Source: Astrocystis sublimbata | Taxonomy: Eukaryota; Ascomycota; Sordariomycetes; Xylariales; Xylariaceae | Reading direction: 5' to 3' | Assembly: GCA_022453515.1 (NCBI GenBank) | Contig: JAJNNY010000039.1 | Coordinates: forward strand, 286,060-350,059 | DNA: 64,000 nt | Shown: piece after piece, positions 1 through 64,000 of the stretch | How positions within the stretch are numbered: the stretch's first letter is position 1 | Layout: each line of letters starts with the position of its first letter | The notes under the pieces: model-generated | What the model was told of the DNA's origin: nothing | The model's database searches: none | What the model saw: the letters and a program-made list of their open reading frames with translations, nothing else | Position numbers and translations under genes: made by a program

Positions 1-273
1 CAGTATCGTCGAGCGACAGCTATTGGCATCCAGCAAACTGTGGCAAATACCGCTGGAGCGGTTGCTGGTCAGCTCTACCGCACAAGCCCATACTATCTTG
101 GCAATGGGTTCTCGCTTGGAGCAATTTTCGTTGCGGAGATTTTGATCACGCTTCACTACTTATACCTTGTTCGCCTGAATAAGGAGAAGCAGGCCATCTT
201 GGCTGGGGAGAAGGAAGATGATAGAGTCAAGAGAACAGGCGATCGGGATGTGCACTTTGAATACCGTACGTAA
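1..273 (+). CDS. MFS permease, C-terminal end only (Dal5/allantoate-permease type)
   Basis: The reading frame is open from base 1 to the TAA at 271-273, so only about the last 90 residues are present and the gene starts outside the window. The visible protein has the RRATAIGIQQTVANTAG stretch and the YRTSPYYLGNGFS motif, then one hydrophobic segment and a charged cytosolic tail. This is the usual ending of fungal anion:cation symporters of the allantoate/nicotinate permease group in the major facilitator superfamily. Such permeases import carboxylates, ureides or vitamins across the plasma membrane. Its neighbours, an aminotransferase and an aldolase, fit uptake of a catabolic substrate. The exact substrate cannot be read from this fragment. 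Confidence 0.8.
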   Translation, partial: QYRRATAIGIQQTVANTAGAVAGQLYRTSPYYLGNGFSLGAIFVAEILITLHYLYLVRLNKEKQAILAGEKEDDRVKRTGDRDVHFEYRT

Positions 274-975
274 GCACGTGGTTTAGCTCGTCTAACTGAG
301 TGATTACGGAACTTGGCACATCACGAGATTGAAGAAAAGTACGGATAACCACCATACATGATTATTTTGTGGTATTAGGCATTGGTGCTTACGGGAGATA
401 TAGTTCATTATGGGCAGTTGGTTTTGTAATGGAATTTCGTAGAGATGATGACCCATCCTCACCCCTCCCGTGTTGTGCTGTAGGATACCTACCTATATCC
501 GAAGCAATTTGCAGAAAAACGATCAAATATAAGCGCACATCGGGCTTCGGTCTATTCGCACTTAGCCACTTGGTGATTTGTGTGTCTTATAGTAATATTG
601 GCCTATTGCTGCTGACTAGCCAATCCGCGACCTGGAGACTTCTTAACGAGGAGGGGGGAGGGGGCCCGGTGGTTGCTACGGGTCTACTTGGGGAGTGCTG
701 CAGAGAACTATGCAACGAATTGTTGAGGGCAAAACAAGATCAATTCTTCTCAATTCAAGAGCCACTACTTCAAATACACAAAAGCCTGTTCGGCTTTCCT
801 GAATTGGATGAATGTAGTCACAAGAAGTCAATGCGAAATCTTGACAGCCAGGGGTAAAGTGGACAGTTCAATTCCGGAAGAACATTGCCGTCACATGACT
901 ACTTTGCACCGACCAGTCGGGCTCAGCTTATGTAGTTGATAGACAAGTACGTTTTGTTTGCCGTGAATCATGCTG
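274..975. other. Intergenic region
   Basis: This spacer separates the permease end from the end of the aminotransferase. A 162-codon open frame lies within it on the + strand at 369-857, but it starts with GTG, resembles no family I know and shows no splice or promoter logic. I see no RNA gene or repeat. Confidence 0.5.
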
Positions 976-2570
976 TTAGATGTGTCTGTTTGTCACGCCT
1001 TTACGCACGACCGCGTCAATGGAACGAGCTGTGTACTCGATGTTTCCTAGATTGAGCCCGGCGACATTGATTCTCCCATTTTCAGGTAGATGTATGTGAT
1101 ATTGGCTAACCAGTATCTGGCACTGTGATTTAGTCAATGCCAGACAACTGTTTTGCTGACAGTCAGTCCCAAATCTGATCTGCATGGAGAGTTTCCTTAA
1201 ACTCACGAGAAAAGCCCCTGGTCTTCAACAATGTGTTTCCAGTCCCCAGGTGTCTATCATGTGGTTAATATAGAGAGACAGGTCCTGTTATATGTCGGCG
1301 CTCACCTGAAAAGTCTCACTCAAATGTCGATATAGCATCTCTCGGTTACGCTGTAACCGATGACGCATCTCGGACAGTTCGGAGACCCTGATTGTAATTA
1401 TCTTTTGTCAGTGCCGTGAGACTATACAGTTATCAGGCAGCAAAAGAAACTGTAATTACCATTGCTCCCGCAAATTATCATCCTCTAGAACGATCTTAAC
1501 GAGTCGCGACGCATACGCCGGGGATGATGAAAATTCCCGGCGGATCAGAGATCTCAACTGGTCCTTGACGTTGTCCGCAGCCTTGGGTGATTTTGCAACC
1601 ACATGGAGCACTCCACACCTCTCGCCATACAGGGCAAAGTTCTTAGAGAAGGATTGACAGACAAGTGCTTCTGGATTAGACTCTGTGATGATCCGTAGCC
1701 CGGCAGCATCTTCGTGAAGCCCCTTTCCGAGTCCTTGGTACGCGATATCAATAAACGGTAAGTGATTCCGCGCTTTTAACTCTTGTGAAATCGTGGTCCA
1801 TTGCTCCTCGGTGAAGTCGGCCCCTAAAGGGTTCTGGCAGCAACCTTGAAAAGAAAAGACGCTGCCGGGAGGCGCTTGACGTAGGGCCTCGATGGTGCTG
1901 GCCATATCGACGCGTTTCGTGTTAGGGCTTAGGTACCGATACGTCTTCGTCTCGAGTCCGACGTGTTCAAATAGAGGAACTGTATTCCCCCAACTAGGAA
2001 CCCCAACGAACACTTTTGGCTTCGGTTGGACATTCGTGGCCAACAGCAGGGCTCCCAGGTGACAAGCTCCCGTCCCTGAGAGTGTTTGGACCGAAGAGAC
2101 CTATGTAATATATCACTCAGCTCTAGTACTCATGATTAGATTCGCATGGCTCGCTCACTCTACCGATGTTGAGCAGTCCGGAGTTCGTGCCAAAGAGGAC
2201 TTGAGCCGCCAGTCTCAGGAACGCGTTATCTCCTGTCGTGATTTCATACTACCCATCAAGTGATATAAGCGACTGGCAGTGAACGGCGATTCAGAACATG
2301 AACGTACGTCGTGCCCCAAGTCTAATTGGTCTAATATTCGTTTCGCCTGTATGTATAATAATTAGCATGAACATGCAACGGGCTGTGAGATTTTAATTGT
2401 AGAAGAGCTTAGCGTACTTGGCGGATGACATCTAGTTCTTGGTAGTTTCCCTCCTCATTTCGGTAGATGCCGACACCTACGTCAACTTTGCGACAATCTG
2501 AATCTTTGTCCGCTCGTTTCTTCAGGAAGAACATAGGGTCTTCGGGACCCGGTGGGATCTGATCGAACAT
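976..2570 (-). CDS. Aspartate aminotransferase (class I/II PLP-dependent)
   Basis: Seven exons fit in frame: 2418-2570, 2308-2346, 2159-2248, 1460-2100, 1306-1387, 1207-1253 and 976-1147, giving 407 aa, the normal family length. The start at 2570 gives MFDQIPPGPEDP, the usual N-terminus of aspartate aminotransferases, with no clear organelle presequence, so the enzyme is probably cytosolic. Visible motifs are VGVGIYR, TTGDNAF, VQTLSGTGA, NPLGAD, IDIAYQG, the PLP-lysine site SFSKNF (Lys247) and ENGRINVAGLN with the substrate-binding Arg. It exchanges amino groups between aspartate (or a related amino acid) and 2-oxoglutarate. It is divergent from the aldolase gene across about 650 bases. Every junction keeps the frame; the exon 1, 2 and 3 borders have canonical GTACGY or GTGAGC donors. 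Confidence 0.9.
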
Positions 2571-3218
2571 TGCCAACAGCGGAAGGGTAGCACGGCTAAT
2601 CTTTCTCTTGAAAAAGATAAAAGCTGTATGGAAAACTGTGTGTGTGTGTGTGATGAGCGCTCGTATTTTCTTCACCCTCGTTCAGCCCATTTATACTACA
2701 GGGAGCACGAATAAGATAAACAACTTAGAACACACAGTCGCAATCGACAGTATATCTAAATATTTTGCTCACGGTGCTTTGTTCACAACATGTCTAGGTA
2801 ATTATCAGCTTCCGATTGTCGCTGACGCCTCCGGAATACCTCGTGCGTGACACTGCGTGTGCATCTGCGTTCGGAGCCAGAAGCCGAGCTGGAGTATCTC
2901 CGCCATCTAGTGCCGGCCTAGTGCGGATCTTTGGATCCAGAAATGGAAATCGGCTCGGACAGCTGATCCGAAGCAGCACTGAAAACAGGTCTGATACAGA
3001 GATTGATAGGACCACGACGGAGGACTTACCAGTAATTACATACAGTACAGATATTGATAGATTTGTTAAAAATGGCCGACGTTGGCTCGCCGTGCCGCGA
3101 AATCGGGACCTGGACGCACGTAGGCCTTTCGCATCGTCCCTCCACTACAACCTCGATATCGCCAGTTCAAATACGGAATTCTTCAGCAGAGACATCCTAC
3201 TACCTAGATACCTAAGTT
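2571..3218. promoter_or_regulatory. Divergent promoter of the aminotransferase and aldolase genes
   Basis: This 648-base gap lies between the start codons of two head-to-head genes, so it should hold both promoters. It contains a short TG run at about 2639-2652. Open frames here have no family signature. Shared control by the Zn2Cys6 regulator downstream is an inference. Confidence 0.5.
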
Positions 3219-4176
3219 ATGGCTCTGGTTGCGTCAAACAACTTGCGGCTCGGGGCAGCTGCCAGTCGGCTATGCAAGGTATGTTGAGTACACGCACTTG
3301 CCGGTATTACTTGAATCTGAGCATCCAGGGCTCATTGACATACCTATGTAACAGGCGTTTGGCATCAGACTAGTGAAGGACACACAGGTCGTTCAACTGG
3401 CAAAGAATGCAGGCTTTGATGCTCTGTTCATCGAAATGGAGCACTCAAACTTTAGCCTCGAGGACACCGGTAGCCTGTGTCGCACCGCGCTGCAGATTGG
3501 CATCACACCCTTCGTCCGAGTGCCTTACCAATGTGGCGACGGGTTCGTGCAACGAGCGCTCGACGGAGGGGCGATGGGTGTCATATTTCCACATATCCAC
3601 ACGCGACGTGAGACTGCCAGAACCCCCCCCCCCCCCCCCCCAAAGCATATCCCGACTGACTGAATCGTGGTGCTAGGCGACGCCGAGGCCGCAGTATCGA
3701 TATCCAAATACCCTCCCTGGGGGAAACGCTCGATGACAGGACAGCTACCCACGTTCGGCCTACGGCCCACGCCGACAGACAAGGTGGTGGTCGAAAGCAA
3801 TGCCGAGGCGTCCTCGGTGTTGCTCATGGTGGAGACCAAAGAAAGCGTATCGAACATTGAGGATATTGCGTCGGTGGAAGGAGTCGACGTGCTGCTCATC
3901 GGTTCCAACGACCTTTCCATCGAGCTGGGTGTACCGGGGCTGTTCAAGAGCGACGAATTCCGCTCTGCGCTGGAGAGGGTCAGCTCGGCGTGTAAGAAGT
4001 CTGGCAAGATATTCGGACTGGCTGGCATCTATGAAAATCGAGAGTTGCAGCAATGGGCAATCAACACATTGGGTGCTGGCTTCATCCTGGGGCAGCAGGA
4101 CTCGGGGCTCCTGGCCAGATCATCTCAAGAAGTCACCAAGGCGCTGCTCGAGATAGCTCAAGAATCTAGAGTCTAG
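3219..4176 (+). CDS. HpcH/HpaI-family aldolase
   Basis: Three exons (3219-3278, 3355-3607, 3677-4176) give 270 aa. The fold is marked by FIEMEHSNF (catalytic-type His50), PFVRVP (Arg75), the FPHIHTR segment, the metal-binding VETKESV glutamate and GSNDLSIELG aspartate. Members are class II aldolases that split 2-oxo-4-hydroxy acids into pyruvate (or oxaloacetate) and an aldehyde with a divalent metal. The short first exon was chosen because it gives an ATG and joins in phase before AFGIRLVKDTQ. The second intron holds an uninterrupted 19-C tract shortly after its donor. With the divergent aminotransferase, a route of deamination followed by aldol cleavage is plausible. The substrate is not evident. 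Confidence 0.87.
3623..3641 (+). repeat. Poly(C) tract, 19 bases, inside an aldolase intron
   Basis: Nineteen consecutive C residues lie between the donor at 3608 and the acceptor ending at 3676. The true length may differ because such runs are error-prone. Confidence 0.9.
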
Positions 4177-4853
4177 CTCCAATCAAGCAAGCGTATATCA
4201 ATGTGGTCGTCCCGTGACCACGACGACATTCTCCAAGTATGTATATAAACCGAATGTCTTGAAAGGTCAATACACTGCATGTGTGAAGTCAGAATAGACT
4301 GTAAGCCAGCCGAAGTAGGTACTTGGGTAAAGGGCTGTTGTTATCTTTCGAAGAACAAGGAAGACGCCTATAATCTTAGTACAATTACATGGAGGTGGCC
4401 CTATGATAGCGCATTTAGCGTTGCCCTTTTGCAGTAAGACCCAACTAACCTGGCAAGCATGGGTATGTGATTAGGCACTCTTGGTAGTAATATACAGAAC
4501 CTGCCCAAGGAAGCATAGCGCCTACCAAGTGGTGGATATTACCTAGGATATGGGCCCCTAATAATATGGAAGCTCTATAACCCGAGCTCCCCCGCTCAAG
4601 TTTATCAACTTCACCATCAAATGATAAGGTGGTGGGAGCCACAACGCCCAGCTGGCCATAATTGATACAGAACGGGCACTGTTTGAAATATTGACTATCT
4701 ATTCGCATCTCAAACATGTTATAAAGGCAATTCTTACATACAATCTGAGGGGACTCAATAATAATTCCCAAGTTGCCGCGCATAAGCGCCCGAAAAAGGA
4801 AGCTAATTCGCCTTCAACATTGTCACAGTTATTGACACTGCCATTTCATCGCC
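4177..4853. other. Intergenic region upstream of the Zn2Cys6 gene
   Basis: The region holds the aldolase 3' end and the promoter of the regulator. A 112-codon open frame on the minus strand (4445-4783) has two CxxC pairs but no recognisable fold and no supporting splice sites; I do not call it a gene. Confidence 0.45.
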
Positions 4854-7471
4854 ATGGACGTAACATCGCCGCAAATTGTCGATGATGTCAGTGCTGGCTC
4901 GGCTGCGCGGGCAAAGAGAGCCAACAATGCGTGTCGGCGTTGCCGCGAGCGCAAGGTGAGATGTTCCGGCATCCAGCCATGCCAGCCATGCGCCAATCGC
5001 CAAGAGAGATGTATCTACGGCCCCGAAGACAGAAAAATAATGGTCTCTGAGAAGTACGTTTAACTTCTTCTGCAAAACCGTGACTCTGCACCGTGCTGCA
5101 ACTAATCCGTTGTCAGATACCTAGCGGAACTGAGACGAAGAGCAGCAGATAGTTCCCCCGAACCGCCACCTCCAGCCAAACGGCCATGTATGTCACCGTA
5201 TACTGCCCAATTCTAGTGCTTTGTTTAACACGAATGAATGAGTTGATGGGCTGATGAGATCATGTGAGCTGGTAAAGGTCTCTCATCGCGTGGGACTCAG
5301 ACGCAGATGCAGACGCAGCCAAGAAATGCAGCGGAGCCTGAGGACGACCGTTTTTCACATGACAAGACACGGCACGGAGTGGTGGGTGACAAAGGTGAAG
5401 AATCTAGGGGCTTTCCTGCGCTCTCAAACCCGCTCTCTTGCGGACCATCCGAGTTTGTTACGGACCCTCATGGACGACGACGTACGACGGCTATGCACTT
5501 CCTCTCCCCCTGAAGCACGAATAACCATGTCATAGGCTTCCTCGGACCTTCTTCAACCTGGGCGTACAGTCAACAAGTAATGCATATGATGAGGCATTTC
5601 ATAAACCACGTAAACACACCTGAAGTGCCTCTGAACATCGACGGCTGCGCGTTCACCGTGGACTCACCGGCTCTCGAGCCCAACGGGCCCCTCAGCATGG
5701 GACAGCTCCCATCTCTTGACTTCTCTCTATATTTGATCAATACCGTCAAGTTCAGACTTGGCCAGTTGTATCATCTCTTTGACGAGAGAATCTTTTCTCC
5801 CCAGTTGTATGAATTCTATGCCCGCGAGCCGCGACACGAACCCCTTCCGGAGTCCCGTTTATGGTACATACAGTACCTGTTGTTGATGGCACTGGGCAAA
5901 GCCTTTCTATACGGCTTCAATGATGGGAGGCCGACTGGCATGAATTTGATGCCGAGGGCCCTCGAGCTCCTTCCCGACACAGTAGCGCTCTATCAAGATC
6001 CTATCCTATCCGTCGAAATTCTATGCTGCCTTGGCCTTTACCTACAGTCACTGGACCATCGCAATAGTGCTTATGCCTACGTCGGTACCCTGGGATCGCC
6101 ATCCTTCCATAGCCAGGCAGGACTCTGACTGATGCGTCACAGATTGGACTGGCCATGCGGGTAGCCTTGAGCCAAGGATTGCATCGCGAAATGGTTCGCG
6201 GCGACAGGACGGACGCCGAAGTCCAACGCAATTGTGCCGCCTGGTGGACGGTCTATATCTTGGACAGGAAGTTTTCCTCCCTTATGGGTGCCCCGACTTC
6301 AATTCAAGATGAAGATATAACCGTTGGTCTCCCCTACTCCGCGGACAACACCCACACCGAAAAGGCTCTACGACTTCATGTCACAATGTCTCGCCTTCTT
6401 GCCACGGTGGTCGATTGTGAGTACCAAGCACCTCGCACTTTCTTCCGCATTCACATAGCTTAAACGATTGAAGCCGTGTACGGTGTAGACGGAAAGCTTG
6501 GCCCTTCATTCTTGAAGAAAGTGCAACGGGTGTTACGAAGCATGGCCGCTATGGCACCAGAGCTGGAACAAGCCTTCGAAATAACGCTTGACGGCTCAGT
6601 GCCTATATCAAGGGTGGCAGCGACCTTGAACTTGTACTACCATCAGGTATGGCTATCCTCCACCAAGCTCTGAGAGGTCTATGATCTGCTGACATACTGA
6701 AGTGCGTCGTACTGGCCACTCGACCACTTCTCATATGCCTACTTAGAGATTCTCTTGAACAGCAGACCGCAGTCTACCATACAAGAAGAGACATATCCGA
6801 GCCAATCAAGGCGTTACTCAAGACTTCTCAAGAGTCCGCGCATAAGTCTCTCTCCATTTTGACCGCTGTTGAATCGCAGCAGCTTCTGGGTAAGTGCACA
6901 AACTACAGCATTCATGGTCTTCGTTAATAGATCCAAAGACACATTCCTTCCATTTGATCTCGAAAGTACCTTCTCATGCGCATTTGTGATCTCCCTCATG
7001 TCGGCGATCCCGTCGATTCCAGTCAACGATGTGAACTATGCGGCAAAGAGCTTCGCTTTGCTTGATAACATGATCAAAAGAGGCAATACGGTGGCTCAGT
7101 ATCGTAAAGAAGAACTAGGGAAGCTACTTAGATTTTTTGAAGTGATGCAGGTCGACTCAACCAAGCCTCCTGCACCCACGAATAACTCAAATCTCGCCAA
7201 CAGCAGTGATACACTATATCCACCTATCTCACCATTCACGACATCTGTGCAGATGCCAGAGCCTCTCGCCCAACCACTCCTAACTCTTAACGGTCTTTCT
7301 CCGGACAACATGTTATCAGTAGCGGGTTTGCTTGACTGGGCGCCTGGGGGGGATCTTGCTGATTATGCATTCTCAACTGAATGGCTATGGACCGCGCATG
7401 AGGGCACCCCACCAGGTGAGGACAATACTCAGGTGTGTAATAGTAATGATAGATCTGGCATAGATTCATAG
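4854..7471 (+). CDS. Zn2Cys6 (GAL4-type) transcription factor with fungal_trans domain
   Basis: A nuclear regulator assembled from eight exons: 4854-5053, 5117-5187, about 5278-5481, 5536-6080, 6143-6416, 6474-6646, 6703-about 6893 and 6931-7471 (about 732 aa). The N-terminus has the six zinc cysteines C27, C30, C37, C43, C46 and C53 with C-x2-C-x6-C-x5-C-x2-C-x6-C spacing. The middle-homology domain is clear from FLGPSSTWAYSQQ, ALSQGLHRE, WWTVYILDRKFSSLMGAP and FLPFDLESTFS. Two junctions are soft: the acceptor before exon 3, and the exon 7/8 join. The perfect GTAAGT donor at 6890 is out of phase, while an in-phase donor at 6894 leaves only a 37-base intron; a one-base error in the GGG run could explain this. 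Its position beside the aldolase suggests control of that pathway. Confidence 0.85.
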
Positions 7472-8598
7472 CGGCGATGAATGCTAGCCCTGGCCCTGCT
7501 CTTTCGATATACCAGAAGGGACTTCTCCTAATACCGAACCAGTAGAGACCTTAGAGGAACATGAACGCTGATTTGACAAGAACTCAAATGTAAGTTGATA
7601 AGACCCTCAAAGTCATTGATGATAGGAAACATGCATCAGGCTAACACTTTTGGAAACATGTCACTAGAGACACTATTGCTGGGGCGCTTCAATAGCTGAG
7701 CCTTAAATCCGCCGAGACAAATTGAGATTTTGGCACGTCCACCAATAGCTCTTCTTGCTTGACCGAGCTCGTGTAATTATGAAAACCGCAACAATTTCAA
7801 GCGCTTAGAGATGTGATCAGCTGGCACCGTGTTGTTTGCGATGTTAGCTTCAATTGATGGAGCATCTTCCCCACGGGTTCTAGACTATGCGGTTCGCATG
7901 CAGGTCGGGCCGGGATGGTACGATACGAACCGTTGAATTCAGCTGGTCTAGGGTCCTGGGCACGGCCGCGGTAAAAGTTTCCTTAGAAATGAACTGCCTC
8001 ATTCCCAATTAGGTGGCGGCTGAAACTAGCGTAGGAATCAGGGCCGGTTCAGCTTGATCGTCAGTCGTGACGATGGCGAATCTAGATTTGGCGAGGAGAA
8101 AATAGGCACTGCCGTATACGGATCTAGCGTCATTCGGATACACTGATCAGGAACATCGCTGACGATGCATATACAACTAATAAGGTTCCTGGGCTGGCTG
8201 AAGCCCAGCTCAGTCAAAAAGGATATCTACGACGAATAGCGCCTAGCGCAAGGTGTGTCTTCTGAATGACAAACTTCGTGACACTGGATCTAATGGTCGG
8301 AAGGGAAGGTTGAGCAACCATCTGAGAAACTTCAGGATTTCTGATTCTTGTATAAGATCTCTCAAGACCTCGACCAAAATACAGCTCAACCTCCCTCATC
8401 TGACATCACTTGCCTCAAATTGAGCCGAGATCAGACCACTGCACTGAGATATACATCACGACAATTTCTAGCACATTCTATTGCTTGGGCTAAGTCTGCT
8501 CTCAAACGTCTCGTTTTCTAGCTTGTGCCTCAAGCATCCCCCTCCCATCCAATACCCTGTTACCTCTGAGGTTTGCTTAGTGCGGAACCCGGGTCAAT
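7472..8598. other. Intergenic region
   Basis: No coding, RNA or repeat signal is convincing in this 1.1 kb. A small hairpin (7-base stem, 6-base loop) sits near 8189-8208. The distal end is the promoter of the next gene. Confidence 0.5.
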
Positions 8599-10575
8599 AT
8601 GGCTGGCAATGTGAACGATGAGTTTGAAAGTATTAAAAAGAAGCTGAAGTTGGATGTGAACGATGGTCTTCAGATTACCGAAAATCTCCCGGTCGACTTC
8701 GACGGTAAGTGCACACAACTCAATCAGATAACTTCATAAAAGGATACTAACCAGCATTAGGATTTACTCCAAACGGAAACATTGAGATTGAGTCTCTTGT
8801 GACAGGGACAAACCAGACTGTTCCGATCTATCGTGGATACACCATCAAGAATAAAAAAACCACATACTACAAGACTGCATTTGTACAGCCCGTCGCACAC
8901 GCAAAGAAGCCGTACCCGTCCGACGTCATGATTATTTTCTCGGATTTGGCCGGGAGGGCAACAACTGGAGCACTTTACGATGGTGACCTCAAGAAGTTCG
9001 AAAAAGGGAAGACCCCATTTCCATTGTGGAATCCAAAGGGGCCGAGAATCGAAGACACCTCAGTCTTCAAATCTATCTTCGATCTTGATCCTGAAAAGGG
9101 CGACAAGGAAGCTCAAAATCTATTCGCCGGAAGTAAGAGCGCCATGTGGAAGACGGATGGGACGAAGCGGATCAGGAAGCCTCGGACTATATTTGGAACA
9201 ACTCAGCCAGATCTTGACACTCGCCAGATGGCAGTGATCAAGGATTCCAATACGGAGAAACACCCGAAATATAAAAATTTCATATTTGGTAATTAAGACC
9301 CGCCCTACACGTTGGCCTGATACTGATCATGTTGATACAAGGTACCATTGAACAATGTCATGCATCGAGTGGCGTATTCAACGTCATGTCCCGATTCTTC
9401 AACGAGGAGATCCCAGGTATCAAGTTGAACGTCCGTATTACAATCGAAGTCAAGAACAAGACTGCGGCTATTTCCCAACTCAAAGATGCATGGGAAACAG
9501 CGCTCACAAATTCCAAGTTCAAACCGATTTTGGGTGCGGTATGGTTCCTCGATGATGAGGTGGACGAAAGCAAGTGGCAGATCCTCGGGACTCACCCCGG
9601 TGGCCTGTACGAGATTTGGATGACGGAGAAGACAGCGGACAAACTTCGCGAGCAGACCGGTGGTGGGATGTACCCCTTTCCGACAGAGGCTCAAGCAAAG
9701 CAGGCGAACAAGGACCTCGGGCTTCAGGGAGAAACAGAGGATCAGTCTGTTCCCAATAGATCTACTGTCACCGATGGCGGGATCAGAAGCGCGGGGACCA
9801 CTGCTCGCAATCCCCAGCAGATTGCTGTCATGAACTACATCAGCCCAAACGACGTGAGTGTTCTACTGCTTTTGGTTTCCACACTGTTCTTCACTAATTC
9901 AGACCAAGCTTGTGAGAAAGTGGTGGGGTATTGGCTCCAAGGACATGGCCGCAGAGGTAAGCTCCAAAAGATGACGACTTTGATAAGCCCATGAGACACA
10001 AGACTGATATATACCTCTCTAGTGGTTGCATAGATGCGCCTTTTCTTACGGCGGAGTACATGTGAATAAAATCCAAGGGCCTCCAAACTCCGCTCAGATA
10101 CCCAGCAATTTCATCATCGGTACCTGCAAGGCCAACACTGCGATGCTGCGGTAAGTCTATTACCTGTCATTGACCCATGTCTTGGAAGTTGCAACGATGC
10201 TGACCAAAGCTCGTAGAACCGAGGGGTTTATCAAACGTGCAGTTCAGTACTCTGGCTGCGTTGACATCCAAGTTGATACGGTCATCGCCTACCCAACTCA
10301 AAAAGAGTTCGCATGGATGAAGGACGCAAGCTACTTATGGCTAGCTCCCTTGTTGACCTACCAATACACCTTGTCTGCGAACCAAGTGACCGGCGTCGAT
10401 GTAAGAACGTTAGCTCGTCCGCAGTATAGGTTATTGTATGCTGACTTAATTCGAACAGCGCCTACAATACGAGTATACGTTCTCGCCATTCTCCGCAGAT
10501 CAAGTCACGCGTTTCGAGATTGAACTCGATCTTGCGTATGAAGAGCTGTGCCTGGGCTTGATGAAGAAGAAGTAG
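8599..10575 (+). CDS. Unrecognised 542-aa protein
   Basis: Seven exons join in frame: 8599-8704, 8761-9288, 9342-9853, 9903-9956, 10023-10150, 10217-10400 and 10459-10575. The donors are GTAAGT, GTAATT, GTGAGT, GTAAGC, GTAAGT and GTAAGA, and the first intron has an ACTAAC branch point, so the gene model is strong although the family is not known to me. No signal peptide or membrane segment is seen. The protein is lysine-rich near residues 80-220, has a TGGGMYPFPTEAQAKQANK stretch, a polar linker, and a C-terminal block with NFIIGTCKANTAMLR followed by a hydrophobic YLWLAPLLTYQYTL segment. It ends in MKKK. It is convergent with the equally unknown gene at 10869-11870. Confidence 0.8.
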
Positions 10576-10868
10576 AAATGGGCACATGAAGAGGGCAAGG
10601 CAGAATGCCACAGTACGTTTGTAAATAGGTGGTCGAGGGGCTGAGAAGTCAAGGTCCAGACATACATGTATGACAGGGCAGAGCCTATCATTGGTATAGA
10701 TGTAAAGAAATAAAAAGCATTTGAGATGCGTACTCCATACCAACACGTGATTCTGTAGTTCATGACTTCCTGAACATCAAAGTCTCTAATTGTGTTGCGC
10801 TTATATACCTAGTTAAAGCTAGCCCTTATTTATCTGCAGCCACTGTGCTGCAACTGTCCTTACTATGT

Positions 10869-11870
10869 CTATGTCCTCAAGTATGCCTGTATTGTTGTTT
10901 GAGGAATACCATCGCTATCCCAAGCAATCACATCAGCTCGCCTGGTTTCTTTCTGATACCCCCCTCGCAGCTGTCCATCGACAACATGAAACCAGTTCAC
11001 ATGCTCGAATATCGTGTCCTCGGCCAATTTCTCAAATCTGCGCTCCGGCTTGCTATAGGTAACGATTGCGATTGGGTTTCGAGTGAAGATGATAGCTTCG
11101 TCCCAGCTATAAAGGTCACCATCCCACGCGAAGCTCGCTTTGACTATGTCGTATTCTGATCGGAACAGGCCGCCTTGATGAAAATAGCAGCCAAGATTGA
11201 CTGGAACCCAGGAGTTGGAGATTGAGCCATATGGTAGATCTAGGTGATCTCTAACGAAATTTCTAAAGTCCAGAGGCACGGACATGTTGGTCAAGTTGAA
11301 GACAGTGAAAGTGAGCTGAGGGCAGTCAAGCACAGTTGGAACTAGCCGGATTCCGGCGAAGAGTCGGCCTTCGTCTGAGCGGACGGGCACGGCGATCTGT
11401 ATCCAATCCTCGTGGATGGGCTGATCCTCGGTCCGGAATTCGGCCACATACAGCAAGCCGACGCTAGCTCCCGGTATAGACCTGCTGGGTGGATGGATCT
11501 CAAGATTCTCAGCATGAGGACCGCTGTTGGCCGTAACAGCAACATGGGTTCCCGGCGGAATGGTTGATAGTGCTTCCTTAGTAACCTGGGCCACATCTTC
11601 CCAAAGCTTCTCCCGACGCTTATGTTCGTCGCCTTCGATGGGTACGGGCGGTTGCACTGCGCGCTCGAGGACGTTTAGGCCCAGGTTGTTGAAGGAGGGG
11701 TATTCAGCTTCGCGACGACCTGGCATGGTCTCACTCATGCGATACATTTGGTCCCGTTTATGCATGCTGAATCCATCTTCGGCGACGAATGTTTCGGGAT
11801 GTTGTGACTCGGGAGGTTTAGCTGTATTTTGACCCGGAGTGCCGTATAGACGGCGGCGACTGTTGTTCAT
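10869..11870 (-). CDS. Unrecognised 333-aa protein, single exon
   Basis: An uninterrupted frame of 333 codons starts at ATG 11868-11870. The N-terminal third is polar and charged with a KRREKLWEDVAQVTKEAL helix-like segment. The remainder is richer in beta-type sequence with many aromatic residues (for example VNWFHVVDGQL near the end). I see no signal peptide, transmembrane helix, zinc site or catalytic signature. The length and steady codon use support a real gene, in contrast to the shorter frames around it. It lies tail to tail with the 542-aa gene, 293 bases apart. I have no function to propose. Confidence 0.7.
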   Translation of the reverse strand: MNNSRRRLYGTPGQNTAKPPESQHPETFVAEDGFSMHKRDQMYRMSETMPGRREAEYPSFNNLGLNVLERAVQPPVPIEGDEHKRREKLWEDVAQVTKEALSTIPPGTHVAVTANSGPHAENLEIHPPSRSIPGASVGLLYVAEFRTEDQPIHEDWIQIAVPVRSDEGRLFAGIRLVPTVLDCPQLTFTVFNLTNMSVPLDFRNFVRDHLDLPYGSISNSWVPVNLGCYFHQGGLFRSEYDIVKASFAWDGDLYSWDEAIIFTRNPIAIVTYSKPERRFEKLAEDTIFEHVNWFHVVDGQLRGGYQKETRRADVIAWDSDGIPQTTIQAYLRT

Positions 11871-12719
11871 TTTGGTGAGAGATCAAAAGATCGTGCACGG
11901 ATGCAGGGCGCTGTCTTGGATTGTGCCCTTTGACTCTTATGATGTAGAACTTGGGCGACGCCAGGGGTTAATATGATATGAAGCCACGTTTGCTCTCGCA
12001 TTTAACACTTATCTACTACGATGGGCCATCATCATGGTCCAGCTTTTGAGATAATGCCTACTCATTCTAGTATAGCTCGAACACGTCAGAGGTCGTTTGC
12101 GCGGGGACTTTTGTCTTGCATCTTCCCCGCGTATTCATGAATCCGGGGCCAGACCCGCCAGTGTCGACTTCTGGTGACTGTAATTATCATGATCACGAGA
12201 CATCATTCGTTGCTCCGAGGAGCCAGTGGGTCAACTTGTGAGTCCCCTGATCACGAAACCGGGGTTGGTAAACTCTTGGCGTATTGGGGTGCACGCTATG
12301 AGATGTCTCCTGCACTGAGACTTTTGACATTTAAGACACATTTCCTCGCCGATATCAATAATTCAATATCCCCATCTAACGAGAAATATACATACAAGCA
12401 TTTCGACTACACATGATTTCCTGGCAGCCGGAGTCAAAGGAGAAGGATTGCCACTCAGAAAGCAAAGCAAAGCAAAGATAATCGGCGGTAGCATCTGATC
12501 ACCCTTCACTTGTGCGATTGCACCAATTGCGGATGGCAGTAATGTTGCTCGACCGGACCCGAATGCTATTGCTCACTCCGTCTGGCGGTGCGACGGTCCC
12601 GCCCTCTTCTCGTAGCCGCTGAGCCCAATACCATTCGTGACATCTAACTTTTCCCAGACTGAACCTCTTTGAGAGATAACAATGGGCCAAACATACAAGC
12701 CAATGGCTTGCAGCGGCGC
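11871..12719. other. Intergenic region
   Basis: The region holds the promoter of the 333-aa gene and the end of the secreted-protein gene. A short GCAAA-type repeat occurs near 12460-12478. Short frames here show no family signature. Confidence 0.5.
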
Positions 12720-13146
12720 TTATTCAGTCAAGCATTCGATGTATTGAACCACGACATTGTTGCCGGTCGAGAGCCTCAGCGGGTGCTCGAAATCGAACGC
12801 CTCTCGGTTATAAGATTCGCCGTTGGGGCCGTCTGCAAACCGTTGAAGTCAGTATAAATGTATAAATAGGCATATTGCTGTCATCCCCTCACAGAGAGGA
12901 AAAGGGTTCTCACTTACGCGCAAAGCAGAAGAAAGTGTATGCGCTCCCACCGACTTCCTGATTGATGTATAGCGCCGACACCTTGGACAGCACCTTGGGG
13001 TCTTTCAAATCCATATCGAGTGGATCCCAATTCACCGTCGTGTTGACATATGTGCCGCACGTGAACTTCTCTACAATGAGGTCAATAGGCTGGGAGCGGG
13101 CTACACCGGCGAGGACGGCGAGGAAGGTTGGAATTGCGGTACGCAT
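12720..13146 (-). CDS. Small secreted protein (113 aa), effector-like
   Basis: Two exons (12918-13146, 12720-12832) join across an 85-base intron with a GTAAGT donor and give 113 aa. The N-terminus MRTAIPTFLAVLAGVARS is a typical secretion signal with likely cleavage before QP. The mature chain of about 95 residues has cysteines in FTCGTY, FFCFA and YIECLTE, so at most one disulfide plus a free cysteine. It resembles no enzyme I know; small secreted proteins of this size are common in plant-associated and saprotrophic ascomycetes. The start codon lies only about 13 bases from the (TG)n tract where the giant palindrome loses its match, so the mirror copy of this gene, if any, would begin just beyond the window. 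Confidence 0.75.
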
Positions 13147-13157
13147 CTTGGATGGGC

Positions 13158-13158
<1 letters not shown>

Positions 13159-13202
<44 letters not shown>
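13159..13202. repeat. (TG)22 microsatellite at outer edge of left palindrome arm
   Basis: Twenty-two TG units are followed by TATGATTTT. The mirror tract at 63943-63984 has 21 AC units. Outside this tract (towards lower coordinates) the match to the other arm is poor. Confidence 0.95.
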
Positions 13203-13206
<4 letters not shown>

Positions 13207-13941
13207 ATTTTGGTGAGAGTATCGGGTCCAGTGGCATTCAGCTTGTTAAAAATGCGATATTTGTATCTATCTTTGATGTGACCTAAAGGGTTGGTGGGTG
13301 ATGCTCACCTTATTAAAAACTCGCTTAGCTCCTTTCGCAGCTTTCGAATATCCTAACTCTGTTTACGCCGTATCGAGAATCCTACGCTTTATTTGACCTC
13401 ATTTCGGCTAAGAAGAGCTGAGTTTAAAGTCGCATCCGGATTGGACATGAAATTGTAGGATTGATCCCACCTGCTTATTGTTTATCTGCAGAGCTTATAT
13501 ACTACATATCAACAGACTGTAAACAGTATATTCACAATCATGCCAGAAAACATCCAACTGTAATTAACAGTCTGATAACCGCAGGTTCAGCTCTGCTTTT
13601 ACGAATATCCGAGCACCTGCATACCGCCCCCAATACCACCAGGGACATTCAGCTGTAGTATTCGAGCTTACACCGCTAGTTGATTGTCCTGTACAAGACG
13701 AGACTAGAATTCTGCGCGACAAAATGATGATTCACGAAAAGCGACTTCATTCAGTTATATCGTCAGTATAGCAGCTTATTACAAGTTGGATTTTGGAGCT
13801 ATCAAAGCTGGCGGATAGTCACATGCTCGTGAAAGTCGGAACAGCTATTCAGATAATCGCTAGACACGGAAAGACATATTCCTGTTTTTCCATTGCGTAC
13901 CTAGTAGCTAAAAAGCCGATGCATGATCTCGCTCTAGAAGC
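13207..13941. other. Intergenic region, left arm
   Basis: The region lies between the microsatellite and the 3' end of the P450 gene. It is moderately AT-rich and shows no coding signal. Two of the one-base arm differences are here (about 13475 and 13481). Confidence 0.5.
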
Positions 13942-16067
13942 TTAGGCTCTGACTCGCAACCGTAAACCATGGCTACCCCTAGCAGGGAATGGAATAATCA
14001 TATCGCGTACAACATCAATATCACGCTCGCGCACGGTATCGTATAACTCCAGAGTCGGCCCCTCTTGGCCCCGATAGACATCATATTTGCGCATAACCGT
14101 GGCAAGGATGATAAACATCTCTTGGCGGGCGAAGTTCATGCTGTGCGCTCATGTCAGTCAGTGAAAGAATCACACTCGGGTGATCGAATGAGATGACGTG
14201 GCTTGATTTCTACTGTCGAGATGTTGAGAGTTTGGGTACTCACCCAATGCAATTCCGTGTGCCTCGCGCAAAACCTATGAAACTTCTGGTTGCCATCCTC
14301 TAACCAGCGTTCTGGGCGGAACTCATACGGGTCCTCAAATACTTCTGGGTTCATATGCGCGATCTGTATCGTCATATTGGTAGGAGTACCTGCCGGGACC
14401 ACGTACTGCTTCCCGGTCGTCTTCTCTTGGTAGATGATGGGCTGATCGGGCGACACGCGGGGTAGCCGGGAGACGATGCCCGGGTGTACTCGCAAGATCT
14501 CCTGCATCATCGCATTAAAGTACGGTAGCGTTTCGATCTGGTGATATGTGGGAATGCCTCCGGCCCGCGGAATTGCTTCCGCTAGCTCATCTTTGACTCT
14601 CTTGAGGATCTTTGGGTTGGCGAGCAGTTGATAGATGGCAGCGCTAAGAGTGTATGCTGGCAGATGACAGATTGTGTTAGCTTCCCTCGACTTTTCATCT
14701 TTCTTTAGGTACCGTGTGATGCAGGTCATACCAGTTGTCCCTTGTCCTGCGAACACGACTAGCTGGGCTTCGTGAGCAAGCCGATCATTTGCTTTTTCTT
14801 CCTCGGGCAGTTTGCTGTTGAGGATACCTTCGAATATTGTACTCTTAACGCGGTCTGGGTTAGGAGAGTTCTTGATGTTCAGTACTTGTTCCATCCAAAG
14901 CTACGCGATGGAGTTAGTCGTAAGGCTCAGATCCGGCGTGATTTTGGGACTTCTCATCAACATGAATGTGACTCACCCCCTTCTTATTCCACATGTCAGA
15001 CAGCCCCGGGAGGAACGTGTGAATAGCCCAGTCAGGCGCTTTAGCAAGTATGGTTCCGACGATTGGAAAATGGCACATGGCATGGTTGAAGAGATGGAAT
15101 ACATCAGTAGCCTTCATGTAAGGGGCTGCAAAGTCCTCTTCATCCATGAAATGGAACGAGTCGCCAAACGACCATTTGGTGATGACATCGCTCGTGCAGG
15201 CTTTGATGACGTAGTGCATCGGCAGCACGGCGTTCTCGCGCCCGGCTTTATCCAATCGAATGAGTAGTTTGTCCATGTTCTCCTGCATGATGGGTTGTAG
15301 GCGGCGGATGCTGGCGCTCGAGAAGAAGACGTTGATTGTGTTGCGCCTCATGCGATGAATATCATGGTTGACTGTTGCGACGATGGAGTTTTGAGCTGAT
15401 CGCCAGGTAAGTATGATTCGAGTGCTGCATAACTACCTAGGTAATTAGGGAAAAACTGTTATGGGCCGTATGCTTACTTCCGGTCCTTCGACCAGTGGCT
15501 TCATATTTATCTGTCTTCCTGGCGGGGCCAGGAAACAAGGGGTCGATGAATTCTGGGTCGTTGAAGTGAACTTCATGGGGATTGATCCGCACGATCGGAC
15601 CTACATTAGGGTCAGGACACATCGTGAAAAACAATCAATTCGCCCTGGGCTTTTCATACCATATCTCTCATGCATCTTTGCAATTTGGCGAAAGTATTGA
15701 CCTTCGCGTAAAACATCGTAGTAGATCTCATAGAAGTATGTGAAAGCTATACTGCATTGTGAGTGGTGGTCGTTTTGGGTGGCTCTGTCTGACCTGTGTT
15801 CTTACCGGCAATCTTAGGACCTGGAATGTTGGCGAGGGATGAGAAAACCACTGTGGTCAAGCAAATCAGTTAGCATCAGTCATGGAACTTCTGGGGGCTG
15901 GGTAGAGCATAATTACAGCGATAGACTGCGAGCCCTATTAGGTACGCTACCCAAAGAATCACAGCAACATAGACTGATGTTGGGCTGAACAGTCCTACTT
16001 GTTGCCATCGATAGGTGCCACTTAGAAAAACAGCACGAGCCTGTTGTATCAGGTTGTATGAAGACAT
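13942..16067 (-). CDS. Cytochrome P450 with apparent frameshift before the heme loop (left copy)
   Basis: A membrane-anchored monooxygenase of the fungal trichodiene-oxygenase-like type. Eight exons are visible: 15917-16067, 15806-15850, 15660-15746, 15478-15600, 14977-15395, 14732-14900, 14244-14656 and 13942-14140 (about 535 codons). The start at 16067 precedes a hydrophobic anchor (VYVAVILWVAYLIGLAVY). Visible motifs are IPGPKIA, YGPIVRINPHEVH, the I-helix FAGQGTT, EILR of the K-helix and FRPERW. The heme loop GFARGTRNCIG with its cysteine is present but in another frame: near 14276 the reading frame slips after KFH, where a few residues of the usual F-x-x-F linker are missing. Both palindrome arms share this slip, so either the gene was damaged before duplication or the consensus is wrong in both. 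It is divergent from the FAD oxidase. Confidence 0.85.
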
Positions 16068-17683
16068 GATTATTGCTGTCAGTGGGGGCACAGTTTTTGG
16101 AATGTGGTTCCAGTCACTATACAACTACATATACTGGTCGTAAGATGCAATGCGTCCAAGTTATGGAAATATTCCAAGCGTCACTCATATGTATGCAGTT
16201 ATTTCCTGTGGGCTATGACGCACAACGCATACCGAGCCTATGAATAACATCGTCTACTACACAACTCGATATTACATGCATACTGAGTACACATGTGAGA
16301 GGTCTGATAAGACGTAGCCAATCGATTTCATCTTAGTTAAACCCCTGCCTGAGTCTCCTGGACCTAGGATAGATTAGAGATCTAAACTGGCAAGATGCAC
16401 AATGATTACTGTACTGGTTAGGATGGGTGTCTAACGAGATAAGCAAATGCTTCATGCGAACGGTCATTTACGTCGTGTTTCTAAAGATCGCCGTTCGATG
16501 TACAGGTAGGATTGATGGTTTAGTAACAATTATACCAAAACCACGAAGTCCATAATTAGTATGCAAGGTCAGGTCAGTTCGTGCATATCTAGTTACCTAT
16601 CAGTTTCAAGTGTAACTTTTGCTAGGATCTTCCTTGGGTATGACCAGACTCCTCTGAAAGCAGTATGAATGAGAATACACAGCTCTTACATCACTTGGTA
16701 AGCCACTTGCAATTGTTGGGAAGTTTTCTGACCCTTGCTAGCGCATGACATTGCATATGATCTTGCATGACGGGCGGGACGGGACCCGCCCCCTCCCCCC
16801 ACACGCTTACATCCTTGCTGCTACATCCATGTTGCTTACCTCGATCTAACCAATCAACACTTTGTGTAGCAGCCTAATCGGTGCACCCGCTAGTCTCTGC
16901 CGATGTGTAATAAGTGCTATACCCCAAAGAGATGCAAGCTTCCAATGGGATGACGGAAGGGATGAAGGGAGTTGCCATAGCATAGAATCCTAAAACTCTA
17001 CTCTAAAGGGGCAAGTATGAAATTACCTGGCGATGGCATGGAGGCTGGACATACTCGCCATACATATGTGTACTTAATTTATAGCAGCTAATAGACAAGA
17101 ATGTGGCACTGTTAGCCGTAGGACAACAACTATACTTACAACATAATTCGCTGTCCGCATTTCACACATGTCGGTTGGTGTGGGAGACGGACAGTCATTC
17201 TGACACTCTTGCTCGGGCCCGCCATCTGGGATATCCATAGGGCTGAAAATAGGACTCAATCGGCATGGCAATGATGACAAGGAGGGAATTACTAGGGTTT
17301 ATGGCAGCTCACCCCTAGTTCCCATATCCGGAGTGCCGGGCTTCCTCATCAATCTTCGCCTCAGCTGAACCCCGATGATTGGTGAGTTGCATTAGCTCAG
17401 TACCCAGCCATGTGGTTCGGCGAGCGCCCGACATGCTCTCAAGAGTAATTGGTTATTATTTGAGAATGTCTCATGGTTACCACCGAAGGATCAAAGGATC
17501 GAAGTAAGAATGAGGCTGCGTAAGTTATCAGAGAAGCGGCGAACTGTTGTGACATGTTATAAAAGTCTGGTCTTTTAGGACAACATTAACCATCATACAT
17601 TCCCCTCTAAGTTGCCATCTCGTCCTAGTCTGGTAGCCTTGTTATCAACGAGTCAGATTTTGAAGTAAATTGTCGTCTTGAGT
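16068..17683. promoter_or_regulatory. Divergent promoter region of P450 and FAD oxidase (left copy)
   Basis: About 1.6 kb separates two head-to-head start codons. It contains a perfect 7-base GC-rich inverted repeat at 16772-16791 followed by a C-rich run. Short frames on the minus strand around 17074-17434 have a good GTAAGT donor but no coherent protein; I do not call a gene. Confidence 0.5.
16772..16791. promoter_or_regulatory. GC-rich inverted repeat between P450 and FAD oxidase (left)
   Basis: GGGCGGG and CCCGCCC arms flank a 6-base ACGGGA centre. It is a conspicuous GC island in an AT-leaning promoter and could be a binding site for a GC-box-type factor or a hairpin. Function is not shown. 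Confidence 0.4.
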
Positions 17684-19479
17684 ATGTATGCCAAGACAAA
17701 TCTCTTGGCCGCGGCCACTTTTTCGGGGTTCGTTACCCATGTATATGCAGTACCCTTTGGGAACCACTCGAGCCCGACTTGCCGGCTCTTACCCACCGAT
17801 GCAGCATGGCCTACCGAACATGAATGGAGCGTTTTCAACCGATCTGTGGATGGCCAACTGATTGTCGGTAAACCATTGGCTGAAATGTGCCATGGCGAAT
17901 CGTTTTTGGAGAGTGTTTGCACGACAACCCGAGAATCATATAATCTGACGATGCCTTAGTGAGTCATGGTGAAGCCATCCCCCGGAATTACCTGCATCTG
18001 ATATCTGACAATCATAGCTTTGATGATCCTGTCACTGTCATGTCGCCCTTATGGCTGAACGAGAGCTGTAGTCCATATACAGCGCCCTCTGCATCATGCA
18101 CCCTTGGCAACCTCGCTTCATACGCTGTCAATGTGAGCAGTGCAAGTGATGTTCAAACAGCGGTCAAGTTCGCGAAGAAGAAGAACATTCGCGTTTCAGT
18201 CAAGAACACTGGTCATGATTATCTCGGCAGATCGACCGGCAAGGGTTCATTGGCACTGTGGACGCACAATCTCAAGGACATCTCCTTTTCAAACTATACG
18301 AGTGCCCACTATAACGGCCCAGCTGTAAAGCTCGGTGCAGGCGTACAGGCCTTCGAAGTATACGAATCTGCCTCCAGACACGGACTTCGTGTGACTGGTG
18401 GATACTGTCCCACTGTCGGACTAGCTGGAGGTTGGGTCTCAGGTGGCGGCCACGGTGCATTGGGCAGCCTTTATGGACTTGGTACGGATAACACTCTCGA
18501 GTACGAGGTAGTGACCACAGAAGGGAAGCATTTGGTCGCCAGCCCATCTGAGAATTCTGATTTATTCTGGGCGATGAATGGAGGCGGTAGTGCTTACGCT
18601 ATTGTCATTTCGCAGACTACCAGAGCGCATCCCGACGGCCCTGTAGCTGGGGTGGAGATGACTTTTACGAACACGGGCGATGACGATGCGTATTGGGCTG
18701 CTGTTGAGGCCTGGCAAAGACAGTTGCTCGTGTTTGACCAGATACCTGGTTTCAATACCTTCTGGGGGTTCTCGGACCGCTTCTTCGAACTGTACTTTTC
18801 AACATTGCCCGATGCAACGGAGGGAGCCATCGCAGATGCATTCAATCCCTTCATTGAGACATTGAAGAAGCTTGGTTTACAATACACCTACTCGACAAGT
18901 GGGATGCCGACTTATCATGAGCATTTCACGCATTACAACCCTGATCTACCGTACGGCGACTACACTACGAACAACAACATAGGAGGACGATTAATCCAGC
19001 GGAAGGCCGTGCAAGATAACCTTCCGAGTCTCATGGCCACATTTCGCAACATAACTACGAAGAACCCCACCCATCCATTTCGCGTGAATGGCATCGCGAA
19101 CAATGTCACGCATGCCCGCATCGGGAACCGCCCCGGAGACAATGTCGTGCTACCGGCATGGCGTGATTCGCTGTACTGGCTCAATATGGACGTATACTTC
19201 GACCTCGACGGCCCTATCTCCGTCGTTGAGGATCTACAGGCCGAGATGAACGTCAATCAAGACTTGCTCAAGGCCCTGACACCGGGTGGCGGAGCCTACA
19301 TCAACGAGGCGACATTCGACAACCCTGACTGGAAGAATGACTACTTTGGTGAGAACTATCCGAAACTCTTGGCTGTCAAGGAAAAATACGATCCCGCTTT
19401 CTTGCTGTATGGGTCGGCATCTGTTGGTAGTGACCGTGTGAAGCCGGACAACGAGGGACGCCTATGCAGGTCCAACTAG
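17684..19479 (+). CDS. Secreted FAD-linked oxidase, berberine-bridge-enzyme type (left copy)
   Basis: Two exons (17684-17958, 18018-19479) encode 578 aa. The start ATG at 17684 gives MYAKTNLLAAATFSGFV and a short hydrophobic stretch ending VYA, a secretion signal. The FAD_binding_4 domain is marked by NTGHDYLGRSTG (His158) and GGYCPTVGLAGGW with GGGHG (Cys222). These positions are used for bicovalent FAD attachment in the family. The C-terminal BBE segment reads NDYFGENY, KEKYDP and SASVGS. Such enzymes oxidise alcohols or form C-C and C-O bonds with oxygen and are common tailoring enzymes of fungal pathways. The many N-x-S/T sites fit extracellular or vesicular passage. A role on the PKS product is inferred from neighbourhood. 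Confidence 0.92.
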
Positions 19480-20346
19480 TTCCTTCGGTTCATTCTACTA
19501 TTCCATTCACATGGTTGTATGAAGTTTTAGACTTTTCTGATAGGCAACTGACTACTTTCTTATTCTTTTCAATAGACTAGACCATTTCTTTCAAGTTTCT
19601 TGAGCTAGATAGTAACAATGCATTGCTAGGCATGATGTCGTTTGATAGTATGTGTTATTCTTCTTGTGCCTGTAAAGATTGCAGCTATGAGCCTAAAATG
19701 TACAGCGGCATGGTTGAATCAATATCAGCAAGTTGGAATCATGTAGTCCGCATTCATCCGATTTCTCCAAACTGCCCCTACAAATTGATACACACATAGG
19801 TAAGTTGGTGGGAATTTATGGGTCGAGCTTTTTTATCTGGTACTTGCAGGTACCTAACATAACACGATATACGCTTAAAAGATTCATTGCGTTGTGTGTA
19901 TAGATCTTGTCTCGTTGCTTATGAACTTCAGTCCAAAAACAGCTCTCACGCGATAGTATAAATCAATGTCTTAGTTGCGCGCCAGCCGAAGTGGGCTATA
20001 TTAGCACTACGGACACTGGTCAACCGTACAATACCTAGTGCATGACAGGGCACCTGCAACACGAACTAGGTAGTCCTTATTCAAAAAAACTAACTGCAGG
20101 GCTCATAATTAGTTCACCCCTCCCGAACAACTAGGTACCTAGGGATGATGCAGTGAACGATCATCTCACCAGGTGCTTTTGGGTTATCAGATAAAACCAG
20201 CTTTGCTTGCATAGAATCGACGTGATAAATAAGAGGTCAAAAAATCATGGTAATTCTAGAGTAGCTAATTGCGCGGGGCTAATCCACAAAGGAGTTCTTA
20301 AACACCGGCCATGAGGCGACAGTCGCTCGTTCTGATACCTTTGCGA
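19480..20346. other. Intergenic region between convergent genes, left arm
   Basis: The 3' flanks of the FAD oxidase and the SDR meet here. CCTAGG-centred short palindromes occur near 20128-20143. No gene is seen. Confidence 0.5.
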
Positions 20347-21282
20347 TTACCACGCAACATCTTTGCCATCGTGAGTCCACATCTTGCCGCCATGAGTCTC
20401 GCGCGTAGCTGCATCCACAACCTTGACAATACCGCCGGCGCTGTCGGCGACAGGCACGGCAGCTTGCTCGAAGCCGAACGCAGCAGCGCCTCGGTTGCCC
20501 AGATCGGTCTGCGCCCAGCTAATTTGGGAAAATGGGATTAGTCTCAGGGCCGTTGCTACTTAATCGGGTTGGTGTAGTTTCACTCACCCCGGGTCGATGG
20601 GGAATGCGCAGAGCTCTGGGTGCTCGATGTGCATCGCCTTGGTATACCAGTGCGTCATAAGTTTTGTCGGCGCGTAGGCAGCGTTTTTCATCGGGATCAT
20701 TTCCCTACGCGTTATCAGTACAACATCATCGGCTTTTCGCTCCGATTGCGATTACTCACTGTGGCATGGTCAGCGGGGCTTTCCCTTTGAAAATTTTATA
20801 AAATTTATGAATTGTGGTGTTATACATACCGTGAGCCAAGCGGCACATGAACCAATAGTCACCCAAGTAGGCTTCTTGGAGCGCTGCAGCACAGGCAAGA
20901 AAGCCTGGAACAGGTGAAGGAAGCCATAGACGTTGGTTTCCAGGTGCTTCTGGATCTCCTCGGGCTTGACCTCGGCAACACTGGTCCACAGTAGGGCGAT
21001 GCCAGCGTTGGCAATGAGGATGTCTACATGGTCGATCCCCTGAGAGGCTAGCTCTTTGACGGCATTGGCGGGATCTGTGGGAGTATCGCAGTCGACCTTG
21101 ACTAGAATGTGCTTGGTGTTCTGGGCCGTGGGGTACTTTAGTAGAACCTGTGATGCGGTGTTGCTGGGATCGCGATTCGCTGAGATGACGATGTGGTTTG
21201 GCTTGGCGAGGTACTCCTTCAAGATACCTTCGCCTATACCCCGCGTGGTGCCGGTGATGAGAACAACTGTTTGGGATGCCAT
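20347..21282 (-). CDS. Short-chain dehydrogenase/reductase (left copy)
   Basis: Four exons (20826-21282, 20760-20784, 20588-20704, 20347-20518) give 256 aa, the classical SDR length. The N-terminal Rossmann motif is LITGTTRGIGEG (Gly11, Gly15, Gly17), followed by ANAGIALL, the catalytic serine in IGSCAAW and the YAPTK catalytic Tyr-Lys pair. The end IVKVVDAATRETHGGKMW resembles norsolorinic-acid-ketoreductase-like fungal SDRs. It would reduce a ketone or oxidise an alcohol with NAD(P)H in the cytosol. The start at 21282 gives MASQTVVLITG. The 25-base second exon and a 41-base first intron are unusual but are the combination that keeps the frame. Role in polyketide tailoring is inferred. Confidence 0.87.
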
Positions 21283-22080
21283 GATGAATGTATGTTGCTG
21301 TTTCTTCCGTTGTGATTCGGATAATGGTATTGGATGATGATATTCAATGATGGTTTTCAAAGGCTCTATATAAACCTCACCAGGCGAGGGAGCAAATAAA
21401 TACTAGTGTTTCTTATGGTCATGTCTCAGTGGACCAAAGCCTTTCGTGTCTCAGGGGCTTGGTAATCGTTCATCACTCAATCAATTCTTGGTAAGCGTAC
21501 TTCATGAGTTACGTGAGTTTACGTGAGTGCGTCATTCCATCAGCAGTGCCTCAGGTCCGTTGCATGCGAGAGAATAGGAACTTCGCTCTAGCTTACATCG
21601 CACATGGCGCTAAGCTCTGCTTACAGCTTACCTTGCAGCTTACTTGCATTAGCACATGGCAGCCGTGGGTCCCGTTTCCTTCCTTGCATTAGGTCCCGGT
21701 AAATAGTACAGTACATGGATACCTGCGGCTAATGCGGAATGGCGGGGAACTACCAGGTACCTAGTAAAAGTCCCTGAATGATGTTGTCACAACTCCTAAC
21801 TGTATTATGTGTAAGTACGCGATGATTGCGGCGAAGCAATGACAAATCCTGCAATTTGCTATTCGGAAAGGAGCTGCCCACTTGATGCCAGACTCGACCC
21901 AGGACATCAAGACACAATTACATTTCTTTACAAGTTGGTAGAAGGTGGGCGAGAGATCTTGATGCGCCCGCTACAGTTTACGTGAGCCAAATATTACCTA
22001 GGCACTTAGGTACTAATATTGATCAAACAGGTATGGCCATTAAAGTCTATCTATAGTTATTGTCCCAATGAGACTCTGAT
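21283..22080. promoter_or_regulatory. Upstream region of the SDR gene, left arm
   Basis: The region holds four direct GCTTAC hexamers at 21591, 21619, 21626 and 21638 and two copies of CACATGGC at 21601 and about 21653, on the side expected for the SDR promoter. CCTAGG-type palindromes occur near 22000. No gene is seen. Confidence 0.4.
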
Positions 22081-23257
22081 CTAATCAGCGAGCCCTCCGT
22101 GAAGAATTGCCTCCAGGAACTGAATCTGTGCCTGCGAAACCTTTTCCGAACCATCTCCGCTCAAGACGGTCAAATGTCCTTTGCCTTTGACAGTATACAA
22201 CTCCTTGGGCTGCTGGAACTTCTCAAAAGCTTCAATTTGCTCCTCGGGTGGCGACATGGCATCTATAGTGATTCATTAGTCTTCAAACTTCTAATTGTCC
22301 ATATTCATAGCAATCTCTTTTCGTGCGCTGCAACGGACTCTCAAAACTGAGGATCTCAACTTACCTAACTCAGGTACAATCATCATGACGGGTGTCACAT
22401 CAAGCATACAAAGCAGTGACTTCGGCTCGAACAGTGCCAACTTGTAGTACGACTGCAGAGTGATGCGATTGCGAAAGCTGGGCGCGCCCCTATCGATCAC
22501 GGCATTCATGAATTGGAACGATTCGAGGCCGCCGGGCCCTCCCGAGCCCGCCATCCCGATTGGGTTCTCGCCCCTGGCATTGAAAGGCGGCAGCGTGAAC
22601 GCTTCGTTGCCGCGAAGTTGGGATTGCCGGTCCTTGATGATTTGAACGAAGGCTTTTTCACGCTTTTCGGGCTTTACGAAGCTTAGAATAGGACAGACCA
22701 TCACTAGTGCTTTGACGCGACGATCCAGAGAAGCTGTGCAAGCACTGACCGTGGCACCAAATGACATGCCCCAAAGGGTAATTTGCGATGCATCGACACT
22801 TGGGAGAGCACTGATGTGTGTGATGATGTCTGCCAGTGATACCGACATGTGAGCTGACGTCTATGACGTTTGAATGCAAACTGCTTACCTGTGAGATCCT
22901 CAGCTTGTCGCAAGGGATCAATCTGGTTTCTTGGTGATCCGTCACTATCTCCGATGTTTCGAGGATCGTAAATGAAAGCGTTGAAACCCGATGATTGGAA
23001 TACTTCCGCAACATCTGGCAGGAGCATCTCTTTCACGCAATTGAACTACAACAGATTTAGCATGCTGCATCAGTAGTTTTGTACAACTCGAGTGGAGCAT
23101 CGGACGATTATGAGTTCTATCTCGATGTTTTAAGACTTACCCCAGGTGTCATGATGATTGCGGGTGCCGGACCAGCAACTGCATAGAAACATCCCCGAAT
23201 GGTCGTGTTGTCGATCGTCCGGCATTCTATGACTTGAAATGCGCTGATAGGAGCCAT
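22081..23257 (-). CDS. Alpha/beta hydrolase of the polyketide-transferase-like type (left copy)
   Basis: Four exons (23141-23257, 22889-23045, 22365-22829, 22081-22262) encode 306 aa. The fold is marked by IMTPG, YDPRNIGDSDG, the nucleophile elbow GMSFGA (Ser114) and GKGHLTV (His276); an acidic residue near VPELDAM completes the triad. The sequence resembles fungal hydrolases that sit beside highly reducing PKSs and release or transfer the chain, such as the fumagillin polyketide transferase group; this match is from memory of the family. It is divergent from the PKS with a shared 1.1 kb promoter. The PKS has no releasing domain, so this protein is the best candidate for offloading. Confidence 0.85.
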
Positions 23258-24397
23258 CTTAGAATATTCATGCACGTAGAATTCGACCTTTCAAAGCCAC
23301 TAAGCACAGAGAGTTGATCTATAGCAAAGAAAATCTTCTGATAATTCGGGAACTTGATATCATATGGATGGTAAAGGGCGTTCCTCGTAATATGCTCAAT
23401 TCGATTATCCTCGCACTATGACATCCGAATATCTGACGAAGAGGCACGATAAAAGATTCACGTTAAATCTAGATCAACAAATAAACTGTTGGAGGATAGG
23501 AGCTCAACTTCGATCTCATGTACGTCAGATCTTGTGCCTCCAATTAGAGGGCCTTAAAAGAAAGTTACAGAGCTACATTGCATGACTAGGTGAGGAATCG
23601 AATAAGCCTACCAATTCAATGTAGCAATGTAAGTGGGTCGGGATAAAACCCCGATAATCTTCATCTCCATATATGCAACGTAATGTGGGTTAACAACTTA
23701 TGCATGGCGAATGACCTAGAGGTATTGTAAGCTTATCCCTCATGCAACCGCAAGATTATCAGCTTCTTATCGCCATAGAAACCTCTACCCAACCTGTTCT
23801 CTGTTTTTTTACGACTTTGATCTTACTACTCTCATGTCTCATCAGCTGACGACGCATCGCCTGCGGTAGACTTCGTATGAGCCTCATGACGGGATTTCGG
23901 CCTCGGACATCAACCACCGAACAAAAAAAAGGCTTCCGTTTGCATGCATTCAGTATAATCGAAGAACATCATCGACGTATTGTCAGAGTCTGACTCTTAC
24001 TAAGGGCCAATTACACACAAGTTGTGCCAATAGCATCATCAGTGGTGGTTGGTATCAGTTGAACGCCATGCCACAGTTTGCCACTATGACGCAGCAGAGC
24101 GGACTTCGGAGGCTTCGAAAGAGTAACCGTGCATGCGATAACAGTAGAGAGTCTTGTTTGTTATGTCGCTGATCACCGATACTGCTGCCTTGTATAGGCA
24201 AACAATTGATGGCGCAGCTCGTTAGATCATATCCAACTTGCTGTGTTTTATCGCCATATATAACTGCAGCACACTTCTTAACAGCTCCACGATGCAATAG
24301 CAGGAACTCACACTCGTAACAAGCCGGCTCTTGTCAGAAAACAGGAAGACTTGACAGAATTACCATTTTCACTCTTAGATCGTTCTACTTCAAAGCT
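23258..24397. promoter_or_regulatory. Divergent promoter of hydrolase and PKS, left arm
   Basis: The 1.14 kb between two head-to-head starts should hold both promoters. No gene or clear repeat was found. Confidence 0.5.
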
Positions 24398-27300
24398 ATG
24401 GCGTCTTCACATTTCGTCCAGGAGCCAGTGGCCATCATTGGTTTTGCCTGTCGTTTGCCTGGCGGAAACACAAATCCCACGAAGCTCTGGAGCTTCCTCG
24501 AGAACGGCGGAGTGGCCTCAAACAAAGTCCCCAAGTCCAGATTCAATATCGACGGGCACTGGGATGGTTCACATAAACCACGGACTATGCGCCCTTTGGG
24601 CGGTATGTTCTTGGACGGCATCGATCCAGCGGACTTCGATGCCTCATTTTTCCAAATCTCAAAGGTGGAAGCAATCTCAATGGATCCAAACCAACGTCAA
24701 ATGCTTGAAGTGGTTTTTGAGGGGCTGGAGAACTCTGGTGTCACTCTAGAAAGCCTCGATGGTGGTCCTGTGGGCTGCTTTGTGGGTTCTTTCGCCTCAG
24801 GTAAGTTCAAGTTATCTTCTTCCTTTTAAAGGTACACTGATATTAACTCGAAACTATAGACTACGCCGACATGCAAACACGCGACCCGGAAGACCGACCG
24901 GCGAATATCACCGTAGGAGCCGGCCGCGCCATCTTAGCAAACAGGCTGAGTCACTTCCTAAATATCAAAGGGCCGAGGCAAGCAACGCTCCGATCGAAAG
25001 CAAGAAATACAAGCTAACATGGGCGTATAGTATGACCATTGATACCGCCTGTTCCGGCAGCATGATTGGTGTTGATGTCGCCTGTCGCTACTTGCATTCA
25101 CGTGAGATCGATACGGCTATCATTGCAACCAGCAATCTCTATCTTAACCCAGAACATGTCATGGATACGGGGGCCGTCGGGAATGCCCATTCGCCTACAG
25201 GTCTATGTCACACTTTCGATGTTTCTGCGGACGGCTACGTCAAAGCGGAAGCCGTAAGTAGCCTGATAATCAAGCGGCTCTCTGACGCCATTCGTGATGG
25301 TGATCCCATTCGCGCAGTTATCCGGGGCTCCGCTAATAACAGCGATGGTCGCACTCCTGGTATCGCTAGCCCCAGTGCCGAAGCCCAAGCCGTGGCTATT
25401 CGATCAGCCTACGCTAATGCTGGGATCACCGACTTCAATGGTACAGCATATTTGGAATGCCACGGAACCGGCACGCAGGTAAATCATTGTCTGCAGAGTT
25501 TATTGCAATCAATCTGCTAACAAGCCGTAGGCTGGAGACCCGACTGAGGTCGGAGGCGCTAGCTCCGTATTTGCGGCCACACGCTCCGCAGACACGCCCC
25601 TGATTATTGGTTCGGTATGTTCACATACATTTAAATGCTGATACCATGTTTTTCTTCTGTCCTTATCTTTCTGCACTAGTTAGCATACTGACATAATATC
25701 TTGCTAGATCAAAAGTAATGTAGGACACGCGGAACCAGCAGCAGGGATTTCGGGCCTCATGAAAGCCACAATGGCGATAGAAAAGGGGCTCATACCAGGA
25801 AATCCCACGTTCGAGAATCCTAGTCCCAAAAGTAAGGTATCTTTGGAATTTTTGAATATGTTCCGCCGCTGACATCAATTAGTTGATTTCGCCAGTTGGA
25901 AAGTCAAAGCTTCACGGACTGCTCTTCCATGGCCTGAGTGCTCTATACGACGCGCAAGTGTGAACTCATTTGGATATGGCGGTTCCAATGTCCATGTGGG
26001 TTTCTTCTCTTTAGCAACATCGAGGATTGTAGAACCGAACCGAAGCTAACTTATTGGTTCCCCCAAGGTTGTTATCGAACAAGCGCCAGCCGTATCTGAA
26101 GGTCCACGCCATGTATCGTCGTATCTGTCGGATGATGACGACTTCGACTTTGATAGGCAAGAAGCCGATCGGCCCTCGTTATTGGTGTTTTCGGCCAACG
26201 ATGAAACCACCCTGAAGTCAAATGTTAATGGCATCGCCACTCATCTGATGAACCCGCGGGTGAGCGTTGATCTCGCTGATCTCGCTTATACCCTTTCAGA
26301 AAAGCGCTCCAAACTTTTCCGAAGGGGTTTCATCACGACTAAAAGCACAGATCTTGACGAAAGCTCATTGACCACTGGAAAAAAGAAGTCCGAAACCCCC
26401 AGGATTGGATTTGTGTTTACTGGTCAAGGTGCTCAATGGCCACAAATGGGGAAGGATTTGGTTACTTACTTTCCTTCCACCCGCCTGATTCTGGATGAGC
26501 TGGACCAAGTGTTGCAGGGTCTTCCCCAGCCTCCTACATGGTCTCTTCTAAGTAAGCTTCTCTTCTCGAACGACTATCAAAAGCAAGCCGTTAACATGTG
26601 ATAGGTGAATTGATTGAGCCACGCACGGCCGAACACCTTCGGCAGCCTGAGTTCTCTCAGCCTCTTGTGACGGCATTGCAGATCTGCATGCTCGCTGTCC
26701 TTAAGGATTGGGGTATCGCACCCCAGTGTGTGGTAGGTCATTCGTCTGGAGAGATTGCAGCGGCGTATGCTTCAGGTCATCTTTCTCGTTCCGATGCCAT
26801 CAAAGCAGCTTTCTACAGAGGTCGCGCAGCGTTGAACTGCAAGTCGGAGACCGAGTCAAATGTTGGTATGCTGGCTGTTGGCTTAGGTGCTGAAGCCGTA
26901 GCTGCGTACCTGAAGAATTACGAGGGAAACGCATGGATTGCCTGCTACAACAGCCCCTCGAGCTTGACAATAGTGAGTACGACCATGGCTTTTCTTGGTT
27001 TCATCCAATGTTCAACATATAGATACTGACTCTGAGTTCATAGTCTGGGAGACAAAATGCCTTGGAAGCCCTCAGAGCCGATATATCCGGCGCAGGTTTC
27101 TTCGCAAGACTTCTGCAAGTTGACTTGGCTTACCACTCCAAGCTTATGGGTGTTATCGGCGAAGAGTACCAAGCTCTCTTGGACAACGCCTTCAATCCCT
27201 TCACCGGCTCAACTGAGGTCGTCATGTACTCGTCAGTTCACGGCACCAAAATGACGGACAAAATTACGGACACGGCGTATTGGAGAGCAAACATGGTTTC

Positions 27301-30300
27301 GCCAGTTCGGTTCGACGAGGCATTGACCACGATGCTTTCTGACACTAATGCACCAAACTTCTTGATCGAGATCGGACCATCAGGTGCCCTTTCCGGGCCC
27401 ATTTCACAAATCAGGAAGGCTCTACCAGGCCAGGGCTCTGATGTCTCATACTTCCCGACGTGGTCCAGAGGTGCTGGTGCCGGAAAGTCAATCTTCGATC
27501 TTGCAGGTCACCTATTCGTCGCTGGAGGATCTGTAAATCTGGCCCACGTCAATGAATATGATACTCAAGCGGTATTAGCCAATAGACCGCGAACAATCAT
27601 TGACCTTCCCAACTACCATTGGAATCATTCGATCAAATATTGGCACGAGAATGCCTCTAGCAAAGACTGGAGATTCAAGAGATTCGTCAACCATGATTTG
27701 CTTGGTAGCAAGATTCTCGGGACCTCATGGAAAACACCAACTTGGCGGAAGCTGTTGAACCTGGCAGACATCCCGTGGTTGAAGGATCATAAGATGGGGC
27801 CTGATGTCTTGATGCCCGGGTCTGGATACATTACCATGGCCCTTGAAGCCTTATACCAAAAGACAAAGGCTTTGGATACCACTGGAACCTATGTCGATGC
27901 TACTGCGAATGACCTTTGCTACCGATTCCGAGATACACGGTTCGACAAAGCGCTTGTTTTGGAAGATGGGAAGGAGTCGGAAATCCTGCTAACATTGACT
28001 CAACAACCTGGTCCCAAAGTCTGGCATGAGTTCCGAATCTCATCAATCAATGGGGACAACGAGATTGAGCACTGCTCAGGTCTGGTGCGTCTTCAAGATC
28101 CCATTGGGGAATCGGCAATTGACGACAAGGTTTCGCCCCTACGATACCCTACATCTGGCCAGATGTGGTACAGAGCCCAAACAGAAGCAGGTTACGGATT
28201 TGGCCCCAGTTTCCAGAAGCTCCTCAGCGTCGAATCTAGAAGTGGACGTAGACACGGTCGCAGTTTGGTATCGCTCTCCGAGCCCGAATCGAAGTGGGAT
28301 CCCCAGTCCTACTACCCCATCCATCCGGCAGCTCTCGATGGTTGTTTTCAGACCGTGACACCTTCTCTGTGGGCAGGAGAGCGAAGCTCGATCAATGCGG
28401 TCTTAGTGCCCTCAATTATTGACGACCTTGGTGAGCACAATCCATTTCATCTTCGAATGCATCTTTTAGCCACAAGAGATTGACTAACAAATGGTTTGCA
28501 GTCATCAACAAGTACCCGTGAACTTGACCGAGGGCCTTTCGGTAGCTAGCTCGGAATACACCGGTCGTGGCCGGACCGAGGAGGCAAAGAGCTATCTCGC
28601 AAACTGTGCCGTTTATGGCAGAGAAAACAGCACTCTCTTAATGCGTATGTCAGGCCTCCGCTTCGCCAAGCTCGATACCGGTGTTAAAGTCGACCCCCAC
28701 GTCTTTAACGAGATCAGCTGGAAGCCAGACATTACTTTCATGACGCAGGATCGGCTGGATGGCCTGCTTGTCGCTGAGTCTGAGAACAAGCATGATTACG
28801 TGATTGATCTTGTGGCCCATAAGAAACCCGCCTTGAATGTGCTGGAGATTAACCTCGACCTGTCGGACTCTTCTTGCATGTGGTTTGAAGCTGGAGATGC
28901 TGCATCCAGAGCATCTTACCTTCGGTACGACTTCGCATCATCCGATGCCAGGAACCTCATAGGTGTCCAGACAGCGCATGAGAGCAAGAGAAACTCTGCC
29001 TTCTACGTCATTAAGCCCGACAGCGAGAGGCTAGGCTTGACCGAGGGGGAATACAATCTTGTCATTGTGAAGATGTCTTCCGATGTAGACATCGACGTCA
29101 CCACCCTCACACAGAACATCAAGCCGCTTCTGGCTCCCAGCAGTTTTGTGTTATGGACGCAACATGAAGCTGCCTTTATTCAGTCAGAGTCCGCAAGTGA
29201 GCACGAGAATGAATCCGTGAATGGTGTTGTCTTACCTAGCACGCCTAGATTTTCTGGTCACAATAGCACTGTTATAACGCCCACGCGTTCTATCCTAACA
29301 GTGTCCGACGCGATCGCGACCCCGCCAACTGTTTCAACACCTGCCAGCTCAGCCGGTGATACATCTGACCTGCAAGTGGACAAGAAGATGTTGGCGGAAT
29401 TTGCCCAGAACCCATCGGACGAGGCCTTTGTCTCGAAGAAAGTTCAGCCCCTAATGGCAGCCCAGGAGCTCGGTACATCGTTGGAAATCCCTATGTCTAC
29501 CTCTGGTATAGCAGCCTACTTGACCCGAGTCAAGGCAGCCGAACTAGACAATACAGCCCGTCGAGACCTTGTCGTCGCGCGTTTTCAAGATGGTGCCCCA
29601 GAGCTCTCAACTGCTCTACGTGTCGGTCTCGAGGAGAATGGGTGGAATGTGTTAAATCAAACATGCTCTTTCCCGGACGTGACTTCCAAGAGCGTAGTAC
29701 TTGTTCTTGATGAATTGGACACTCCAGTCATGACCAAGATTGGCAACCAACAGTGGGAAGGGTTGAAGGCTCTGATTAGTACTGGTGCTGTCATACTTTG
29801 GGTGACTCAGGGCGCCCAGTATCAGGTGACGAACCCCGACACAGCACTTGCACACGGGCTGTTCCGTGTGGTGCGCATGGAAGATGCCAACGCCAAACTG
29901 GTTTGCCTCGATGTGCAGTCCAGCACAGCCGAGGATACGACTGCAGGCATCATCACCGAGCTTCTCGCTTCTCTGAGAGGTGAATGGCCAAAGAAAAACA
30001 TCGAAACAGAATTCGCGGAGCGCGAAGGCCTTCTCTACATTCATCGCCTTGTCCCCGACCTCCAAGTCAACGAATTCAAGCGACAGGAAGCTGAGGGCGC
30101 GGAGCCAGTACCACAGTCGCTTCGCGAGAATCCTCGGCCTGTTTCACTGCGCGTCGAAAGACTGGGCACTTTCCAGAGTTTGACTTGGAACGAGACAAAT
30201 ACTAGTGAAGTCCCCGTGCAGGATGGAAGAGTTGAAGTTGAGATCATGGCTGTTGGAGTCAATTTCAAGGTAGATCTGATGATCCGTGAAGCATTGTCTG

Positions 30301-32720
30301 CATTGATACTAACGCATCGAAACTAATAGGATGTTGCCGTGACAATGGGAATCGTTCCCGAGAACGAGTACACCCTTGGCTACGAAGCCTCAGGAGTTGT
30401 TACGAGACTTGGGCCAGGGGTAACAAAGTTCAAGGTCGGCGAACGTGTCTGCTTCTTGAACAACGGGAGCTACGCAAATCGTCTTCAGGTCCCTACTGGC
30501 CGAGCCCACGCCATTCCAGATAGCATGAGCTTTGAGGTGAGCGACCTTGTCGAGTCAAGTAATTCCTTGCAAGCAATTGTGCTCACTAATTGATAATAGG
30601 ATGCTGCGACAATACCATCTGTTTACCTTGCCTCGATGTACTCCTTGTTCGATATGGCCAACCTGAAGAAGGGACAGGTAGTTTCTCCCGTGGATTCTGT
30701 TAGGCGTATCGATACTAACGGCATCCCAGTCCGTGCTCATCCACTCTGCATCTGGTGGTGTTGATATCTCAGCCATCCAGCTAGCTCAGTATATCGGGGC
30801 TAAAGTAAGTCTCACCCTGTCCAAATAGTACGCTGACAGATAGAGTGCTCGATACTAATAGACGCAGATTTACGTCACGGTCGGGACAGAGGAGAAGCGA
30901 AATTTCTTAGCCGAAAACTTTGGTATCCCGCGAGAGCACATGTTCTCTTCTCGTCACAACCGGATTCGCTAAAGAAATCCTCCGCGCAACAGGTGGGCGA
31001 GGTGTTGATGTCATCTTGAACTCCCTTACGGGAGAGATGCTTGACGAGTCGTGGCGTATCTGTGCAGATGGCGGTATCATGGTTGAAATCGGGAAAAAGG
31101 ACATTGTCGACCGCAACAGTCTTTCCATGGAGCCATTTGATCGTAACTGCTCGTTCCGGGCCATGGATTTCTCGTACACCAATGACATATCCGATGCCCT
31201 TATCGAAAGGTAGGACTTAACCAAACTCTCTCGGGCACTTCATGACAGTCGTTGCTAATCTCCCGCTTTTAGATTGTTAGATCAATATTTGATCTCGTCA
31301 ATTCGGGACACATCGGTCCTGTGCACCCAATTACTACATTTGGTTTTGACGAGGTCGGATCCGCCCTTGCATACATCCGTAGCGGACGTCACATGGGCAA
31401 GGTTGTCGTTTCTGATATGGGGCGACGGGATGTAGAGGTTCCTATTCGGCCGGCGCTTGATCAATTGTGCCTCCGTGGCGATGCCTCTTATCTGATTGTG
31501 GGTGGCCTGAAGGGTCTATGCGGCAACTTGGCGATCCATATGGCACGCCACGGTGCTAAGCACATCATCGTATGCTCGCGCAGTGGCATTTTACGATGAG
31601 CAATCAGCCAAAACAATTCTGAATTGCGAAGCCTACGGCTGTGCTGTCACAGAAGCCAAGGGCGACGCTGGGAATAGGGACTTTGTGGAAAAGGTATTCT
31701 CGGAGGCTACACCGGCTGTGGCGGGTGTCATCATGGGGGCTATGGTTTTAAGGGTAAGTCAATGTCTGAGCATCGCCTACTTCCTTAAACCACCATGACG
31801 CTCGACCCCATCATCACAAACACCATCATCACGGTGCTCCTTCTGAACCACCACTGACCACGTTAAACCTGGCAGGACAAGCCTTACGAGACAATGAGCC
31901 TGGAGGAGTACCATGCTGCCATCTATGGCAAAGTGCACGGTACATGGAACCTGCATCATGTTTCACTACAGCAGAGTCAGCCGCTCGAGTTCTTTACTAT
32001 GCTATCCAGCATATCGGGAATCGTTGGGAAGAAAGGGCAAACGAATTACTCCGCTGGTAATACGTTCTTAGACGCGTTCGCTTACTACCGCCAATCGCTC
32101 GGGCTACGAGCGAATACCGTCGATCTTGGCCTGATCGAGGACGTGGGGTATATCGCTGAACAAGGAGGTATGGATAGTCATTTCGACAGGACCCAGTGGG
32201 AACCCATCTATGAGGGAAACATTGCGCAAGATCCTTTGCTACTCCGTCTTACAGCAGACCGCCCCTATCAACCGTGCCACAATCCGCACAGCTCGTCACG
32301 GGCATATCCTTCCCGCTCCCATCGCATTCGGATCTGAGCCGAGAAGCGAGATTCGCACATCTGTTTGTGGCGAGCTCGGCCGGTGCCTCGGCAGGGGAGG
32401 GCAGCCAGGCCGATCAGGAGATTCGCACGTTCCTTATGATGGTCAAGGCCAAGTCGGACAGGACTGCACTTGCCAAGATGGCGGTCGAACTTCTGGTCTC
32501 ACAACTGACCAAGATTCTGCGGCTAGAGACGGAGATGGAACCGGCCAAATCCCTCCTCGCGTACGGGACCGACTCTCTGGCGGCGGTTGAATTGCGCAAC
32601 TGGGTGCGTGTAGAGTTGGGGGCGGAACTCACGACTCTTGACATCACCAACGCCGCGTCGATCAACAGCCTGGCGGAGAAACTCGTGTCCAAGATTCCCG
32701 AAAGCGCAGCTGCGTCATAA
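24398..32720 (+). CDS. Highly reducing type I polyketide synthase, left copy with disrupted frame
   Basis: Same sixteen-exon gene as the right copy at 44430-52750. Exons here: 24398-24800, 24860-24977, 25031-25478, 25531-25614, 25708-25831, 25883-25995, 26068-26551, 26605-26972, 27044-28430, 28502-30269, 30330-30536, 30600-30677, 30730-30804, 30868-31209, 31273-31753 and 31876-32720. Relative to the right copy there are six one-base changes in short homopolymers: one A missing near 28510 and 31284, one base extra near 30958, 31589, 32217 and 32281. Each breaks the frame in the dead methyltransferase region, the ER or the KR. Everything else I compared by translation is identical. Length changes confined to homopolymers and no substitutions look more like sequencing error than decay, but real pseudogenisation is not excluded. 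The third exon follows a GC-AG intron (24978-25030). Confidence 0.85.
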
Positions 32721-34341
32721 CGGTTATAGATATGATGGGTTCAGGATGTCCTGTCGCCATAGGCCCCTAGCTGCTCCGGGATCCAAGGCAGGCAGCCTCC
32801 TGCATCAGCTCGCCTACATTAGCTGTACTTTGCATGCATTGTCACGCCAGGGCTGGGCTGGTCTTTCAGTATTAATGCGGCCATAGCTTGCCATACCTAG
32901 GTAGTAAGAGAAATGCTCTCGTTTCCATATCTCCACCGTCAGAATACTGCGCCAAACAACAGTGTGTTGCGTCTTCATATCTGAATCAAAAGATGTCGAC
33001 ATCTTTTCTCTCGTTGCATCATCCTAGCAGGCCGGCAACGGCAGGTCTGAAAGATATTAGCGAGGGAGGGCGGGGAAGGCTATCTTACTACCTACTTAGA
33101 CTTGTCTACCTAGGCGCTTGAGGCGGAACGATAGCCCAGCCTCTCCCGACGCCACTGTTTATTTCTGTCACTCCTTGGACAAGCGGAGAGTTAAACTGTC
33201 ATGAATCATGGCAATGTAACGTCGGGGTGGGTTCAAAGTTGCCCAAGTTACAACAGCAGAATGCCGTGAGAATATAGTGGGATTTAGTTCGATTCGCTTC
33301 AGCATTATATGGTAGCTCGCTACAACTCGCATTACGTACCTATGTTGGTAGGTTAGCAGTCTGAAGTTCGAGCGACGTCATGCGGACAACAGCCAATTGG
33401 ATAATTATGCATGAACACTTTACTTGGGCTGCCTAGCTGGGCGGCTCAAGCCTGTAATACCGACGAACGGCCCGTGCTTTGTTAGTCAGTGTCCGGCGGT
33501 GCGGCAGTGTACGCCAACTGCATGGCGGATTCCGCTCTGGAGCCGCTCATGGCGCACATACCGGTACATGATTTGGTATGTGTTGATGTGATTCGGGAAT
33601 GCAGAATCTCGGATAGTTACCTGAGTCGTGGATAGTCGCTTGCCTTATGTTTGGCTATCGATCATATATACGAAATAAATGTAATTGGGCAGAGATAAGA
33701 TATGAAAATGCCATAGTCAATTGACGTTCTCACTCTCGTCGCTCCGCTGTTGCATAGGCCGCGTACTCGGACTGTAAACCAGGAATAAACAAGGTGAATC
33801 GGCTATTTATGATTGGTAGTAAAGCGACGCCACTGCTCAAACGCTAAACTAGGGCTATAAAAGGCAAGTGGGCAGATATAGATTTACCTTCCTCGCCTAC
33901 CGCGGCGATGTATTCAAATCTAAATTCTCTAGAAAGAAAAACATGTTTCAACTAAACGAAACCAATTTGTATGCAAATACTAAAACTTACGTTGTTGGTG
34001 CTTTGTTCATAAGCTAGGCCTCAAAGTAAACTCAAGCGTTTGTAGAAAGTGCCTGAAAGAGGGCTATTCTCCGCAATCCGGGCTGATTTCTTGCTCCTTT
34101 CGCATTAGTTCATAGCCCAGTATGTGACCGTGAACTCGGCATGCTCGGGACCAAAACGCCAAGAGACGCTAGCCATGGAATCTGCAGCCAGCTGAAATCT
34201 GAAGCTCCAGTACCTTAACTTGAATGTGTTTTGGGCCCCTCGGAGCCCATACTTCGTACAAGGAGCTACAGACATAACAGTAGTAAGTACTCTGTCGATC
34301 TGTCCCGATCATTCCGAGATAGCATAGATCTCGGTTAAGAT
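32721..34341. other. Intergenic region downstream of PKS, left arm
   Basis: No convincing gene. CCTAGG-centred palindromes occur near 32897 and 33108. A short frame around 34012-34113 contains a CRKC pair but lacks a start and neighbours; it may be a relic. Confidence 0.45.
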
Positions 34342-34342
34342 A

Positions 34343-34570
34343 CAAGTCACCAGGATGATGATAGTTAGCTCAACGCCAGATATCAGAATAGCAGGAGTAC
34401 TGCTGTTCACAAGGCTGTTATGCAGTCGTTTTTGCGACATTCAAGCCCCGGTTGAGTACTAAGTGGATAAACCTTTCGCAGTATCATACCAAAAGAGAAA
34501 AGAGGACCAAAAATCTCCTAACAGTACAAGTCTTTGGCGTCGAGCTAACCATTATTATCCTGGTGGCCTG
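34343..34570. mobile_element. TA-flanked MITE-like element (left copy)
   Basis: A 228-base segment bounded by 36-base terminal inverted repeats (34343-34378 and 34535-34570). The two repeats match at 30 positions and all six differences are transitions. The dinucleotide TA flanks both ends, as expected of Tc1/mariner-type insertion. No transposase is encoded, so it would be non-autonomous. Confidence 0.55.
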
Positions 34571-34719
34571 TAGCTTCCTCCGCTAGCAGGGAGGCTATGG
34601 GACTGAGCATAAACAAGACCTCGTCAGGCTGTTCATAAGCGCTACTGGCCGTTGAACCCAACAACGGAAAACGCGGGACGTATACGCACGCGACTATAGA
34701 GTCTGTCTGGATAGATTCG

Positions 34720-34855
34720 TACGACTGCATGGTGGTATTCACATACGGCTGCAGCGTGATCTGTATATACGACTGTCGAGTAATATATGCATACGGCTAC
34801 CTATGGAGTGGTGTGCCTATACGTACAGTTACAGAGCAAGTTTATACATACAACT
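34720..34855 (+). repeat. Degenerate 24-base periodic array upstream of bANK gene (left)
   Basis: The motif TACGRCTRY recurs at 34720, 34744, 34768 and 34792, exactly 24 bases apart, and looser copies follow near 34820 and 34846. It lies 400-530 bases upstream of the regulator start codon. It may be a decayed tandem repeat or a set of binding sites. Confidence 0.5.
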
Positions 34856-35249
34856 ACAGATTGGCCTGCAAGCCGAGGTGAATAAAGTGATGGCCCCCAA
34901 GTACTGCTGACTCCTAGTCCACATGCCACGACGTCGGTGGCGCTACTGGACCCCCATACAGCTAACCTCAAGGAGCGCCAACAGCCGCATTGTCCCATCG
35001 TCCCATCTTGTCGCTTACATACCGACTTACTCAGGACAAGGAGAGAAAGCCACGATGGAATGCAGGACGTCCGTTCCGTACAAGTGCCAATACATGACTA
35101 CAACTACTGTCGCATCAATATCGAGTCCATTCCGCAACACTGCCTGTCCCGACGTTCAAGCATCGATGCTGTCAGATTTCCATCCGAAAGACAGATAGCC
35201 GTGTGATAGACAAGTCGATTGATGGTTGGATGACCCAACCAGACCAGCA

Positions 35250-36473
35250 ATGGACATCGATATTCAATTGCCATCCGATGCCACTCAGCGCCGGCGACAA
35301 CAGAACCGCATCGCACAGCGCAAGTTTCGTGGTAAGTCGTTTATGTCCCCCCCCCCCCCCCCCCCCCCCCCCTTCGCCATCGCCAGTCTGTCCCAAGTCC
35401 GTCAATCGGTGATGCTCGCTCACAAGGCGAGGAACAGAGAAAAAAGAACAGCAGCGGGCTGCCCAGCAATTCACATCAACTCCGTCGACGCCGCCCCCCT
35501 GGCCAGCAAGCCCGGCCCGGCTTCTGCCCAGGGCTCTATCGCCCTGCCTCCAACCTCGCTATACTACCAGCATCGAGAGATCCCAAACCCTCCCCCTGCC
35601 GAATCCTTCGTACCAAGCGCCATGTCGACTCTAGCCCCGAGCGACTTCATGGCTGCCCCGGCTGCCCCGGCCTCCAACCCACGTTTCGCAGGCTCCGGAT
35701 ACTCCGATTCCGGCATGAGCTTAGACAACGTCGACTTATGGGATGTAGCCACTATACAAGAATTCTTGTCGCAGGGTGTTAAATCACCACAGCTCACCAC
35801 CGTTCGCCAGGCTCTGTCCCCGCCCATGAGTGATGGCCACTTGTCCGCTACTGCATCCTGTAACGGGCTAAGTGACGGCCCATTTCGCGACGTGTCGAGG
35901 CACGCTATGCTATCGAGCGCAACCACCACCCCACCGCCGCTCGACAGTGATGTGTCGTCAACACGTTCTCGCTCACAATCGAACGAGGTCTCCGCATCGA
36001 ATCCTGTAGCCCCGGAGGCAAGATGGCAGAGTGCCTTACATATCGCCGCGCAAAACGGCCATGAGCGAATCCTAAGCGCTCTCATAGGGCGCGACGTAGA
36101 CTGCAACGAGAAAGACAGCGACGGTCGCACCGCACTAGTCCACGCCGTCGTTCAAGATCACGAGGCCATCGCCCTAGTCCTGCTAGGCCACGGCGCCCGC
36201 GTAGATGAGACAGACCGCCAGCAGCGATCGCCACTCCATTACGCCGTACTACATCAGCGCGAGAACATGCTCAAACTACTGCTACAGCACTACAAGAATG
36301 ATCCGCACCGCTTCGATGTGAATGCCGTGGATGAATCGGGGTGGACGCCACTGCATATTGCGATTCACAAGGGCTTCGAGGCCGGCGTCGATATGTTGCT
36401 GCAATGCGGCGCTGACATCCACAAGAAAGCTCGCTTCTGCCCTTTCACTGCCAAAGTGGCGCCGCATTCCTAA
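35250..36473 (+). CDS. bANK (TOXE-like) transcription regulator: bZIP basic region plus ankyrin repeats (left copy)
   Basis: A nuclear regulator with a bZIP-type basic region near residues 10-27 (RRRQQNRIAQRKFR, the N-x2-A-Q-x2-F-R signature). It lacks an obvious leucine zipper and has about four C-terminal ankyrin repeats (SALHIAAQNGH, ALVHAVVQDH, SPLHYAVLHQ, TPLHIAIHKGF). This architecture defines the small bANK family, whose known member TOXE activates the HC-toxin genes of Cochliobolus carbonum. The favoured model has exons 35250-35331 and 35398-36473 (385 aa). The intron begins GTAAGT and holds a run of 26 C. With 26 C the unspliced frame is also open; with the 25 of the other arm it is not. 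The last repeat is cut short. Position next to the PKS suggests it controls the cluster. Confidence 0.8.
   Translation: MDIDIQLPSDATQRRRQQNRIAQRKFRGKSFMSPPPPPPPPFAIASLSQVRQSVMLAHKARNREKRTAAGCPAIHINSVDAAPLASKPGPASAQGSIALPPTSLYYQHREIPNPPPAESFVPSAMSTLAPSDFMAAPAAPASNPRFAGSGYSDSGMSLDNVDLWDVATIQEFLSQGVKSPQLTTVRQALSPPMSDGHLSATASCNGLSDGPFRDVSRHAMLSSATTTPPPLDSDVSSTRSRSQSNEVSASNPVAPEARWQSALHIAAQNGHERILSALIGRDVDCNEKDSDGRTALVHAVVQDHEAIALVLLGHGARVDETDRQQRSPLHYAVLHQRENMLKLLLQHYKNDPHRFDVNAVDESGWTPLHIAIHKGFEAGVDMLLQCGADIHKKARFCPFTAKVAPHS
35347..35372 (+). repeat. Poly(C) tract, 26 bases, inside bANK intron (left)
   Basis: Twenty-six C residues shortly after a GTAAGT donor; the mirror tract has 25. Confidence 0.9.
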
Positions 36474-36950
36474 CGGGACCTCGCAACACGGCAAGGGGGA
36501 AACAATACAGATGTAAGGCGTGCATTCTCTGAAACGGGACACACGCCTGTTCACCACCCACGCAGCTGCGATACAGTCGCCGGAATTTGCCTTTGCCGCA
36601 TGGTTTGGGTGATGGTGAGTGATACGAGTCGTAACAAAGCAACCCATTTTTGCGAGCTCCAGCATCGACCAGCTGCATGATGCGAGCATCCCAAACGAAG
36701 CGGCCGATAACGTTCAATCTGCTGAGATGGCGGCGGTTGTTGCTTGACCCCTGTTTGTTGAGTTAACATGATGGAATCATGACTCAGCACAGTTATGTCA
36801 TGCGGCATGGAGGGCCGCTGTACATTCGTCTTATACTATGATGTGAACTAGGTTATTGCCTATAGACCTCGCGTGACCCGAGACTGAAAGGCCCAAGGAC
36901 GCCGTGGCTATGCTGCGAAAAGGCGATAAACACGTCTGGGGCAAGATACC
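36474..36950. other. 3' flank of bANK gene, left arm
   Basis: The open frames here are overlaps of the bANK region on the other strand. No gene is called. One arm difference (CC versus C) lies at 36867. Confidence 0.45.
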
Positions 36951-37018
36951 GGGGTGGACGCCACTACATTGTGTTACTGCAATGTGGCGCTGATATTCAT
37001 AAGGAAGCTCGCTTCTGG
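36951..37018 (+). pseudogene. Relic copy of the last ankyrin repeat (left)
   Basis: This segment repeats the sequence around 36338-36440 (GWTPLH ... LLQCGADIH ... ARF) with an internal deletion of about 30 bases. Most base differences are C-to-T transitions. It looks like a RIP-marked fragment of an ankyrin gene and is not expressed as part of the bANK protein. Confidence 0.6.
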
Positions 37019-37236
37019 CAGGGTTTCCAGGCCTTTATTGTCGGCTCTACTATGCTAAAACCTAAGCCAAAAGCCCCTGCTTGGCTAACTGAAATGGACC
37101 GTTCCTGCTACTAAGACGATCAACACCTTCCCTCCCCTCTCGGAATGCTAGCCAGCCACCTGTTATAGTCGCGAAGCGTATAACGCTAAATCTGACGGGC
37201 TATGCCGTGGAGTACAACTTATCGACCACAGGTGGA

Positions 37237-38100
37237 TTACTCTATATCTTCTGGAACACTACCCTCGCCATGGAGCTCGAAGAATCTTTTGACAGTCCAG
37301 TCGAAGACATGATCATACTCGAAACCCTCGGACCTAAAGCGATTGCGAAATAGGTTGCGAAGATACCGATAGTTAGGCTTGTCCCTAGCATCCACTGATC
37401 GCGTGTAGTTGATATATTTGGCAAACTCAATAAGCAGCAAGCCATCACAAAGTTCTTCGCCTAACAAGCTCATTTTCATTTCTTTTATAAGATCAAGTTC
37501 TTCGTCATTTATTACAGCCCTTAAGCCTTGCCATGGTAGAGACCCACGAGCAAAATATATAAACATATACCCTAGGGATTCCAGGTCATCGCTCCACGAT
37601 TGGTCTTCGACTCTGTTAGAAACGACATAGTTATAACGAAGTCTTCGGGGGTGCTTACGGAGACCTTAGTGATTTTTTATAGTAGCGTAACAAGTAGTAC
37701 CGCCAACGGGGAGGCCCCGGAGGCGTAAGTACCGCTCCTCACTAGAGAACTCTTTAGCCACGCCAAAGTTAATAGTATATATAATGTTCCCCTGCCTACC
37801 GGTGCCTAGTAAGAAATTGTCTAGCTTAATATTACGATAGATATAGCGCCGGTAGATTTGCTTGATCCGGTAGATAGCTTGGTTAGCGATAAAAAGAATA
37901 GTTTTAAGCGAGAATCTTCTGTTATAATAGTTAAAAAGGTCCTCGAGTAATAGCCCCAAAAGTTCAAGCACGAGCACATTATAGTCCTCTACCTCTCGTT
38001 CGTAATAGTATACCAACGGAATCCCCACCTTCCCAGCTAGCTCTCGGTATATCTCTTCCTTACTATCACGAACCAACAGGAAACGACCTGTCGGGAAGGC
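37237..38100 (-). pseudogene. CK1-type protein kinase pseudogene, N-terminally truncated (left)
   Basis: The frame reads as a casein-kinase-1-like catalytic domain from just after the ATP-binding lysine: GKVGIPLVYYY, LLGLLLEDLFNYYNRRFSLKT, then DDLESLGYMFIYF, GSLPWQGL and the C-lobe to TVKRFFELHG. The glycine loop and ATP lysine are absent because the frame begins abruptly at about 38100, at the border of the AT-rich core. There is an in-frame stop at 37666-37668. The catalytic HRD is YRN and DFG is NFG, each explained by single C-to-T or G-to-A changes. It cannot be an active kinase. These changes are identical on the other arm. Confidence 0.82.
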
Positions 38101-39051
38101 CTAGTGAGGGCAGATAGTTATGCCTAAGCGGGTAGGCGCGGAGCTGGGAGGACAAGCCAACGTAAAGCGCCAAGAGATAAGTCACGTAACAGGATTACTA
38201 GATCACGTTAGTAAGCCAGTGAGCCTGGATCACTAGCTTACGCTAGTAAGCTAATAAGCTAAAATAGTTTACTAGATTATATAAGTAAGCTAGTAAGTAA
38301 AGTAATTATAAAAAAAAAAAATACTATATAGTTTTAATAATATTTTATATATTTAGTTTTTATTTATTTTATTATTAATTTAAATATATTAATAGTTTTT
38401 AAAATAGGAATAACTTTTTAATAATTTAATAATAATATTTTTATATTATTAGTAATTTTTTATTATAAATTTAGTTTTTATTTTAGAAATATAAAACTTA
38501 TTAACTTATTTATTTTTATATTTAATATAATAATAACTAATTATATATTTAAATAGTTTTACTTAGTTTATTTTATAGCTTAACTAATAAAACTATTTAA
38601 AATATAATAATATTTTATTTATAAATTAATATAAAATAAAATAAGGTTTAATAAGTTTATATTTCTAAAATAAAAATAAATTTATAATAAAAAATTACTA
38701 ATTATAAAATATTATTTATTAAATTATTAAAAAGTTATTCCTATTTTAAAAACTATTAATATATTTAAATTAAATAATAAAATAAATAAAAACTAAATAT
38801 ATAAAAATATTATTAAAACTATATAGTATTTTTTTTTTTTATATAATTACTTTACTTACTAGCTTACTTATATAATCTAGTAAACTATTTTAGCTTATTA
38901 GCTTACTAGCGTAAGCTAGTGATCCAGGCTCACTGGCTTACTAACGTGATCTAGTAATCCTGTTACGTGACTTATCTCTTGGCGCTTTACGTTGGCTTGT
39001 CCTCCCAGCTCCGCGCCTACCCGCTTAGGCATAACTATCTGCCCTCACTAG
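38101..39051. repeat. Palindrome centre: extremely AT-rich, imperfect hairpin core
   Basis: The axis lies near 38576. Bases about 38255-38895 are almost only A and T. The two halves still mirror each other at their outer ends, but small gaps accumulate inward and the innermost 80-100 bases on each side are only loosely complementary. The flanks carry degenerate AGTAAGCTAGT-like repeats. No telomeric repeat is present. It looks like a RIP-degraded repeat used as a hinge. Confidence 0.85.
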
Positions 39052-39915
39052 GCCTTCCCGACAGGTCGTTTCCTGTTGGTTCGTGATAGTAAGGAAGAGA
39101 TATACCGAGAGCTAGCTGGGAAGGTGGGGATTCCGTTGGTATACTATTACGAACGAGAGGTAGAGGACTATAATGTGCTCGTGCTTGAACTTTTGGGGCT
39201 ATTACTCGAGGACCTTTTTAACTATTATAACAGAAGATTCTCGCTTAAAACTATTCTTTTTATCGCTAACCAAGCTATCTACCGGATCAAGCAAATCTAC
39301 CGGCGCTATATCTATCGTAATATTAAGCTAGACAATTTCTTACTAGGCACCGGTAGGCAGGGGAACATTATATATACTATTAACTTTGGCGTGGCTAAAG
39401 AGTTCTCTAGTGAGGAGCGGTACTTACGCCTCCGGGGCCTCCCCGTTGGCGGTACTACTTGTTACGCTACTATAAAAAATCACTAAGGTCTCCGTAAGCA
39501 CCCCCGAAGACTTCGTTATAACTATGTCGTTTCTAACAGAGTCGAAGACCAATCGTGGAGCGATGACCTGGAATCCCTAGGGTATATGTTTATATATTTT
39601 GCTCGTGGGTCTCTACCATGGCAAGGCTTAAGGGCTGTAATAAATGACGAAGAACTTGATCTTATAAAAGAAATGAAAATGAGCTTGTTAGGCGAAGAAC
39701 TTTGTGATGGCTTGCTGCTTATTGAGTTTGCCAAATATATCAACTACACGCGATCAGTGGATGCTAGGGACAAGCCTAACTATCGGTATCTTCGCAACCT
39801 ATTTCGCAATCGCTTTAGGTCCGAGGGTTTCGAGTATGATCATGTCTTCGACTGGACTGTCAAAAGATTCTTCGAGCTCCATGGCGAGGGTAGTGTTCCA
39901 GAAGATATAGAGTAA
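39052..39915 (+). pseudogene. CK1-type protein kinase pseudogene, N-terminally truncated (right)
   Basis: Mirror of 37237-38100 with the same truncation, the same stop (39484-39486) and the same YRN and NFG replacements at the catalytic motifs. Its truncated N-terminus faces the AT-rich core. Confidence 0.82.
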
Positions 39916-40677
39916 TCCACCTGTGGTCGATAAGTTGTACTCCACGGCATAGCCCGTCAGATTTAGCGTTATACGCTTCGCGACTATAACAGGTGGCTGG
40001 CTAGCATTCCGAGAGGGGAGGGAAGGTGTTGATCGTCTTAGTAGCAGGAACGGTCCATTTCAGTTAGCCAAGCAGGGGCTTTTGGCTTAGGTTTTAGCAT
40101 AGTAGAGCCGACAATAAAGGCCTGGAAACCCTGCCAGAAGCGAGCTTCCTTATGAATATCAGCGCCACATTGCAGTAACACAATGTAGTGGCGTCCACCC
40201 CGGTATCTTGCCCCAGACGTGTTTATCGCCTTTTCGCAGCATAGCCACGGCGTCCTTGGGCCTTTCAGTCTCGGGTCACGCGAGTCTATAGGCAATAACC
40301 TAGTTCACATCATAGTATAAGACGAATGTACAGCGGCCCTCCATGCCGCATGACATAACTGTGCTGAGTCATGATTCCATCATGTTAACTCAACAAACAG
40401 GGGTCAAGCAACAACCGCCGCCATCTCAGCAGATTGAACGTTATCGGCCGCTTCGTTTGGGATGCTCGCATCATGCAGCTGGTCGATGCTGGAGCTCGCA
40501 AAAATGGGTTGCTTTGTTACGACTCGTATCACTCACCATCACCCAAACCATGCGGCAAAGGCAAATTCCGGCGACTGTATCGCAGCTGCGTGGGTGGTGA
40601 ACAGGCGTGTGTCCCGTTTCAGAGAATGCACGCCTTACATCTGTATTGTTTCCCCCTTGCCGTGTTGCGAGGTCCCG
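39916..40677. other. Intergenic region, right arm (mirror of 36474-37236)
   Basis: Apart from the ankyrin relic no gene or RNA is seen. Confidence 0.45.
40135..40202 (-). pseudogene. Relic copy of the last ankyrin repeat (right)
   Basis: Mirror of 36951-37018; same internal deletion and transition-rich differences from the bANK gene. Confidence 0.55.
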
Positions 40678-41900
40678 TTAGGAATGCGGCGCCACTTTGG
40701 CAGTGAAAGGGCAGAAGCGAGCTTTCTTGTGGATGTCAGCGCCGCATTGCAGCAACATATCGACGCCGGCCTCGAAGCCCTTGTGAATCGCAATATGCAG
40801 TGGCGTCCACCCCGATTCATCCACGGCATTCACATCGAAGCGGTGCGGATCATTCTTGTAGTGCTGTAGCAGTAGTTTGAGCATGTTCTCGCGCTGATGT
40901 AGTACGGCGTAATGGAGTGGCGATCGCTGCTGGCGGTCTGTCTCATCTACGCGGGCGCCGTGGCCTAGCAGGACTAGGGCGATGGCCTCGTGATCTTGAA
41001 CGACGGCGTGGACTAGTGCGGTGCGACCGTCGCTGTCTTTCTCGTTGCAGTCTACGTCGCGCCCTATGAGAGCGCTTAGGATTCGCTCATGGCCGTTTTG
41101 CGCGGCGATATGTAAGGCACTCTGCCATCTTGCCTCCGGGGCTACAGGATTCGATGCGGAGACCTCGTTCGATTGTGAGCGAGAACGTGTTGACGACACA
41201 TCACTGTCGAGCGGCGGTGGGGTGGTGGTTGCGCTCGATAGCATAGCGTGCCTCGACACGTCGCGAAATGGGCCGTCACTTAGCCCGTTACAGGATGCAG
41301 TAGCGGACAAGTGGCCATCACTCATGGGCGGGGACAGAGCCTGGCGAACGGTGGTGAGCTGTGGTGATTTAACACCCTGCGACAAGAATTCTTGTATAGT
41401 GGCTACATCCCATAAGTCGACGTTGTCTAAGCTCATGCCGGAATCGGAGTATCCGGAGCCTGCGAAACGTGGGTTGGAGGCCGGGGCAGCCGGGGCAGCC
41501 ATGAAGTCGCTCGGGGCTAGAGTCGACATGGCGCTTGGTACGAAGGATTCGGCAGGGGGAGGGTTTGGGATCTCTCGATGCTGGTAGTATAGCGAGGTTG
41601 GAGGCAGGGCGATAGAGCCCTGGGCAGAAGCCGGGCCGGGCTTGCTGGCCAGGGGGGCGGCGTCGACGGAGTTGATGTGAATTGCTGGGCAGCCCGCTGC
41701 TGTTCTTTTTTCTCTGTTCCTCGCCTTGTGAGCGAGCATCACCGATTGACGGACTTGGGACAGACTGGCGATGGCGAAGGGGGGGGGGGGGGGGGGGGGG
41801 GGGACATAAACGACTTACCACGAAACTTGCGCTGTGCGATGCGGTTCTGTTGTCGCCGGCGCTGAGTGGCATCGGATGGCAATTGAATATCGATGTCCAT
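40678..41900 (-). CDS. bANK (TOXE-like) transcription regulator (right copy)
   Basis: Same basic region and ankyrin repeats as the copy at 35250-36473. The poly(G) tract at 41779-41803 (25 bases, C on the coding strand) is one base shorter, so the unspliced frame is closed and a protein requires removal of the intron that carries the tract. This favours the two-exon model (about 41819-41900 and 40678-41752). Confidence 0.8.
41779..41803 (-). repeat. Poly(G) tract, 25 bases (right bANK intron)
   Basis: Mirror of the 26-base C tract in the left arm, one base shorter. Confidence 0.9.
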
Positions 41901-42294
41901 TGCTGGTCTGGTTGGGTCATCCAACCATCAATCGACTTGTCTATCACACGGCTATCTGTCTTTCGGATGGAAATCTGACAGCATCGATGCTTGAACGTCG
42001 GGACAGGCAGTGTTGCGGAATGGACTCGATATTGATGCGACAGTAGTTGTAGTCATGTATTGGCACTTGTACGGAACGGACGTCCTGCATTCCATCGTGG
42101 CTTTCTCTCCTTGTCCTGAGTAAGTCGGTATGTAAGCGACAAGATGGGACGATGGGACAATGCGGCTGTTGGCGCTCCTTGAGGTTAGCTGTATGGGGGT
42201 CCAGTAGCGCCACCGACGTCGTGGCATGTGGACTAGGAGTCAGCAGTACTTGGGGGCCATCACTTTATTCACCTCGGCTTGCAGGCCAATCTGT

Positions 42295-42430
42295 AGTTGT
42301 ATGTATAAACTTGCTCTGTAACTGTACGTATAGGCACACCACTCCATAGGTAGCCGTATGCATATATTACTCGACAGTCGTATATACAGATCACGCTGCA
42401 GCCGTATGTGAATACCACCATGCAGTCGTA
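42295..42430 (-). repeat. Degenerate 24-base periodic array (right)
   Basis: Mirror of 34720-34855, identical in sequence as far as I can read. Confidence 0.5.
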
Positions 42431-42579
42431 CGAATCTATCCAGACAGACTCTATAGTCGCGTGCGTATACGTCCCGCGTTTTCCGTTGTTGGGTTCAACG
42501 GCCAGTAGCGCTTATGAACAGCCTGACGAGGTCTTGTTTATGCTCAGTCCCATAGCCTCCCTGCTAGCGGAGGAAGCTA

Positions 42580-42807
42580 CAGGCCACCAGGATAATAATG
42601 GTTAGCTCGACGCCAAAGACTTGTACTGTTAGGAGATTTTTGGTCCTCTTTTCTCTTTTGGTATGATACTGCGAAAGGTTTATCCACTTAGTACTCAACC
42701 GGGGCTTGAATGTCGCAAAAACGACTGCATAACAGCCTTGTGAACAGCAGTACTCCTGCTATTCTGATATCTGGCGTTGAGCTAACTATCATCATCCTGG
42801 TGACTTG
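42580..42807. mobile_element. TA-flanked MITE-like element (right copy)
   Basis: Mirror of 34343-34570, with the same transition-only differences between its terminal inverted repeats. Confidence 0.55.
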
Positions 42808-42808
42808 T

Positions 42809-44429
42809 ATCTTAACCGAGATCTATGCTATCTCGGAATGATCGGGACAGATCGACAGAGTACTTACTACTGTTATGTCTGTAGCTCCTTGTACGAAGTA
42901 TGGGCTCCGAGGGGCCCAAAACACATTCAAGTTAAGGTACTGGAGCTTCAGATTTCAGCTGGCTGCAGATTCCATGGCTAGCGTCTCTTGGCGTTTTGGT
43001 CCCGAGCATGCCGAGTTCACGGTCACATACTGGGCTATGAACTAATGCGAAAGGAGCAAGAAATCAGCCCGGATTGCGGAGAATAGCCCTCTTTCAGGCA
43101 CTTTCTACAAACGCTTGAGTTTACTTTGAGGCCTAGCTTATGAACAAAGCACCAACAACGTAAGTTTTAGTATTTGCATACAAATTGGTTTCGTTTAGTT
43201 GAAACATGTTTTTCTTTCTAGAGAATTTAGATTTGAATACATCGCCGCGGTAGGCGAGGAAGGTAAATCTATATCTGCCCACTTGCCTTTTATAGCCCTA
43301 GTTTAGCGTTTGAGCAGTGGCGTCGCTTTACTACCAATCATAAATAGCCGATTCACCTTGTTTATTCCTGGTTTACAGTCCGAGTACGCGGCCTATGCAA
43401 CAGCGGAGCGACGAGAGTGAGAACGTCAATTGACTATGGCATTTTCATATCTTATCTCTGCCCAATTACATTTATTTCGTATATATGATCGATAGCCAAA
43501 CATAAGGCAAGCGACTATCCACGACTCAGGTAACTATCCGAGATTCTGCATTCCCGAATCACATCAACACATACCAAATCATGTACCGGTATGTGCGCCA
43601 TGAGCGGCTCCAGAGCGGAATCCGCCATGCAGTTGGCGTACACTGCCGCACCGCCGGACACTGACTAACAAAGCACGGGCCGTTCGTCGGTATTACAGGC
43701 TTGAGCCGCCCAGCTAGGCAGCCCAAGTAAAGTGTTCATGCATAATTATCCAATTGGCTGTTGTCCGCATGACGTCGCTCGAACTTCAGACTGCTAACCT
43801 ACCAACATAGGTACGTAATGCGAGTTGTAGCGAGCTACCATATAATGCTGAAGCGAATCGAACTAAATCCCACTATATTCTCACGGCATTCTGCTGTTGT
43901 AACTTGGGCAACTTTGAACCCACCCCGACGTTACATTGCCATGATTCATGACAGTTTAACTCTCCGCTTGTCCAAGGAGTGACAGAAATAAACAGTGGCG
44001 TCGGGAGAGGCTGGGCTATCGTTCCGCCTCAAGCGCCTAGGTAGACAAGTCTAAGTAGGTAGTAAGATAGCCTTCCCCGCCCTCCCTCGCTAATATCTTT
44101 CAGACCTGCCGTTGCCGGCCTGCTAGGATGATGCAACGAGAGAAAAGATGTCGACATCTTTTGATTCAGATATGAAGACGCAACACACTGTTGTTTGGCG
44201 CAGTATTCTGACGGTGGAGATATGGAAACGAGAGCATTTCTCTTACTACCTAGGTATGGCAAGCTATGGCCGCATTAATACTGAAAGACCAGCCCAGCCC
44301 TGGCGTGACAATGCATGCAAAGTACAGCTAATGTAGGCGAGCTGATGCAGGAGGCTGCCTGCCTTGGATCCCGGAGCAGCTAGGGGCCTATGGCGACAGG
44401 ACATCCTGAACCCATCATATCTATAACCG
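42809..44429. other. Intergenic region, right arm (mirror of 32721-34341)
   Basis: No convincing gene; the same CCTAGG-centred palindromes occur. Confidence 0.45.
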
Positions 44430-47400
44430 TTATGACGCAGCTGCGCTTTCGGGAATCTTGGACACGAGTTTCTCCGCCAGGCTGTTGATCGACGCGGCGT
44501 TGGTGATGTCAAGAGTCGTGAGTTCCGCCCCCAACTCTACACGCACCCAGTTGCGCAATTCAACCGCCGCCAGAGAGTCGGTCCCGTACGCGAGGAGGGA
44601 TTTGGCCGGTTCCATCTCCGTCTCTAGCCGCAGAATCTTGGTCAGTTGTGAGACCAGAAGTTCGACCGCCATCTTGGCAAGTGCAGTCCTGTCCGACTTG
44701 GCCTTGACCATCATAAGGAACGTGCGAATCTCCTGATCGGCCTGGCTGCCCTCCCCTGCCGAGGCACCGGCCGAGCTCGCCACAAACAGATGTGCGAATC
44801 TCGCTTCTCGGCTCAGATCCGAATGCGATGGGAGCGGGAAGGATATGCCCGTGACGAGCTGTGCGGATGTGGCACGGTTGATAGGGGCGGTCTGCTGTAA
44901 GACGGAGTAGCAAAGGATCTTGCGCAATGTTCCCTCATAGATGGGTTCCCACTGGGTCCTGTCGAAATGACTATCCATACCTCCTTGTTCAGCGATATAC
45001 CCCACGTCCTCGATCAGGCCAAGATCGACGGTATTCGCTCGTAGCCCGAGCGATTGGCGGTAGTAAGCGAACGCGTCTAAGAACGTATTACCAGCGGAGT
45101 AATTCGTTTGCCCTTTCTTCCCAACGATTCCCGATATGCTGGATAGCATAGTAAAGAACTCGAGCGGCTGACTCTGCTGTAGTGAAACATGATGCAGGTT
45201 CCATGTACCGTGCACTTTGCCATAGATGGCAGCATGGTACTCCTCCAGGCTCATTGTCTCGTAAGGCTTGTCCTGCCAGGTTTAACGTGGTCAGTGGTGG
45301 TTCAGAAGGAGCACCGTGATGATGGTGTTTGTGATGATGGGGTCGAGCGTCATGGTGGTTTAAGGAAGTAGGCGATGCTCAGACATTGACTTACCCTTAA
45401 AACCATAGCCCCCATGATGACACCCGCCACAGCCGGTGTAGCCTCCGAGAATACCTTTTCCACAAAGTCCCTATTCCCAGCGTCGCCCTTGGCTTCTGTG
45501 ACAGCACAGCCGTAGGCTTCGCAATTCAGAATTGTTTTGGCTGATTGCTCATCGTAAATGCCACTGCGCGAGCATACGATGATGTGCTTAGCACCGTGGC
45601 GTGCCATATGGATCGCCAAGTTGCCGCATAGACCCTTCAGGCCACCCACAATCAGATAAGAGGCATCGCCACGGAGGCACAATTGATCAAGCGCCGGCCG
45701 AATAGGAACCTCTACATCCCGTCGCCCCATATCAGAAACGACAACCTTGCCCATGTGACGTCCGCTACGGATGTATGCAAGGGCGGATCCGACCTCGTCA
45801 AAACCAAATGTAGTAATTGGGTGCACAGGACCGATGTGTCCCGAATTGACGAGATCAAATATTTGATCTAACAATCTAAAAGCGGGAGATTAGCAACGAC
45901 TGTCATGAAGTGCCCGAGAGAGTTTGGTTAAGTCCTACCTTTCGATAAGGGCATCGGATATGTCATTGGTGTACGAGAAATCCATGGCCCGGAACGAGCA
46001 GTTACGATCAAATGGCTCCATGGAAAGACTGTTGCGGTCGACAATGTCCTTTTTCCCGATTTCAACCATGATACCGCCATCTGCACAGATACGCCACGAC
46101 TCGTCAAGCATCTCTCCCGTAAGGGAGTTCAAGATGACATCAACACCTCGCCCACCTGTTGCGCGGAGGATTTCTTTAGCGAATCCGGTGTGACGAGAAG
46201 AGAACATGTGCTCTCGCGGGATACCAAAGTTTTCGGCTAAGAAATTTCGCTTCTCCTCTGTCCCGACCGTGACGTAAATCTGCGTCTATTAGTATCGAGC
46301 ACTCTATCTGTCAGCGTACTATTTGGACAGGGTGAGACTTACTTTAGCCCCGATATACTGAGCTAGCTGGATGGCTGAGATATCAACACCACCAGATGCA
46401 GAGTGGATGAGCACGGACTGGGATGCCGTTAGTATCGATACGCCTAACAGAATCCACGGGAGAAACTACCTGTCCCTTCTTCAGGTTGGCCATATCGAAC
46501 AAGGAGTACATCGAGGCAAGGTAAACAGATGGTATTGTCGCAGCATCCTATTATCAATTAGTGAGCACAATTGCTTGCAAGGAATTACTTGACTCGACAA
46601 GGTCGCTCACCTCAAAGCTCATGCTATCTGGAATGGCGTGGGCTCGGCCAGTAGGGACCTGAAGACGATTTGCGTAGCTCCCGTTGTTCAAGAAGCAGAC
46701 ACGTTCGCCGACCTTGAACTTTGTTACCCCTGGCCCAAGTCTCGTAACAACTCCTGAGGCTTCGTAGCCAAGGGTGTACTCGTTCTCGGGAACGATTCCC
46801 ATTGTCACGGCAACATCCTATTAGTTTCGATGCGTTAGTATCAATGCAGACAATGCTTCACGGATCATCAGATCTACCTTGAAATTGACTCCAACAGCCA
46901 TGATCTCAACTTCAACTCTTCCATCCTGCACGGGGACTTCACTAGTATTTGTCTCGTTCCAAGTCAAACTCTGGAAAGTGCCCAGTCTTTCGACGCGCAG
47001 TGAAACAGGCCGAGGATTCTCGCGAAGCGACTGTGGTACTGGCTCCGCGCCCTCAGCTTCCTGTCGCTTGAATTCGTTGACTTGGAGGTCGGGGACAAGG
47101 CGATGAATGTAGAGAAGGCCTTCGCGCTCCGCGAATTCTGTTTCGATGTTTTTCTTTGGCCATTCACCTCTCAGAGAAGCGAGAAGCTCGGTGATGATGC
47201 CTGCAGTCGTATCCTCGGCTGTGCTGGACTGCACATCGAGGCAAACCAGTTTGGCGTTGGCATCTTCCATGCGCACCACACGGAACAGCCCGTGTGCAAG
47301 TGCTGTGTCGGGGTTCGTCACCTGATACTGGGCGCCCTGAGTCACCCAAAGTATGACAGCACCAGTACTAATCAGAGCCTTCAACCCTTCCCACTGTTGG

Positions 47401-50400
47401 TTGCCAATCTTGGTCATGACTGGAGTGTCCAATTCATCAAGAACAAGTACTACGCTCTTGGAAGTCACGTCCGGGAAAGAGCATGTTTGATTTAACACAT
47501 TCCACCCATTCTCCTCGAGACCGACACGTAGAGCAGTTGAGAGCTCTGGGGCACCATCTTGAAAACGCGCGACGACAAGGTCTCGACGGGCTGTATTGTC
47601 TAGTTCGGCTGCCTTGACTCGGGTCAAGTAGGCTGCTATACCAGAGGTAGACATAGGGATTTCCAACGATGTACCGAGCTCCTGGGCTGCCATTAGGGGC
47701 TGAACTTTCTTCGAGACAAAGGCCTCGTCCGATGGGTTCTGGGCAAATTCCGCCAACATCTTCTTGTCCACTTGCAGGTCAGATGTATCACCGGCTGAGC
47801 TGGCAGGTGTTGAAACAGTTGGCGGGGTCGCGATCGCGTCGGACACTGTTAGGATAGAACGCGTGGGCGTTATAACAGTGCTATTGTGACCAGAAAATCT
47901 AGGCGTGCTAGGTAAGACAACACCATTCACGGATTCATTCTCGTGCTCACTTGCGGACTCTGACTGAATAAAGGCAGCTTCATGTTGCGTCCATAACACA
48001 AAACTGCTGGGAGCCAGAAGCGGCTTGATGTTCTGTGTGAGGGTGGTGACGTCGATGTCTACATCGGAAGACATCTTCACAATGACAAGATTGTATTCCC
48101 CCTCGGTCAAGCCTAGCCTCTCGCTGTCGGGCTTAATGACGTAGAAGGCAGAGTTTCTCTTGCTCTCATGCGCTGTCTGGACACCTATGAGGTTCCTGGC
48201 ATCGGATGATGCGAAGTCGTACCGAAGGTAAGATGCTCTGGATGCAGCATCTCCAGCTTCAAACCACATGCAAGAAGAGTCCGACAGGTCGAGGTTAATC
48301 TCCAGCACATTCAAGGCGGGTTTCTTATGGGCCACAAGATCAATCACGTAATCATGCTTGTTCTCAGACTCAGCGACAAGCAGGCCATCCAGCCGATCCT
48401 GCGTCATGAAAGTAATGTCTGGCTTCCAGCTGATCTCGTTAAAGACGTGGGGGTCGACTTTAACACCGGTATCGAGCTTGGCGAAGCGGAGGCCTGACAT
48501 ACGCATTAAGAGAGTGCTGTTTTCTCTGCCATAAACGGCACAGTTTGCGAGATAGCTCTTTGCCTCCTCGGTCCGGCCACGACCGGTGTATTCCGAGCTA
48601 GCTACCGAAAGGCCCTCGGTCAAGTTCACGGGTACTTTGTTGATGACTGCAAACCATTTGTTAGTCAATCTCTTGTGGCTAAAAGATGCATTCGAAGATG
48701 AAATGGATTGTGCTCACCAAGGTCGTCAATAATTGAGGGCACTAAGACCGCATTGATCGAGCTTCGCTCTCCTGCCCACAGAGAAGGTGTCACGGTCTGA
48801 AAACAACCATCGAGAGCTGCCGGATGGATGGGGTAGTAGGACTGGGGATCCCACTTCGATTCGGGCTCGGAGAGCGATACCAAACTGCGACCGTGTCTAC
48901 GTCCACTTCTAGATTCGACGCTGAGGAGCTTCTGGAAACTGGGGCCAAATCCGTAACCTGCTTCTGTTTGGGCTCTGTACCACATCTGGCCAGATGTAGG
49001 GTATCGTAGGGGCGAAACCTTGTCGTCAATTGCCGATTCCCCAATGGGATCTTGAAGACGCACCAGACCTGAGCAGTGCTCAATCTCGTTGTCCCCATTG
49101 ATTGATGAGATTCGGAACTCATGCCAGACTTTGGGACCAGGTTGTTGAGTCAATGTTAGCAGGATTTCCGACTCCTTCCCATCTTCCAAAACAAGCGCTT
49201 TGTCGAACCGTGTATCTCGGAATCGGTAGCAAAGGTCATTCGCAGTAGCATCGACATAGGTTCCAGTGGTATCCAAAGCCTTTGTCTTTTGGTATAAGGC
49301 TTCAAGGGCCATGGTAATGTATCCAGACCCGGGCATCAAGACATCAGGCCCCATCTTATGATCCTTCAACCACGGGATGTCTGCCAGGTTCAACAGCTTC
49401 CGCCAAGTTGGTGTTTTCCATGAGGTCCCGAGAATCTTGCTACCAAGCAAATCATGGTTGACGAATCTCTTGAATCTCCAGTCTTTGCTAGAGGCATTCT
49501 CGTGCCAATATTTGATCGAATGATTCCAATGGTAGTTGGGAAGGTCAATGATTGTTCGCGGTCTATTGGCTAATACCGCTTGAGTATCATATTCATTGAC
49601 GTGGGCCAGATTTACAGATCCTCCAGCGACGAATAGGTGACCTGCAAGATCGAAGATTGACTTTCCGGCACCAGCACCTCTGGACCACGTCGGGAAGTAT
49701 GAGACATCAGAGCCCTGGCCTGGTAGAGCCTTCCTGATTTGTGAAATGGGCCCGGAAAGGGCACCTGATGGTCCGATCTCGATCAAGAAGTTTGGTGCAT
49801 TAGTGTCAGAAAGCATCGTGGTCAATGCCTCGTCGAACCGAACTGGCGAAACCATGTTTGCTCTCCAATACGCCGTGTCCGTAATTTTGTCCGTCATTTT
49901 GGTGCCGTGAACTGACGAGTACATGACGACCTCAGTTGAGCCGGTGAAGGGATTGAAGGCGTTGTCCAAGAGAGCTTGGTACTCTTCGCCGATAACACCC
50001 ATAAGCTTGGAGTGGTAAGCCAAGTCAACTTGCAGAAGTCTTGCGAAGAAACCTGCGCCGGATATATCGGCTCTGAGGGCTTCCAAGGCATTTTGTCTCC
50101 CAGACTATGAACTCAGAGTCAGTATCTATATGTTGAACATTGGATGAAACCAAGAAAAGCCATGGTCGTACTCACTATTGTCAAGCTCGAGGGGCTGTTG
50201 TAGCAGGCAATCCATGCGTTTCCCTCGTAATTCTTCAGGTACGCAGCTACGGCTTCAGCACCTAAGCCAACAGCCAGCATACCAACATTTGACTCGGTCT
50301 CCGACTTGCAGTTCAACGCTGCGCGACCTCTGTAGAAAGCTGCTTTGATGGCATCGGAACGAGAAAGATGACCTGAAGCATACGCCGCTGCAATCTCTCC

Positions 50401-52750
50401 AGACGAATGACCTACCACACACTGGGGTGCGATACCCCAATCCTTAAGGACAGCGAGCATGCAGATCTGCAATGCCGTCACAAGAGGCTGAGAGAACTCA
50501 GGCTGCCGAAGGTGTTCGGCCGTGCGTGGCTCAATCAATTCACCTATCACATGTTAACGGCTTGCTTTTGATAGTCGTTCGAGAAGAGAAGCTTACTTAG
50601 AAGAGACCATGTAGGAGGCTGGGGAAGACCCTGCAACACTTGGTCCAGCTCATCCAGAATCAGGCGGGTGGAAGGAAAGTAAGTAACCAAATCCTTCCCC
50701 ATTTGTGGCCATTGAGCACCTTGACCAGTAAACACAAATCCAATCCTGGGGGTTTCGGACTTCTTTTTTCCAGTGGTCAATGAGCTTTCGTCAAGATCTG
50801 TGCTTTTAGTCGTGATGAAACCCCTTCGGAAAAGTTTGGAGCGCTTTTCTGAAAGGGTATAAGCGAGATCAGCGAGATCAACGCTCACCCGCGGGTTCAT
50901 CAGATGAGTGGCGATGCCATTAACATTTGACTTCAGGGTGGTTTCATCGTTGGCCGAAAACACCAATAACGAGGGCCGATCGGCTTCTTGCCTATCAAAG
51001 TCGAAGTCGTCATCATCCGACAGATACGACGATACATGGCGTGGACCTTCAGATACGGCTGGCGCTTGTTCGATAACAACCTTGGGGGAACCAATAAGTT
51101 AGCTTCGGTTCGGTTCTACAATCCTCGATGTTGCTAAAGAGAAGAAACCCACATGGACATTGGAACCGCCATATCCAAATGAGTTCACACTTGCGCGTCG
51201 TATAGAGCACTCAGGCCATGGAAGAGCAGTCCGTGAAGCTTTGACTTTCCAACTGGCGAAATCAACTAATTGATGTCAGCGGCGGAACATATTCAAAAAT
51301 TCCAAAGATACCTTACTTTTGGGACTAGGATTCTCGAACGTGGGATTTCCTGGTATGAGCCCCTTTTCTATCGCCATTGTGGCTTTCATGAGGCCCGAAA
51401 TCCCTGCTGCTGGTTCCGCGTGTCCTACATTACTTTTGATCTAGCAAGATATTATGTCAGTATGCTAACTAGTGCAGAAAGATAAGGACAGAAGAAAAAC
51501 ATGGTATCAGCATTTAAATGTATGTGAACATACCGAACCAATAATCAGGGGCGTGTCTGCGGAGCGTGTGGCCGCAAATACGGAGCTAGCGCCTCCGACC
51601 TCAGTCGGGTCTCCAGCCTACGGCTTGTTAGCAGATTGATTGCAATAAACTCTGCAGACAATGATTTACCTGCGTGCCGGTTCCGTGGCATTCCAAATAT
51701 GCTGTACCATTGAAGTCGGTGATCCCAGCATTAGCGTAGGCTGATCGAATAGCCACGGCTTGGGCTTCGGCACTGGGGCTAGCGATACCAGGAGTGCGAC
51801 CATCGCTGTTATTAGCGGAGCCCCGGATAACTGCGCGAATGGGATCACCATCACGAATGGCGTCAGAGAGCCGCTTGATTATCAGGCTACTTACGGCTTC
51901 CGCTTTGACGTAGCCGTCCGCAGAAACATCGAAAGTGTGACATAGACCTGTAGGCGAATGGGCATTCCCGACGGCCCCCGTATCCATGACATGTTCTGGG
52001 TTAAGATAGAGATTGCTGGTTGCAATGATAGCCGTATCGATCTCACGTGAATGCAAGTAGCGACAGGCGACATCAACACCAATCATGCTGCCGGAACAGG
52101 CGGTATCAATGGTCATACTATACGCCCATGTTAGCTTGTATTTCTTGCTTTCGATCGGAGCGTTGCTTGCCTCGGCCCTTTGATATTTAGGAAGTGACTC
52201 AGCCTGTTTGCTAAGATGGCGCGGCCGGCTCCTACGGTGATATTCGCCGGTCGGTCTTCCGGGTCGCGTGTTTGCATGTCGGCGTAGTCTATAGTTTCGA
52301 GTTAATATCAGTGTACCTTTAAAAGGAAGAAGATAACTTGAACTTACCTGAGGCGAAAGAACCCACAAAGCAGCCCACAGGACCACCATCGAGGCTTTCT
52401 AGAGTGACACCAGAGTTCTCCAGCCCCTCAAAAACCACTTCAAGCATTTGACGTTGGTTTGGATCCATTGAGATTGCTTCCACCTTTGAGATTTGGAAAA
52501 ATGAGGCATCGAAGTCCGCTGGATCGATGCCGTCCAAGAACATACCGCCCAAAGGGCGCATAGTCCGTGGTTTATGTGAACCATCCCAGTGCCCGTCGAT
52601 ATTGAATCTGGACTTGGGGACTTTGTTTGAGGCCACTCCGCCGTTCTCGAGGAAGCTCCAGAGCTTCGTGGGATTTGTGTTTCCGCCAGGCAAACGACAG
52701 GCAAAACCAATGATGGCCACTGGCTCCTGGACGAAATGTGAAGACGCCAT
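44430..52750 (-). CDS. Highly reducing type I polyketide synthase (right copy, intact)
   Basis: Sixteen exons give about 2,440 aa. Exons: 52348-52750, 52171-52288, 51670-52117, 51534-51617, 51317-51440, 51153-51265, 50597-51080, 50176-50543, 48718-50104, 46878-48646, 46611-46817, 46470-46547, 46343-46417, 45939-46279, 45395-45875 and 44430-45272. Domain order: KS (DTACSGS Cys181, CHGTGT His318, SNVGHAEP His358), AT (GHSSGE Ser638), DH ([11 protein letters not shown]is963, LDGCFQ Asp1146), a vestigial methyltransferase region ([11 protein letters not shown] without the glycine-rich SAM loop), ER ([11 protein letters not shown]), KR (GGLKGLC; SS...YSAGN) and ACP ([11 protein letters not shown], Ser2393). 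The ER and KR nucleotide-binding glycines are partly replaced. There is no release domain. It makes a reduced polyketide chain in the cytosol; the product is unknown. Confidence 0.92.
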
Positions 52751-53890
52751 AGCTTTGAAGTAGAACGATCTAAGAGTGAAAATGGTAATTCTGTCAAGTC
52801 TTCCTGTTTTCTGACAAGAGCCGGCTTGTTACGAGTGTGAGTTCCTGCTATTGCATCGTGGAGCTGTTAAGAAGTGTGCTGCAGTTATATATGGCGATAA
52901 AACACAGCAAGTTGGATATGATCTAACGAGCTGCGCCATCAATTGTTTGCCTATACAAGGCAGCAGTATCGGTGATCAGCGACATAACAAACAAGACTCT
53001 CTACTGTTATCGCATGCACGGTTACTCTTTCGAAGCCTCCGAAGTCCGCTCTGCTGCGTCATAGTGGCAAACTGTGGCATGGCGTTCAACTGATACCAAC
53101 CACCACTGATGATGCTATTGGCACAACTTGTGTGTAATTGGCCCTTAGTAAGAGTCAGACTCTGACAATACGTCGATGATGTTCTTCGATTATACTGAAT
53201 GCATGCAAACGGAAGCCTTTTTTTTGTTCGGTGGTTGATGTCCGAGGCCGAAATCCCGTCATGAGGCTCATACGAAGTCTACCGCAGGCGATGCGTCGTC
53301 AGCTGATGAGACATGAGAGTAGTAAGATCAAAGTCGTAAAAAAACAGAGAACAGGTTGGGTAGAGGTTTCTATGGCGATAAGAAGCTGATAATCTTGCGG
53401 TTGCATGAGGGATAAGCTTACAATACCTCTAGGTCATTCGCCATGCATAAGTTGTTAACCCACATTACGTTGCATATATGGAGATGAAGATTATCGGGGT
53501 TTTATCCCGACCCACTTACATTGCTACATTGAATTGGTAGGCTTATTCGATTCCTCACCTAGTCATGCAATGTAGCTCTGTAACTTTCTTTTAAGGCCCT
53601 CTAATTGGAGGCACAAGATCTGACGTACATGAGATCGAAGTTGAGCTCCTATCCTCCAACAGTTTATTTGTTGATCTAGATTTAACGTGAATCTTTTATC
53701 GTGCCTCTTCGTCAGATATTCGGATGTCATAGTGCGAGGATAATCGAATTGAGCATATTACGAGGAACGCCCTTTACCATCCATATGATATCAAGTTCCC
53801 GAATTATCAGAAGATTTTCTTTGCTATAGATCAACTCTCTGTGCTTAGTGGCTTTGAAAGGTCGAATTCTACGTGCATGAATATTCTAAG
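52751..53890. promoter_or_regulatory. Divergent promoter of PKS and hydrolase, right arm
   Basis: Mirror of 23258-24397; no gene seen. Confidence 0.5.
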
Positions 53891-55067
53891 ATGGCTCCTA
53901 TCAGCGCATTTCAAGTCATAGAATGCCGGACGATCGACAACACGACCATTCGGGGATGTTTCTATGCAGTTGCTGGTCCGGCACCCGCAATCATCATGAC
54001 ACCTGGGGTAAGTCTTAAAACATCGAGATAGAACTCATAATCGTCCGATGCTCCACTCGAGTTGTACAAAACTACTGATGCAGCATGCTAAATCTGTTGT
54101 AGTTCAATTGCGTGAAAGAGATGCTCCTGCCAGATGTTGCGGAAGTATTCCAATCATCGGGTTTCAACGCTTTCATTTACGATCCTCGAAACATCGGAGA
54201 TAGTGACGGATCACCAAGAAACCAGATTGATCCCTTGCGACAAGCTGAGGATCTCACAGGTAAGCAGTTTGCATTCAAACGTCATAGACGTCAGCTCACA
54301 TGTCGGTATCACTGGCAGACATCATCACACACATCAGTGCTCTCCCAAGTGTCGATGCATCGCAAATTACCCTTTGGGGCATGTCATTTGGTGCCACGGT
54401 CAGTGCTTGCACAGCTTCTCTGGATCGTCGCGTCAAAGCACTAGTGATGGTCTGTCCTATTCTAAGCTTCGTAAAGCCCGAAAAGCGTGAAAAAGCCTTC
54501 GTTCAAATCATCAAGGACCGGCAATCCCAACTTCGCGGCAACGAAGCGTTCACGCTGCCGCCTTTCAATGCCAGGGGCGAGAACCCAATCGGGATGGCGG
54601 GCTCGGGAGGGCCCGGCGGCCTCGAATCGTTCCAATTCATGAATGCCGTGATCGATAGGGGCGCGCCCAGCTTTCGCAATCGCATCACTCTGCAGTCGTA
54701 CTACAAGTTGGCACTGTTCGAGCCGAAGTCACTGCTTTGTATGCTTGATGTGACACCCGTCATGATGATTGTACCTGAGTTAGGTAAGTTGAGATCCTCA
54801 GTTTTGAGAGTCCGTTGCAGCGCACGAAAAGAGATTGCTATGAATATGGACAATTAGAAGTTTGAAGACTAATGAATCACTATAGATGCCATGTCGCCAC
54901 CCGAGGAGCAAATTGAAGCTTTTGAGAAGTTCCAGCAGCCCAAGGAGTTGTATACTGTCAAAGGCAAAGGACATTTGACCGTCTTGAGCGGAGATGGTTC
55001 GGAAAAGGTTTCGCAGGCACAGATTCAGTTCCTGGAGGCAATTCTTCACGGAGGGCTCGCTGATTAG
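53891..55067 (+). CDS. Alpha/beta hydrolase of the polyketide-transferase-like type (right copy)
   Basis: Exons 53891-54007, 54103-54259, 54319-54783 and 54886-55067 give the same 306-aa protein as the left copy. The second intron (54260-54318) was chosen because the join EDLT-DIITHIS matches the usual family sequence; a nearer acceptor at 54294 would leave only a 35-base intron. Confidence 0.85.
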
Positions 55068-55865
55068 ATCAGAGTCTCATTGGGACAATAACTATAGATA
55101 GACTTTAATGGCCATACCTGTTTGATCAATATTAGTACCTAAGTGCCTAGGTAATATTTGGCTCACGTAAACTGTAGCGGGCGCATCAAGATCTCTCGCC
55201 CACCTTCTACCAACTTGTAAAGAAATGTAATTGTGTCTTGATGTCCTGGGTCGAGTCTGGCATCAAGTGGGCAGCTCCTTTCCGAATAGCAAATTGCAGG
55301 ATTTGTCATTGCTTCGCCGCAATCATCGCGTACTTACACATAATACAGTTAGGAGTTGTGACAACATCATTCAGGGACTTTTACTAGGTACCTGGTAGTT
55401 CCCCGCCATTCCGCATTAGCCGCAGGTATCCATGTACTGTACTATTTACCGGGACCTAATGCAAGGAAGGAAACGGGACCCACGGCTGCCATGTGCTAAT
55501 GCAAGTAAGCTGCAAGGTAAGCTGTAAGCAGAGCTTAGCGCCATGTGCGATGTAAGCTAGAGCGAAGTTCCTATTCTCTCGCATGCAACGGACCTGAGGC
55601 ACTGCTGATGGAATGACGCACTCACGTAAACTCACGTAACTCATGAAGTACGCTTACCAAGAATTGATTGAGTGATGAACGATTACCAAGCCCCTGAGAC
55701 ACGAAAGGCTTTGGTCCACTGAGACATGACCATAAGAAACACTAGTATTTATTTGCTCCCTCGCCTGGTGAGGTTTATATAGAGCCTTTGAAAACCATCA
55801 TTGAATATCATCATCCAATACCATTATCCGAATCACAACGGAAGAAACAGCAACATACATTCATC
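55068..55865. promoter_or_regulatory. Upstream region of SDR, right arm
   Basis: Mirror of 21283-22080 with the same GCTTAC repeats (as GTAAGC on this strand, near 55505-55557). Confidence 0.4.
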
Positions 55866-56801
55866 ATGGCATCCCAAACAGTTGTTCTCATCACCGGCAC
55901 CACGCGGGGTATAGGCGAAGGTATCTTGAAGGAGTACCTCGCCAAGCCAAACCACATCGTCATCTCAGCGAATCGCGATCCCAGCAACACCGCATCACAG
56001 GTTCTACTAAAGTACCCCACGGCCCAGAACACCAAGCACATTCTAGTCAAGGTCGACTGCGATACTCCCACAGATCCCGCCAATGCCGTCAAAGAGCTAG
56101 CCTCTCAGGGGATCGACCATGTAGACATCCTCATTGCCAACGCTGGCATCGCCCTACTGTGGACCAGTGTTGCCGAGGTCAAGCCCGAGGAGATCCAGAA
56201 GCACCTGGAAACCAACGTCTATGGCTTCCTTCACCTGTTCCAGGCTTTCTTGCCTGTGCTGCAGCGCTCCAAGAAGCCTACTTGGGTGACTATTGGTTCA
56301 TGTGCCGCTTGGCTCACGGTATGTATAACACCACAATTCATAAATTTTATAAAATTTTCAAAGGGAAAGCCCCGCTGACCATGCCACAGTGAGTAATCGC
56401 AATCGGAGCGAAAAGCCGATGATGTTGTACTGATAACGCGTAGGGAAATGATCCCGATGAAAAACGCTGCCTACGCGCCGACAAAACTTATGACGCACTG
56501 GTATACCAAGGCGATGCACATCGAGCACCCAGAGCTCTGCGCATTCCCCATCGACCCGGGGTGAGTGAAACTACACCAACCCGATTAAGTAGCAACGGCC
56601 CTGAGACTAATCCCATTTTCCCAAATTAGCTGGGCGCAGACCGATCTGGGCAACCGAGGCGCTGCTGCGTTCGGCTTCGAGCAAGCTGCCGTGCCTGTCG
56701 CCGACAGCGCCGGCGGTATTGTCAAGGTTGTGGATGCAGCTACGCGCGAGACTCATGGCGGCAAGATGTGGACTCACGATGGCAAAGATGTTGCGTGGTA
56801 A
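55866..56801 (+). CDS. Short-chain dehydrogenase/reductase (right copy)
   Basis: Exons 55866-56322, 56364-56388, 56444-56560 and 56630-56801 give the same 256-aa protein as 20347-21282. No difference from the left copy was seen. Confidence 0.87.
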
Positions 56802-57668
56802 TCGCAAAGGTATCAGAACGAGCGACTGTCGCCTCATGGCCGGTGTTTAAGAACTCCTTTGTGGATTAGCCCCGCGCAATTAGCTACTCTAGAATTACCA
56901 TGATTTTTTGACCTCTTATTTATCACGTCGATTCTATGCAAGCAAAGCTGGTTTTATCTGATAACCCAAAAGCACCTGGTGAGATGATCGTTCACTGCAT
57001 CATCCCTAGGTACCTAGTTGTTCGGGAGGGGTGAACTAATTATGAGCCCTGCAGTTAGTTTTTTTGAATAAGGACTACCTAGTTCGTGTTGCAGGTGCCC
57101 TGTCATGCACTAGGTATTGTACGGTTGACCAGTGTCCGTAGTGCTAATATAGCCCACTTCGGCTGGCGCGCAACTAAGACATTGATTTATACTATCGCGT
57201 GAGAGCTGTTTTTGGACTGAAGTTCATAAGCAACGAGACAAGATCTATACACACAACGCAATGAATCTTTTAAGCGTATATCGTGTTATGTTAGGTACCT
57301 GCAAGTACCAGATAAAAAAGCTCGACCCATAAATTCCCACCAACTTACCTATGTGTGTATCAATTTGTAGGGGCAGTTTGGAGAAATCGGATGAATGCGG
57401 ACTACATGATTCCAACTTGCTGATATTGATTCAACCATGCCGCTGTACATTTTAGGCTCATAGCTGCAATCTTTACAGGCACAAGAAGAATAACACATAC
57501 TATCAAACGACATCATGCCTAGCAATGCATTGTTACTATCTAGCTCAAGAAACTTGAAAGAAATGGTCTAGTCTATTGAAAAGAATAAGAAAGTAGTCAG
57601 TTGCCTATCAGAAAAGTCTAAAACTTCATACAACCATGTGAATGGAATAGTAGAATGAACCGAAGGAA
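56802..57668. other. Intergenic region, right arm (mirror of 19480-20346)
   Basis: 3' flanks of two convergent genes; nothing else seen. Confidence 0.5.
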
Positions 57669-59464
57669 CTAGTTGGACCTGCATAGGCGTCCCTCGTTGT
57701 CCGGCTTCACACGGTCACTACCAACAGATGCCGACCCATACAGCAAGAAAGCGGGATCGTATTTTTCCTTGACAGCCAAGAGTTTCGGATAGTTCTCACC
57801 AAAGTAGTCATTCTTCCAGTCAGGGTTGTCGAATGTCGCCTCGTTGATGTAGGCTCCGCCACCCGGTGTCAGGGCCTTGAGCAAGTCTTGATTGACGTTC
57901 ATCTCGGCCTGTAGATCCTCAACGACGGAGATAGGGCCGTCGAGGTCGAAGTATACGTCCATATTGAGCCAGTACAGCGAATCACGCCATGCCGGTAGCA
58001 CGACATTGTCTCCGGGGCGGTTCCCGATGCGGGCATGCGTGACATTGTTCGCGATGCCATTCACGCGAAATGGATGGGTGGGGTTCTTCGTAGTTATGTT
58101 GCGAAATGTGGCCATGAGACTCGGAAGGTTATCTTGCACGGCCTTCCGCTGGATTAATCGTCCTCCTATGTTGTTGTTCGTAGTGTAGTCGCCGTACGGT
58201 AGATCAGGGTTGTAATGCGTGAAATGCTCATGATAAGTCGGCATCCCACTTGTCGAGTAGGTGTATTGTAAACCAAGCTTCTTCAATGTCTCAATGAAGG
58301 GATTGAATGCATCTGCGATGGCTCCCTCCGTTGCATCGGGCAATGTTGAAAAGTACAGTTCGAAGAAGCGGTCCGAGAACCCCCAGAAGGTATTGAAACC
58401 AGGTATCTGGTCAAACACGAGCAACTGTCTTTGCCAGGCCTCAACAGCAGCCCAATACGCATCGTCATCGCCCGTGTTCGTAAAAGTCATCTCCACCCCA
58501 GCTACAGGGCCGTCGGGATGCGCTCTGGTAGTCTGCGAAATGACAATAGCGTAAGCACTACCGCCTCCATTCATCGCCCAGAATAAATCAGAATTCTCAG
58601 ATGGGCTGGCGACCAAATGCTTCCCTTCTGTGGTCACTACCTCGTACTCGAGAGTGTTATCCGTACCAAGTCCATAAAGGCTGCCCAATGCACCGTGGCC
58701 GCCACCTGAGACCCAACCTCCAGCTAGTCCGACAGTGGGACAGTATCCACCAGTCACACGAAGTCCGTGTCTGGAGGCAGATTCGTATACTTCGAAGGCC
58801 TGTACGCCTGCACCGAGCTTTACAGCTGGGCCGTTATAGTGGGCACTCGTATAGTTTGAAAAGGAGATGTCCTTGAGATTGTGCGTCCACAGTGCCAATG
58901 AACCCTTGCCGGTCGATCTGCCGAGATAATCATGACCAGTGTTCTTGACTGAAACGCGAATGTTCTTCTTCTTCGCGAACTTGACCGCTGTTTGAACATC
59001 ACTTGCACTGCTCACATTGACAGCGTATGAAGCGAGGTTGCCAAGGGTGCATGATGCAGAGGGCGCTGTATATGGACTACAGCTCTCGTTCAGCCATAAG
59101 GGCGACATGACAGTGACAGGATCATCAAAGCTATGATTGTCAGATATCAGATGCAGGTAATTCCGGGGGATGGCTTCACCATGACTCACTAAGGCATCGT
59201 CAGATTATATGATTCTCGGGTTGTCGTGCAAACACTCTCCAAAAACGATTCGCCATGGCACATTTCAGCCAATGGTTTACCGACAATCAGTTGGCCATCC
59301 ACAGATCGGTTGAAAACGCTCCATTCATGTTCGGTAGGCCATGCTGCATCGGTGGGTAAGAGCCGGCAAGTCGGGCTCGAGTGGTTCCCAAAGGGTACTG
59401 CATATACATGGGTAACGAACCCCGAAAAAGTGGCCGCGGCCAAGAGATTTGTCTTGGCATACAT
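57669..59464 (-). CDS. Secreted FAD-linked oxidase, berberine-bridge-enzyme type (right copy)
   Basis: Exons 59190-59464 and 57669-59130 encode the same 578-aa secreted flavoprotein as 17684-19479, including the two flavin-attachment residues. No difference from the left copy was seen. Confidence 0.92.
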
Positions 59465-61080
59465 ACTCAAGACGACAATTTACTTCAAAATCTGACTCGT
59501 TGATAACAAGGCTACCAGACTAGGACGAGATGGCAACTTAGAGGGGAATGTATGATGGTTAATGTTGTCCTAAAAGACCAGACTTTTATAACATGTCACA
59601 ACAGTTCGCCGCTTCTCTGATAACTTACGCAGCCTCATTCTTACTTCGATCCTTTGATCCTTCGGTGGTAACCATGAGACATTCTCAAATAATAACCAAT
59701 TACTCTTGAGAGCATGTCGGGCGCTCGCCGAACCACATGGCTGGGTACTGAGCTAATGCAACTCACCAATCATCGGGGTTCAGCTGAGGCGAAGATTGAT
59801 GAGGAAGCCCGGCACTCCGGATATGGGAACTAGGGGTGAGCTGCCATAAACCCTAGTAATTCCCTCCTTGTCATCATTGCCATGCCGATTGAGTCCTATT
59901 TTCAGCCCTATGGATATCCCAGATGGCGGGCCCGAGCAAGAGTGTCAGAATGACTGTCCGTCTCCCACACCAACCGACATGTGTGAAATGCGGACAGCGA
60001 ATTATGTTGTAAGTATAGTTGTTGTCCTACGGCTAACAGTGCCACATTCTTGTCTATTAGCTGCTATAAATTAAGTACACATATGTATGGCGAGTATGTC
60101 CAGCCTCCATGCCATCGCCAGGTAATTTCATACTTGCCCCTTTAGAGTAGAGTTTTAGGATTCTATGCTATGGCAACTCCCTTCATCCCTTCCGTCATCC
60201 CATTGGAAGCTTGCATCTCTTTGGGGTATAGCACTTATTACACATCGGCAGAGACTAGCGGGTGCACCGATTAGGCTGCTACACAAAGTGTTGATTGGTT
60301 AGATCGAGGTAAGCAACATGGATGTAGCAGCAAGGATGTAAGCGTGTGGGGGGAGGGGGCGGGTCCCGTCCCGCCCGTCATGCAAGATCATATGCAATGT
60401 CATGCGCTAGCAAGGGTCAGAAAACTTCCCAACAATTGCAAGTGGCTTACCAAGTGATGTAAGAGCTGTGTATTCTCATTCATACTGCTTTCAGAGGAGT
60501 CTGGTCATACCCAAGGAAGATCCTAGCAAAAGTTACACTTGAAACTGATAGGTAACTAGATATGCACGAACTGACCTGACCTTGCATACTAATTATGGAC
60601 TTCGTGGTTTTGGTATAATTGTTACTAAACCATCAATCCTACCTGTACATCGAACGGCGATCTTTAGAAACACGACGTAAATGACCGTTCGCATGAAGCA
60701 TTTGCTTATCTCGTTAGACACCCATCCTAACCAGTACAGTAATCATTGTGCATCTTGCCAGTTTAGATCTCTAATCTATCCTAGGTCCAGGAGACTCAGG
60801 CAGGGGTTTAACTAAGATGAAATCGATTGGCTACGTCTTATCAGACCTCTCACATGTGTACTCAGTATGCATGTAATATCGAGTTGTGTAGTAGACGATG
60901 TTATTCATAGGCTCGGTATGCGTTGTGCGTCATAGCCCACAGGAAATAACTGCATACATATGAGTGACGCTTGGAATATTTCCATAACTTGGACGCATTG
61001 CATCTTACGACCAGTATATGTAGTTGTATAGTGACTGGAACCACATTCCAAAAACTGTGCCCCCACTGACAGCAATAATC
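59465..61080. promoter_or_regulatory. Divergent promoter of FAD oxidase and P450, right arm
   Basis: Mirror of 16068-17683; the GC-rich inverted repeat lies at 60357-60376. A 39-codon ATG frame at 59714 on the + strand ends in TAG before any usable splice site and is not called. Confidence 0.5.
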
Positions 61081-63206
61081 ATGTCTTCATACAACCTGAT
61101 ACAACAGGCTCGTGCTGTTTTTCTAAGTGGCACCTATCGATGGCAACAAGTAGGACTGTTCAGCCCAACATCAGTCTATGTTGCTGTGATTCTTTGGGTA
61201 GCGTACCTAATAGGGCTCGCAGTCTATCGCTGTAATTATGCTCTACCCAGCCCCCAGAAGTTCCATGACTGATGCTAACTGATTTGCTTGACCACAGTGG
61301 TTTTCTCATCCCTCGCCAACATTCCAGGTCCTAAGATTGCCGGTAAGAACACAGGTCAGACAGAGCCACCCAAAACGACCACCACTCACAATGCAGTATA
61401 GCTTTCACATACTTCTATGAGATCTACTACGATGTTTTACGCGAAGGTCAATACTTTCGCCAAATTGCAAAGATGCATGAGAGATATGGTATGAAAAGCC
61501 CAGGGCGAATTGATTGTTTTTCACGATGTGTCCTGACCCTAATGTAGGTCCGATCGTGCGGATCAATCCCCATGAAGTTCACTTCAACGACCCAGAATTC
61601 ATCGACCCCTTGTTTCCTGGCCCCGCCAGGAAGACAGATAAATATGAAGCCACTGGTCGAAGGACCGGAAGTAAGCATACGGCCCATAACAGTTTTTCCC
61701 TAATTACCTAGGTAGTTATGCAGCACTCGAATCATACTTACCTGGCGATCAGCTCAAAACTCCATCGTCGCAACAGTCAACCATGATATTCATCGCATGA
61801 GGCGCAACACAATCAACGTCTTCTTCTCGAGCGCCAGCATCCGCCGCCTACAACCCATCATGCAGGAGAACATGGACAAACTACTCATTCGATTGGATAA
61901 AGCCGGGCGCGAGAACGCCGTGCTGCCGATGCACTACGTCATCAAAGCCTGCACGAGCGATGTCATCACCAAATGGTCGTTTGGCGACTCGTTCCATTTC
62001 ATGGATGAAGAGGACTTTGCAGCCCCTTACATGAAGGCTACTGATGTATTCCATCTCTTCAACCATGCCATGTGCCATTTTCCAATCGTCGGAACCATAC
62101 TTGCTAAAGCGCCTGACTGGGCTATTCACACGTTCCTCCCGGGGCTGTCTGACATGTGGAATAAGAAGGGGGTGAGTCACATTCATGTTGATGAGAAGTC
62201 CCAAAATCACGCCGGATCTGAGCCTTACGACTAACTCCATCGCGTAGCTTTGGATGGAACAAGTACTGAACATCAAGAACTCTCCTAACCCAGACCGCGT
62301 TAAGAGTACAATATTCGAAGGTATCCTCAACAGCAAACTGCCCGAGGAAGAAAAAGCAAATGATCGGCTTGCTCACGAAGCCCAGCTAGTCGTGTTCGCA
62401 GGACAAGGGACAACTGGTATGACCTGCATCACACGGTACCTAAAGAAAGATGAAAAGTCGAGGGAAGCTAACACAATCTGTCATCTGCCAGCATACACTC
62501 TTAGCGCTGCCATCTATCAACTGCTCGCCAACCCAAAGATCCTCAAGAGAGTCAAAGATGAGCTAGCGGAAGCAATTCCGCGGGCCGGAGGCATTCCCAC
62601 ATATCACCAGATCGAAACGCTACCGTACTTTAATGCGATGATGCAGGAGATCTTGCGAGTACACCCGGGCATCGTCTCCCGGCTACCCCGCGTGTCGCCC
62701 GATCAGCCCATCATCTACCAAGAGAAGACGACCGGGAAGCAGTACGTGGTCCCGGCAGGTACTCCTACCAATATGACGATACAGATCGCGCATATGAACC
62801 CAGAAGTATTTGAGGACCCGTATGAGTTCCGCCCAGAACGCTGGTTAGAGGATGGCAACCAGAAGTTTCATAGGTTTTGCGCGAGGCACACGGAATTGCA
62901 TTGGGTGAGTACCCAAACTCTCAACATCTCGACAGTAGAAATCAAGCCACGTCATCTCATTCGATCACCCGAGTGTGATTCTTTCACTGACTGACATGAG
63001 CGCACAGCATGAACTTCGCCCGCCAAGAGATGTTTATCATCCTTGCCACGGTTATGCGCAAATATGATGTCTATCGGGGCCAAGAGGGGCCGACTCTGGA
63101 GTTATACGATACCGTGCGCGAGCGTGATATTGATGTTGTACGCGATATGATTATTCCATTCCCTGCTAGGGGTAGCCATGGTTTACGGTTGCGAGTCAGA
63201 GCCTAA
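61081..63206 (+). CDS. Cytochrome P450 with apparent frameshift before the heme loop (right copy)
   Basis: Exons 61081-61231, 61298-61342, 61402-61488, 61548-61670, 61753-62171, 62248-62416, 62492-62904 and 63008-63206 mirror the left copy. The frame slip is at about 62871-62872: KFH is followed, one base out of phase, by GFARGTRNCIG and the last exon MNFARQEMF. The 75-base intron at 62417-62491 is a multiple of three and free of stops, so it can be misread as coding within the I-helix. Confidence 0.85.
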
Positions 63207-63939
63207 GCTTCTAGAGCGAGATCATGCATCGGCTTTTTAGCTACTAGGTACGCAATGGAAAAACAGGAATATGTCTTTCCGTGTCTAGCGATTATCTGAA
63301 TAGCTGTTCCGACTTTCACGAGCATGTGACTATCCGCCAGCTTTGATAGCTCCAAAATCCAACTTGTAATAAGCTGCTATACTGACGATATAACTGAATG
63401 AAGTCGCTTTTCGTGAATCATCATTTTGTCGCGCAGAATTCTAGTCTCGTCTTGTACAGGACAATCAACTAGCGGTGTAAGCTCGAATACTACAGCTGAA
63501 TGTCCCTGGTGGTATTGGGGGCGGTATGCAGGTGCTCGGATATTCGTAAAAGCAGAGCTGAACCTGCGGTTATCAGACTGTTAATTACAGTTGGATGTTT
63601 TCTGGCATGATTGTGAATATACTGTTTACAGTCTGTTGATATGTAGTATATAAGCTCTGCAGATAACAATAGCAGGTGGGATCAATCCTACAATTTCATG
63701 TCCAATCCGGATGCGACTTTAAACTCAGCTCTTCTTAGCCGAAATGAGGTCAAATAAAGCGTAGGATTCTCGATACGGCGTAAACAGAGTTAGGATATTC
63801 GAAAGCTGCGAAAGGAGCTAAGCGAGTTTTTAATAAGGTGAGCATCACCCACCAACCCTTTAGGTCACATCAAAGATAGATACAAATATCGCATTTTTAA
63901 CAAGCTGAATGCCACTGGACCCGATACTCTCACCAAAAT

Positions 63940-63941
<2 letters not shown>
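63207..63941. other. Intergenic region, right arm (mirror of 13207-13941)
   Basis: No gene seen. Near 63674-63684 it lacks two bases present in the left arm. Confidence 0.5.

Positions 63942-63942
<1 letters not shown>

Positions 63943-63984
<42 letters not shown>
63943..63984. repeat. (AC)21 microsatellite at outer edge of right palindrome arm
   Basis: Mirror of the (TG)22 tract at 13159-13202, one unit shorter. The 16 bases that follow align to the left arm only with several gaps. Confidence 0.95.
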
Positions 63985-63986
<2 letters not shown>

Positions 63987-64000
63987 GCATCCAAAGATGG

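What the first reader, a model, noticed from the sequence alone, without database searches (positions are those of the whole stretch)
13203..63942. Giant palindrome: a whole polyketide cluster duplicated as a 2 x 25 kb mirror image
All six cluster genes, their promoters and flanking relics occur twice in opposite orientation around 38,576. Natural palindromes of this size are rare in fungi because they are unstable. If real, the strain has two copies of a biosynthetic pathway in a hairpin-capable structure (breakage-fusion, fold-back repair or an isochromosome-like end). If not real, it is a fold-back read or assembly artefact that would mislead cluster counts.
Basis: seen in the sequence. Interest (0 to 1): 0.92.

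Follow-up and report, generated by a model that had tools for sequence, protein, structure and literature searches.

The report
Fold-back assembly artefact at contig end
The giant mirror image around a fungal polyketide gene cluster is really in the sequence record, but it looks like a fold-back error made while the DNA was copied, sequenced or assembled, so the cluster most likely exists once, not twice.

Summary
The palindrome is in the record: bases 13,144-64,000 mirror themselves about ~38,575; from 13,200 to 38,299 the arms show 25,092 matches, 0 substitutions, 10 indel columns. It is very probably not a chromosome structure. The right arm ends at the last base of its contig, so there is no right flank. 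A second contig, C31, holds the same arms folded ~290 bp earlier. Ten other loci in this assembly show mirrored copies, seven checked on DNA, three only by gene positions. For two of them, contigs C163 and C113 carry the arm once and read straight past the fold into unmirrored sequence. At all four folds that could be compared with an unfolded copy or paralogue, including this one, the junction sits on a short hairpin. This is the mark of snap-back copying, a known source of chimeric long reads. The arms carry one reducing polyketide synthase cluster; the organism is probably Astrocystis sublimbata, Xylariaceae. Fold-backs formed in living nuclei are not excluded: no reads could be examined.

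The parts
13144..38568 (+). Left arm, joined on its left to 299 kb of unmirrored C123 sequence; taken as the true single copy
   Evidence: outer part found only on C123, once per arm
38563..38587 (.). Fold junction: 6-bp stem (38,563-38,568 with 38,582-38,587) around a 13-nt loop (38,569-38,581), inside an AT-rich repeat; four aligned paralogues run past it without folding
38582..64000 (-). Right arm, mirror copy of the left arm that stops at the contig end; taken as a false extension
38066..39086 (.). AT-rich repeat (and its mirror) with many 70-91% paralogues, most of them near contig ends
14154..14900 (-). Cytochrome P450 piece (mirrored in the right arm)
   Evidence: PF00067
17944..19479 (+). 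Berberine-bridge-type FAD oxidase (mirrored); best relative 96% identical, named Astrocystis sublimbata
   Evidence: PF01565, PF08031
20770..21402 (-). Short-chain dehydrogenase piece (mirrored)
   Evidence: PF00106
22291..22860 (-). Possible alpha/beta hydrolase piece (mirrored)
   Evidence: PF00561 at 22.9 bits, under its cut-off of 25.8
24750..30326 (+). Pieces of a highly reducing polyketide synthase in three open frames searched apart (mirrored)
   Evidence: PF00109, PF02801, PF00698, PF21089, PF14765, PF23114
35223..36473 (+). Ankyrin-repeat protein, perhaps the cluster regulator (mirrored)
   Evidence: PF12796 and others; regulator role inferred

Best explanation
The palindrome is a false contig extension. 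A DNA strand in the AT-rich repeat near 38,575 snapped back on a short natural hairpin (6-bp stem, 13-nt loop) and was copied back along itself. The genome most likely holds one copy of the cluster, and the chromosome goes on past ~38,568 into sequence this contig lacks. Shown: the four arm copies are one sequence, the arm end is the contig end, the same arms fold at two points, folds occur at about eleven loci, unfolded counterparts exist at two other loci, and hairpins lie at the four junctions that could be compared. Inferred: that the copying happened in vitro (amplification, end repair or sequencing) rather than in cells, and that chimeric molecules rather than the overlapper alone made the join.
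For: No right flank: contig end = arm end. Same arms in C31 with another axis. Four-way comparison: 38 of 39 differing columns away from C31's junction are private to one copy. Near-perfect palindromes also in C172, C132, C130, C9 and C101, ending at the contig end in C172 and C132, 4 bp short in C130, at base 1 of C101, and followed to within 38 bp of the end in C9. Mirror pairs in surveys not chosen by the repeat: C141, C126, C170, C42, C114, C121. C163 and C113 carry the sequence next to the C121 and C141 axes once and continue 148 kb and 1.3 Mb past it, unmirrored. Hairpins at 3 of 3 junctions with an unfolded copy and at C123's by comparison with 4 paralogues.
Against: No reads were examined, so depth and axis-crossing molecules are unknown. 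No unfolded copy of the C123 locus itself was found (each scored 40 of 81 candidates). In the four-way comparison the C123 right arm has fewer private differences (1) than the left (6), which does not look like a single raw read. Two contigs folding within 290 bp at one locus needs a recurrent cause; the hairpin-rich repeat may supply it, but in nanopore HG002 gDNA recurrent fold-back sites were few (PMC12870357). In C132 the arms differ by 153 RIP-like transitions in one inner block, which copying of one molecule cannot give.
Confidence: 0.82

Rival explanations
1. Assembler-only error: no chimeric molecule exists; the assembler overlapped ordinary reads with their own reverse complements through natural imperfect inverted repeats in the AT-rich sequence.
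For: Natural imperfect inverted repeats exist: at the C163 axis the self-complement score is 128 against a maximum of 42 in 60 shuffles, and the C123 left half scores 116 against 56; 86% in C156 and 88.5% in C35.
Against: The unfolded C113 axis scores no higher than shuffles (52 against 58). The C31, C141 and C123 junctions rest on stems of only 5-7 bp, too short for a read overlap, and the loop lengths (15 for 14, 7 for 7) fit hairpin priming.
Confidence: 0.08
2. Real fold-back in some nuclei: a chromosome broke in the AT-rich repeat, the end snapped back on a hairpin and was copied in the cell, giving palindromic or hairpin-capped ends alongside normal chromosomes in the culture.
For: The junction anatomy is what in vivo hairpin-primed copying would also leave. 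The same locus folds twice in independent contigs. C132 has arms that differ by RIP-like changes, so at least one mirrored pair is not one molecule copied once.
Against: Arms of about 4-26 kb that stop at contig ends look like fragment or read lengths; an in vivo copy would be expected to run on towards a chromosome end (inference). Unfolded forms exist for two loci. No contig shows new sequence beyond a mirrored arm, except that C101 runs 2.5 kb on from one side.
Confidence: 0.06
3. A stable palindromic chromosome end or isochromosome-like duplication in this strain, so that the polyketide cluster is truly present twice.
For: The arms are intact, equally well polished and nearly identical over 25 kb.
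Against: No telomere or unmirrored sequence follows the right arm; C31 shows a different fold of the same arms; zero substitutions in 25 kb would need a very recent origin; about ten other loci do the same.
Confidence: 0.03

Closest known systems
Fold-back artefacts in long reads (Heinz, Meyerson and Li 2026, PMC12870357; abstract, Results and Discussion read)
   Same: Second half of the molecule is the reverse complement of the first; little or no sequence between the halves; sites can recur
   Different: Described in reads, not in contigs; seen mainly in nanopore data and almost absent from their three PacBio sets; here the fold survived into polished contigs and sits on a short hairpin
Palindromes from whole-genome amplification in PacBio reads (Warris et al. 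2018, PMC6218980; abstract and Background read)
   Same: A polymerase copies back along its own product and makes long artificial palindromes that harm assembly
   Different: Whether this DNA was amplified is unknown
In vivo inverted duplications by template switching or fold-back, such as ODIRA (PMC10766183; search listing and start of abstract only)
   Same: Inverted copies joined near short inverted repeats (recalled)
   Different: Those are structures in cells with sequence on both sides; here no right flank exists and unfolded contigs exist at two other loci

Membership tests
Fold-back sequencing or assembly artefact | Arms are the same sequence apart from consensus noise | tested here: met
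   0 substitutions, 10 indel columns in 25.1 kb; 38 of 39 columns private to one of four copies
Fold-back sequencing or assembly artefact | Mirrored arm ends with the contig, no unmirrored flank beyond | tested here: met
   C123; also C172, C132, C130 within 4 bp
Fold-back sequencing or assembly artefact | An unfolded version of the same locus exists | tested here: inconclusive
   Found for C121 (C163) and C141 (C113); for C123 only unfolded paralogues
Fold-back sequencing or assembly artefact | Axis-crossing reads are few and symmetric; depth is single copy | not testable with these tools
   No reads held
Whole-genome-amplification palindrome | DNA was amplified before sequencing | not testable with these tools
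   No paper on this genome found
Natural chromosomal palindrome | Unmirrored sequence or a telomere beyond both arms | tested here: not met
   Right arm stops at the contig end
Natural chromosomal palindrome | One constant axis | tested here: not met
   C123 folds at ~38,575, C31 at ~38,282
Terminal fold at a telomere (telomere fusion) | Telomere repeats at the axis | tested here: not met
   The C123 axis is AT-rich without TTAGGG arrays (sequence printed)

The most novel reading that the evidence does not exclude
The fungus really makes hairpin-primed fold-back palindromes at AT-rich repeats in a share of its nuclei, so that gene clusters next to them, polyketide clusters among them, are doubled for a time, as a breakage and fold-back cycle would do. 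The RIP-like divergence between the arms of C132 would then be the trace of a real, inherited example.
Probability: 0.06. Interest if true: 0.75.

Novelty: not a real feature. Interest (0 to 1): 0.15.

Why it matters
Thirteen contigs of this assembly, about eleven loci, show mirrored copies (nine contigs checked on DNA, four by gene positions only), and C31 consists of arm sequence alone, so gene and cluster counts are inflated: one PKS is listed four times. The signature (arm end at contig end, hairpin at the axis, two different folds of one locus, an unfolded counterpart elsewhere) can be screened for in other long-read fungal genomes. It also points to ends that may be joined better: C121 with C163, and C141 with C113.

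Tried and rejected
Telomere-fold reading. A 60-base TTAGGG query found nothing, but that search skips simple repeats. The pattern search (list cut; 114 forward and 42 reverse matches in all) and fetched ends show telomere arrays ending C15, C143 and C156. None lies at the C123 axis. C132's fold lies beyond short TTAGGG runs.

Adapter remnants. A script looked for 12-base pieces of recalled SMRTbell and nanopore adapters in the window and the loci held by then: none in the window, one in C145 (L022:6,449), a contig stretch without a palindrome. Consensus polishing could have removed such traces, so this says little.

Unfolded continuation of C123. Searches gave, apart from C123 and C31, paralogues only (best 99% hits all C31; the rest 91% or less). 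Each scored 40 of 81 candidates, so a miss is not proof.

Hairpin-prone axis family. In a self-complement test with 60 shuffles each, 4 of 8 AT-rich stretches beat all shuffles (C129, C163 axis, C123 left half, C145 by one point) and 4 did not (C35, C28, C70, C113 axis); 0 of 2 gene stretches did. The long inverted repeat is thus not a feature of every copy.

C132 mosaic. I asked whether one arm's diverged block comes from a third genomic copy; neither version has one in the assembly. Unexplained.

Sequencing platform. Paper searches for this genome found none; a search on missed adapters returned 0 papers; a search on large fungal palindromes listed 10 papers, none close by title.

Mended on checking: ten, not nine, other loci; C42 is no longer called a contig of little but palindrome, since only one mirrored gene pair was seen there; odds of the assembler-only rival lowered from 0.12 to 0.08 because the C113 axis has no significant self-complement score.
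Full report
OBSERVATION. The window matches its own reverse complement from 13,144 to 63,999 over 50,890 columns at 99.83%. Between 13,200 and 38,299 there are 25,092 matches, 0 substitutions and 10 indel columns; the other differences crowd into the AT-rich centre and the outermost ~20 bp.

WHERE IT LIES. The window is bases 286,060-350,059 of contig C123, which is 350,059 long, in a 42.6-Mb assembly of 189 contigs. The right arm therefore stops with the contig and has no right flank or telomere. A query over the arm's outer end matches C123 only, once per arm. The FAD oxidase at 17,944-19,479 is 96% identical to Astrocystis sublimbata protein F4808DRAFT_472104, listed on a contig of 350,059 bases. 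The species belongs to the Xylariaceae. The cluster is an ordinary reducing PKS cluster.

A SECOND, DIFFERENT FOLD. Contig C31 (35,909 bp) is made of the same arms: window 22,841-38,296 forward, then back to 17,795. Its axis lies at window ~38,282, about 290 bp before C123's. Over the 15.45 kb common to the four arm copies, 44 columns differ. Five lie at C31's junction. Of the other 39, 38 are private to one copy (C31 right 20, C31 left 11, C123 left 6, C123 right 1), and one is a two-against-two split in a long C run. Two are substitutions, the rest one-base indels, mostly in short homopolymers. There is no shared variant that would mark a second genomic copy. The C123 right arm is the least noisy of the four, which counts against a single raw read as its source.

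MANY SUCH FOLDS. I compared 32 fetched stretches with themselves, many of them chosen because they match the axis repeat or hold TTAGGG, so this sample is biased, and some overlap each other. Near-perfect palindromes showed in C172, C132, C130, C9, C101 and C31; imperfect ones (86% and 88.5%) in C156 and C35. The outer end mirrors to the last base of the contig in C172 and C132 and to 4 bp before it in C130; C101's begins at base 1 of its contig, which runs 2.5 kb on at the other side; C9's was followed to within 38 bp of the end, where the compared stretch stopped. Two surveys not chosen by the repeat list places only, and their counts are lower bounds. For ketoacyl synthase (144 matches) mirror pairs lie on C31, C123, C141, C126, C170 and C42, the last two with similar rather than equal scores. 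For protein kinase (139 matches) they lie on C114 and C121. C141 and C121 were then confirmed on DNA next to the axis. That makes 13 contigs and about 11 loci: nine contigs checked on DNA, four (C126, C170, C42, C114) by gene positions only.

UNFOLDED COUNTERPARTS. The 270 bases next to C121's axis occur once on C163 (147,949-148,218) and twice, mirrored, on C121, all at 100%. C163 is 162,537 long and runs 148 kb past the axis. The 299 bases beyond the axis hold no N and are not the mirror: the local alignment score is 60, against 540 for a perfect mirror. It does exceed the maximum of 36 in 50 shuffles, which shows an old imperfect hairpin element there. By coordinates C163 ends where C121's right arm ends, 14,589 against 14,590 bases from the axis. 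Likewise the sequence next to C141's axis lies once on C113 at 99%, with 1.3 Mb past it and no mirror beyond (score 35, shuffle maximum 39). At these two loci the fold is at most one of two structures.

MECHANISM. Where an unfolded copy can be set beside a fold, the junction lies on a short inverted repeat already present there. C31 against C123's left arm: 7-bp stem, 14-nt loop, 15 nt seen in the fold. C141 against C113: 5-bp stem, 7-nt loop, 7 nt seen, though with other letters. C121 against C163: a 20-nt perfect palindrome. For C123 itself I used four paralogues that had been fetched (C35, C28, C129, C70). They follow the right arm, read inwards, through the loop and the far side of the stem (CTAA in 4 of 4), and then diverge without folding. 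The stem is 38,563-38,568 with 38,582-38,587, the loop 38,569-38,581. Stems of 7 bp with loops of 3-30 nt are dense in the AT-rich stretch (0.044 per base) and rare in three stretches of the arm (0, 0 and 0.004), so a short hairpin near any point of the AT-rich stretch is not surprising by itself; the fit of loop length and position is the stronger part. This is what hairpin-primed copy-back would leave. Stems this short could not make a false read overlap, so physical chimeric molecules are likelier than a purely computational join. Arm lengths of about 4-26 kb look like fragment or read lengths.

THE AXIS REPEAT. From, after merging neighbours, I count 38 loci of the axis repeat (40 of 81 candidates were scored). 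Of the 36 whose contig length I learnt, 24 lie within 3.2 kb of a contig end, 5 are fold axes and 7 are internal. Contigs tend to stop in this AT-rich family, and that is where rare chimeric reads can take over the extension (inference).

LITERATURE. Fold-back reads made up about 0.55-0.6% of nanopore gDNA reads, typically fewer than half had more than 11 bases between the halves, and many sites recurred, though few did in the newest gDNA sets; three PacBio sets showed almost none (PMC12870357, Results and Discussion read). Whole-genome amplification yields palindromic fragments that make assembly of long reads highly problematic (PMC6218980, abstract and Background read). No paper on this genome was found, so platform and amplification are unknown.

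WHAT DOES NOT FIT. In C132 the two arms differ in one inner block (positions 2,472-4,092 of L030) by 153 transitions. Of these, 69 are CpA changes, against 169 CpA among 871 C-sites in the block, which resembles RIP. The parts on both sides are nearly identical, and neither version has a third copy in the assembly. Copying one molecule back cannot give this. It may reflect two chromosome ends or two strains merged in one contig, or a real inverted duplication. No unfolded form of the C123 locus was found, and no reads were available.

VERDICT. The palindrome is in the record and, most likely, not in the chromosome. One polyketide cluster is present, and the contig is probably wrong from about 38,569 to its end.

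Noticed in passing
L030 (C132:272,751-282,750), positions ~2,470-4,090 against the mirror: The two arms of C132's palindrome differ in this block by 153 transitions, enriched at CpA as RIP would leave, with nearly identical sequence on both sides and no third copy in the assembly. Unexplained.
   Followed up: partly
C163:~147,700-148,200 (L076 with the axis-adjacent sequence of L074): A natural imperfect inverted repeat with TTAGTCACTAA-like motifs, perhaps a fold-back MITE, lies at the C121 fold axis (self-complement score 128, shuffle maximum 42).
   Followed up: partly
C170 (~101,199-116,324) and C42 (~78-14,804): By ketoacyl-synthase positions these look like a second pair of contigs that share one mirrored locus, as C123 and C31 do.
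   Followed up: no
C13:12,061-12,759 and C88:9,550-10,248: A protein kinase with the same score near the starts of two contigs, perhaps redundant contig ends.
   Followed up: no
L035 (C156:178,001-178,539): A ~335-bp AT-rich imperfect palindrome (86%) directly next to a TTAGGG telomere.
   Followed up: no
L033 (C15 end) and L030 (C132): A ~490-bp spaced pair of short TTAGGG runs precedes the telomere of C15 and recurs inside C132, like a subtelomeric unit.
   Followed up: no
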